Assembly: GCF_008831285.2 (NCBI RefSeq)
Contig: NC_045140.1
Location: 16,366,370 to 16,430,369 of the forward strand
Reading direction: 5' to 3'
DNA from: Nymphaea colorata
Taxonomy: Eukaryota > Streptophyta > Magnoliopsida > Nymphaeales > Nymphaeaceae
Length of the DNA: 64,000 nt
Under the pieces are notes generated by a model. It saw only the letters and a program-made list of their open reading frames with translations. It made no database searches and had not been told where the DNA came from. The position numbers and the translations under genes were made by a program. This document shows positions 1 to 64,000 of the stretch, in pieces; the stretch's first letter is position 1, and every line of letters begins with the position of its first letter.

Positions 1-142
1 AGCTTCAGCATTAATGGAACTAGGACAAACGCTACTGCGGTCGACTAAGGATATGGATTGAGTTGGTTTAGCCTAATCAACAAATAAAATTTTGATCCAC
101 TGGTTCCGATCCTCTGACGCTTTTAAACCGGCGACGGTCTCG

Positions 143-161
143 ATATATATATATATATATA
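143..161. repeat. (AT)n microsatellite
   Basis: Simple alternating AT run just left of the AT-rich repeat. Confidence 0.9.
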
Positions 162-177
162 CGTTCCTAATGCGCTG

Positions 178-570
178 ATGTCAATATATTTGATTTGAAT
201 CGGATATCCAACTTATTCAATCCAAAAAAATTGGATATGGATAAAAATTTAATATTCAATTAAGAAATCGGATTCGGATTTAATAAATGGCATCGATCGG
301 ATTCAGATTCAAATATACTTAAATATTCGATCGGATACAGATTCAAATCAAATTCACTTTTAGACAAATGTCTTGTATCTAATGCTTGAAAATTGACAAG
401 ATCTGGCTCAAAATTGGGATTCGGATATAAATATAAAAATTGGATTCAGATCGGATTTGGATTGTAAAATTGGATTTTAGATTTAGATATGACTTTGCCT
501 TATTCGAATTCCAATCCGAATATATGAATGTCTGAAAAGGCGGATATGATTAATCCATTGACATCCCTAG
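178..570. repeat. AT-rich non-autonomous repeat with inverted ends
   Basis: The stretch is built from many variants of GGATTCGGATTT and its complement. Its ends are inverted relative to each other: GATGTCAAT on the left and ATTGACATC on the right. The right end reads on the minus strand as GGGATGTCAATGGAT, a terminus common in non-autonomous plant repeats. Related GGATTC-rich stretches lie near 12,110-12,300 and 35,980-36,250. No coding potential is seen. The superfamily is not fixed because no clear target-site duplication was found. Confidence 0.4.
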
Positions 571-1950
571 CCCCAATAGGTACTCCTTTTTTTTCGTCGT
601 GGAAAGAAAAAAAAAGCAACTCGAACAATCAAACTCATGCAAAGTGCAAACGTGAAATGCGTGTACTCACACCTTTTATATGTTGGCCTGGTTTATATCT
701 ATTTCAGTTATACTAATCTTTAATTACAAACAAGGTAGAGGTCGTTTGACAATAATACAATATGCCATTGTTTGATGCATCTACTAAGACGAATTCATCC
801 TTAAAGCATTTATGTCTTCATTTTTTTATGTAAATCCATGAAACAATAATAATATACTGTTAATATTACGACATGCCTCTTTTATGTCTCATGTATCTGA
901 CCTCAATATCAAACACCTAGTAAAATGTTTTAGAAGTTTACTTCAACCTTTGGGCATATACGAATAATAACATATTGCTATTACTAAACAGTTTAAGCAA
1001 AAAAAATTAATGGATTAGTTGATCTAAGTTACATATCTTCCATAGTGTTCGCATGCATATTCTTATTTGTGCTGTTTTTTATTGATAGGGGCAAAAATCA
1101 ATTGCTAAGCTTTGTGTGGACACAACCAAAAAAAATTAAAAGTTATGGGGGTGACACCAAGGTGTTTGAGTCTCCAATTTGACACCCTTCATACTTGCAT
1201 AGGTGTCCGCATGTGTGAAGATAATAAGTAAGTTGTTATGCATCAAGAACGCTTAACCAGGACAAAAAAGGAAAACGATTTGTCGTTTCCCCTTTTGTCC
1301 TCATTGGGCTGTAAATTAAGTAATTTCAGGAGTCTGAACAGTTTTGTTCTCGAAATTTATTCAATTTCCATGAGGAACCATTAACTAACCTGCATTTGTC
1401 AATAAATTTCTTCTTCACTCGCGTCTTCCCTGCATCTTTTCCTCATCCTTTATCGTTTCAGCATTAATTACGCACAATACCGATTTAACTTGGTGGGTTA
1501 TCTTGGATTTAATATTTTATGACCGGACGAGAAATTGGTTCCCCTCCAGAAAGGAGACGTTGTAAGGGTATCACCACGTGGCGCACTCGTCCGACTGACT
1601 CAGAAATTTGTGTTAAAGTAATTATAGCAAATATAATATTAATATTTGAATTTTATATATACAATCGATTAAAAAGATGTTATATTTCATTGTGCACTTC
1701 ATGTTCCATGAAGCGCTATGTCGTTCTTCATCACAAGGTTGTCGGTCTCAGAAGAGGAAGAGTACTTCCAATGTCATCACTCTCCATCCCCACAAGGGGG
1801 GAGAGAGAGAGAGAGAGAGATGCAGGGGAGAGGGAGGAAACATAGTGTAAATAACATATACAACGATCTTTGAAAACTAGAAGAAAGCGTGGAAATAGGA
1901 ATCCAGGGAAGGGATCTTTAAAGCGGGAGTCCTGGAATTTACAAGCTTAG
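571..1950. other. intergenic, no gene seen
   Basis: AT-rich sequence with only short chance ORFs, including one of 108 codons at 1,519-1,845 that ends in a GA-rich run. No protein family, RNA gene or clear transposon terminus was recognised. Confidence 0.6.
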
Positions 1951-1959
1951 CAAAAAAGC

Positions 1960-3400
1960 TCCTCTTGCAATCCTCAGCTTTGGGCCGATCCTGTCCCGAC
2001 GGACAGGACTAGAAATTTCAGAGAGTCTCAGGAGCAACTTCACTCACCGCCACCAATGTCTACGTGTTTAGAGAAAAAGGAAAGCAAGTTAATGGCGAAT
2101 GCAAGAAACATGAACTCACGACGAATACAGGGACGAACACTTTTTCACGTTGTAGTTCAAAGTTAGAGCAAGACACTTATTAAAAATTTAATTAACATGG
2201 TTAAGATGGCCAAGAATCAAACTGGTGCTTTTCATTTATCTATCCCAAATCGAAATCGAACTGACATGATTTATGCAGTTAGTTCTTGGCTGCATGAATA
2301 TTGAAAAGACTCCCAAAATGAAATCGCACTTATGCAGTTAGTCCTTGACTGCATGAATGCGCATTTGGCGTCAACAGAGGAGAGAAAAAATCATCGTATA
2401 CTTTTCCAAGCCAGGGATGGTGAGAAACGTGAAGTTCTAAAGCGACCGGTCATCAACGACAAAACCTTTAATTGCATCAACGACAAGACCTTTGTATGAT
2501 CGGTTCTTTAACAGACCGAACGTCTTTCCGTGTTTGGAAAACGAAAAGTATTTCATAAAAGTTTTTCCGAAATTTCTGACTTGCATGGTTCAACACACTG
2601 GGTCTCCGCCAGCTACCTTTTACTAAGTCCAACCGAATCAAATCTCATTTTTCCGGACTTCGTTCATTTTGACTCGACATGAAACTTAGATGTGGCCTTT
2701 ACATGTTCACTGTCTTCGCATCCAATCTTTTGACAGTTTAAACATTGTTGATCACGTCAGAGATGTGGCTTTTAACAAAAAACTTAAAAAAAAAAAAAAA
2801 GACAAAAAAGAAAAGCCCTGAACGAAAAATTAAAAAGACTGGCACCCTTAAAATATTGTTAGAAGTTATTAGCATGATTATAAACAATAGTCTAATATGA
2901 TAATAATTTAGTATAAAGTTTCCAACGAACTTGTATGAAGCACACTTTAATTTAAGTTGTTAATAGCTGAAATTTTAATAACTAGTAATAATACAACACA
3001 TTTGAACTTGAAAAAATGGATGTCCTAACATCTAACAAGTAGGAATCAAGAACATAATTAGTTTCGATTGCACCAAAAATGAATTTTCTGATAATCTACT
3101 TTAAGCTTGGGTTTGTCCTTGTTTGGAGTATGCCCATTCCTTGCTAAATACATTAAATCGGTCTCCTTTTGAGGTTGATTATTTGATCGGACCCAATATT
3201 TTAGGCCCTTCTATGAAGATTTATGCATATGTAATATTACGTTTAAAAAACATATAAATCATGAAAAAAACGATGCTTTTTTCTACACTTATAACGTGAG
3301 TTTTAAAAGTGAAATGATAATTAGACGATTGATTTAAATTCTCATAAAATTTTGTCTATACATTTGAAAAGATACTCTACACCACAGTTGGCAAACTCGT
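1960..3400 (-). pseudogene. old patatin-like gene relic (exon 5 piece, intron 4, far 5' flank)
   Basis: About 1,970-2,060 aligns with the start of patatin exon 5 in the intact genes: the shared stretches cover the segment coding for the SIGTGSAK region and the exon 5 acceptor. About 2,060-2,370 aligns with intron 4 of genes A and B. About 3,100-3,380 matches the far upstream flank found at 8,430-8,650, 19,050-19,260 and 41,090-41,280. The first four exons are missing and the exon 5 piece is not open. The last part of the intron match, ending in a 'gcagttagt..cttgactgcatgaat' segment, is present twice. I infer a gene copy decayed well before the present duplicates. Confidence 0.7.
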
Positions 3401-3639
3401 TGGCATGGGAATCTGCTTGAATTTCCTACAAGTCCATCCATGAGTGAATTTACAGCAAAATAGTTCTCCTCCCCCCTCCATCTCTCTTATTTCTGTTTCT
3501 TTTTCTTTGTTTGGTCGCCGCTTTGTTAATTTTGTTTTATTTTTTTTGGCTGACTTTTTTGTTTTCGTTGACTTTTCCTCACTCAAATTTGCCTCTTTCT
3601 CTTCCGTCTCCCTCTGCGGACTGAAATTGAAAGAGTACA

Positions 3640-3756
3640 GAGGTTCTATTCAGTGGCCACCAAAGAAGAGGGAATGGTTGTGCTTGAGTCATTCCAACTT
3701 TGTCTCCATAGTCAAAAACACACTATTCACCAGTCAAATTCTGGCCGTCCGTCTTC

Positions 3757-3792
<36 letters not shown>

Positions 3793-4668
3793 CAAAGAAA
3801 AAAAAAAAGGGACAAAACCTGGTCTGCAAGCTTTCCCTACCAAGGAAAACTATGAAACTCCATAAAGGAAACTTCAGCCAGGCATGCACCACTGGTCCCT
3901 TGCAATCTCCTCCACGAAACTGCTTGGCCCTTGCCATATATCTCCCCCCACTACTACATTTGTCTTCATCAAACATGGATGGCGGAAACATACATGTATA
4001 AAAAGAGCCCCATTTATACATATCAACAGGCCACACATATTGTAAGAGTGAATTTTCCGCAAAATATATAGTGTAACGTCTTTTTAGTGACTTACCTAGG
4101 AAAAAAGAAAAAAAGTTAAAAAGCTCGAGCCGAAGTACATGTCCTGTGAACACAATGGGACACTGGTCGATGAAAAATATGCTTCGGGGTCAGGAGAAAA
4201 GGGAGAAATTAATGCATGAATGTCGTATTCTATATGCTTCATGAATTATATATAGAACATTCTTGCATGATCCATCCGTGTTAAACTGTTTTTCAGTAGG
4301 CCCACTTTCCCATGCCATTTTCCTGATGATCAGCCGTCAAGTAGCTGTTTCCTCTCATTCAGTGAGCCCACCATCTTCTGAGCAATAAAATATATCTCTG
4401 TCAAGGAAAGGCTTTCGTCATCTCCCTCTCCATGCCAATTAAATGAAGGGCATTAATTTAGAGCATAGCTACTTAGTCACGTCCTCACTGTCTCTGTCAA
4501 TGTTTTGTGTTGAGCTCCTGATCTTAAATCACCTTCAATCAATTAACAACAACATGACATGGCCCATCGATTTGCTCCTCTTAAATCACCTTTAACAATA
4601 TGATATCCCCCATTGATTTTGGATTTCCTTTAATGTTGGGCGAGTCAAGATTCTCAACCTGAGGCCCC

Positions 4669-4706
<38 letters not shown>

Positions 4707-4900
4707 GAGTGGATTCCAAATAGATATTGCACTTAATTTTGATGTTATCCACGGGAAGAAATTGCCAAAATTTTGGTCTATGCAGCCATTTTGGGTCCTC
4801 TTATACAGTCTCTCAAATTCCCAAAGTTGAATGCCGAACAAATCTTCTTTTCCATTCCATTTGAACATTTGTTTTAATTTTGGCTTTCCATATTGCCTTT
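3640..4900. repeat. flank block R, copy 1
   Basis: Non-coding block found in front of each patatin unit. Shared landmarks are the ACATGGATGGCGGAAAC-like segment, the GACTTACCTAGGAAAAAA segment, the GGTCGATGAAAAATATGC segment and the TTAGAGCATAGCTACTTAGTC segment. Other copies, complete or partial, lie at 12,390-13,370, 14,440-15,130, 33,400-34,420 and 36,260-37,080. This copy carries a (CT)n run at 3,760-3,788 and an (AT)n run at 4,671-4,703. Parts also resemble the far upstream flanks of the patatin genes (about 9,300-9,360), so the block looks like older duplicated intergenic DNA. No conserved reading frame was found. Confidence 0.7.
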
Positions 4901-5144
4901 CACGCCTTGGTTCAGCTCATGATAGGTCTTATCAGGGAGAGAAAGAAAGATCTGTGTGTGTGTGTGAGCGAGAGAGAGAGAGAATGGAAATTCAAAGAGT
5001 GAGACATTCATTATTATTCATCCAATCGGATAATTAATATGACAAAGAATCTTTAAAATTCCCCGGCTGAAGCTACAGGACAATAATAAAACAAGGGGAA
5101 CGATATTTTTCAATATTAAACATTTAAACGTCAAAATAGCTGGT

Positions 5145-7860
5145 TCATTTCGTCTGCCGACGTTTCCTTTCGTCGGACAATATCTTGGCGAACCTGCAGA
5201 TGCAAAAAATTTGCAGAAGTAATTATATGTCGCACTCAATTTCCGTAGTTAATTAATCTAAGGTTCCTACCATGCATGGAAGTAATTAAGAACAAAAACC
5301 ATTAATATATATACCTCACAAGCGCGTCCTTGTTGGTGCCTTCGTCCTGGGCGGGTTCGAACCCCCCGGTCTCTAAGTTCACACGTGAAACTGGTTTGTT
5401 CAGCAAGGATTCACCGGCCTCCTTCAAGTTGGCGAGGTTTTTCTCGGTTGATATATCAACCGATGCTTCATCTCCGGTTAAATGATCGTGCTGTATATGT
5501 AGATAACATTAGCTACGGAACGTATTAAAAGCCGGTTACTTTCATATATCATATCACATGATCGGCAGAGTCTATGGTTGTTTATGCCTGGAGCTGATAG
5601 TAGATCATTCGTAGGGATGTAAATCGTAAGGAAGCATGTGAACCAAATGGGAACCCATGCTTCGAAAGAACATAAATACAGTTTGCGCAAGAAGTACCTG
5701 GATTCGCAAATAGTTTTTCTCTGAGCCAAGTGCCTGGAAGACGACGGAGAGATGGAAATCAACCATGTCCGCACTTGACTGGCTGAAAGTGTCGATCAAA
5801 GGGCTGCTCCCACCATTCAACAACCATCCCATCACTCCCCATTTTGCAGCCATTCCTGCAGTATATTTGTGCTCAGCTTTGGCCGATCCTGTCCCGATGG
5901 AGATGACTAAAAATCTTCCATAGTCTGTGGGTTTAACTGCGAAAAAATCTGGATTTCGTTGCACCATTTCAGAAGAAACTTCACTCACCGCCACCAATGT
6001 CTGCGTGTTTAGAGAAAAAGGAAAAGAAGTTAATCGCCAATTATGTAAATGCAAGAAACACGAACTCATGACATGAAGCGCACGCAACAAGCACAGGGTT
6101 TCACGTTGTAGTTTAAAGTTAGGGTGTCTGAATCAAACTCACCTTCTAATCTTCTTTTAGATTAAAAGGGCGCTTTTCATGTAACTATCCCAAATTGAAA
6201 TTGCACTGACATAATCTTTGCAATCAGCTCTTGACTACAGGAATATTAAGAAAGACCTAATTTTCTAATGGGCAAGGGAACCCAAGGTTCTCTGACAACC
6301 TTTGACTTGGCCCCAATACAAATTTTTCACAACACGCTTTTGACTATGCTGTTTGCAAAGATAACGTTCGTTTTCTGATCGAGCACCTTTAAGTTTTCTG
6401 TTTTAAAACTAACTACGGATTCCATGTCTCAAAATGCAGAAAATAAAAGAAATAAATCATGGGAATTCGATTTATGGGAAAAAGAATTGGCAAAGATGTA
6501 TATACGTAAAATCTGATTTATTTCTTTTAGGTGTTCATGATATTTTGAAAATTACGCTTTTCAACGAACGGAGACATGGCTGGATTCAACAAAAACCATT
6601 AACCTGATCAACTGTGTAGTGCTTACCGGATTATTCGCACAAACACCCCCGTCAACAAGGTCGAAGCTCCTAATAGTCTCTCCCTTTTCGTTCTTTGTAT
6701 CAAAGTGGTGAGCTGGGAGGAAGGTAGGGGCGGCTGATGTGCTGATGCATATATCAGAGAGTAAGGCGTCTTTGGTGGGATCCCTTTTCAACTGCGCAGA
6801 AACAGAGGAGCCAAAGACATCAATTGATCAATTCCTCCAGTATCACTTGCATTATAAAGATGTATATGGCCATGAGCCTGACAATTTCTAACCTTATAAG
6901 AGGAGAAGATGACTGGCTGAAGATACTTGATATCGAAGGTGGGAATGACCACATTGGTTAGCGTTTGGTGCAATTTGGTGTCCCCAAGCTTGTCTTCCAC
7001 GAGCTTGTGCAGATATTTACCATCATATTTTGGTCCAGCCAATCCAGCAGCCAACTTATGGACGACGCTCCATGGGCCACTGCATCTCATCAAATAAAAG
7101 CAACACAAACGGCCTCAATATTTGGACGAACCTGGAGAAGATAACTACAAGAATCCAGTATGATGCTGCCAACTTTTCTGTTTGCCGTCATAAAATATGC
7201 ATATATAATGAATCTGAGATTGCAAGACTTATGCCTCTGAATAAATTTTCTTTAATTTGTTTTCGTTTTTGTTTGAAAACTTTGCAGCAACCAGCCTTTT
7301 CTAGTTGCCTATGGCTGCTTCGGCTTATAAACATGGGGACTTCACGTTGGAGTTTTGTATCTGGATAGGAGATAAGCCTACCTGGACCCGGGGAAAATCT
7401 TGGGGCAGTTGTCGAGATAAAAGGACACGATATCCTTGGCTGCATAAAGGGGTCGGTTGTCTGGACCAGGTGCAGTAAGCATGGCGGTAACCAGACCACC
7501 GGTGCTAGTCCCTGCTATGACGTCGAAGTAATCAGCAAGTCTGGCGTTCTCTCCGTCCAATTCCTGCTCACAAAAGAGAAGACACTTTGTCAGTCGTCTT
7601 CATTTTCCTCATGAAGAATCAAAAGATATACAAGATCAGTAATAAACAACCTAACTATACATAGCCATGCAGGAAGAAGCACTCTATACAAGGGATATTA
7701 GTTTGAAGTAAGCAATTAGCACCTGAAGTTGTGATTCAAGGAAGCTGAGGATGGTGCCCGGGATGATTCCTCTGACACCACCACCATCGATGCTCAGAAT
7801 GGTAATGAGTTTACCATAAGCTGGTGGCTGGATGGGCTGTACTGGCGTTGTTGCTGCCAT
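5145..7860 (-). CDS. patatin-like phospholipase (gene A), intact
   Basis: Seven exons in transcript order: 7860-7723, 7563-7382, 7079-6893, 6791-6627, 6000-5698, 5490-5315, 5193-5145. All junctions are GT/AG and phases agree, giving 399 residues, close to the usual ~400 of plant patatin-like proteins. Family knowledge: these enzymes hydrolyse acyl esters of phospho- and galactolipids with a Ser-Asp dyad. Seen here: oxyanion loop DGGGVRG at 25-31, nucleophile elbow GTSTG at 64-68 (Ser66), catalytic Asp216 in VDGG. The start MAATTPVQ is shared with B and D and has no signal peptide, so the product is probably intracellular, like Arabidopsis PLP2 rather than vacuolar tuber patatin. The last exon encodes a basic tail ending RKRRQTK. 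It is the first full gene of the array; its second-type partner is missing. Substrate is not predictable from sequence. Confidence 0.93.
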
Positions 7861-8032
7861 TGATCCAAGAAAGAGACAGAGAGAGATTTGGTGTGGTTCT
7901 AAAACTTCAAATGAACTGCACTATATATAAAGCTAAGCAAGATTGTTCAGAGGCCCGGAGGAAGAAGAAGAAGCTTTGCAGTTTGCTGTAAAGAGCGAGT
8001 TTGCTTGATGTTGCGAAGGCTCAACATTTTAG

Positions 8033-8040
8033 TATTTATA
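8033..8040 (-). promoter_or_regulatory. TATA box of patatin gene A
   Basis: TATAAATA on the minus strand, 173 bases upstream of the start codon. The same box is at nearly the same distance in genes B and D, within a conserved stretch. About 100 bases further upstream (8,142-8,147) a W-box core TTGACT is also shared by A, B and D. W-boxes bind WRKY factors, so stress control is a reasonable but untested inference. A second TATA-like run (7,921-7,931) is closer to the ATG but is not shared. Confidence 0.55.
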
Positions 8041-8239
8041 GAGCGAGAATATGGGAAGGGAGGTTCCTTTCCCCAAAGAAGAGGAGAGAAAGATGATGGT
8101 CTTTGGGATGACCAAGAACTTGGAATGTCTACTTTTTCAACAGTCAAGCAAGGCGGGTTCCACTCACTAAAGCGTTTGATAAGCTTTCACACTTATTGCG
8201 CTTGCCACTCATCTTCGTTATCTAAACGACAAAACAATT

Positions 8240-9780
8240 AATTGACCTTGCTTCCGAGTTTAGAAAAAGCTCAAGGGGTCTACGCCAGAATTTTTTTTGT
8301 GATTTAACATCTATGAAGTCGCAGAGATCAAAGCTATGCGGTTAGAAATTTGCAAAGGACAATTGATATAATCCACTTTAACTTGTCCGGCTTTTATCCT
8401 TTATCCAAGCGGCCCCTAAAATACCATTTTTTAGGAAAATGCATTTTAATCGTCTCCTTTTAAGCTAGATTTGGCCCCATCCAATGATAATATTTAAAAT
8501 GTTTGAAAAATATTTATGCACAGATGTGATATTCATAATTATGTTAAGAACCATAAGAATTGATTTTCTTTAACATACATACCAAGAATTTTTAAAAACA
8601 GAAAAAGTTTTCAAAGCTTATGAAATTTTGTCTATACATTTAAAAATTACTTGTCACTCTTGTTACTGTTCTATAAATTAGGGTAGATTAATAAAATACT
8701 GTGTTACAAAGAAATATAAATCTACCCAAAGATGGGACAGGCTCATGGAACAGATATATATAAACTTGCTCCCATTGTTAAATCTCCTGTTTCTTAACTA
8801 CGTAATTGATTGCCTCTCTAGATCGATTTGGTGCAGTTTGCTCCACCGAGTGAATGAGCACCTTATTCAGAAGGCTTCACGCGGGCCTTGACCATTTCCA
8901 CAGGAACGGACGGGGCGGATCACCCAGTTTCAGTGCTCGTCTTTTTCAACGAAGCAGATTCTCTTTGAGGAGCGGGGAAACTGAGGGTCGTGGTTGAAGA
9001 GTACTGGATTGGAATGTCGTTATCGAAAACGAGTGCAAATCATTTAATGGCAGGGAACTGGTTAGACAGACCAGTCATCTTCTCTCTCTCAGAAACTGAA
9101 AATGAAAGAGTAACAGCGGTTTCTGAGACTGATAAAAAAGAAGAAATGGTAATAGTTATAGCCAGTTCTGCAAAACCATGAAGTCGCTCCAAATTGGAAT
9201 CCAAGTATGAATTCCACCGTCGTAATGCACCAACCCGCTCGGTGCTCGCCGGTCAAATTCTGACGACGAAACCCCTTAGGGGTCCCCATCTCCGTAAGGG
9301 ATAAGAGTCTTGATCAAACATGGATGGCTGAAACACGACTCGCTTCTTGTCTTGGCCCCGTCTCATCACATACATGATTGCTTACTGACACATTTTTCCG
9401 CATTTATGAAGGATTATATTAAGTATTAGAAAGGCCGGCCACCCCTGGCATGAGAGCACTGTATTTACGGGTAAAAAAATTTGGACGTTTTTAAAACGAT
9501 TTATCAAGAAAAAAGAGGGAGAAGAAGGCAAAACTACACCCCTGTATGTGCTTGTTGCACTTCCTTTTATAGAAAAGGGGAAATTGTAACAATTAGGGCC
9601 AAGGTCATAACCATATAAGCAGGTGGATATATGAGTTATAGAAATTTTTGTGCGCCAATATGGTTTTGATGAAAATACCCCCGTTCACACAATAAAAAAA
9701 AAAAAAAACTTTTGGGAAGACAAAAATGAAATTCGAAAAAAGTAAAAAAAGACTCTAAAGGACAAACTTTAAAAAAAAAT
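8240..9780. other. patatin upstream flank, no gene
   Basis: Most of this stretch aligns with flanks upstream of genes B and D: 8,430-8,780 with 19,050-19,400, 8,870-9,000 with 19,490-19,640, and 9,290-9,560 with 20,110-20,360. It shows shared ancestry of the units. No open gene is seen. Confidence 0.7.
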
Positions 9781-9811
9781 AATACTAAAATGTCCTCTTA
9801 CTATGCTTGTA

Positions 9812-11060
9812 CACTACAAAAAAACCCAAACATTACTGACGGCCGCCAAATGCCGCTGAACGTAGAACGCATGTCGATAATGGTTTTACCAACATTTTGT
9901 TCTTTTTATTTATTGACAAAGAGAGTGTCGGTTGCTCTTTTATTGATAAAAGGGAGTGACGGTAAAAATAGAGACACACTATATAGAAGCGTCAGTGTGG
10001 GGTATCATCAGCTCAGCTTAGACGTAGGTAAACATTGACTATTACAGACCTAGGTAATAATATGTTATTTCCAACATTTTAGAGTGGGACAGGCCATTGG
10101 TAAAATTTTTACTGACAAATAATTGGATGGCGGTTAAAGTTTTAACAATGTTTGACTTAAAAAACGTTATTACCTTTTATCGATGCTATTTAGGTGTCAA
10201 TGAAATTCTTCCAAATGAAACAAACTATGTCATAATTTTTTCGAAAATCAAAATTACATATACATTTATCAAATGAAACAAAACAAAATAATAATTTGTT
10301 CATGAACCAAACATGTAAGTATAGCAAATGTTCAAACTTATATTACAATATAACTGATTCACTATAGTTAAATAATGTTGCAAATCAATTTTTAACAAAA
10401 TGATAATATGAACAATTTCTGCTACCACAGTAATCTTTATTGCTGAGTAGTAAATCATACAAAGTTTGGCAGTGTCGGTGTATCTATAGTGAACATTAAT
10501 CTATAGTGAACATTAAGAAAACATGTTAGTTATATCAAAAATAAAGTTTAACAAATACAACTCATTAACCGTTACAACAAATGAACTGTTACTAAACCTA
10601 GGTTCGTATCACCAAAATGTTGTGCCATAAATTGAATAACTTGAGCTTGAAATTGAAGAAACTGAGACTCAAACAAAAAACTTTATCCTTCAATGATGCT
10701 TTTTTTCCCCGTAGAGTACGTATTTCACTCTATTTAGAGGACAAACGGAACTCAAAATGACTAACACCAAGCCCCATCATTCATCACCTTGGAGTAGACA
10801 TTATTACTTTCCATTGTATTTTGCATCTCTTGAGGTACTGTTTGGAGTTGCTATTTTAGTTATTCCTACAACATATATCATGAAAAATATAATTATTTGA
10901 GCATATGCATAACATATATATTGATGAGATAGAAGAATGTAATTATTTAAATGGGACTTACAATCACAACATTGGTTTTTCGGGTTCTTATTGGTCCTAA
11001 TAGTGAACAGCTCAACACGTGATGGCTGCCGAGAACATTCTCTAAATTGTATATTGCAAA
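9812..11060. mobile_element. CACTA (En/Spm) DNA transposon remnant
   Basis: The left end starts with CACTACAAAAAAA, the classic CACTA terminus, followed by subterminal GACGGC- and GTGACGGT-type motifs typical of these elements. On the minus strand 11,050-10,966 translates to QFRECSRQPSRVELFTIRTN, which resembles the GREPSRxELF segment of CACTA-associated Transposase_24 proteins. Near 10,680-10,600 a glutamine-rich segment (FLQFQAQVIQFMAQHFG) resembles the coiled tail of that family. No matching right terminus TTTTTGTAGTG was found, so the right end is uncertain and the element looks truncated. It lies in unit 0, between gene A's upstream flank and the stump of the lost second-type gene. Confidence 0.55.
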
Positions 11061-11609
11061 TAATATGCTAGTTAATATGTTGCATGCGCCTGTGTATCTT
11101 TTTCACTAATTTCCCAAAACAAGAAAGCAACTTATTAAAAGAAATACATATTCATGATTTTGTGTAATGTTGTCATTATATTACAAACTCATTACATAGA
11201 AATGTAATATACGTACTTTCGATTACTTTTCAACAAAATAATTGATAATGGACTCTCAATGATCTTATAGGATGTTGTACGTGCTTATCAATTTCACTAT
11301 TTTGGATCAGTTTTAAGGACATACGGTTGTTTGAATAATTTCCATTCTTTGTTTGTGAATTTATATTTGTCTTATTTTTATATATTAAAGTGGATGTCAG
11401 TATAATACTTTAACATAAACAATATGTAGTGGATGTCAGTACAATACTTCAATATACATGTACATGCGACTATAAATCTGTCTTGAATGACGCTGGAAGT
11501 TTTGAAAAATTATGGTATAACAATGGTGTAGCAAGGATCATGCGTCCATGTATTGATGTATGTCATCAAATATTGCAAATGTAAATATAAATACATACAA
11601 GCATATGTT

Positions 11610-12100
11610 TCTCATGTTTTCTCTTTCCATATCTTAGTTTATTCTTTTCTTTCTATTTTTCAACTACTCTTCTCACCTTAAAATAGTGAATATTGGAGAA
11701 AAGAAATCTCAAAAAAAAAAAAAAAACTTTTTATACAAGTTATGTCATTACTGGGGCTCGATAACTAAATTGGTTCGATTTAAGCCGTCAACAAAGACTT
11801 TTGGCCAGCCCAAAACCTACTTTGTATTAGGCTTGATGGCCAGCCCTGGGTGCCTTTGCTTTTTTTTCTTATTTAATGGTATTCGGAACATTTTGGCGCT
11901 ATTGACGTGGACGATGCACTAGACCCACTCTTGAATCGGTCTGCCTGAAGCCGAGCTTCCAAAACGTGTCCACCCAGGGTGGACCATAAGCCAACCTTCT
12001 CCTCCTCCTCCTGTTCACTCCATCTAAGACAATTAACTAAGTATATCTACAGCCTCTGACGTGAGTCCCGGTGATTTACTTGTATATAGCACCTCCTTTG
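11610..12100. other. scar of a lost second-type patatin gene in unit 0
   Basis: Positions 11,610-11,755 align with 20,510-20,655, the 3' flank of gene C. Positions about 11,950-12,060 align with 24,790-24,910, the DNA between gene C and the subtilase piece. In unit 1 these two flanks are about 4 kb apart with the whole of gene C between them; here they are under 0.2 kb apart and no patatin exon lies between. I infer deletion of the gene. Confidence 0.65.
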
Positions 12101-12109
12101 TCGACCGAT

Positions 12110-12300
12110 CAAATTGGGATTGGATATCTACTCAAATTGATTCCAAAAAAGCTAGATATTGAAAAAAAAAAAATAACACTGATTAAGAAATCCTTGATTC
12201 GAATTTGAATTTGGTTTTGAATAAAGTGGACATTTTAAAGTCATGAGATATCATAATGCAGTTCAAGTACATTTGATTTGAACCCCATTTATTGACATCT
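12110..12300. repeat. second copy of GGATTC-rich repeat
   Basis: Diverged copy of the AT-rich repeat at the left end of the window, recognised by runs such as 'gattggatatctactcaa' and 'aagaaatccttgattcgaat'. Ends not clear. Confidence 0.35.
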
Positions 12301-12389
12301 TTATTAAAAAAAATTATTTCAGTTACAACCTAGCTTTATAAAAACCATTATTTTAATAATGTTTTGAAAAAAGAGTTTATATGTTTGTT

Positions 12390-13370
12390 GTGCTTGAGTC
12401 ATTCCAACTTTGACTCCATTCTGAAAAACACACCGACTCTCTCCCTCTCTTTCAAAAAAAAAAACAAAAAAGAAAACAGACAGAAACGGTCTGCGAGCTG
12501 TCCCTACCAAGGAAAACAATGGAACTCCTAAAAGGAAACTTCAGTCAGGAATGCACCTCTGGTCCCTTGCAGTCTCCTCCACCAAACTGCTTCGCCCTTG
12601 TCATATATATCTTCCAACTATTTGAGTCATACATGTATAAAAATAGCCCCATTTATACATATTGACGGGCCACACAAGGTGTAAGAGTGAATTTATGCAA
12701 AAAGTATATAATATAATGTCTTTTTAGTGACTTCCCTAGGAAAAAACGAAAAAGTGAAAAAACTCGAGTCAAAGTACATGTCCTGTGAACAACGGGACAC
12801 TTGGCTAGACTCGAACTCGCCCGGTTAAACTCGGCTCGAGCTCGACTCATTTATAAACGAGTCGAGTTCGAGCTTACAATGAAACTCGAATGAGTAAATG
12901 AGTCGAGTTCGAGTTTTAAGAACTCGACTCGTTTATACTCGACTCGACTCGTTTATACTCGACGAGTAAACAAATTTCATCCCACGTCATGAAATTTACT
13001 AGATATTTTAAAAAGAAGGATCATATTTTATTTAGACGAGCTAATCGAGTTAATCGAGTCGAGCTCGAGCTCGACTTTATTTAATCGAGTCGAGCTCGAG
13101 CTTGTGTTAGGTAGCTCGACTCGAGTTCGAGTCGAGTTCGAGCTCGAGCTCGTTGAGTCGAGTCGAGCTCGAGCTGGGCAAGCTCGAGCTCGACTCGGCT
13201 CGTGTGCAGCCCTAGGGACACTGGTCGATGAAAAATATGCTTCGGGGATGAAAAATATGCTTCGGGGTCAGGAGAAGGAGAAAGAGAGAAATTAATGTAA
13301 GAATGTCGTTCTATATTCTTCTAGAATTGTATATAGAACATTCTTCAATGAATTTAGTAAAGAGAGACAG
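12390..13370. repeat. flank block R, copy 2 (with hAT-like insertion)
   Basis: Aligns with copy 1 from about 3,680 to 4,260 and with 33,400-33,820. It is interrupted by a hAT-like element. A short duplication of GATGAAAAATATGCTTCGGG follows the insertion at 13,228-13,267. Confidence 0.7.
12802..13214. mobile_element. hAT-like non-autonomous element, CTCGAG-rich
   Basis: A 413-base insertion in block R flanked by the 8-base direct repeat GGGACACT (12,794-12,801 and 13,215-13,222). The uninterrupted copy at about 4,155-4,175 has that octamer once. Eight-base target duplications are typical of hAT elements, and the right end read on the minus strand is TAGGGCTGCACACGAG, a hAT-like terminus. The interior is made of TCGAGCTCGAG-type blocks that can pair extensively. 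It has no coding capacity. Confidence 0.75.
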
Positions 13371-13399
13371 CTCCTTGTGATATGTTTATGTTTCTAACT

Positions 13400-13690
13400 A
13401 TTTGTACCTCTTTAGACTTTACTTTATAGTTGCACCAGCATGCCCTTTTTTCGGGTTAGCAAGGGGTATTAAATTCACCGCTCGAAAAAAGTTCGAAGGA
13501 CCCCCTATTTCTCCTGCTTTCGAGGTTCTAAACTGCGTCGGTGTCAACGATAGCAACGGTGTACCCTTTAGCTTGGGTGCAGCATCCTAACACCTTAAGA
13601 CATAGGAACATAGCACCCACGAGAATCGAATTAGAGATCTGCCTTAATACAAGCCCCTAGCTCGACCAGCTACGCTATGCCCCTTGAGAC
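13400..13690 (-). repeat. possible tRNA-derived SINE
   Basis: Read on the minus strand from about 13,684, the sequence begins GGGGCATAGCGTAGCTGG, containing an A-box-like TAGCGTAGCTGG. It is followed about 34 bases later by a degenerate B-box (AATTCGATTCTC). This is the layout of a tRNA-derived pol III promoter. The body continues to about 13,400 with no tRNA fold downstream of the B-box, which fits a SINE better than a tRNA gene. No A-tail or target duplication was fixed. Confidence 0.4.
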
Positions 13691-13808
13691 AATACGAGCA
13701 TACACTTACGCTTAACTTTTTTAGTATAGAGTACATTATCTACTTAGGACACAAGCATACACTTACGCTTAATTCTTTTAGTATAAAACACATTATCTGC
13801 TTAGGGCA
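13686..13808. repeat. 57-base tandem repeat, two copies
   Basis: The core AGCATACACTTACGCTTAA starts at 13,697 and again at 13,754; the two copies run through 'attatctacttaggaca' and 'attatctgcttagggca'. Confidence 0.8.
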
Positions 13809-13924
13809 GATGGTGCTATGCCCCAATTACGCTTATACTATATAAGTATAAATAGGACTGGTCGAGCCATAAGCCAATTACGTAGGCAAAGATTTTCACT
13901 ATTGTGTACACTTTTTCTGCACCT

Positions 13925-13995
13925 TGTCGTGCATAACAGGTCGCAGCGGATTGACATCCTTGCCGTGCATAACAGCTCGCAGCAGATTGACATTT
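13925..13995. repeat. 36-base tandem repeat, two copies
   Basis: CGTGCATAACAG(G/C)TCGCAGC is repeated with a period of 36 bases (13,925 and 13,961). No further copies. Confidence 0.8.
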
Positions 13996-14439
13996 GCTGT
14001 GGTGCTTAGATTCTGTACAGAGAGAAGCTCAACGATTTTTGGGCATTAATTTCTTCACTCCCTCACCCCTCCCTCTCCTAAAAATACTCGCTCAAAAATA
14101 AAGGGGAAAAGGAGAACGAGCTCTCTGTTGCTCGCATTAACTATGAAGAATAAAAGGCTTGTTGCAGTTCAGAGGATGGAGTGGACACGGGCGGAACGGT
14201 CACTCTCGAGATTCATCGTGTCAAATACCTGATTTTTCGGGATCGCAATTTTCATGGTTGCCTTTTCTTTTTCTTTTTTTAAGATGGTGGTCGTCAAGTG
14301 CCTTATTTATGTAACGACGTGGTGATTTTACAGAGATACACAAGCGGACAGAAACTGATTTTGGTAATCTATCCCTTGAACTAGTTAAAGTAAATTCAAC
14401 TCTTTTGAAGAAACATACATATATTTAAAATAGCCCCAT

Positions 14440-15130
14440 TTATACATTATAAATTACCTAGGAAAAAAGTGCTCAAGAATAATATTGCAACGTCTTTTTA
14501 GCGACTTACCTAGGAAAAAAATGAAAAAGCTCGAGCCAAAGTACTGGTCGATGAAAAATATGCTTCGGGGTCAGGAGAAAAAGGGAGACATTAATGCATG
14601 AATGTCGTATTCTATATTCTTCATGAATTATGTATAGAACATTCTTGCATGATCCATCCGTGTTAAACTGTTTTTCGGTAGCCCCACTTTCCCATGCCAT
14701 TTGCTGATGATCAGCCGTCAAGTAGCTGTTTCCTCTCATTCAGTGAGCCCACAATCTTCTGAGCAATAAAATATATCTTTGTCAAGGAAAGGCTTTCGTC
14801 ATCTCCCTCTCCATGCCAATTAAATGAAGGGCATTAATTTAGAGCATAGCTACTTAGTCACGTCCTCACTGTCTCTGTCAATGTTTTGTGTTAATCACCT
14901 TCAATCAATTAACAACAACATGACATGGCCCATCGATTTGCTCCTCTTAAATCACCTTTAACAATATGATATCCCCCATTGATTTTGGATTCCAATTTTT
15001 TTTCCTCCTTCACTTTTAAGAAAGTCAAGATTCTCAACCAGAAGAAACATGAGTCCCCAGATCGACCCACCCATAGAGCGGCCTCCAAATAGATATCTTC
15101 CACAAATCAATTGCTTATAAACCTCCTTAC
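14440..15130. repeat. flank block R, copy 3
   Basis: Aligns with 4,060-4,640 of copy 1 and, near its right end, with 36,260-36,560. Two R blocks in a row (copies 2 and 3) precede unit 1, separated by about 1 kb holding the SINE-like and tandem-repeat sequence. Confidence 0.7.
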
Positions 15131-15185
15131 AGGTCCACATAATAAAGAAGTTGAAGGATCATTAACCAGAGTATATCAGTAGCTA

Positions 15186-15254
15186 GCGTCGACCAACCAA
15201 CAGTCCGTTTATGAGTACTTGGTCGGACGCTGACTGTATCCATGCCTTATAAAA
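15186..15254 (+). promoter_or_regulatory. orphan TATA segment with inverted repeat
   Basis: GCGTCGACCAA (15,186-15,196) and TTGGTCGGACGC (15,219-15,230) form imperfect inverted arms. They are followed by CCTTATAAAAGAGG with TATAAAA at 15,248-15,254. The whole arrangement is repeated at 36,599-36,667. It looks like a core promoter facing right, but no gene follows on that strand. Confidence 0.3.
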
Positions 15255-15938
15255 GAGGTGGGGACTTTGATCGCTCGATCTTGCATGCTTGGAAATAGGA
15301 ATGGCGCGTTGTCTTGGGAAGAAGCGTACAAACCTAGTTCGCTTGTTTTTGTAGAACATCGAATTAAATTATTTTGAATATCAAATTTTCGCCAATGATC
15401 TATAAACAAACAGCGATAACGCTGCCACTATCTTGTCATGTTGGAGGGGCAAAGCCACAAACATCCATCCACTTAAACCACAACAATGCCTTGTCTTTTC
15501 AGAGAGAGAGAGAGAGTCATGAGAATCAAATCAGAGGCATGTCTCTTTGCCCGATCAAATACGATGTTCATACAGTTATTGAAGAGAACTGACAAAATGG
15601 AATTTCATTAGAAACAAAATGCAGTGACAAGGAGTCACCTAGCAACAATATAAGAAGAAAAAGATAAAAATGGCATAATAGAAAAAATAGTAAAGAAAGT
15701 AAGAGCAAATAACATGAAAAAACAGAAATCTGAGCAGGAAGGAAAGGCAAGAGGAGGGGGAGAGAGTGCGAGCTAATCAGAAAAAGAGAGAGGCATTCAT
15801 TATTAGTAATTCTATCGGACAATTAATATGACAAACTATCTTAAAAGTTCCCCGGCCGAAGCTACAGGACAATAATAAAACAAGGGGAACAATATTAAGC
15901 ATTTAAACGTCAAAATAGCCCCTTCCTACACGAGCCGT

Positions 15939-18483
15939 CTAGGCAGATCCCGTCAGCCGACGTTTCCTTTCTTGGGACAATTTATTGGCGAACCTGCAGA
16001 TACAAAAATTTACATAAGTAATCATAGGACGCACTCAATTTCAGTAGTTAATTAATCTAAGCTCCCCACAATGCATGAAAGTAATCAAGAACAAAAACCA
16101 TCAATTTATATACCTCACAAGGGCGTCCTTGTTGGTGCCCTCATCCTGGGCAGGTTCGAACCCGCCGGTCTCCAAGTTCACACGTGAAACTGGTTTGTTC
16201 AGCAAGGCTTCACCGGCCTTCACCAAGTTGGCAAGGTTTTCCTTGGTTGACTTATCAACCGATGATTCATCCCAGGTCAAACGATCATGCTGTTATATAT
16301 AGATACTCAATAGTTAGAGATTGCACCAAATGGTGCACAATATCATATATGTTTTCAGATAACCTCGATTAAATTGCAGTTCCATACTTTTATCCTCTTT
16401 CTGAAAGTAGACAATTCAATTTCACAGTAAATAATACCTGGATGCGCAAATAGTTTTTCTCTGAACCAGTTGCTTGGAAGACGACGGAGAGATGGAAATC
16501 AACCATGTCACCACTTGATTGAGTGAAAGTGTCGATCAAAGGGCTGCTCCCACCATTCACCAACCATCCCAACATTCCCCACTTTGCAGCCGATTCAGCA
16601 TTGTATCTGTGCTCATCTTTGGCTGAGCCTGTCCCGATGGAGATGACTAAAAATCTTCCATAGTCTGTGGGCTTAACTGCGAAAAAATCTGGATTTTGTT
16701 GCACCATTTCAGAAGAAACTTCACTCACCGCCACCAATGTCTGCGTGTTCAGATAAAAGGGAAAAGAAGTTAATGGCTAATGAGGTAAATGCGAGAAAGA
16801 TGAACTCTGACACGCATGCGACAAACACAGGAGCGAACGCTTTTCACGTTGTAGTTCAAAATTAGAGCTAAACACTCTTTTTTCATTAATAATTTGATTA
16901 ACATGGTTAAGATGGCCAAGAATCAATCTCAGCTTCTAATCTTCTTTTAGACGAAAAGGGTGCTTTTCATTTAATTATCTACCCAAATTGAAATAGCACT
17001 GACATAATTTATGCAATTAGTTCTTGAATGCTTGAATATTAAAAAGACTTAAATTTGCTAATAGGCAAGTGAAACCAAGAGTCACTGACAGCCTTTGACT
17101 TGGCGCCAATGCAAATTTTCACAATACACTTTTGACTATGCTATTCGAAAAAATAATGTTTGTTGTCAGCTCGAGCACCTTTAAGTTTTCTTTGTTAAAT
17201 CTAACTACTTAGGCGGACTCCATGTCTGAAAATGCTGCAAATAAAAAAAAAATATTGAAATCTGTGTAGTGCTTACCGGATTATTCGCACAAACGCCCCC
17301 GTCAATAAGGTCGAAGCTCCTAATAGTCTCTCCCTTTTCGTTCTTTGTTTCAAAGTGGTGAGCAGGGAGGAAGGTAGGGGCGGCTGATGTGCTGATGCAT
17401 ATATCAGAGAGTAAGGCGTCTTTGGTGGGATCCCTTTTCAACTGCGCAGAATCAGAGGAGCCAAAGACATCAATTGATCATTTCCTCCAGTATCACTTAC
17501 ATGATAAGATGTATATGGCCATGACCGTGACAATTTCTAACCTTATAAGAGGAGAAGATGACTGGCTGAAGATATTTGATGTCAAAGGTGGGAATGACCA
17601 CATTGGTTAGAGTTTGGTGCAATTTGGTGTCCCCAAGCTTGTCTTTCACGAGCTTGTGCAGATATTTACCATCATATTTTGGTCCAGTCAATCCAGCTAC
17701 TGGCTTCTGGATGACGCTCAATGGGTCACTGCATCACATCAAACAAATAGTGGTTAATTAATCTAAGATCGCATGTAGATTTCATGACTCATGCTTATGA
17801 ATAAGCTTTCTTTTCTTTTCGTTTCTTGTTTGTATTTTCTTTTCTTTAATTTTGCAACACGAGGTTTTACCGTGACCAGCCCTTTCCAGTTGCCTATGGC
17901 TACTTCGGCTTATTGAGAACGTGGGGCCTTCACCTTGGAGTTTTTTTGTGTCTGGAGAGGAGATAAGCCTACCTGGACTGGGGGAAAATCTTGGGGCAGT
18001 TTTCGAGATAAAAGGGGATGATATCCTTGGCTGCATAAAGGGGTCGGTTGTCTGCACCAGGAGCAGTGAGCATGGCGGTCACCAGACCACCGGTGCTAGT
18101 CCCTGTTATGACGTCGAAGTAATCAGCAATTCTGGCGTTCTCTCCATCCAATTTCTGCTCATGAGAAGGAAGACAATTTTTCAGTCAGCTTGCATGTACG
18201 TACATAATATATTTTTCTCCTTATGATAGATCAAAGATAAAGAGCACCATGTATGAAATTAGTAATAAACAGTCACCTAGCTATACTTATCCATGAAGAA
18301 ATCTACGATTATTATGCAGTGTGTAAGTTAGTAAGCAATTAGTACCTGAAGTTCTGATTCAAGGAAGCGCAGGATGGCGCCTGGAATGATGCCTCTGACA
18401 CCACCACCATCGATGCTCAGAATGGTGATGAGTTTACCATACGCTGGTGGCTGGATGGGCTGCACTGGCGCTGTGGCTGCCAT
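15939..18483 (-). CDS. patatin-like phospholipase (gene B), intact
   Basis: Seven exons: 18483-18346, 18154-17973, 17728-17542, 17441-17277, 16740-16438, 16289-16114, 15993-15939; all phases agree, 401 residues. Exon lengths equal those of A except the last. Seen: DGGGVRG at 25-31, GTSTG at 64-68 (Ser66, in the variant context VITGTSTGG where A and D have VIAGTSTGG), Asp216 in IDGG, and SIGTGSAK in exon 5. The start [16 protein letters not shown] lacks a signal peptide, so an intracellular lipid acyl hydrolase is expected. The C-terminus ends [10 protein letters not shown]. It is very similar to gene D, 22.0 kb away, and forms unit 1 with the frameshifted gene C. No disabling change was found. 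Confidence 0.93.
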
Positions 18484-18658
18484 TGATCCAAAAGAGAGAT
18501 AGAGAGAGATTTGCTGTGGCTCTAAAACTTCAGTACTATGTCTAAAGCTAAGCAAGATTGTTCAGAGGCCCAGAGGAAAAAGAGGAAACTTTGCAGTTTG
18601 TTGTAAAGAGCTAGTTTGCTTGCGGTATGGGTGAGGCTGCGAAGGCTCAATAGTTTAG

Positions 18659-18666
18659 TATTTATA
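18659..18666 (-). promoter_or_regulatory. TATA box of patatin gene B
   Basis: TATAAATA on the minus strand, 176 bases upstream of the start codon and equivalent to the boxes of A and D. A W-box core TTGACT follows upstream at 18,769-18,774. Confidence 0.55.
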
Positions 18667-18779
18667 GAGCGAGAATATGGGAAGGGAAGTTCCTTTCCCC
18701 TCACAAGAAGAGAGAAAGGTAGATGGTATTTGGGATGACAAAGAACTTGGAATGACGACTTTTTCAACAGTCAAGCATG

Positions 18780-20640
18780 GCGGGTTCCGTGTCCGTCACT
18801 AAAACGTCCCAGTTGTGAGACTTTCCCACTTATTGCACTTCCCACTCATCATCATTACCTGAAAGACAAAAACGTTTAATTGCCGTGGTTCCGAATTTGG
18901 AAAAAGCTAAGGGTGGCCGCTCAACTTTCCTACGCCCGAAAATGATTTTTTTTTTTTTAGGTCGAAATATGGATGACTTAATATCTATGAATTTGCAGAG
19001 ATCGGCGAGATATTTGCAAAGGACAGTTGATATAATCTATTTTATGTTGATACCATTTCTTTTGGAAAATGCATTAAGTCGGTCTCCTTTTGCGATTGAT
19101 TCGAGCCGATCCAATAATAATATTTAAAATCTTTTGAAAATATTTATGCAGATGGGATACTTCATACTTATGTTTTGAACCAGAATTTTGAAAACCGAAA
19201 AATTTTCAAAGCTTATGAAATCTTGTCTATACATTTAAAAGTTACTTGTTACCCTTGTTATTGTTTCAGGAGCTGAGGCAGATTAACAAAATACTGTGTT
19301 ACACAAAAAGGCAGATTAATAAAATACTGTGTCACACAAAAATATGATCTGCCGAAAGATGGGACAGATATATACAAACTTGTTTCCATTGTTAAATGGC
19401 CTCTTCTTAACTACGTAATGTTGCCTGTCTAGATCGATTTGGTGCAATTTTTTCCTTCGAGCTAGCTTGCTCGTTGAATTGGGGCACCTTATTCGGAAGT
19501 CTTCACGCGGCGGGGCCTGACCATTTCCATAGGAACGGAGGGAGCTGACGATCCGCTTTCAATCCCCCTCTTCTTTCAACGAAGCAGATTCTTTTTCGGA
19601 AGCAGGGTCTGTTCGGAATTGATTGAAGAGTACTACTAAAAGACAAAGAAAGAACTATACACTGTATCCTTCGATTAATCCATCCTGTAACGCCTTCAAA
19701 AACCCATCTGGAGCCATATATGCATATATCGTGGATTTTTTGCAAATTTAAAATGTTTTGGATGTGAATATCGTTATAGGAGACGAGTAATATTCATCAA
19801 ACACAGGAAGCTGGTTAGACCAACCAGTAATCTCTCCCTCTCTCTCTTAAACTGAAAATGAAAGAGCAACAGCTGTTTCTGAAAATAGTTGTAGCCAAGT
19901 TCTGCAAAACCATGAATTCATTTTAAGCGGAGTTTGACCCATCGCCCAGAAAAACGCCGAAGCCTCCACCCAACCACTCGTTCTAAGTTGGGTTTCAAGG
20001 CCGAAGCCTCCACCCAGCCACTCGTTCCAAATTGGGTTCCAAGTATGAATTCATTGTCAAAATGCATGCTATTGCGAGCCAATTCTGACCACATCTCCGG
20101 AAAAGATAAGCTGTCTTGATCAAACATGGATGGCTGAAACACGACACGCTACTTGTCTTGGGCGCCTCTCATCACATATATAGTTGGTTACTACCAACTA
20201 TTTTTCGTATTTATGAAGACATATATTATGCATTATAAAATCCCTCTTGTCATATGTATTGAATGCCGGTCACCCAAGGCATGAGAGTACTCAATTTAGG
20301 GGTAAAAGCATTTCGACTTTTTTTAAACGAATTATCAAGAAGAAAAAGATGGAGAAAAGGGCAAAGGTAAATTTTTTTATACGAACCTTTGTTCTTATTA
20401 TGTCGTCATAGGTTCTAACTTCTAGGTATTTTATTAATGCTACTCTATTTATCGAACCTTTGTTCCTCTAACCAGCCGTATTTTGAGCAGGGTTAGTTTG
20501 TTTGTTCTCATTTTTTCTCTTTCGATTTCGTGGCTTATTCTTTTCTCTCTCTTTTTCCAACTATTCTTCTCATCTTAAAATGGTGAACATGGAAGAAAAG
20601 AAATCTCAAACATTTATCTGACTTCTTATATACGTATATG
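18780..20640. other. intergenic between patatin genes B and C
   Basis: Aligns through most of its length with 40,800-42,630 between D and E. It contains a local duplication of 'ggcagattaataaaatactgtgt' near 19,279-19,340 that the D-E copy has once. Short ORFs are not conserved as proteins. Confidence 0.7.
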
Positions 20641-20743
20641 TCGTTATTGGCCACCTAATCCAATAATGCCAAAGAATGTTACAACTGCAGGAAAATCAAA
20701 TACACACAATAATAAAACAACGGGGATTATTACAATTACACAT

Positions 20744-23700
20744 TCAAACGTCAAAATAGTTAGTTCCCACACGACCCGTCTTGGGAGAACCCATGAGGCG
20801 ACGTTTCCTTTCCTGGGAAAGTATCTTCGCAAACCTGCAGACGTGAAAAATTTGCATGACTAATTAAATGACATGAACGCTAAATTTCAATATCAAATTA
20901 AACTAAGGAAGCCAGCCAACCCTCCCCATGCATAAAACTAGCTAAGAAAACTCCCCAATTAAATGATATATACACCTCACAAGCGCGTCCTTGTTGGTGC
21001 CATGGTTCTGGATGGGTTCGAGCCCGCCAGTCTCCAAGTTCACACGTGAAACAGGGCTGTCCAGTAGGGCTTCACCAAGTTGGCGAGGTTTTCCTTGGTT
21101 GATATATCAACTGCTGATGCGTCCCCGGTTAAATCACTATCCTGCTACGTAGAAATATCTATACCCATGACTACCCATTGTACTAAAAAGGAGAATTTCA
21201 TATTTTTTTATAAGTTTTTTCTTTTATGATAGAGATACACAGCTCTGTCACCATCACATGGCCATCAACTCCAGTTAAAATATCGGGTAGGCAAAGAAAC
21301 AAGACATTTTTTGTTTTTGTTTTAGCGGTATTTCAGTAGCTTGAAAATATAATTCGGTTTTCTTTTCTTTTTTTTTTTTTGAAATTAATTTTCACTCTAT
21401 TATCTTAAAATCAATTTTCATCAAGTTTGACATAGTAAGATCTGGCATTTACCCGTTTTCCCTTACAGTGCAGCTCAATGCATTTCATATATACTAAAAA
21501 CATGAAAATGTTAATATACAATGAGAATTTCCAAGGATATTATTTACTTTTTATGCTTAATTAATATAACTGCAACGTAAATATTTAAAGTTCTCTGAAA
21601 ACTAAAACGAAGAAAAATTGAGGAATTGAAAAATAAGTCAGAATTTAAACAATGTTTTTTGAAATTGGTACTTGTAATTAATCTTAATGTTACAATGAAA
21701 AACCTGTGAGAAATAAATTAGAAAGCAGGCGAATACCGACTCCAACGAAAAGGTATATCCACAGCATAATTTGTAAAGTCGAAGGTTAAAAGGCCCTTTT
21801 TTCATGCATTGAATTTTGGTCCCTTCATATCTGGCTAGCCCAGACTCGTTCCATACTTCCATTTATTTCCTTCCCCATTTGAGAGTGACTCTTGACCCAC
21901 CAAAAACGTTACGAAGGCGATGAGATCACCATGAAAAGGTTCGGACAACTGCCCTCGTAAAATTTTATTATTTCTTTCTTCACTGTGAAGAAGAAATCAG
22001 TGTATATATATATATATATATATATATAAGACGAAGGCCTTTTTGGAACCATGTGAATGGATGAGGTTCATTTTGTTGAAAGCCATTTGTTTTTTGTTAT
22101 CATAAATAAATACCTGGATGCGCAAATAGTTTTTCTCTGAGCCAAGTGCTTGAAAGACGACGGAGAGATGGAAATCAACCATGTCCGCACTTGACTGGCT
22201 GAAAGTGTCGATCAAGGGGCTGCCCCCACCATTCAACAACCATCCTATTACTCCCCATTTTGCAGCCAATCCTGCAGTATATTTGTGCTCAGCTTTGGCC
22301 GATCCTGTCCCGATGGAGATGACTAAAAGCCTTCCATGGTCTGTGGGTTTAACGCCGAAAAAATCTGAATTTCGTCGCATCATTTCCGCAAGAACTTCAC
22401 TCACCGCCACCAACGTCTATATATATGTTCAAACAAAGAAGAACATAGGTAAATTAATGGCAAATGATGCAAATGCATGAGGGATGAACTCTCATTACAA
22501 GTTACATGCACATACAGTCAGGTTCAAACTCAGAGATATATTAAAGAATCTGTAAATTTGCTAAAAAGGCCGCCCAATGGCAATATGCAAGTCAGATTAC
22601 AGAGAGATTAACTTTTTGTTTTATTAATTTTAACTCAAAAGAACAGTAAAAATGGCTGCGGGTAAGGGCCGGATCCGTTAATACGGCAATGGCATGGTGA
22701 ACCGCGTGTTGCTTACCGGATTATTAGCAGCGACGCCTCCATCGACAAGGTTGAAGCTCCTAAGCTTCTCCCCGTGTTGGTTCTTTGTTTCAAAGTAGTG
22801 GGCTGGGAGGTACGTGGGGGCTGCAGATGTGCTGATGCATATATCAGAGAGCAATGCGTCTTTGCTAGGGTTCCTTCTCAGCTGAGCAAAGACAATATTG
22901 GCGATAAGCACACCAATTCAATTAATCCTTCAATTCTCAACATATAAAGTTCTATCTATATAACCATGCATGGATGTGGTGATCGTATTAATGGCGCTAA
23001 CCTGAAAAGAGGAGAAGACGACGGGCTGAAGAAGTTTGATGTCGAAGGTGGGAATGACCACATTGGTTAGCGTCTGGTGTAATTTTGTGTCCCCAAGCTT
23101 GTCCCACACGAGCTTGTGCAGATATTCACCGTCATATCTTGGTCCAGTCGCTGCAGCTACCAACTTCTTGATGCGATTAATCCATGGGAGACTGCACCCG
23201 CTCATCAAGACGCCAATGCAACAGAAACGAGTTCAATTAGATGACAGTGCTCCAGTTGGCATGAAGCTTTCCAATTCTACTGTTATTGTTACCAAGTAAT
23301 TGACATTTGAACATAAGCACCTAGCTTAAAGAGAATGATTTCAATACATATAGAGTCAGGATATTTTAAAAATTATTTAAACAGAAATGTTATTTTTAAC
23401 ATTTTCATTTTTAATTTTTTTTTTTTTTGTCATTACAAAAGGTTTTTTTTTTAATTAACCAGAAGTATTTTTATCATTAATCATTCTGAGGTGTACATAA
23501 CCCTCTTCTTAGTTTAAAGGGAAAGGCCACCAAACTATTCATTTGCTTGTAATATCTCAATTCATATAGCAATATTGACAAGCGTGCACGACCATTGATG
23601 TAGTCCCTGTTGTCACACAAAGGGTGATCGATCAGGTGGGTCGAACGCTAGGTCGGGAATACTTTGTTGACTTAAAATATTGAAGAGAACGATCTATCTG

Positions 23701-24200
23701 TAGAGGAAAAACTTACCTGGATTGTGGGAATATTCTGGGGCAGTTATCGAGGTAGAAGGGTACGATATCCTTGGCTGCATAAAGCGGCCGGTTGGCCGCA
23801 CCAGGCGCAGTAAGCATGGAGGCCACCAGACCTCCCGTGCTTGTCCCAGCTATGACGTCGAAATAATCTGCAATTCTTGCGTTTTCCCCATCCAGTTCCT
23901 GCTCATGAGAAACAAAATTAAATTTTCAGTCTCCAACTGATACACACATTGTTAGGAATTGGGACTGAACTACACCTCGCTTGCGATGCATGTCCATGGA
24001 AAACTGTATGATGATTTGCAGTGGATAGGTGATATTAGTTTGATGTAGGCAATTGGTACCTGGAGTTGTGCTTCAAGGAAGCTAAGGATGGTAGCCGGGA
24101 TGATGCCTCTGATGCCACCCCCATCAATGGCCAGAATGGTGATGAGGTTACCGTCGGTTGGTGGCTGCAGCGCCTGCACTTGCATTGTTAATGCTACCAT
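20744..24200 (-). pseudogene. patatin-like phospholipase (gene C), frameshifted near the C-terminus
   Basis: Exons: 24200-24060, 23898-23717, 23191-23002, 22881-22717, 22416-22114, 21141-20976, 20834-20744. It is a second type: start [17 protein letters not shown], one extra codon in exon 3, and a last exon that would add a longer tail. DGGGIRG, GTSTG (Ser67) and Asp218 in VDGG are intact and exons 1-5 are open. Exon 6 is 166 rather than 176 bases. Compared with B, 10 bases are lost between two GGTGAAG direct repeats, shifting the frame so that it ends NLVKPYWTALFHV with the stop at 21,040-21,042, giving about 360 residues. Because the catalytic dyad lies upstream, a short active protein cannot be excluded; I call it a probable pseudogene. 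Gene E shares the deletion. A (TA)n run lies in intron 5. Confidence 0.85.
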
Positions 24201-24381
24201 TGATGAGGGGGAGAGGGAATATGTGTGTGTGTGTGTGTGTTACTAGAACTTCAAAGGAACAGTATGAAATTAAGCAAGCTCGTTGTGCAGAGCCCGGGAG
24301 GAAGAAGCTCTGGAGTTGGTAATAAAGGGTGGGAGGGACGATCAGGGGTATTGTGTTGAGGAATGGTGAGCCTACGCTTAG

Positions 24382-24389
24382 AATTTATA
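24382..24389 (-). promoter_or_regulatory. TATA box of patatin gene C
   Basis: TATAAATT on the minus strand, 182 bases upstream of the start codon; the same element precedes gene E at 46,386-46,393. A (GT)n run at about 24,222-24,240 lies between it and the ATG. Confidence 0.5.
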
Positions 24390-25130
24390 GCTATAACGAC
24401 AATATGGGAACCTCCTTTCCCCTCAATGAAATGAAAAATATGGCATCTACGATGACTCAGTCGGACAGTCGCTACACAAGTTCACGCGTTTGAAATGCTC
24501 GGTCAAGTGATGAAGCGTACACATCAGAGCTGAAGTTCCACGATGCTACAGTGTTTAAAGGATCTATCTCTTCCTAATTGGAAACTTTCAAGCACTCATT
24601 TCTTTAAAGCCACTTTTTGATAACCACTTTTTATTATTATTCTTTATTTACTTTAAAGAGCATTTTGATCATCATACATCCTATGCACAATTTTCTATTC
24701 ACGAACCTGGACCGATCCCGTGTACGGAAGCCTGGAGCCCAGGTTCCAGACCAAGTCTGTTGACCGGTTGTTTGACTTGGTTACAGCGCCCGTTGAACGA
24801 GGGTGGACTCTATCCAACCCCATACGTCAACCTCCTCCTCCTCCACCTGTTCACTCCGTCCAAGCCAATTAAGTCTAACTTACAGCTGCCCCTCTTAATT
24901 AGAGGTACGCAGTCTCTGTGATTCACATGACACTTTATTGACTTATTGGCATCTTTATATATGTAACTGTGGAATAAATACAAATGGCAATAGAAAAAAT
25001 TTAAAAAAAAATTGCGTGTAAGAAACCACTAGTGGAACTAGTCCACGATCAATTATTTATCTTCAATAAACGTATATAAAGTCAAAATTGATACTGTTGA
25101 TTTGATCTTAAGCATCCATTACTGACATGC

Positions 25131-26054
25131 TCAGCTTATCCCCACCTTCACCAGAATGGTGCTGCGGACATGGTGTCGACCATCAGACCAGACTAACAAA
25201 CCTAGTGCGTATCCATCTTTAGCTCCTCTCTGCACTTGTGCAGCAACCTGAAACTTCCTTTCTTCGCCGATTGCCCCCAACTCCAAACTTTTTGGCTCTA
25301 CAGATACGAAAATTCCGGGAGATGATCGGACTCGAACGGTGCAAGTGGCCGGAGCGCCGCCCACATTCTTAACTGTTCGTGAGATGGTATCTGAGCCAGT
25401 GAGGTTGATGAAAGTAATTGAAGGCTAATTCAAGTCCCCAACCTTGGGCGTCTCGGAGGGACAGTTGTATGTCTTGTTGGTGATGTGAGCAACAAAATCT
25501 GTCATAATCGATGGCACACAAGAATCTAAGATAATCCTTAATGCCGATGTCGTAAACCAAGCCTGGATCTGTGACCCTGTTTGCATGAACACGTCCTGCT
25601 CCATAGCCAAATGGCGTTGCCTTTACCAGAGAGGCGTTGAGCATCGATTCCTTCTTGTTGTCAGCTTGCATCGCTTCAAAAAAAAGTAAGCAAATACATA
25701 TTATAATTGATATCAGAAGAATAGTGTTTAGGTTTTAATAAACTAGAAAAGTTACAAAATCGATCAGTAACAGTACAATATCTCAACTGTAATCTCACTG
25801 GCGACTATATTTCCAGAAGGCATGATTAAAGACAGAATGCAACTTGGGGTAGTACCCTTACTAATTGCTGGCTTAATAGCTGCTGGATGAGCTCTTTTGA
25901 ATAAGCCCACCATGCCAGAGACATGGGGGCTTGCCATTGATGTTCCGGAATCAAAATTATAAGGCACATAGCGCTTGTCGTAAGGAACACCTGTGGGTGA
26001 TGTTGCTTCACTATATGCAGCAAGGCCATTCACTCCCGGCGCCGTAATATCACG
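25131..26054 (-). pseudogene. subtilisin-like protease fragment (last two exons)
   Basis: This matches exons 10 and 11 of the complete subtilase at 47,351-52,649. The exon 10 part (about 26,054-25,855) keeps the Ser motif SGTSMASPHVSG but has lost the DWSP codons and the codons at the exon's 3' end. The exon 11 part (about 25,672-25,131) has a 2-base deletion after CAIDYD and an in-frame TAG where the intact copy has LNYPS. Exons 1-9 are absent: similarity to the full gene stops at about 26,145, inside the intron before exon 10. It is therefore a 3' fragment copied or left with unit 1, not a working gene. Confidence 0.88.
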
Positions 26055-26149
26055 CTGTCACATGAAAACGAAAGACATGATCACGAGTCTTAATCTTAGT
26101 CTACTTCACATAAAAATGTCACAGAACCTTGACATCTATATATGATCTT

Positions 26150-29100
26150 GTTTTCTACTGTAAAATCAAATTTTTATTGGAGTTCCCTACAAAGTTGTGG
26201 CATCCAAATTGATTTGCATGAGTTTATATATAACTTGGTTCAAATAAAAACTTGTGCAGGCTGAGAAGTCGTCCTTGCAATAGGCATAGGCAATGACTTG
26301 CACAAAGATAGGCAAGCAGTGTGCCGTGTCATTGTTTATTTTTGTTTTTTTTATTAGATTGTCTCTTGAGATCTCGGAAACCACATCCAATACACCAGAA
26401 ATCTCTGACCTGTGGAAGCAAAGTTGGTGCTGCTGCAGAATTACATTCCGAAAAGTTGGATGATGATTCATTTTCCTTCCATATCCATTTTTGCCTGGGT
26501 TGAACTTAATTTTGTTGCAAGGAATTTGATCTGACTTAGTGGTTGCAAAATTTATGCTCTAATTTTTTTAGAAAAATACATTTATATGCAGAAACTAGAT
26601 TGCTTGCAGCAACAAGAATCTTAATGTCTTCCAAATCAAGTTTCTCGCTTACCTGAACTGAGTTAGGCTTTTAGGCATGATGTGAGTTCTACTAATGTAT
26701 GCATTGGACAGCTTAAGTCAGAATCGTTCAGGCCTCTTTGATCGTCTTCCAAATCTGTTTAGGCTCAGCTGCCATGTAACCTTAGTCTAGTTAGTTTAGA
26801 AAGTAAAGATTTTAAAGTAGGATTACCAAAGCACTATGGAGTTGGAGCACAAATTAAACATACGTGACAAGCTAGTCCTTCAAAGCAACGATAGTTTAGG
26901 AATTATTTAATTTTCAATTTTTGTGATTAAGTTAGTAGCATTACTCCTGAATATTATTTTGTGAATTCTTCGATTTGTTTCCATTTATGGTAATAGAAGT
27001 GCATCTTTTGATCTTTATTTCTTAATATTTATCTATTCCCTATGTTCAATCAGGATTTGCTACATAGTGGATTCTGGTTATAAATTTAAAGTATGGTGCA
27101 CGGTTTTCATTGTCTTTTATCGAAAATATCATTTTAAAGAATTTTAAGATTGAAATGGCATGAATTTTTTGTCCCAAAAAGTAATTTCTACTGCATGTTA
27201 GGTATGGTTTGCTACATTATTTAGTGATCAAGATTGTTTAGTTTTATTTTTCTTTTAGAATTTTGAATCTTTTTCATTAATCTTGGACATTGGTAGAAAG
27301 GTTCGTTTTTTTGCTTGCCTTATATTTAATTTGATTCTTCATTTTTTATGTGAGATTTTATTTCTCTGATAATCAAGGGATTCAAAGGGTCCGACATACA
27401 CTATATTACTTTATAAATAAGGTTGCGGGTGGCATTTGGGTTTTTGTCTGTTGCAGTTTTAGGGTGGGCTTCCCTTAGCCCTATGGGAGAGAGTACTCCT
27501 TATAGGGAATTAGGGCATTGCATGCATGTCTAAAATGTTTCTGTGTGTAAGAACAACCAGAGTAGTCGAGGCTAGCCAACTGGTCAGAGCGAGGGTCTTG
27601 CTTGATTTCCACTTTGTCGCACTTGTTGATCATTCTTGGTCTACTTCAGTCATTGAAGGAGATTTCTGAATCTCGAAGCCCTGAACTGGGTGAGTATGAT
27701 GACTGGAGCATGTGGGCAAGGTAAGTCTACCATTGTTGGATGCCCCGACAATGCCATGTTTAGTTTGGACCTGGCATCATAAGGACTTCACACTGGAGGA
27801 AATAGTTGCCAAAACCTTACATTGTGACAGCTAAACAGCATGAGGAAGGCATTGGGTAGGGTAAAGTTCAGAGTCGACCAAATGGGCTTGCAAGTGGCCA
27901 TCGGGAACAGATGCTTGAAGGTTCGTAGTTTTGACTTGTTATGTTGCAAGGAAAATCACGTTTGTAATGTTAATTGAACTCTTTCAAATATTTTGATGGA
28001 ACTTATTGGGATGCAAGGGCGCCTTGTTCCTTATCGACCATTGCACTGGTTCAGCCATAATGGTTATTCAACTATTTGAAGGGTTAATAAGTCGGGGCAG
28101 TGGCACATTGAAGCAATCTTGGGAGTCAGTGCGCATTGTGTCTTTCCGGGTGATCGACTCCTTAGAAAGGAAATTATTTTGCTGGTTCCCAAGGAAACAA
28201 CACTTGGAATATAAGGGTGGTTACTTATCTGGATATCGCTAGATCAAAGGACTGAATGGAAAATAAATCTTGGAAGGAAAAAAGTTATGCTGCTGCCCCT
28301 TGGGTCATTGGCCATTGTTTGAAGGAGCCATATTTATGGTTCAATCTGTATGCATCTGGGTTAAAGGTAATGAGATGCTAGTCTTTGCAATGAGGGATAA
28401 TAATCTGCTTAGTTACGAAAGCTATCAGATATTCTTCAAGAAAGTGCCCTCTTGGTCTCCACAATATTTATTTGAGAACAGATTGCTGGCTGAAGGCACA
28501 GTGCAGAAAACAGCTCAAAAGAGCTGTAAGTGACTGCATCTGCTGTGGGTACACTGCATCTTCTGAGAATGTAGCCATGTTGTGGACACATTAAAATTGT
28601 TGTGAGAATGCTCTCTGATCAGGGTTTGGGACCCTGATGCCTTCTTTGTAGGCTATTTAATGTTGGGGGTGTGGTCGTTGGGTGAGTCGCATCGCATGCG
28701 TGCGTCAAGCCTTCTTTGACGGCGCTCTGCCGGCACACATAGTCTGCCCAACATCCGGTGAGGTAGGTGGGGGTCGCTGTTTACTCTCCGGCAATGACTG
28801 TAAAGAGGGGTGGAGGAATGATGGTGGAGGCAACTGGGAAGAGACCCAGGGGGGCGGGCCTTCAAGATACTTGGTGCCACCGCCATAGTTTTCGAAATAG
28901 TTTTATTAAGGGGCCCTTCAAGATCCTTGGCCGCCATAGTTTCGAAGTAGTTTTGTTTATTTTTGATGCTATGGTGATTGGTTATCTCAAAAGGAGACAA
29001 TATGTGAAGTGTGTATATGTGAAAAGAAACGCACACTTCACACGTCGCCTCAGCATGCGTTGTATTCTTCAAGTAAAACTAACGGATGCCTTTGCTTTTA

Positions 29101-29335
29101 TAAATGACTCCATATCCTTGCTAATTTCTCTATATGACCCGTATATGGAACAATTACTATTTTGTAATAAGAGCTAGTAACTGCAGACAAGTCACAAAAG
29201 TTTAAAGCATAAACCCTCAACAAAGAAATGAGGCATTACTTATGTGCATATTTTAAAGAGGGAGGAGGGAGGGACAGGTCTCAGTTGCAAGTCGAAGAAC
29301 CTAACAATCCTCAAAGAACTGAAGAGCATGGACAC
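26150..29335. other. long stretch with no recognised gene
   Basis: Begins where similarity between unit 1 and unit 2 ends. Short ORFs at 28,006-28,242, 28,270-28,533 and 28,653-29,177 do not resemble any family I know and overlap on both strands. A small hairpin with 11-base arms TGTGAAGTGTG / CACACTTCACA sits at 29,003-29,042. It may contain decayed transposon DNA, but no termini were found. Confidence 0.5.
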
Positions 29336-29337
29336 TA

Positions 29338-30030
29338 GGACCATTTGGTACAATCTCTAACTATTGAGTATCTATATATAACTTGGTGAAGGCCGGCTAA
29401 TCTTTGCTGAACAAACCAGTTTCACCTGTGTGGCAGGTCAGGACGACGACACCAACAAGGACGCACTTGTGAGGTATATAAATCATTGTCACAAAAAACG
29501 GGGACGGGTATTAAACGGCGAGGAAAAAAACGGGTATAATACGACAAAGTTTTATATATTGAGAATAAAACGGGAAAAGTTCGGCAATTTTTTTTTTTAA
29601 AATAAACATTTAATACATCTTAAAAATTATAAAAAATAATAATTAATAAAAAAACGGTAAAAAACGAGAAAATAGCTGCAAAAAACGAAAAAATAATGTA
29701 TAATACGGGTATTATATGGGTATTATACGTGTTTTTTGTTTTTTGACGTTTTTTTAAAAAAAAACGAAAATAGTATGGGTATTATACGGTAGAACTATTT
29801 TTGGAGTTAAATACGTGTTTTTTTTAAAAAAACGGCATTTTTTGTGACCATGAATTATAAATTATAATTAATGGTTTTTGTTCTTCATTGCTTTCATGCA
29901 TGGTGGCGAGCTTAGATGAATTAACTACAGAAATTGAGTGCGCCATATGATTATTTATGTAAATTTTTTTATGTGCAGGTTCGTCAATAAACTGTCCCAA
30001 TAAATTTGGCTGGCGAACTTCACCAGTGAG
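29338..30030 (+). pseudogene. inverted patatin fragment (exon 6-7 region)
   Basis: On the plus strand, opposite to every other copy. 29,338-29,381 matches the intron 5 end of gene B. It then joins part-way into exon 6 at 'acttggtgaaggccgg' and continues through the NKPVSR and TNKDALVR codons to the intron 6 donor at about 29,474. Intron 6 resumes after a transposon insertion, and exon 7 begins at about 29,980 (FVNKLSQ then stop). Internal deletions and the early stop make it non-functional. It is closest to the first-type genes. Confidence 0.8.
29488..29848. mobile_element. MITE-like insertion in patatin fragment
   Basis: 361 bases inserted in intron 6 of the inverted patatin fragment; the empty site is seen in the introns of A, B and D. 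The ends are inverted repeats, GTCACAAAAAACG on the left and, on the opposite strand, GTCACAAAAAATG on the right. The interior has several copies of CGGGTATTATACG-type blocks and no ORF. The target-site duplication could not be fixed, so the superfamily is open. Confidence 0.65.
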
Positions 30031-30039
30031 TGCAGGCAC

Positions 30040-31440
30040 ACCCTGGGGTAAAGGGTTGCCCTGATTTGAGGAAGGGAAAAGGACATGGTTAGAATTAGGT
30101 TTTGACTGGGCTTATAATTGGCTCCATTTCACTTTTCTTCATTCTGCTTTTAGGGAATGGGTGTTCCAGACTGGAGGAGACACAAGTCCCCAACTTGAGT
30201 TTGTTTATGTTGGAACATCAAAGGGTCGTCTCCTTAAGTTGCAGAACGAGTCGGTCTCGGACTCGGAAGGGTCTTGCACAAACACGGGAAGCAGTTGGAA
30301 GAGCACACCCAGCTTCTCACGGCCTCCAACCACTGTCAGCTACAGGACGGACGATTAAGAGGAGGAAAGGGGTTCCTCACAGATCACCGATGGGGAGCAT
30401 TTTCGAAGAAAAGAAACTGGCTTATACTCAAGATGCGCACACATTGTTCATCCCACACTAGCATACGTAAGAGCATGTTTGAAGCAGGACGTTCATCGTC
30501 GCTGTCTCACTCATAGATCCCCACAAGGAAATAGGAAAAAAATAGAAATTAAGATAAAATAATAAGGGCTAAGAGAGGTAAGAGGTAGAGGAAAAGGATA
30601 AGTGTATCAGAAAGAGAGAGAGGACAAAATTAATATACATGTATGGACAAGAAATTCCGTAATACATAAATTCAAAGCCGATGCCATGGGAAAAGACCCG
30701 ATTGATGCATTTTTGTCCCCATAAATTGCGAAACTTCAATGTAATGTTTATTCAATCAAGAAGGCCACATACAATCAAAGTCGTCTTTTAATTTTGCAGT
30801 CTTAACTGTGTATATGTATATGAGTTCACGTTGGGGTTTACTTCATTCACTCACGTTAGCTTCTTAACAACAAAGGTCATACGTAATTAATTATTTATTG
30901 ATTAATGAAAGGACTTAGGTTCATAAAACCCTAGCATATTGCATTTTACATGAACACATAGCAGAAGCATGACATATCTCATATCATAATAGTAACATTT
31001 TTTTTTTTTACTAATGCACAATTAACTTAGCTGACTTTGAATAGGCCGATTCACTGAACGGGCAATCCATCAAATTATTATTTTTTAATCGGTTTTTGCC
31101 ATCCCACAACGTTCTTGGTTTTGATAGGAAGCGAGTTATTTTGCTTCCATTTTTATATTTAAAAAATAATCATGACGAACGGCCACACGTTTGGACGTTA
31201 CCCGGTTTGCGGGAAAGGTCTTCTTGCCTTCTTGGTGAGTTTCCGTTTTTGGACGCTCTCCATTTTTCCGCCGACTTCAAATGCTTCGCGGGTAAAACAA
31301 CAAGGAGAGTTCGCGCTGTGCACTCAGACTGGCGCGCGCTCTCTCTCCAAGACTCCCTCCTTTTCTCCCTCTCTTTCTCTATCGGCATTGCCTTCCTTCC
31401 GAAGGGATCGTCCTCGTGCATGCGGCTTGTGTTGTCGTTT
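30040..31440. other. no recognised gene
   Basis: Overlapping plus-strand ORFs at 30,102-30,516 (up to 119 codons) have no family resemblance I can name. The rest is AT-rich or, from 31,200, CT-rich sequence leading to an exon-like ORF. Confidence 0.45.
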
Positions 31441-31485
31441 CAGTCACTCTTGCCTTGATGGCAATCGTATAAAAGAAACAGAGTA

Positions 31486-31727
31486 ATGGGAGAGGATGCA
31501 GGGTACCCTAAGATTCAGGCGGAGAGCCCGTGGAATGCGACGAACATTTCCGGCATCGACGACCCCTTGGGTGGGTTCCCTGGGTTTGCGAATACGAGGA
31601 ACCCAATGTCGGATATCTAGCATCAGACGGAGGCCTCTGAAGATCGTCTGATCCGCAGCTTTGAACCTTCTATCGCATCACATGAATCCCTTCGCAGCCT
31701 GCTCGCCTACCTGGCAGCCATCGGACG
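31486..31727 (+). pseudogene. first-exon-like fragment of an unidentified gene
   Basis: An ATG at 31,486 opens a frame (MGEDAGYPKIQAESPWNATN) that runs 80 codons to a good donor site (GACG then GTGAGT at 31,728). It has one in-frame TAG at 31,618-31,620. After the stop the frame stays sensible (TEASEDRLIRSFEPSIASHE). GC content rises above its surroundings, a TATAAAA lies about 20 bases upstream of the ATG, and a CT-rich leader precedes it. I do not recognise the family and saw no second exon in the following 1.4 kb. It may be the stranded first exon of a broken host gene. Confidence 0.4.
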
Positions 31728-31739
31728 GTGAGTTTTAGG

Positions 31740-33160
31740 TATTGCTCGTTTCTGTTTTCTTTCCTTCATACCTAAACCACTGCACGTTTAATAAGCACTT
31801 CTCTTGTTCTCTCTCATGTTTCCATCTTATTTTCTTGTTCCTTCTTCATCGCTCTCAACCTCGAACGCTTTTGTTTTTTCTCTTTGGAATACAAATTTTC
31901 TTGTGGATGCATCGTTTTGCCCAATTGTCTAAAGTTGCAATGGAGGTTTTTGTGACCCGTTAAGTTCCTTCTGTGAACCCATGAATCGCTGATTCGCTTG
32001 GCTGATTTTCATTCGATTTCCTTTGTTCGTCGTGTATTTCTCATCTATTTTATAACAATGATCTGATGTTACTTTCATATTCTTCTATTATTATGTTATT
32101 ATGCTGGGGAGTTTTCCATGGACGATATGGGCGGTAGTTAATTTGTTGCTGAAAACCACGCTCTCCTAAGGCTCTTTTCTATCCTTTTTGTGTTTATAAT
32201 TTTCATGCGTTCTTCCACGTTAAATAAACTAGAGGTGGCTTGAATCTAGTGCCATCTGGCACCATCTCTAGATGCGATCTGACATATCTCAATTGTGGGT
32301 GTTTTCTCAACTGTCGTGGTCTCCTTCTTAGATGTGTTCATCACCAAAAATGTACTGACAACCTAGGAGATGTGATCGGTTGCAACAACAAGGCACAAAT
32401 GCCCCTTTCCCTTGTTTGCCCAGGTAAATCTAAAACTTGTGATTTGTTGTGTAGATGGGCACAGATCTGCTAGTTGCTGTTGGAAACTCGGATGTGTCCT
32501 CGTGGAAAAGAAATCAGACGTGTGTCAGATTTGTGCATGGAAAGGAGTTCAGTTATGGGTCTGATCATGTGTCTTGTAAAAGATCACATGCTCTTGACAG
32601 GTGAAGTGTTTAAATCTGATTTCTTTTTTGGGAAATATTCAGATCATATATGGAGTTGTCTATTAGTTTTGATTTTGTTGATGCCTCAATTCTTTTTGTT
32701 GTCAAGTTGTTGAAGTCTGACTTGTGCAACTGCTGGATATATTTGATTATTTGAAGTTTTGAACTTCCAAGTACTAGAATAACTTTATTGTTTTTTTATC
32801 GCTTTCTTAGGTTACATTTGTTAGTTACGTATAGGTTTTGACTATATTTAGTTACGTATAGGAAAAATATTTCATAGATAGAAATGAAAATCTTTAGTTT
32901 TTGAACATACAAATATCAAACTGTGTAGACTATACATTTGTATAGATGTAAGCATGAATTCAACAGTCCACGATTGTATAGTTGATTATTGAGATTTAAT
33001 ATGTACTACCTAACTTTATTTATGTGCACTAAAAAAATATTAAAAAATTCATTGACTGAATCACCTGCCATCCAAGTCCAAGTCTCGACATTACCAGTTA
33101 TGCCTTTATAAACGCTTAACTCCATTGCCTCTCTTGCTCGATTGATGGTCCCTTGAACTA
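31740..33160. other. no recognised gene
   Basis: T-rich, intron-like sequence downstream of the exon-like ORF. Short ORFs at 32,240-32,473 and 32,474-32,713 show no family resemblance. Confidence 0.45.
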
Positions 33161-33169
33161 CAATTCCAT

Positions 33170-34420
33170 GCAGCTTCTTGAATGGGCACCTTCCTCAAAA
33201 GTCTGGACACGAGCCTTCACCCTTTTTCTCAAGGGAGGACTTGACGCAACGGCTGCTTTCATGCCCTGTCTAGCTTTTTCAGCGATGTAGATTCGCTTTG
33301 AAGAGGGCAGCGGGTCTTCTCGGACTTGATTGAACACTACACACTGATTGAACACTACAAACTAAAAAGAAAGAAGAAAATTTTATATGGTAGTCATCAA
33401 CTTCAGCCAGGGATTCACCTCTGGTCCCTCTCAATCTCCTCCACGAAACTGCTTGCCCTAGACATATATCTTCCCCTACTATATGAGTCTTGATCAAACA
33501 TGGACGGCGGAAACATATATGCATAAAAATAGCCCCATTTATACATATTGACGGGCCACACAAGTTGTAAGAGTGAATTTTCTGCAAAAAAATATATACT
33601 ATAACGTCTTTTTAGTGACTTACCTAGGAAAGAAGTAAAAAACCTAGAGCCAAAGTACACGTCCTGTGAACACACCGGGGCTATGGTCAATGAAAAATAT
33701 GCTTGGGGATCAAAAGAAAAGGGAGAAATTAATGTAAGAATGTCCTTCGATATTCTTCGTGGATTATATATTGAACATTCTTGCATGAATTTAGTAAAGA
33801 GAGACAGATATGATTGTAGTCGATACTCATTATGGTTCGAGTTGCATCGGAAAACGGGCATCATAAACTCGTGATCCGGATGTAGGTGAATGTTAAACTG
33901 CCATTTTCGGTTGCCACACTTTCCCATGCCATTTTCTGTTAATCAGCCGCAAGTAGCTGTTTCCTCTCATTCAGTGAGCCCACGGCATTAAAAACACTTT
34001 ATTGGATATGGATATATATCTCTCTCAAGGAAAGACTTTCATCATCTTAAATGGGAGGACAAACTGAAGGAGGTGAACAGCATTAATTTAGAGCATAGCT
34101 ACTTAGTCACGTCCTTACTGTCTCTGTCGATGTTTTGTGTTGAGCTCCTGATCTTAAATCACCTTCAATCAATTAACAACATGATATATGGCCCATTGAT
34201 TTTGGATTTTCTTTCATGTTGGGCAAGTCAAGATTCTCAACCAGAACAAACATGAGTTCCCAAACAGACCCAGATATATATAATTGAATGGCCTCTCAAA
34301 TTCCCAAAGTTGAATACCGAACAAATGTTCCTTTACATTTGAACATTGTTTTAATCTTGACTTTCCATACTGCCTTTCAGGCCCTGGTTCAGCTCATGAT
34401 AGATCTTACCACATATGAAT
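33170..34420. repeat. flank block R, copy 4
   Basis: 33,170-33,380 resembles the patatin upstream flank around 19,490-19,650, and 33,400-34,420 matches copy 1. It precedes the ghost unit as other R blocks precede units 0, 1 and 2. A 17-base tandem duplication (GATTGAACACTACACACT-type) is at about 33,328-33,361. Confidence 0.7.
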
Positions 34421-34984
34421 ATTTTTAAACGAGTGTCCCTCCAGGGCTCCAACCCATTTTTTTTTGGCTCCACTGCTGGGTGGAGATGATTTTCTTCAAC
34501 AAATATTTAGTATGCATTGATAAAAAATTACCTTGAAACACCAAACTTTTCGCAACCACCAATCGCGTAACTGGAAAATGAAAGGTGTTAATAAAGTAAC
34601 TTATTCTTGAAAAGAAAAGTTTCTTCTGCTCTCTTGATGATAGATGAAGCTTTTACACAACGTATACCCACAAGTATAGAATATATGGAAGAACTTCTCT
34701 TTTAAAAAAGATATCCTCATTTACAACAACTACATAAAAAATATCTACATTGCACATCCAAATATGATTAAATTTAAAGGCCTCCGAGTCAAAGCAAAAA
34801 AAGATAATTCCAAATTAAAACGACTCCAAATACCCAGAACTCGAATCCAATACGGAACTCGACTCCAAATACCCAGGACACCGTAGCATGTCATATATTT
34901 GGTGGGCACCGAGTACGTTGAACACCGTGTTTGGGCCCCAAATGACCAAAATACTCTTAAATGGTAGAAGCTTGAAAAGGATTT

Positions 34985-35356
34985 ACAGGCAGAAAATAAT
35001 AAGGTGAGAGAGAGAGAGCTGGTCAGAAAAAGAGAGAGGCATTCATTATTAGTCATTCAATCGGATAATTAATATGACAAACGATCTTCCTCCGAGCAAG
35101 CTTGCTTGTTGAATTGGGGCACCTTATTCGGAAGTCTTCACGCCGCGGGCCCTGACCATTTCCATAGCAACGGAGGGAGCTGACGATCCGCTTTCAATCC
35201 CCGTCTTCTTTCAACGAAGCGCAGATTCTTTTTCGGAAGCAGGGCCTGTTCGGAATTGATTGAAGAGTACTACTAAAAGACAAAGAAAGAACTATACACT
35301 GTATACAAAGAGTGCAACTGCAGGAAAATTAAACACACATTAATAAAACAACGCTC
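34985..35356. other. ghost patatin unit: joined flanks without genes
   Basis: 34,985-35,085 matches the 3' flank of first-type genes (as at 37,765-37,850, up to 'gataattaatatgacaaa'). 35,086-35,297 matches the far upstream flank of the same type (19,462-19,670 and 41,450-41,660). 35,310-35,356 resembles the 3' flank of second-type genes (20,680-20,720). In intact units these three pieces are separated by about 3.6 kb and about 1 kb. I infer deletion of the first-type gene, with the second-type gene also lost. Confidence 0.7.
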
Positions 35357-35359
35357 ATA

Positions 35360-36250
35360 TGTATATATAGAATAAAAAAATTTAAAAAAAGAGATCGAGA
35401 CCAGTTGGATTTCATGCCCGGCCCAGTAACCACCCTTATTATTATATCGTTCCAAACATAAGCCCGCATCACCCAAGGGCGGACGCATTGTCAATTGCGG
35501 ATAGGTCATGCATGATTCAAAGAAAAAGACGTCTTCGCTCCTATTTCTCCGTATTAGTTAATACGTGCCATCAATTGAAAGGAAAGTTCGTAAGTTCACA
35601 TCCTTCTCTCTTGCAATCAATGGATGAGGTTTCTCACATCTTTGCTTTTCTTTTGAAAATTTTAAAGCATTACACCTCAACTTGCTGGATTCAGGTTGCA
35701 TATAATAGCCATTGATTGATTAGTTGCTGACTGAAAACGTGAAAACGATTAATTGGATGTGACACGATACAAAAAAGCTTCCAAACAAGTTGGCCATGTT
35801 GTTGGTTTAATAATGCATAGTATATCCTCTAGCAATTTCTTTATTTTTGAAGTCTCATGAAATTTTCCTTTCAGAGGTCCATCGTCTGTTCATATCATAC
35901 GTCAGGTTGTCAATGCATGAGTTGGTTTCAAAAAGAAAGTTTCCTACCTAACTGTTTCAAAAAAAAAAAAAAAAAAAAAAGGATAAGGAAGAATATTGAG
36001 CATTCAATTAAAAAATATGATCGGATTCAAATTTAAGAAATTAGCATTTTACCACATTCCGATTTAGCTTTAAACAAATATTCAATCTAATTCTGATTCC
36101 TATATTCAACTCAATTAAATATCTTATAAATAATATCCATATATTTTGAATTAGTGGTAGTTATATATATGTATATCATAATGTGGTTCTGATCTCGGTT
36201 GTGTATTTAAAAGTCTCATTGGGATTTAGATGTAAAAATGAAACCCGAAT
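35360..36250. other. no gene; AT-rich with third GGATTC-type repeat
   Basis: The right part (about 35,980-36,250) resembles the AT-rich repeat at the window's left end. A poly-A run lies at 35,958-35,980. Nothing coding was recognised. Confidence 0.45.
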
Positions 36251-36259
36251 GTGAATCGG

Positions 36260-37080
36260 TTTTGAATTTAGAGCATAGCTACTTAGTCACGTCCTTACTG
36301 TCTCTGTCGATGTATTATGTTGAGCTTCTGTTCTTAAATCACCTGCAATCAATTAACAATATGGCCCATTGATTTGCTCCTCTTCAATCACCTTTAACAA
36401 TATGATATGGCCCATTGATTTTGGATTTCCTTTAATATTGGGCAAGCCAAGATTCTCTACCAGAACAAACATGAGTCCCCAGATATATATAATTGGGTGG
36501 CCTCCAATAGATATCTTCCACAATTGCCTACAAACCTCCTTACAGGTCCACATGATAATGAACTTGAAGGAGCATTAATCAGAGTTTATCAGTAGCTAGC
36601 GCCGACCAACCAACAGTCCATTAATGAGTACTTGGTCGGACGCTGACTGCATCCATGCCTTATAAAAGAGGTGGGGACTTTGATCACTAAATCATCTTGC
36701 ATGCTTTGGAATATCAAATTTGGCCAACCATCTATAAACCAACAGCGATAACGCATACGACGAAGTGCCCCACCGGAAAATTTTATTCAGAGAACATATT
36801 GTCCGGAAATCAGCCCTACAAAGTTCAACAAGAACATTTTCCCCATGTTTTACTTGTCTGGAAAAAGTAAAAGGCCTGGTTATGTTTTAAACTGCGAAAT
36901 TCTGACGTGCATACAGGATGTTATCCACGGGAGGAAATTGCCAACATTTTGGTCTATGAGCCTACGCAGTCACTTTGGGTCCTCTTATATAGTCTCTCAA
37001 ATTCCCAAAGTTGAATGCCGAACAAATCTTCTTTTCCATTCCTTTTGAACATTTGTTTTAATTTTCGCTTTCCATATTGT
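36260..37080. repeat. flank block R, copy 5 (interrupted)
   Basis: 36,260-36,590 matches copies 1, 3 and 4. 36,590-36,720 matches 15,177-15,290. 36,915-37,080 matches 4,740-4,895. The TATAAAA at 36,661-36,667 is the counterpart of the one at 15,248. Confidence 0.7.
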
Positions 37081-37097
37081 TTTTCACTCTTTGATTC

Positions 37098-37290
37098 TAT
37101 AACGCCTCAAGAATTTAGTCTCGTATTAAAGATTGTGAATGATATTTAAAGGTTTATAAAGGGGATCATTAATAAGATGATTGTCTTGGTTTCTAGCCTT
37201 TTTAGAGTTGGAACCAAAACTGTTAGGGGGCGGGTTGGGATCCTCCACCAAATCAGGGGCACGAGCCCAGAAGTGGGTCGGATTGTTACA
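37098..37290. mobile_element. solo-LTR-like fossil
   Basis: A stretch of about 190 bases with the look of a plant LTR: it opens near TATAACGCCTCAAG and closes GGGTCGGATTGTTACA. No internal element domain lies beside it. It is a fossil; family and age are not determined. Confidence 0.3.
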
Positions 37291-37935
37291 GGTTTTGGAT
37301 TTTATGTAATTGGATTCAGACTTTGGATGATCTTATTAAGCCAAAAAAAAAAAAAAGGTACGTGTATACTAGGACAAGATTATTTGACATTTATATATAA
37401 ATGTAATCGGCTCAGTTCTTTATTAGATCTAAGTAGGATTATATTGATGTTCATTCAGTTATGTATGAAACTGCATACCAAATTTGCATTCGATTAGTAA
37501 TTAGATATAATTTTTGTAATAGACCCAACTAAACTAAACATATTTGAAATCTGGTATCATTAATTTACGTTTCTAATAATCACGGGAGTACTGCATGTAA
37601 TGTTGAGAAGAAACCTAAAGGTGGAGATGATTTTCTTCAACAAATACTCTTGTATGGTAAAAACTTGAAAAGGATTTAGAACCCCTTGCATGGACAGATG
37701 CAAATGCAAAGAAAGAAAATTATTTACCGACAAAAATACCCCTCACAGTGGAGGGGAGGGGGAGAGAGAGCGAGCTAGTAAAAAAAAAGAGAGAGGCATT
37801 CATTATTAGTCATTCTATCGGATAATAATTAGTATGAGAAGCAATCTTAAAAGCTCTCCGGCCGAAGCTACAGGACAATAATAAAACAAATGGAACAATA
37901 TTTTAATCAAAATAGCTTGTTCCTACACAAGCCGT

Positions 37936-40495
37936 CTAGGCAAATCCCGTCAGCCGACGTTTCCTCTCTTCGGACAATATCTTGGCGAACCTGCATATAC
38001 AAACATTTACAGAAGATTGTATGACACACTCAATTTCAGTAGTTAATTAATCTAAAGTCCCCACCATGCATCAAAGTAATCAAAAACAAAAAAAACCATT
38101 GATATATATATATACCTCACAAGCGCGTCCTTGTTGGTGCCCTCGTCCTGGACGGGTTCGAATCCGCCAGTCTCCAAGTTCACACGTGAAACTGGTTGGT
38201 TCAGCAAGGATTCACCGGCCTCCACCAAGTTGGCAAGGTTTTCCTTGGTTGACTTATCAACCGATGATTCTTCCCAGGTCAAATGATCATGCTGAGATAT
38301 TCAATGGTTAGAGATTGTACCAAAAGGTGAACAATATCATATATGCTTTCAGATAACCTCGATTAAATTGCAGTTCCATACTTTTATCCTCTTTCTGAAA
38401 GTCGACAATTCAATTTCACAGTAAATAATACCTGGATGCGCAAATAGTTTTTCTCTGAACTAGTTGCTTGGAAGACAACGGAGAGATGGAAATCAACCAT
38501 GTCAGCACTTGATTGAGTGAAAGTGTCGATCAAAGGGCTGCTCCCACCATTCACCAACCATCCCATCATTCCCCATTTTGCAGCCAATTCAGCATTGTAT
38601 CTGTGCTCATCCTTGGCTGAGCCTGTCCCGATGGAGATGACTAAAAATCTTCCGTAGTCTGTGGGTTTAACTGCGAAAAAATCTGGATTTTGTTGCACCA
38701 TTTCAGAAGAAACTTCACTCACCGCCACCAATGTCTGCGTGTTCAGATAAAAGGGAAAAGAAGTTACTGGCTAATGAGGTAAATGCGAGAAAGATGAACT
38801 CTGACACGCATGCGACAAACACAGGGGCGAACGCTTTTCACGTTGTAGTTCAAAATTAGAGATAGACACTGTTTTTTCAATAATAATTTGATTAACATGG
38901 TTAAGATGGCCAAGAATCAATCTCAGCTTCTAACCTTCTTTTAGACGAAAAGGGTGCTTTTCATTTAATTATCTATCCAAATTGAAATAGCACTGACATA
39001 ATTTATGCAATTAGTTCTTGACTGCATGAATATTAAAAAGACTTAAATTTGCTAATAGGCAAGTGAAACCAAGAGCCACTGACAGCCTTTGACTTGGCGC
39101 CAATGCAAATTTTCACAATACACTTTTGACTATGCTATTCGCAAAAATAATGTTTGTTGTCAGCTCGAGCACCTTTAAGTTTTCTTTGTTAAATCTAACT
39201 ACTTAGGCGGACTCCATGTCTGAAAATGCTGCAAATAAAAAAATACATATATTGAAATCTGTGTAGTGCTTACCGGATTATTCGCACAAACACCCCCGTC
39301 AACAAGGTCGAAGCTCCTAATAGTCTCTCCCTTTTCGTTCTTTGTATCAAAGTGGTGAGCTGGGAGGAAGGTAGGGGCGGCTGATGTGCTGATGCATATA
39401 TCAGAGAGTAAGGCGTTTTTGGTGGGATCCCTTTTCAACTGCGCAGAAACAGAGGAGCCAAAGACATCAATTGATCAATTCCTCCAGTAACACTTGCATT
39501 ATAAAGATGTATATGGCCATGACCGTGACGATTTCTAACCTTATAAGAGGAGAAGATGACTGGCTGAAGATACTTGATATCGAAGGTGGGAATGACCACA
39601 TTGGTTAGCGTTTGGTGCAATTTGGTGTTCCCAAGCTTGTCTTTCACGAGCTTGTGCAGATATTTACCATCATATTTTGGTCCAGTCAATCCAGCTATTG
39701 GCTTCTGGATGATGCTCAATGGGTCACTGCTTGTCATTAAACAAATAGTGGTTAATTAATCTAAGATCGCATGTAGATTTCGTGACTCATGCCTATGAAC
39801 AAGTTTTTTTTATTTTCTCTTGTTTTTGTTTGTTTTTTTCTTTTTTTAATTTTGCAACACAAGGATTTGCCGTAACTAGCCCATTCTAGTTGCCTATGGC
39901 TACTTCGCTTATTGTAGACGTGGGTCTTCAAATAGGAGTTTATTTGTACATGGACAGGAGATAAGCCTACCTGGGCTGGGGAAAAATTTTGGGGCAGTTT
40001 TCGAGATAAAAGGGGATGATATCCTTGGCTGCATAAAGGGGTCGGTTGTCTGCACCAGGAGCAGTGAGCATGGCGGTCACCAGACCACCGGTGCTAGTCC
40101 CTGCTATGACGTCGAAATAGTCAGCAATTCTGGCGTTCTCTCCATCCAATTTCTGCTCATGAGAAAGAAGACAATTTTTCAGTCAGCTTGCATGTACGTA
40201 AATCATGTATTTTTTTCCCTCACGATAGATAAAAAATAAAGAGCACCATGTATGAAATTAGTGATAGACAGTCACCTAGCTATACTTATCCATGAAGAAA
40301 TCTACGATTATTATGCAGTGTGCAGGCGAAGTTGGTAGGTTAGTAAGCAATTAGTACCTGAAGCTCTGATTCAAGGAAGCGCAGGATGGTGCCTGGGATG
40401 ATGCCTTTGACACCACCACCATCGATGCTCAGAATGGTGATGAGTTTACCATATGCTGGTGGCTGGACGGGCTGCACAGGCGCTGTGGCTGCCAT
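37936..40495 (-). CDS. patatin-like phospholipase (gene D), intact
   Basis: Seven exons: 40495-40358, 40152-39971, 39726-39540, 39438-39274, 38734-38432, 38291-38116, 37990-37936; phases agree, 401 residues. It has the same architecture as B, its near-identical counterpart 22.0 kb to the left. Seen: DGGGVKG at 25-31 (Lys replaces the usual Arg at position 30 of the oxyanion loop), GTSTG with Ser66, and Asp216 in VDGG. The Arg-to-Lys change is in the strongly conserved DGGGxRG motif and could affect activity. No signal peptide. The tail ends [10 protein letters not shown]. The conserved TATA box and W-box suggest the gene is transcribed like A and B. Confidence 0.92.
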
Positions 40496-40670
40496 TGATC
40501 CAAGAGAGAGACAGAGGGAGATTTGGTGTGGTTCTAAAACCAGAGTACTATGTCTAAAGCTAAGCAAGAATGTTCAGAGGCCCAGAGGAAAAAGAAGAAA
40601 CTTTGCAGTTTGTTGTAAAGAGCAAGTTTGCTTGCGGTATGGGTGAGGCTGCGAAGGCTCAATAGTTTAG

Positions 40671-40678
40671 TATTTATA
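40671..40678 (-). promoter_or_regulatory. TATA box of patatin gene D
   Basis: TATAAATA on the minus strand, 176 bases upstream of the start codon; W-box core TTGACT at 40,781-40,786. Confidence 0.55.
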
Positions 40679-40799
40679 GAGCGAGAATATTGGAAGGGTG
40701 GTTCCTTTTCCCTCACAAGAGGAGAGAAAAGTAGATGGTATTTGGGATGACAAAGAACTTGGAATGACGACTTTTTCAACAGTCAACCATGGCGGGTTC

Positions 40800-42640
40800 C
40801 GTGTCCGTCGCTAAAACGTTTGCAGTTGCTGCCGGCGTATATAACCCGGCTTGGCACCACTTCTTCCCAGTTGTGAGGCTTTCATACTTATTGCACTTCC
40901 CACTCATCATCATCATCATTACTAGAAAGACAAAAACATTTAATTGCCCGTGGTTCAGAATTTGGAAAATGATTTTTTTTAGGTCGAAATATGGATGACT
41001 TAATATCTATGAAGTTGCAGAGATCGGCTGGATATTTGCAAAGGACAGTTGATATAATCTATTTTATGTTGATACAATTTCTTTTGGAAAATGCATTAAG
41101 TCGGTCTCCTTTTGCGATTGATTTGAGCCGATCCAATATTAATATTTAAAATGTTTTGAAAATATTTATGGAGATGTAAGACTCCATACTTATGTTTAGA
41201 ACCAGAATTTTGAAAACCGAAAAATTTTCAAAGCTTATGAAATTTTATCTATACATTTAAAAGTTACTTGTTACCTTTGTTATAGTTCTTTGAATTGGGG
41301 CAGATTAATAAAATACTGTGTTACACAAAAAATATGAATCTACCGAAAGATGGGACAGATATATACAAACTTGTTTCCATTGTTAAAATGGCCTCTTCTT
41401 AACTACGTAATGTTGCCTGTCCAGATCGATTTGGTGCAATTTTTTTCTCCGAGCAAGCTTGCTTGTTGAATTGGGGCACCTTATTCGGAAGTCTTCACGC
41501 GGCGGGGCCTGACCATTTCCCTAGGAACGGAGGGTGCTGACGATCCACTTTCAATCCCTGTCTTCTTTCAACGAAGCAGATTCTTTTTCGGAAGCAGGGT
41601 CTGTTCGGAATTGATTCAAGAGTACAACTAAAAAACAAAGAAAGAACTATACACTGTATCCTTCGATTAATCCATCCTGTAACGCCTTCAAATAACCATC
41701 CGGAGCCATATATGCATATATCGTGGATTTTTTGCAAATTTAAAACGTTTTGGATGTGAATATCGTTATAGGAGACGAGTAATATTCATCAAACACAGGA
41801 AGCTGGTTAGACCAACCAGTAATCTCTCCCTCTCTCTCTCTGAAACTGAAAATGAAAGAGCAACAGCGGTTTCTGAAACTTCTAAAACAAGGAAATGGTG
41901 ATAGTTGTAGCCAAGTTTTGCAAAACCATGAATTCATTCTAAATTAGGGTGAGAGGGGTTTGACCCATGGCCCGAAGAATGCCGAAGCTTCCACCCAATC
42001 ACTCGTTCCAAGTTCGGTTCCAACACCAAAGCCTCCACCCATCCAAGTGAGTTCGAAGTATGAATTCATCGTCGAAATGCATACCCTTGCGAGCCAATTC
42101 TGACCACATCTCCCGAAAGGATAAGCGTCTTCATCAAACATGGATGGCTGAAACACGACACGCTTCTTGTCTTGGGCGCGTCTCATCACATATAAAGTTG
42201 GTTACGAGTACATTTTTTTCCTGTTTATGAAGGAATATATTATGCGTTAGAAAATCCCTCTTGTTCATATATATTGAAGGCCGGCCACCCAAGGCATGAG
42301 AGTACTGAATTTAGGGGTAAAAGAATTTCGACTTTTTGTAAACGAATTATCAAGAAGAAAAAGATGGAGAAAAGGGCAAAGGTAAATTTTTTTATACAAA
42401 CCTTTGTTCTTATTACGTCGTCATAGGTTCCACTTCAAGGTTTTTTATTATTTATGGAACCTTTGTTCCTCTAACCAGCCGTGTTTTGAGGAGGGTTAAT
42501 TTGTTTGTTGTCATTTTTTCTCCTTCGATTTCTAGGCTCTCTTTTCTTTCTCTTTTTCCAACTATTCTTCTCATCTTAAAATGGTGGACATGGAAGAAAA
42601 GAAATCTCAAACGTTTATTTGACTTCTTATTATTGGCCAC
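40800..42640. other. intergenic between patatin genes D and E
   Basis: Aligns with 18,780-20,640 of unit 1. No gene seen. Confidence 0.7.
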
Positions 42641-42729
42641 CGAATCCAATAATGCCAAAGAATGTTACAACTGCAGGAAAATCAAATACACACAATAATA
42701 AAACAACGGGGATTATTACAATTACACAT

Positions 42730-45700
42730 TCAAACGTCAAAATAGTTAGTTCCCACACAACCCGTCTTGGGAGAACCCATGAGGCGACGTTTCCTTTCCT
42801 GGGAAAGTATCTTCGCAAACCTGCAGACGTAAAGAATTTGCATGACTAATTAAATGACATGAACGCTCAATTTCAATAGCAAATTAAACTAAGGAAGCCA
42901 GCCAACCCTCCCCATGCATAAAACTAGCTAAGAAAACTCCCCAATTAAATGATATATACACCTCACAAGCGCGTCCTTGTTGGTGCCATGGTTCTGGATG
43001 GGTTCGAGCCCGCCAGTCTCCAAGTTCACACGTGAAACAGGGCTGTCCAGTAGGGCTTCACCAAGTTGGCGAGGTTTTCCTTGGTTGATATATCAACTGC
43101 TGATGCGTCCCCGGTTAAATCACTATCCTGCTACGTAGAAATATCTATACCCATGACTACCCATTGTACTAAAAAGGAGAATTTCATATTTTTTTATAAG
43201 TTTTTTCTTTTATGATAGAGATACACAGCTCTGTCACCATCACATGGCCATCAACTCCAGTTAAAATATCGGGTAGGCAAAGAAACAAGACATTTTTTGT
43301 TTTTGTTTTAGCGGTATTTCAGTAGCTTGAAAATATAATTCGGTTTTCTTTTCTTTCTTTTTTTTGAAATTAATTTTCACTCTATTATCTTAAAATCAAT
43401 CTTCTAAACAATTTTCATCAAGTTTGACATAGTAAGATCTGGCATTTACCCGTTTTCCCTCACAGTGCAGCTCAATGCATTTTATATATATTAAAAACAT
43501 GAAAATGTTAATTTACAATGAAAATATCCAAGGATATTATTTACTTTTTGTGCTCAATTAATATAACTGCAACGTAAATATTTAAAGTTCTCTGAAAACT
43601 AAAACGAAGAAAAATTGAGAGAATTGAAAAATAAGTTGGAACTTAAACATTTTTTAGTAAAATTGGTTCATGTAATTAATCTTAATGTTACAATGAAAAA
43701 CCTGTGAGAAATAAATAAGAAAGAAGGCGAATACCGTCTCCATCAAAAGGTAGATCCACACTGCAATTGGAAAGTTGAAGGTTAAAAGGCCCTTTTTTCA
43801 TGCGTTGAATTTTTGTTCGTTCGTATCTGGCAAGCCCGGACTCGTTCCATTTATTTCCTTCCCCATTTGAGAGTGACTCCTGACCCACCAAACGTTACGA
43901 AGGCGATGAGATCACCATGAAAAGGTTCGGACAACTGCCCTCGTAAAATTTTATTATTTGTTTCTTCACAAAGAAGAAGAAACCAATGGTATATAGTCTT
44001 ATATATATATATAAGACGAAGGCCTTTTGGAATTTGGAAGCATGTGAATGGATGAGGTTCATTTTGTTGAAAGCCATTTGTTTTTTGTTATCATAAATAA
44101 ATATCTGGATGCGCAAATAGTTTTTCTCTGAGCCAAGTGCTTGAAAGACGAAGGAGAGATGGAAATCAACCATGTCCGCACTTGACTGACAGAAAGTGTC
44201 GATCAAGGGGCCGCCCCCACCATTCAACAACCATCCCATTACTCCCCATTTTGCAGCCAATCCTGCAGTATATTTGTGCTCAGCTTTGGCCGATCCTGTC
44301 CCGATGGAGATGACTAAAAGCCTTCAACGGTCTGTGGGTTTAACTGCTAAAAAATCTGAATTTCGTTGCACCATTTCCGCAAGAACTTCACTCACCGCCA
44401 CCAACGTCTATATATTTGTTCAAACAAAGAAGAAAATAGGTAAATTAGTGGCAAATGATGCAAATGGATGAGGGATGAACTCTCATTTCTCTCATTACAA
44501 GTTACATGCACATACTGTCAGATTTAAACTCCGAAACTGTAAAACTTGCTAAAAAGGTCGCCCAGTGGCAATATGTAAGTCAGATTACAGGGAGATTAAC
44601 TTCTTGTTTTATAAACTTTAACTCAAAAGAACATATAGATTAATACCGACAAAGGTGAAGTAAAGATGATTGCAGTTAAGGGCCGTATCCATTAATACGG
44701 CCATGGCCTGGTCAACCGCAATGTTGCTTACCGGATTATTAGCAGCGACGCCTCCATCGACAAGGTTGAAGCTCCTAAGCTTCTCCCCATGTTGGTTCTT
44801 TGTTTCAAAGTTGTGGGCTGGGAAGTACGTGGGGGCTGCAGATGTGCTGATGCATATATCAGAGAGCAATGCGTCTTTGCTAGGGTCCCTTTTCAGCTGA
44901 GCAAAGACAATGTTGGCGATAAGCACACCAATTCAATTAATCCTTCAATTCTCAACATATAAAGTTCTATCTATATAACCATGCATGGATGTGGTGATCG
45001 TATTAATGGCGCTAACCTGAAAAGAGGAGAAGACGACGGGCTCAAGAAGTTTGATGTCGAAGGTGGGAATGACCACATTGGTTAGCGTCTGGTGCAATTT
45101 GGTGTCCCCAAACTTGTCTTTCACGAGCTTGTGCAGATATTCACCGTCATATCTTGGTCCAGTCGCTGCAGCTACCAACTTCTTGATGCGATTAATCCAT
45201 GAGACACTGCACCGCTCATCAAGGCGCCAATGCGACAGAAACGAGTTCAATTAGATGACAGTGCTCCAGTTCACATGAAGCTACCAATTCTACTGTTATT
45301 GTTACCAAGTAATTGATATTTGAACTTAAGCACCTAGCTTAAAGAGAATGATTTCAGTACATAGAGAGTCGGGATATTTTAGAAATTATTTAAAAAGAAA
45401 TGCTCCTTTTAACTTTTTCATTTTCTTTTTTTGTCATTACAAAAGGTTTTTTTTTTAATTAACCAGAAGTATTTTTATCATTAATCATTCTGAGGTGTAC
45501 ATAACCCTCTTCTTAGTTTAAAGGGAAAGACCACCAACCTATTCATTTGCTTGTAATATCTCAATTCATATAGCAATATTGACAAGCGTGCACGACTATT
45601 GATGTAGTCCCTGTTGTCACACAAAGGGTGATCGATCAGGTGGGTCGAACGCTAGGTCGGGAATACTTTGTTGACTTAAAATATTGAAGAGAACGATCTA

Positions 45701-46204
45701 TCTGTAGAGGAAAAACTTACCTGGATTGTGGGAATATTCTGGGGCAGTTATCGAGGTAGAAGGGTACGATATCCTTGGCTGCATAAAGCGGCCGGTTGGC
45801 CGCACCAGGCGCAGTAAGCATGGAGGCCACCAGACCTCCCGTGCTTGTCCCAGCTATGACGTCGAAATAATCTGCAATTCTTGCGTTTTCCCCATCCAGT
45901 TCCTGCTCATGAGAAACAAAATTAAATTTTCAGTCTCCAACTGATACACACATTGTTAGGAATTGGGACTGAACTACACCTCGCTTGCGATGCATGTCCA
46001 TGGAAAACTGTATGATGATTTGCAGTGGATAGGTGATATTAGTTTGATGTAGGCAATTGGTACCTGGAGTTGTGCTTCAAGGAACCTAAGGATGGTAGCC
46101 GGGATGATGCCTCTGATGCCACCCCCATCAATGGCCAGAATGGTGATGAGGTTACCGTCGGTTGGTGGCTGCAGCGCCTGCACTTGCATTGTTAATGCTA
46201 CCAT
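42730..46204 (-). pseudogene. patatin-like phospholipase (gene E), broken
   Basis: Exons corresponding to gene C: 46204-46064, 45902-45721, 45206-45017, 44896-44732, 44407-44105, 43127-42962, 42820-42730. DGGGIRG, GTSTG and the VDGG Asp are present. Three disabling changes: an in-frame TGA at 44,324-44,326 in exon 5 (KPTDR then stop, where C has KPTDHGR); the intron 5 donor changed from GT to AT at 44,103-44,104; and the same 10-base deletion in exon 6 as gene C. It is clearly more decayed than C, its near-identical copy about 22.0 kb to the left, so the first two changes postdate the unit duplication while the deletion predates it. Confidence 0.92.
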
Positions 46205-46385
46205 TGATGAGGGGGAGAGGGAATATGTGTGTGTGTGTGTGTGTTACTAGAACTTCAAAGGAACAGTATGAAATTAAGCAAGCTCGTTGTGCAGAGCCCG
46301 GGAGGAAGAAGCTCTGGAGTTGGTAATAAAGGGTGGTAGGGACGATCAGGGGTATTGTGTTGAGGAATGGTGAGCCTACGCTTAG

Positions 46386-46393
46386 AATTTATA
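46386..46393 (-). promoter_or_regulatory. TATA box of patatin pseudogene E
   Basis: TATAAATT on the minus strand, 182 bases upstream of the start codon, identical in context to that of gene C. Confidence 0.45.
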
Positions 46394-46985
46394 GCTATAA
46401 CGACAATATGGGAACCTCCTTTCCCCTCAACGAAATGAAAAATATGGCATCTACGATGACTCAGTCGGACAGTCGCTACACAAGTTCACGCGTTTGAAAT
46501 GCTCGGTCAAGTGATGAAGGGTTACGCAACAGAGGTGAAGTTCCACGTTGCTACAGTGTTTAAAGGATCTATCTCCCAACTAGACACCGCTTCCTAATTG
46601 GAAACTTTCAAGCACTCATTTCTTTAAAGCGATGTTGATGGCCACGTAGTTGGGGTATTTTTAAAATTTTTTATAAAAAAAATAAACATTTTTATTTTTA
46701 TTTTTTCAACTTTTTGATAACCACTTTTTATCTTTTTATTATTATTCTTTATTTACTTTAAAGAGCATTTTGATCATCATACATCCTATGCACAATTTTC
46801 CATTCACAAACCTGGACCTGTCCCATGTACGGAAGCCTGGAGCCCGGGTTCCAGACCAAGTCTGCTGACCGGTTGTCTGACTTGGTTGCGGCGCCCCTCG
46901 AACGAGGGTGGACTCCATCCAAGCCCATACGTCAACCTCCTCCTCCTCCACCTGTTCACTCCGTCCAGGCCAATTAAGTCTAATC

Positions 46986-47208
46986 TACAGCAGCCCCACT
47001 TAGTTAGCTGTACACAGTCTGTGATTCACATTACATTACATTGACTCATTGACATCATTATTAAGTTATATACATGTTACTGTGGAATAAATACACCACA
47101 GCTGCCCCACTTAGTTAGCTGTACACAGTCTGTGATTCACATTACATTTTTTTTACTCATTGACATCTTTATTAAGTAATATACATGTAACTGTGGAATA
47201 AATACAAA
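46986..47208. repeat. 110-base tandem duplication
   Basis: The segment from 'ccccacttagttagctgtac' to 'ctgtggaataaatac' occurs twice in a row here, but once in unit 1 (about 24,885-24,985). It is a duplication specific to unit 2, downstream of the subtilase stop codon. Confidence 0.85.
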
Positions 47209-47350
47209 TGGCAATAAAACAATAAAAAAAAATTGCGCATAAGAAATCACTAGTGTGACTAGTCCACGAACAATTATTTAACTACAATAAACGTATATAA
47301 ATCAAAATTGATACTATTGATTTGATCTTCAGCATCCATTACTGACATGC

Positions 47351-50300
47351 TCAGCTTATCCCCACCTTAACCAGAATGGTGCTGCGGACATAGTGTCGAC
47401 CACCATCAGACCAGACTAACAAACCGAATGCATATCCATCTTTAGCTCCTCTCTTCAGTTGTGCAGCTACCTGAAACTTCCTTTCTTCGCCGATTGCCCC
47501 GAACTCCAAACTTTTTGGCTCTACAGATACGAAAATTCCGGGAGGTGATCGGACTCGAACGGTGTAAGTGGCCGGAGCGCCGCCCACATTCTTAACTGTT
47601 CGTGAGATGGTATCTGACCCGGTGAGGTTGATGAAAGTAATTGAAGGGTAATTCAAGTCCCCAACCTTGGGCTTCTCCGAGGGACAGTTGTATGTCTTGT
47701 TGGTGATGTGAGCAGCAAAATCTTTGTTATAATCGATGGCACACAAGAATCTAAGATAATCCTTAATGCCGATGTCGTAAACCAAGCCTGGATCTGTGAC
47801 CCTGTTTGCATGAACATGACCTGCTCCATAACTAAATGGTGTTGCCTTTTCCAGAGAGGCGTTGAGCATCGATTCCTTCTTGTTGTCAACTTGCATCGCT
47901 TCAAAAAAAAAGTAAGCAAATACATAATATAATTCATATCATAAGAATAGTGTTTAGGTATTAATAAACTAAAAAAAATTACAGAATCGATCAGTAACAG
48001 TACAATATCTCAACTGTAATCTCACTAAAGAGGGCGACTATATTTCCAAAGGAATGATTAAAGACGGCATGCAACTTCTTGTAGTACCCTTACCAGTGGT
48101 CATAATTGCAGACTTGATAGCTGCAGGACTCCAATCTGGATGAGCTCTTTTGAGTAAGCCCACAATGCCAGAGACATGGGGGCATGCCATTGATGTTCCA
48201 GAATCAAGATTATAAGGCACACGGCGCTTGTCATAAGGAACACCTGTGGGTGATGTTGCTTCACTATATGCAGCAAGGACATTCACTCCTGGCGCCGTAA
48301 TGTCAGGCTGTCACATGAAAATGAAAGATCACGAGTCTTAATCTTAGGCTACTTCACATAAAAATATCACAGAACCTTGACATCTATATATATATATATA
48401 TATAAAATTAATGAACCATGACTCTTAACATTTATATTTTTTTTCTATCGAGAACTGACAAGCCCGCCGTCATAGGGGATGCCATCGGCAGCGGCCCCTG
48501 GTGGTCGTATAGTGATGGGAGGGAGGGACGAAGTCGAGCAAGGGAGAGAGGGTTGGAGAGCAAAAAAAAAAAAAAAAAAGAAAAAAGAAAGCATAACATC
48601 AGGCCTACCTATTTGACAAATAGATGTTGCGTATAATAATATGTATGTGAGTGTATGTGTGTTTGTGGAAGTCAAAAGAGCTTAAGATTTATCTGCAAAC
48701 CTTGAGAATTCCTGGAATAACAGAGTTAGGCCCCTGAGACGAGAAACCAGCCATAACTGGCGCTGGTTTGGTTCCTAGCTCAGTGATTGGGCGCGTGATA
48801 TATGCGACTGGTGACCTGCATATATTCATAAAATAAATCAATCGATTCGTAGTTTTCCAGGAACTATTTAAGCCGACAAAACCTTCACACGTTCAAATAA
48901 TATGTCATATACAAATTGCGCACATATATCCTTCTACCTAACATATATTACAAAAGCCACGTGTATAGAAGTGTATAATCATTATTATTAGATATAATTG
49001 ATTTAAAACCTGTTGTATCATGCTTTTCACGTTATATGGGCCAAGGCCAATGATGAAAAGTCTCAACAAGTAAATGTGTATGTAAAAGAAAGGTACGAAA
49101 TCAAACAAAAACTTAACTGCAAATAAGACCAAGTTCATTGTTTGGTATTTCTACTAATCGATCAATTCCAATCTTATTTTCGTAAGAGAATAAGAGCAAA
49201 AAGATTATGCGATACTTTGTCGATCTAATATACTTGAAGATTCTTTCCCCGTCGGATGCAGTGACATGAACTGCGGGAAGAAAGTGAGCGTCGGCGATCA
49301 TATCATTTGCACTGATTGGGTCGTTGCACAGAATCATTCCAACACCTCCTGCCTTCCATACTGCATATCCTTTGGCAACTCTTGCATTTGCTCCACGAAG
49401 GCAAGAAACAATTTTTCCTTTTGTTTTCACTGGATCAAGGCTACCCTCAATGCAAAATGTACTGGTTATAAATAAGAAAAGAATAATCAAGTTAACTCTC
49501 AATAGAACAAAGCATGCGCATTTGAAGTACAGAATCTAAATTACTTACGCAGCAGTAGCATTAGAAATTTTGAGGTCTTGCCCTGCGACCAATGGATAAG
49601 CCTTCCTTTGAAGAGAATCTGGAGAAAGACTTTGCCCCTAACAGTACCGTTTCTAAAAAAATATTAGAACATTGCAAATTGCTCCATCTCGAAAACATAT
49701 ATGCTAGGATTATCATTTGTTAGCTAAGAAAGCAAGTCTATTTGATTTAGTATGCAAAACAATGCATACGGCTCACTAATTAAATGGTAAACAAGAAATT
49801 ACATCAAAGATAATGATGTAAATAAAAAAACGAAACTCAAACGTTTAACCTTGAAAGAAGTGCCATCACCAAGAACAGCATAACTAATAAAGTCTCTGTC
49901 AAATGTGCTTGCTGCAACAGTGATTAGCCAGGGAGCCAAGTTAGTCACTGTGCCAGCCTTTGGCCCATTGTTCCCACCTGATGCAACCACCACAATGCCC
50001 TTGCTAATGGCATGAAATGTGCCGATAGCAATTGCATCTTCAAACAAACCAGCAGGATCACCTCCCAGTGATACAGAAATAACGTCGACACCGTCACTTA
50101 TTGCTGCATCAAATGCAGCCAGTACATCTGCTCCAAAACATTTGCCATTTTTGCCAAGTACTGGTGTCCAGCAGACCTTGTAGATTGCAACACGGGCTCT
50201 CGGTGATCCGCCTTTGGCAGTGCCATGACCATAACCAAACACGCTAACATTGTGTACAAAATTGCCGCCTGCTGTTGATAGGGTGTGGGAACCATGGCCG

Positions 50301-52649
50301 TTGTGGTCACGAGGAGAAACGAAGCCCTCTGTGTCAGCATGGTGAACTGCATCGATGTAACCTTTATCGTAGTAGCGTGCACCGATTAACTTCCTGCAAG
50401 TGATCCAAACTCAATAAGAAAATTAGTTTCTCTTTACACTTAACAACTATAAACCCTTTTACTAATGCCCTGCACATGCCATTACTTGTAACTTTTTCTT
50501 TAGTTCCTATTTGAAGAAAACCCAACTCAATTTTAACAAGAAGAGCACGCATTTAACTAGAAAATCCAACTCAATTTTACCAAGAAGGGCATGCATTTAT
50601 CTATGAAAATAAGCAAAGAGGAGGCTAAACAGCAACTTGTTCTGAGAATAAACCTGTTACATTTAACACCGTTTACATCAGTTTCATTTTGGCACACTCC
50701 CTTCCACCTCGCAGGAACAGGGCCATACCCTTCATCTCTGAAACTCTTGGACTCTGGCCAGGCCCCTGTTTACACCGAACTAAAATGCATTACTAGTGGA
50801 AAAACAAGGACTTCCGAACGTTTTGTGCTTTCTAGGCTATGTTGCTGCAGAATCTTAGTCTTCTGTCTACGATTTTTTGATTGAATACTATCTTTTGTAC
50901 TTCTACTGCAAATTAATGTTTTCAGAAATGCAAGTATGGACGGTGCTTTCGATGGTCAATTAATAATCATTAGGGCAACTATGACCCGATTTCTCGAAAT
51001 AAACATTCGCCGTCCTTGTTTATATGACCTCCTTTGTTGGATGCCATATTTTGGAGTTGCTATATATGTCTCAATTTAAATGAGTAAAGATCCCCTAGTT
51101 GAGGCCCTCCAAAACACAGAAGAACGGATCGTTGCAGAATAGATTACAGAAAAAGTAACAGGAACGACGCACCTGTGTCAAGATTTGCAATGATCACGTC
51201 TTCACCGAAGTTGCCCTTCTCCCAGAGGGAGCCCACAACAGGGGAGCCGCCTTTCTCCAGACCCATGAATCCCCATGATCGAGTCGTGTGGAGGAAGAGA
51301 CCATTGTTCGGAAATATCGACAGAACACGAGGGTCCTCTAACACGGTCCAAATTAAATATCATTAATCAATTAAACCACGTATATATAGGAGATCTGCAA
51401 ACTTGAAATTAAGATTGAGGCGCAGAAGCCACGAATATGTTGCAATAACAATAATAATTATTAGTAGTAGTAGTAGTTGACAAAACAAGAACAGAGCTAC
51501 TAAAGTTTTGTCCTTCCCATAACTGAAATTGCTCTAAGCAAAATGGCTGCAGACGTTGCAGTAGATTACACGAGAAAAGGAAGGAGACAAACGGAAGGAG
51601 GGACCTGAGTAGGGAACAGGCGTATGGCCCTGTTTCTCAAATGAAGGAGAAGGGAAGAGGAAATAAATTAAGAGCATGGCGGTCTATGTGTGGTGGACTC
51701 CAAATACAATGGCAGATTGCTATAACTATTTTCCAGTTTTGGTGATAATGCAAAAGCACGCTTACGTACAAATATTTGGTACATTTGTGAATATAAACTC
51801 CGATTTCATAACTTAAGTTGCTTTGATTTGATTTAACAGAGTAAATGGGTTCATCATTGGCCAAAAAAGCTTATAAATCTTCATTATTTATTTGTAAATC
51901 TTACCAAAAAGATATGGTTTTCTAATTTTCCAAAAGTCGTTCGATTTTTGAATCAGCAAATACACTTTGGAACTCATTAGCTCTCAATAGTTAAAAAGCA
52001 GGCTGCCATTAAACTTACTCTTAAGCCACTCTTGTAAGTCAAATTTAAGCAAAAGGTTAAAAAATAAACAAGAAGAAAATGTGTTTTATGTATATATATT
52101 AAAGGGAGAGGGAACGAGAGAGAAAGATATAATACTTGCAATGGCGGCAGCGTCGTATTCGTCGAGACGTGCAGCAAAGCCGTTGATGTAATTTGTGTAG
52201 GAATAAAAGACGGCATCTTTGGCTTTCTCCTTGCTGCAGAGGCCCACGAGTGGTTATACGTCAAATACTTGCATATCATGGCAACTGACTGCATGTTGTT
52301 CTTTATCAATGCAATGCAATAAGTGCAGGAAAAGTAAGTTGCATTTGAAAAGTAAAAAATTAAATTAAATTGCAGATTTTTTATGTACCTTCCTAGAAAG
52401 GAAGCAAGAAACTGATGATGTGAATCACTGACCGACTCATGACCGACTGCATCGGGTGGTTCATGGAAATGTGCTCCCAAATAAACGATGTATGACTGTC
52501 ACCACCATCAAGAACGTCCAGTTTGGTATGTTTCGATGCCAATAAACTGAAAGAAAGAACAAGAGGGAGAGAGAGAGAGATGCAACCTTTTGGAGCGCAA
52601 AAGTGGGTGCAAAGAATAAAGCAAGAAGAAGAAAAAAGAGCTTCCCCAT
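47351..52649 (-). CDS. subtilisin-like serine protease (subtilase), intact
   Basis: Eleven exons: 52649-52587, 52495-52389, 52233-52136, 51337-51173, 50765-50654, 50393-49850, 49637-49549, 49461-49216, 48815-48701, 48307-48094, 47898-47351. All junctions are GT/AG and phases agree; 766 residues, usual for plant subtilases. In order: signal peptide [18 protein letters not shown]; inhibitor I9 prodomain ([11 protein letters not shown] to about residue 120); peptidase S8 with Asp143 (LDTG), His215 (GHGSHT), oxyanion Asn323 (GGNNGP) and Ser552 ([12 protein letters not shown]); a PA insert around residues 370-480 (KGKIVSC, GVGMIL); and a C-terminal Fn3-like domain (DLNYPSI, RTVKNVG). An in-frame ATG upstream at 52,751 would bury the signal peptide, so 52,649 is preferred. 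Family role: secreted protease of the cell wall or apoplast; substrate unknown. The His motif has Ser for the usual Thr. Unit 1 carries only its last two exons. Confidence 0.94.
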
Positions 52650-52784
52650 CGCAGTTTTATCGATGCAATGACTTGAGGCCTCTGTTTTATTGGGGTACGT
52701 AGACAGTTTTATTCGGGCATCTTCTACAATACTAAAATGGTTATCTATCACAATTCACAAATGTTGCTGAAATCCATACCTCTC

Positions 52785-54200
52785 GCAGAACTTTCTCTCT
52801 CTCTCTCTCGCTCTCTCTCTCTTTGGACGACTACCCAATATCTCATTTGAAGTAATTCAGATCATTCATATCCAGGTTAGGTTTTCTCGATTCAATCTGA
52901 ATGGCGTCATTTTGTTTAGATTCAGAATCCAACACATGAATCTGATCAATTATTAATTTTGTGTTTTTTTACAATTTGCAAGTGAAGTAAATCCAAAACA
53001 GATCAACATTTCAACAGTTTACTTTAATTTGGTCAAGGCTAGATATTGCTTTAGGCTGTTCTTTCTGGCTCCAGGTTTAAATCCACATACGATTTGGTGA
53101 GTTCTAATAGTCAGACTTAACAATTTAACCAGAGTGCGAATCATTTACATTCGTTGTCTGCAGAAGGGTGCCAAAGGTCAGGCCTCTACTAATTAACTTG
53201 GTTGGAGGCTCAGGCCCACAAAATCATGTAATGGATTCAGTGAGATAATATGAATTAACGGAGCCAATTCAGACCTTCGGGAAATAGTATATTTTGACTA
53301 GATTGGATACGTACTTAGTGCTGTCATGGAGTTACTGTGATATAATCACTAATTTTCGTTTTTGTTTTTCTTTTGTTACAGATAGCTAATTCTGCTCTCT
53401 TTTTTCAGTTCCTTATATTTCGGCCAAGATCTTCTCAACAAGAAACTGTTAATATCAGAAAATTTTACCTTACTAATCAGGTATAGCATTGACCAATATT
53501 TACGACTACCAATGTGGTCATTTGCTCTCCGAGTACCTTTCTCTCTCCCCGTTAGACACCGGAGAGGTAACGGCAGAGGAAATTCGAGTTCAATGGTGTT
53601 TATGCGCTTACGAGTATTAATAGGCCTTGTCAACATAAAGGGAAGGTACTTGGATCCCTACCATAATCGATAGGGAGATAGCCCCCGAAGAGGCCAAAAC
53701 CCCTCCCTTTTTTTCCCTACTGTTGAGGTCTAGGGCTGCTTCGTATCCGAGTAGAGTTGATACACTTGTCAACCCACCATGGTCAAAGAGAAGTAGAAGT
53801 TTAGATGAATTCCCATCTTAGTCCAAAAGTATTAATTGAAGTTTTATGTACTTTCCTGACGGGACATGAGCATTTTGCCTTGGTTGATCAATTCAAGAAA
53901 TTGGTCTTTCGCCACATGATCCTCAGATGAAGAGCACTGATGGTCACTCCTGTGCCTTTACCTTTCCATCGATAGCTTGAAGGCCCAAGTGTCTAGTGAA
54001 CAGGCTTCAAGAAGCCGTGAGCAGTTTGATTGCCCCGAATTTGGAGTGTCATGCTTCGTACTGTTTATGCCTCTGCTTCAGAATCTGTGGCGCAGAACTA
54101 TTCAGATTGAATTCACATCAGGTTGCTACTCCATGGGATCGCGTAGCAATATGGGCCACTCATCTCTTTAGTACACAGATAACCCACATAAAGGGTTCCT
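52785..54200. other. no recognised gene
   Basis: A (CT)n run at about 52,794-52,820, then AT-rich DNA. Overlapping ORFs at 53,976-54,205 (64-69 codons) resemble no family I know. Confidence 0.5.
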
Positions 54201-54329
54201 ATTAGCGATCTTTTAAAGTGAAATTGGCGTATACCTTATCCTCCCCAGTTCATTCAGATGTGCGGTCCTCCTGCCTAATAGAAAAAGTCTCTCCATTGCT
54301 TCAGCGTCACATAAGGAACAAGCTGCAGG

Positions 54330-55930
54330 ACTAAATCGTCGTGCCATAAAAGGGAAAAAGGCAAAACACCAAGACACAGAGAGTTTTAACGTGGTTCGAC
54401 TCAGGATCGAGTCTACGTCCACGAACAAAGGTTTCTCTCTCACACGCCTCAATCATTTGTGTGAGAGGTTCCATTAACATTTAAAGGAATACAGGGGTCA
54501 TTCATTTCCTGATTTCTAGGATCTTGATTGGCATCAATATCTTGAAGATATTGTTGGTTACACCTCTGATTTTCTTTCCTAATCTTTTGGTCAACAGAAA
54601 CAACAACAATTTTGCCAGCGATATTGTTTCCTTGAGCATTATCTTCAATAGCCCCCCTCAAGCTGAACGGCCTAGGAAGGACGTTAAGCTTGACACGAAT
54701 GGATTCAAATGGTGAGCGAGCAAGGGGCTTGGTCATGGTATCAGCAAGTTGGTCAGTAGCTGGAACATGATGAATTGTAAGGCGATGATGTTGCACATGA
54801 TCCCGGATGAAATGAATATCGACTTCAATATGCTTAGTGCGTTGGTGAAAAACCGGATTGGCAGTCAATTGAACAGCACCCATATTGTCACATAAGAGCC
54901 GGGGAATGGTGGAAAGAGGGTGACGAAGTTCCTGTAAAAAATATTATATGGAGAGAACTTCGGCGGCAGTGGAGGCCAATGCCCTATATTCTGCCTCAGT
55001 ACTGGAGCGAGCAACAGTATTTTGCTTCTTTGCAGACCACGAAACCAAGGAATCTCCAAGAAAGATGGCAAAGCCGGTAGTAGATCTTCGATCATCAGGA
55101 TTGCCAGCCCAATCGGTATCAGAATATGCTGTAAGAGAAAGGTGCGAAGACGGCCGAATAAGAAACCCAAGATGAAGAGTGTGCTTAATGTAGCGAAGTA
55201 TGTGTTTGACGGCAGCCCAATGAACAGTGGTAGGAGCTTGCATAAACTGACAGACCTTGTTGGTAGCATAAGCAAGATCGGGTCTGCTAAGGGTAGCATA
55301 CTGGAGAGCACCAACAATTTGGCGATATGGAGTAGGATCAAGTAGCGGCGTGCCATCAAATTTAGATAACTTTTCGCCAACAGCTAAAGGCGAAGGAAGG
55401 GGCTTGACATCAACCATGTTGCTTTGCTTGAGAAGATCTTGCATATACTGGCGTTGAGAAAGAAAGAGTCCTTGAGGTGTAAACTGTGCTTCAACTCCAA
55501 GAAAATAATGTAGATGCCCAAGATCTTTTATTGAGAATGCACACCCCATTTGACATATAAGCTGATGAATGGCGGCGGAGCAGCTTCCAGTGATCAATAT
55601 GTCATCAACATAAATAAGAATAAAGATGGAATGAGAACCCACAAATTTGAGAAATAGTGAAGTGTCAATCTTGGAGGCGGAGAAACCGTTTGAAATGAGA
55701 AAGGAACTAAGGCGTTGAAATCAGGCTCGAGGTGCTTGCTTAAGTCCATAAAGAGCTTTCTGTAACTTGCAGACATGATGCGGATATTGAGTATTAACAA
55801 AGCCTTGAGGTTGTGACATATAAACATCTTCAGATAAAGTGCCCTGTTAAGAACGCATTGTGACCTGATTGGACCCACAATGCGTTTTTTAATAGCAATG
55901 AAAGGATTAGGCATGAACAACCGGCTACTT
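54330..55930 (-). mobile_element. Ty1/copia retrotransposon fossil
   Basis: A broken copia-family copy on the minus strand. Recognisable parts are the later portion of pol, namely reverse transcriptase around the YVDD motif and the RNase H domain. Sequence near 54,380-54,440 has the 'aacgtggttcgact ... tctacgtccacg' look of a plant copia LTR. The upstream half of the element was not found. It has several breaks. The pol part is still easy to read, so it is of moderate rather than great age. Confidence 0.85.
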
Positions 55931-55934
55931 TCAC

Positions 55935-56840
55935 TTTTAAACTTGGAAAATCATGACTAACGTGGACAATGAGGATGAAGACGTTTCACTTTGACAAAAT
56001 TAGCTGGTCGAAGTTTCGAAATCTCTAAGTCCAAGGACAGCGTTAAATGTTTGATTAATATGTCAGGCTTTACAAATTCTAGAACTATATCCGGATATGG
56101 TGGTGGTCAAGAACACTGTAGCTACGACGGAACTGACTGCTAAGATCTGTAGTTGAAAGCTTTATAACAGCCCTGCAGTCAGCACAGAATGGGGAGCTGC
56201 CCAGGAACAAAACGTATGTTATTGGAACTGAACAGCACCGAAATAAACCAATTTGTAACTGCAAGTTTTTTACCTTTCATTCCGCACATACTGTTAATAC
56301 CAACAAAGATGCACACTCATTTCATATCCCATTTTGGAACTCATAGAAGACTTCAATGTTTCCTGGTCCTTTTTCATGCATTTAGATGCAAAAGGTTGGT
56401 GAGTTCTGATCTTCTGCTGGAAAAAAAAAAAGAAAGAAAAAGAAAAAGAAAACTTAATCCAGATCAACCGATGCATGGTAAAATGATTTGGTCACGCTGA
56501 TTAATGACACATGATACAGATAATTCGAATCTGTTGTTCTGTTTGGCTTAGCTTCTTAGTCACACAGAATGGACCACAGTTCCATGGAACTAGTATAAAC
56601 ACAAAACAGATGTATGTATATTGATTTCATGTAATACTTGTATGTTTTTCATACTAAAGCTTCCGTGCAGCTTGAACCATCGCAAATCCAATTGAATGGA
56701 TGATATACACGAGAACAGAACAGCAGCACACTGCAGAAGTGCAGACGTTGGTCCCATCAGCTTTAACAAAGCCTGTACATAGTGCAAAAATTAAGAGCAC
56801 ACGATGAACACCATTACAAGAACAATCTTCATACTTGTTC
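55935..56840. other. no recognised gene
   Basis: Spacer between the copia fossil and the 3' end of the BTB gene; it probably includes the BTB 3' UTR near its right end. Short ORFs only. Confidence 0.5.
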
Positions 56841-56844
56841 CGAC

Positions 56845-59513
56845 TTAGAAGCCTTTCCATGTGTCCAGAACTTCCTGGAATATCTCACCGATCAGCTCCC
56901 TGTCAGCACTTTGCAGGAAAACATTGAGATCATCACGGATATCCAATATTTTGCCAAAGTTAACCAGGTAAGCAATGCAGCTTCTTTTAAGCCTTGGCAA
57001 TTGATACATATAGGCATCTTGAAGCCTGTCAAGTACATTTTTAGTGTCAATATCTTCAAGAAGGCTCTCCTCACACAGTTCTTTCAGATCAGAGACATCA
57101 TACTTATCCGCAACACGGAGCAAAGCAGATCTATGTGCCATAAAATCTTCAATTTGAGCAGCTCCATATAGGTAACCCAGAAAGGCTTCACAAACATCAA
57201 TAGTCATGTCACTGATCTTAATGGTCGACAGCTCTTTTTCTTTAAGGTTGTAAGCAAACATGCTGTGGAAAACTGGTGATCTGCTGGCTAAAATGGCTCG
57301 ATGAGCTCCAATACTTCCATTAGAAGCATCAATGGTGACATCAGTGTGTATCTGTTCAGACAACATTCGTCCTAGGCTGGACAAGGCAGCTGTTGTTGAT
57401 CTGTTTTGTGCTGTTTCTTTGAAAGACCAGATTGAGCATGGGTCACCACCCTGGTTATGCAGCAAAGAAAAATCAGTATCTTGAAGAGGGAAGCAATATG
57501 GTGGATTCAATTCTTTTTATCATATACAAACATTGAAGATTATGAAGCACCATATATGGATGCAGTAACAATTGAGCTAATTTTTTGGAGTTTCTCTTTT
57601 TCTTCAGAACTGTCTTAGAAAATAGAAAGTAGACAAAGTTTTTCACTATATTATAATCAAAATTGAGGAAAACATAGTTGTTTAATGCAAACCTTGTCTA
57701 CTTTTCGTCATTTGAAATGTAAAGTAGATACCTAAACTGAGAAACAAGGGCTTCCAAAGTGATGATGGAAAGTTGTATTTAGGTGAGTTCAATGTTTTCA
57801 TTTTTCCTGTTTCCCCTTTTTGAAAGAATGTGAGTTGATTTCAAGACCACACATTTTTTAAGGAGTGAAGCAACATGATAAGCAGAAGCCAGATATTTCC
57901 TGTGGTCATAGGGATACAACTGAAAACCCAATAATTTCAGAAAATTAGATCACATCTACTTCATGCTCATTTGTGAAAATCTGGATCCAATAAGGACACA
58001 AGCTGGAAACCTTTCCACATGAACCCCAAAAGCATGAGGCAGAAGAGCACTTCGACAAGGTCGGACAGTTGGAATATTGGAAACAAATTTTGCATAACAT
58101 ATGCTTATAAAACTTGTCTGGGACCATGATCAGACGACAGTTATGTCTACATAAATAAACCTAGGAATAGAAGAATAATAGGAAAACACAATGGCAGGAC
58201 AACAAGGAACAAGCAGGAAAGTGCATACTTCAGGAGGTATAATCTTCAAATCCAGAAACTCTACGTCAATTATGAATTTCCCAGCAAACGAGATATCTAG
58301 CGGCCACACGAAATCTTCACTGCTCTGTAGCAACTTGTCACTGATTTCTTAGGAAAAGAAAAAACGAAAATAAGTTTGGTGTCAAGTTATATCCAACTGA
58401 CTTCAGCAGCTACATGCTGGAAGAATAACCTTTCACTTTATTAATCTGCATCATTTTCCATTTTTAAAATGGATGGCCTTGTTGCAACTTGCAACCACAA
58501 CTGAAGAAGAAAAGAAACTTCTATCAAGCTTGTTTACCAAACTTTTGAATCTTATTTGAACTTGAGTAGTTGGTTTAACAGATGCGCAGTTGCAACATCT
58601 TAGACAAGTCATGTGATTCAGATCTCCTACTTGGACGAGATAGTCCGAAGCAGATCGTAAATTCCAAACGCCCATGTAAAGTTTGTTCAAAAAGATAATT
58701 CACTTAGTACATAGTTTCTAAGAAAGTACAAACGAGGTCAAGAAGCAGAAGTACCGGGATAAACAAGAGTCCTACGATTGCCGTTAGAACACAGGAGCCG
58801 AATTACAAACGATGCGATTGGTGCCGGTTCTCTGGACAGCTTCCCAATATCCGGAAATAGCCGTATATGTAACGCCCTGCTCCTCTCTATCGATATGAAC
58901 CTGTAAATTTTTTTCCTAGATTTTGATAATCTTTATCACCATTAAGAGAGAAAAGTTTAATTGCTGCCTTCAAGTTTCATAAACTAGTAAAACACCAAAG
59001 TGGATATATCAGGCAACAGAAAGGCGAAGAAGTTTGAAACTAGTTAAAATCTCGGTGTTCACAATCAAGAAACAGATATAAAGCTCAAGAACCGATTGAA
59101 ACAAAGCAAATTTCTTTCCTGCAACCCATTTTCACTTCAGTAACAAGCACCATCTACCTAATACCAAGAAATCGAGGAGGGCTAAAAGCTGCCGAAAACG
59201 ACACAAATAAGAAATATGAGGAAGCCTAAAAACTACTAAAAATCTTACATCATTTCACTGACCAGCATTATTCCAACCCCAAGAGGGACCTGAATCCCTA
59301 TTATAAGCGAAATTAAAAAGTTGGGGAGAGCGAAAAAACTGCTACAGACCAATTAAAAAACTTGTTCACGGAACCGCCATCATCCGTTACTCACCAGTTC
59401 CACCTACCAATCCTGAAGGGATCCGATTTCCTGTAAGGGGAACCCGCTAGGTTGTCGATCTTCCACTGTGCGAGGCGTGCTGTGGTCTCGACACGATACG
59501 TGCTCTCGCTCAT
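56845..59513 (-). CDS. BTB/POZ domain protein, At1g55760-like, intact
   Basis: Four exons: 59513-59395, 58900-58755, 58347-58229, 57450-56845; phases agree, 329 residues. The protein lines up with Arabidopsis At1g55760 along its whole length: MSESTYRVETTARLAQW, the YRKSDPFRIG segment, FVWPLDISFAGKFIIDVEFLDLK, GRMLSEQIHTDVTI and the end DTWKGF. Residues 1-128 form a MATH-like N-terminal part. The BTB fold is about 154-260 (GAHRAILASRSPVFHSMF), followed by helices (DIDTKNVLDRLQDAY). BTB proteins of this kind are known as substrate adaptors of CUL3 ubiquitin ligases; the target is unknown. It is a single-copy gene outside the patatin array. Confidence 0.93.
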
Positions 59514-59519
59514 CTTGAA

Positions 59520-61010
59520 CTTTAGGATATCGGTGAGCTCATTGATGCAATCCAGGATTCCTTCCAGGAAGTCTCCAGGCTTCCCCAGGTTTAACCGGTC
59601 GTAGAAGATGGTCTCTCAGTGACCATGGAGTGGAACTCTAACTTCTTCCTGCTGGCTGGGGACGGTAGCGCGAGGTTTTGGCAGCCCGTATATAACAGAT
59701 TCGGATTCCTACCTTCACGCAACCATGGAGTTGGACCTTCCTTTACGCTACCATGGACGCTACCATGCTTTTTTGAAACGGCGTTAATAACCAGCTTCGG
59801 CGTCCGGGAAGTCTACCAGAATTCCTGTATTGCGATCGAACGAAATAAGGTGTGACCTATAAATTGATAATCAAGTGGAAAAACGTCTACATACTTTTCA
59901 TTTTGCATCAGTTGGTAGCGTGTCTCAGCTGTCTCACTTCGAATGAGACGATGTCAGGGAGTGACGATGGCACCGCCTGTCCCAACCGCCCAAGCTCCAA
60001 ACCAATTACCTAGTGGATGGTTTCTCTCTCTTGATCACAAGTGATGGCCCTTTCTTGGCTTGAGTTCATTGATCAAATGGGGAGTCCGCTAGCCCCACTA
60101 TTGTAAAAGTAAAAAAAATTGAATTGAATCAATCAGGCTGACGCAGGAAATCCATGTACTACTGATTAGTTGAATTGATTTACCACTAATTTTGCAGTTT
60201 CAAGCCTACTTTCACGTTGCCAGTTAGCCTGGCCCGGGCTCACAAAACTCAGAATCGTGTCAACGTAGTAAAAAGAAAAGGTGTTCAAAGCTAATGCCTA
60301 AAGGGAAGCCATTTTGACGTTTTACTACTACAAAATTTTATGCTATCAGATGTACGATCCTTCTTAATTAAACAAGGTTTGGTATGATAACTACGTGCCC
60401 TTGACGCATGCTGCCTGCACATTCAGTCCTTTTAAGTCAAGCAATCAAGGTATGCACTGGATTACCAACAAGATCGTGTTGTTGCACCAAACACATGAAC
60501 TAATTAAAAAATGTGGTTACACTGGGGATTACTTATTAACAGTATGCGCATTCAAGTATGATCAAAATGCCAAGAACCTTGCCGGCCAAAACTTGTGTTC
60601 TGCATCTTTTCTATCTCCTAACTGAGTTCTATGGTTTTCTTTGGTCCAAGCTGAGTAAAAAGTTTATCATCCAAGCAGCTTAATTAAGCTTTCAAAGTCG
60701 CATAAAACTACCCTTCTTAGGAATTAGATAGTGCATGTTATGTGAAAACTAGTTTTTTGACCAGTTTTTGAAACCTCCTTTATGTGCAAGACCAAAAAGA
60801 GATGTTTTCACTGAAAAGCAGAAATTAGTCGTGAGCTAGAGAAATTTCATTTTATCCACCATCACCCAAACATGGTTTAAACACTGTTTTGTAGAAGCCC
60901 GGTTTCAACTGTAGGGAAACCCGGATGGTGTCCCACTGCCCGAGTGAGAAACTGAAGCCATTTTCCTTTTTTTGTCCTTTGAATCCAAAGCTGTGTTGAG
61001 ACCTTGGTGA
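59520..61010. other. spacer, no firm gene
   Basis: Upstream of the BTB gene. Short plus-strand ORFs (59,619-59,855 and 60,395-60,625) show no family resemblance. Confidence 0.5.
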
Positions 61011-61012
61011 AC

Positions 61013-61295
61013 TTACCTTCAGCTTGAGAATAGCGTTCTTCACCTTTTGCAGACCAAAAAAGTAGCGCCTACAAGAATCAATCGGGCTCTCAGCCCAACC
61101 AACTATACTACACCCCTTGGGTAACTCAGTTTCACTTATTTGAAACACACCTTAAATACAATTTCTTTTTAGTCTTAGCATACTGACCTCAGGCTCAAGG
61201 CAATATTCAATGTCAATGAAAGTTAAATCTCCAGGATCTTTCCCAACCATATGAGAATATGAGATACACCAATCTAAGGAGAGGCAGTCAGGCAG
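61013..61295 (-). other. candidate exons of an unidentified gene
   Basis: 61,295-61,188 is an open 36-codon block (start LPDCLSLDWCISYSH, end DIEYCLEPE) between an AG acceptor and a GT donor. About 61,155-61,013 is a second open block (ISETELPKGCSIVGWAESPI, then GLQKVKNAILKLK) ending at a GTAAGT donor. The amino acid composition looks like real coding sequence. I could not connect the two in phase or name the family, so this may be a decayed or partial host gene. Confidence 0.3.
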
Positions 61296-61299
61296 CTGC

Positions 61300-63430
61300 A
61301 AACATTGAATCATAAATATCCGTCTGACCTGTTTGTAGCCTTCTTACGTAATTGGCAACTGAGAGACTAGTTAATCAAGAGGCGAATCAGGGTACATATG
61401 AGCACAGTAGACTCGACTGCTCTTAAGCCAAGCCTCGTTTGGAACAAAAATATTTTGTCTTGAGTTCGCAATTATTGCAAGCACCACTTGTTCAAGAAAT
61501 GGTTGCTTTAGACTAATGAACTCCTGTGGGGTTTGTACCTTGATTGAATCAATATTCTGAGAGTGACCGGAATCTTCCTTTCACCTTGGAGAGGCGTGTT
61601 GAAGCAAAATTGGTATCTCTTGTGGGGGGCACTCTCCACTTTGAACATTGGAGACAACTTGCTCTAAGCGAGGAAGCAATTCCTGCTCTTTTTCATTCAT
61701 TTCCCTCAACTTTTTCTCATTCAATACAACGCCTGGTCCATTTGGTTCCTTTGTCTTGTATCAATGAAGACATCGATTCACTTACTTGAAGATCCCTACA
61801 AGTGATGCAATCAGTCTTAGTCGAATGGCCCTCCATTGTTGGGTAGGGCCGCCATGGCCATGCAATAGGACAGGGTAGCGTGAGGTTGCTGAACTGATCG
61901 TAGATTTTTTTTCTCCCTTTCTACGGAGCTATCACTTAATCCGTTTAATTAGCAATTCAATGATCACCAAATATGTGGGCTTATTAACACTTAATAAAGT
62001 AAGAATGGATAAGGAAAATTGATTAGAATGGATTTCTTTGTCTAATGGCTGTTACGGTGGCCTCATAAAGTTGAGCTCATCATGGAAGTGAAAGGTACCA
62101 AGTAAGCATCATACCTGCAACTGCTCTTTCTTTAACAAATTGTTGCGGTGGCTTACAAGCATTCCCAATAGAAAGATGCCCATTTTTTTTTCCCAATGCA
62201 AGAGAAATAGATAAAAAGGGTGAGAAAACCTAAGCGAATACCCACACGCTCTCTTACACACACAGAGATATAGATATAGATACAAAGAGATACTATGAAA
62301 TGGGCCATAGTGACCGTAAGCTTGGGTAAAAGGAGATGTATGGTGGGTATATTTTCAACAAGAAACGAAAAAAACCTTTCATTCTTTCTCAGCGTCTAGA
62401 ACTATACATATATGCGGCATTTCCCGTTATGTGGATTACATTTCTAAATGTTTTTTCCCGTGTCAGCATTAAGGCATTTCTTTTCATTCAGAGAGCGTAA
62501 CAAATAACCTGCTCTCAAAAAAGACAAACCCGAAAATGAAAAGTTCCCTTTCTTCATATGCTTCAATGTATATTATAATCCTAATCATAATGCGATCGGT
62601 ATCCTGTTCAAGTGACTGAATCCAAATTCAAATCCTAAATTCAATCAGGTCCTACTGGCTTTTTTTAAGTACAAGGACATAAAAATTAGACTGTCCAATT
62701 TTAAATCAAACGGTCCAAATCCCCCTCTCTCCTCATGAGCCTCTCTCTCTCTCTCTCTCTTGCCTCTAACTTCTACCTATGATGAGTAGATGGAAGGGGG
62801 AGAACCCCTGCAAGAAGAAAAAAGAGAGAAAAAATTGTGAGGGGATCGATGGGGAAAAAGTTAGGAAGGAAAAATTAAAGTCTATGTCCAATCACTCACA
62901 TCTATCAACAAAAAAATGTTTGGTTTCAGTACGACTACATATGAAATAGCTGATGAGATAAATCCAAGTCTTTTTCATGGGAAAGCAAACACAACCTAAC
63001 AGAAAATATTTTTTGTTTGAATTCAAGAAGGGAATTGACAGAAGAAGTCTTCAGATTTTGAGGAGGGTGGGCTATCTAAAATTTGGATTGGATTGGGCAG
63101 CAGAGGGGCGTGGTATCGAGCCCGACTCCAGATCCAAATCTAATCCCTACCGGACGAGGCCCGTTGCCTTGCCTGTCCGGTGACGCCTGATCCAAACGGC
63201 AAGACGGTTGGAGCGTCGGATCCCCGTTCCCCTATAACGGGAAGCGACTCGAATCACCGCTTCAATCTGCCCAACGGTACCGACTCAGTGCTCATCCAGG
63301 GCTCCACCGTGACCCAAGAGCGATTCAAAGATCCGGTTCTTCCTCGTCTCCCCGTTCCGTGTCGAGACTCTAGGGTTTATGGAGGGTTTACACTTGACAC
63401 AGTGGAGGTGAAGCTGGAGCTGAGAGAGAC
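61300..63430. other. spacer upstream of the L46 gene
   Basis: AT-rich with a (CT)n run at about 62,740-62,760. From about 63,100 it becomes GC-richer as it approaches the L46 leader. ORFs at 62,977-63,183 and 63,180-63,722 overlap the L46 first exon in another frame and are not thought to be real. Confidence 0.5.
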
Positions 63431-63438
63431 AGAGAGAG

Positions 63439-64000
63439 ATGCTGAGGTCGAGCTCGGCTCTTCGTCTCTTGACACCCAGAGGTTCAGGGTCGGCTTTTTG
63501 CACGTCTGCTTCGGAGAAAATTGTGGCCGCCGTGCTCTTCGAGAGGTTGCCCGTTGTCATCCCCAAGATCCACCCCGCCGTTTACGCCTTCCAAGAATTC
63601 TCGTGAGTCATTTCTGTCACATATCTGTGATCGCATTGCTTAATGATCGAGTTTTCTCTTTCGCGTTCTCCTTATTAAGGGGCATTTTTTATGGAGTTTT
63701 CATTGTTCTCATTGGGGAATGAAGCTTCTCGTTTTCTTTTTGTACAATGATCTTTTTAAATTGGATTTGGGTTCTTAGTTTTTTTCGAGGTTTTCGATTC
63801 TGGAGTTGCTGAATTATTATTCAATGACCCTTTTGGGGGAATTTGCTGTAGGTTCCGCTGGCGACAGCAATACCGGCGGCAGTATCCGGATGAGGTCTTA
63901 GGGAAATCGGATGCCAGGTGCCCGCATAATTCCAACGCGTTGATCTTCTTTTTAAATTTGGGTTTTTGTTAATTCACAGTCGGATGTAATAGTGATGATT
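63439..64000 (+). CDS. mitochondrial ribosomal protein L46, 5' part
   Basis: The first two exons are inside the window: 63,439-63,602 and 63,852-63,917; the rest continues to the right. Exon 1 gives MLRSSSALRLLTPRG, an Arg/Ser/Leu-rich start typical of a mitochondrial targeting peptide, then ASEKIVAAVLFERLPVVIPK and VYAFQEF. Exon 2 gives FRWRQQYRRQYPDEVLGKSD. This is the characteristic N-terminal part of plant mitoribosome large-subunit protein L46 (Arabidopsis At1g14620). Phase is consistent across both GT/AG junctions. It is transcribed away from the BTB gene. Later exons carrying the Nudix-like fold are not in view. Confidence 0.88.

Follow-up and report, generated by a model that had tools for sequence, protein, structure and literature searches.

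The stretch of Nymphaea colorata DNA analysed here (64,000 nucleotides, C3:16366370-16430369; hereafter the window) holds patatin genes in a tandem array next to subtilase genes. In our reading, to which we assign a probability of roughly 85%, the array has evolved by birth and death, with local duplications, deletions and ectopic gene conversion. Comparison of the window with itself revealed five adjacent patatin genes (A to E), all on the minus strand and each with seven exons, of which A, B and D are open and C and E are broken, together with two patatin fragments, two scars left by gene loss, and subtilase sequence. As in a tandem array, the adjacent paralogues lie on one strand and have collinear flanks; as in birth-and-death evolution, pseudogenes and gene loss are found among the copies.

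For the self-comparison by BLAST we retained the rows of 120 bp or longer with E <= 1e-10, 63 in all (nine of them with an E-value of 0), and the genome searched comprised 407.8 Mb in 783 contigs. The rows form parallel diagonals in the order of a flanking block termed R, the first patatin type and the second type, which is what the first-pass annotation had anticipated for a dot-plot of this region. Gene models were obtained by projecting the exons of gene A onto the other four copies; those of A, B and D are complete and those of C and E are broken (Table 1). Together, the self-comparison and the gene models bear out the earlier inventory of three full-length genes, two broken genes, two fragments and two scars. 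There were no matches to known RNA families at gathering scores in the window.

Table 1. Features of the patatin array (positions within the window)
Feature	Position	Strand	Description
Patatin fragment F1	1971..2311	-	parts of exon 5 and intron 4
R, unit 0	3777..4934		self-BLAST, genome search
Patatin gene A	5145..7860	-	type 1, 7 exons, open, 399 aa; mosaic
Unit-0 scar	11609..12036		missing type-2 gene between matching flanks
R, unit 1 (with inserts)	12437..15297		self-BLAST
10.4-kb copy, member 1	15750..26143		B, C, subtilase 3' piece
Patatin gene B	15939..18483	-	type 1, 7 exons, open, 401 aa
Patatin gene C	20763..24200	-	type 2, broken: 10-bp exon-6 deletion
Subtilase truncated 3' copy	24612..26143	-	unit 1
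Patatin fragment F2	29340..30004	+	parts of exons 6 and 7, inverted
R, ghost unit	33399..34411		self-BLAST
Ghost scar	35003..35353		type-1 3' flank fused to upstream flank
R, unit 2 (partial)	36265..37097		self-BLAST
10.4-kb copy, member 2	37752..48391		D, E, part of subtilase
Patatin gene D	37936..40495	-	type 1, 7 exons, open, 401 aa
Patatin gene E	42749..46204	-	type 2, broken: exon-6 deletion as in C, other defects
Subtilase gene	46709..52656 (approximate)	-	I9, S8, PA domains in separate open frames

Patatins are plant lipid-cutting or storage proteins, and their Ser-Asp dyad is marked by the nucleophile motif GXSXG and a DG motif. Gene A, the only joined protein that was scanned, matches the Pfam patatin domain (PF01734; E 4.1e-28, 99.3 bits against a curated cut-off of 27.7) over positions 1-190 of 191. 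It also appears alike over its whole length to potato Patatin-17 (PDB 1oxw; residues 15-398, E 1.9e-96), inclusive of the GTSTGG and DG(G/A) motifs. GTSTGG and DGG are present in the translations of all five genes, the alignment to 1oxw having been made for gene A. By this family match gene A is a plant patatin and a predicted lipid acyl hydrolase. Elsewhere in the genome, multi-exon patatin genes are found on contig C8 (three places near 19.76-19.78 Mb, one at 19.717 Mb and one at 16.37 Mb), multi-exon matches on C10 (3.18-3.20 Mb), and further patatin-domain matches on C1, C2 (two), C8 (13.54 Mb), C14 and C587 (two). At C9:18.828 Mb (about 1507-1705 of stretch L039) there is a lone patatin first exon, 92% like gene D, that keeps a short part of intron 1; no other patatin exon was found in that 4-kb stretch.

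The five genes fall into two types by landmarks that had been described in the first-pass annotation and were reproduced in the gene models, namely the start motif, an exon 1 of 46 or 47 codons, an extra codon in exon 3 and a long intron 5. Type 1 (A, B and D) is typified by the start MAAT(T/A)PVQ, an exon 1 of 138 nt (46 codons), an exon 3 of 187 nt and an intron 5 of 140-207 nt; type 2 (C and E) is characterized by the start MVALTMQVQ, an exon 1 of 141 nt (47 codons), an exon 3 of 190 nt and an intron 5 of 972-977 nt. The type-1 genes look constrained, with dN/dS values over the full coding sequence of 0.28 (B-D), 0.36 (A-B) and 0.34 (A-D), and over exons 1-5 of 0.22, 0.32 and 0.33, respectively. 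Genes C and E both lack the same 10 bp of exon 6, apparently through deletion between two short repeat copies. The deletion leads to an early stop (in gene C after 360 codons, as counted by hand on the translation) and is absent from all seven other aligned genes (A, B, D and L032-L035). Gene E additionally has a TGA in exon 5 and AT in place of GT at the intron-5 donor. The C-E dN/dS over exons 1-5 is 1.03, from only 26 changes (20 non-synonymous and 6 synonymous) and hence with little power, and fits the decay of the type-2 genes.

The division into two types is upheld by these exon landmarks but is blurred by gene conversion in gene A, which is a mosaic: a type-1 gene with a type-2-like 3' part of exon 5 and a D-like tract of exon 3, intron 3 and exon 4. 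Of the diagnostic sites in A, 16 of the 20 at positions 114-276 of exon 5 have the type-2-like state, compared to 19 of the 134 located elsewhere (0 of 1,000 in the scan permutation). With IQ-TREE, A joins C and E over these positions with a support of 95, the grouping of A with B and D having an AU p of 0.028; over exons 1-4, exon 5 positions 1-100 and exon 6 taken together, A joins B and D, the grouping of A with C and E having an AU p of 2e-7. Different tracts of gene A give different trees, and in two of the six tract tests (exon 5 positions 1-100 or exon 6 alone) its groupings are not discriminated. At about six of the 16 type-2-like sites the outgroups mostly have the type-1 state, so that A shares derived type-2 states there; at the other ten the outgroup state is that of type 2, mixed or neither of the two, and these may be retained ancestral states or ambiguous.

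In the second tract (6614-7014), A agrees with D at 12 sites, A with B at 4 and B with D at 3, compared to 66, 89 and 392 sites outside it. The K2P distance between A and D in intron 3 is 0.041, nearer than the 0.063 between B and D; in introns 1, 2, 4, 5 and 6 the A-D distances are 0.377, 0.339, 0.206, 1.001 and 0.184. Because intron 3 of A is nearer to D than that of B is, while the other A-D introns are far apart, the exchange of this tract probably postdates the split of B and D. The limits of the tracts were set after looking at the data, so the Fisher p-values are descriptive and the scan and run permutations are the fairer measures; the latter gave 0 of 5,000 for A-D, 0.003 for A-B and 0.002 for both A-C and A-E. 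Gene conversion between B and D within the coding sequence was not significant (p 0.56).

Genes C and E are joined by perfect runs of 487 and 477 bp, with a further 251 bp after one mismatch. The longest run in 2,000 shuffled trials was 242, under a null that assumes even mutation rates though windows range from 85.2 to 100% identity. When just the polymorphic sites in coding sequence are considered, the longest run shared by C and E falls short of significance (p 0.07), and the claim of conversion between these two genes is drawn from the full-length alignment. The 477-bp run (20894-21371) includes exon 6 with the shared deletion; since a perfect run covers the common frameshift, conversion may have spread the deletion between C and E, or the deletion may be older than both. 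We would entertain, though only as a tentative proposal with the odds somewhat against it, that conversion moved the disabling exon-6 deletion between separated type-2 copies and is thereby killing the type, while the type-1 genes, which likewise exchange tracts, stay working.

Mosaic identity could alternatively arise with no conversion at all, if constraint were uneven or selection on exons convergent, and indeed most of the mosaic tracts overlap coding exons and the AU result for exon 5 is modest. We consider this improbable, as the A-D tract extends its low distance to intron 3 when the other introns stand at 0.184-1.001, and the perfect runs of C and E take in introns and upstream sequence of genes that were already frameshifted. 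Ectopic gene conversion, our preferred reading of these patterns, would have operated on an array that also shows a larger-scale repeat structure.

In the self-BLAST, unit 0, at about 3.8-9.5 kb, aligns both with unit 1 (at 14.4-20.4 kb) and with unit 2 (at 36.3-42.4 kb). The order of R, type 1, type 2 and a subtilase piece, proposed in the first-pass annotation as a repeated unit, stands for units 1 and 2, holds in part for unit 0 and survives as a remnant in a ghost unit. R does lie beside all four units, in unit 2 as a partial copy; the genes being on the minus strand, it is their 3' (downstream) flank, which corrects the earlier wording that R precedes the units. The best-preserved repeat of the array is a 10.4-kb copy, the members of which are 94.7% identical (540 mismatches in 10,209 aligned bases; K2P 0.055), with its left end beyond R and its right end inside the subtilase gene. 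Homology stops in the stretch that separates R from the genes (15298-15750 versus 37098-37751), with only a 17-bp match there.

The distances among the R copies (R0, R1, Rg for the ghost unit, and R2) do not track those of the genes. Three pairs are about equally close (K2P 0.108 for R0-R1, 0.109 for R1-R2 and 0.106 for Rg-R2) and three are wider (0.150 for R0-R2, 0.181 for R1-Rg and 0.205 for R0-Rg). R1-R2 is thus no closer than R0-R1, unlike the introns of B-D (0.025-0.178), which are mostly much closer than those of A-B (0.063-0.564). Because homology breaks between R and the genes and the R distances do not follow the gene distances, the units were probably not copied whole as one unit each time, as the earlier picture of a single unit would have it. 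R need not be older than the 10.4-kb copy, however: R1 and R2 differ at 23 of 228 sites, a divergence also reached by 6 of 44 windows of equal size taken from the copy.

A genome search with R0 gave 8 candidates, all of which were scored, and recovered the array copies and three places on contig C7 (3.45, 3.74 and 3.86 Mb). Hence R is not confined to the array, but it is a low-copy sequence outside it, so that the refuting result named in the first-pass annotation, R as a dispersed genome-wide repeat, applies only weakly. The C7 copies (L029, L030 and L031) adjoin pieces of a PaO (pheophorbide a oxygenase)-domain gene, with no patatin exon in the 9 to 9.5-kb stretches around them. They lie in longer blocks that are mostly 95-99.6% alike, and a tree splits them from the array copies with a support of 0.99; from these sequences C7 looks like one locus amplified. 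If R were a mobile element, repeated insertion and not unit duplication would have put it beside each unit, a notion favored by the C7 copies without patatin exons and by the discordance of R and gene distances. It has little probability in our view, given that all four units have R on one and the same side, collinear into the 3' flank, that the C7 copies form a separate branch within their longer blocks, and that the whole genome yields just the 8 candidate places. Duplication within the array, which we favor over insertion, is accompanied by traces of loss.

In the ghost unit, 3' flank sequence (35003-35088, similar to 15757-15842) runs straight into upstream flank (35087-35304, similar to 19452-19667), with 2 bp in common at the junction (35087-35088), followed by a 53-column piece like 20670-20722. 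A probe from this flank (19400-19760) has four matches in the genome, all within the array. The 218-bp flank in the ghost looked organelle-like by eye, and a mitochondrial origin was rejected upon finding these four matches; it has no match to plasmids, a weak control. In unit 0, positions 11609-11713 resemble 20505-20610, the flank of a type-2 gene, at 86% identity; the right flank (11984-12036, similar to 24820-24872) is only 53 bp long (87%, E 9e-13), and no convincing subtilase match follows it. Fragment F2 is split by a dispersed repeat of ~380 bp (29484-29865) with imperfect terminal inverted repeats, of which at least 30 further genome copies were counted by hand, 40 of 865 candidates having been scored. 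Adjacent to it, 30004-32863 is a repeat with two copies on C4 (~90% alike in long pieces) and partial copies on C8, C9 and C1; the match to one of the C4 copies begins exactly at the end of F2.

Subtilase sequence is present in units 1 and 2, as the first-pass annotation had it, with a gene at the right end of the array and a copy in unit 1 that retains only the 3' part. A 111-bp tandem repeat in two copies (46987-47206) adjoins the subtilase 3' part; at an overlapping position the unit 1 copy has a gap of 109 bp. Within 10 kb to the left of the window on contig C3 lie a subtilase with I9, S8, PA and fn3_6 domains (L040 5092-9442) and, on the same strand, an S8 piece of another (L040 773-1426), such that subtilase genes flank the patatin array on both sides. 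To the right, the window further contains a Copia-type reverse transcriptase fragment (54947-55720, minus strand; RVT_2, PF07727) and a piece of a BTB/POZ-domain gene (56848-57516, minus strand; PF00651, E 1.1e-24). That B-C and D-E are two alleles falsely placed in tandem by the assembly is very improbable, for although a divergence of ~5% with patches of perfect identity is possible in a very heterozygous plant, homology ends on both sides (with only the 17-bp match in 15.2-15.76 versus 37.09-37.76 kb), 26.1-33.4 kb has no subtilase sequence past the last 43 bp of the copy, the ghost unit stands between the two pairs, and the probe 19400-19760 has no match on other contigs.

For an array that grew in place, we would reconstruct the order of events, the route of copying and the direction of conversion behind the observed structures, identities, junctions, mosaic patterns and dN/dS values as follows. 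Local duplication would have given rise to several units of R, type 1 and type 2. A later unequal exchange or ectopic copying, with one end inside a subtilase, would have generated the 10.4-kb pair B-C and D-E. Deletions would have taken out a type-1 gene in the ghost unit and a type-2 gene in unit 0. Ectopic gene conversion would have acted between exon 5 of A and type 2, between A and D in exons 3-4, and between C and E in two tracts.

Tandem patatin clusters are known from kiwifruit, Rhododendron, grape and potato, with six genes in about 114 kb in kiwifruit and 18 in about 700 kb in potato, according to an excerpt of PMC11831494. The present array resembles these in holding several patatin genes in one region; unlike the clusters in that excerpt, it has two alternating exon-structure types, broken copies and adjoining subtilase genes. 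For the tree genome of cupuassu, an excerpt of PMC11152179 reports a tandemly duplicated patatin pair to be positively selected, as opposed to the dN/dS of 0.28-0.36 of the type-1 pairs here. Judged by title and abstract opening, none of the papers listed for patatins or for gene conversion in arrays deals with this array or with a patatin-subtilase array. As a plant gene cluster the array is ordinary in kind, if a clear example, and it leaves existing knowledge of patatins and of tandem arrays unchanged; what is new is local detail, namely the mosaic gene A, an apparently separate history of R, and the possible spread of a disabling deletion by conversion. It offers a compact, readable record of a plant gene cluster growing, exchanging tracts and losing genes, in which one deletion junction is located to the exact base. 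Moreover, because gene A is a mosaic, patatin trees built from whole coding sequences can mislead.
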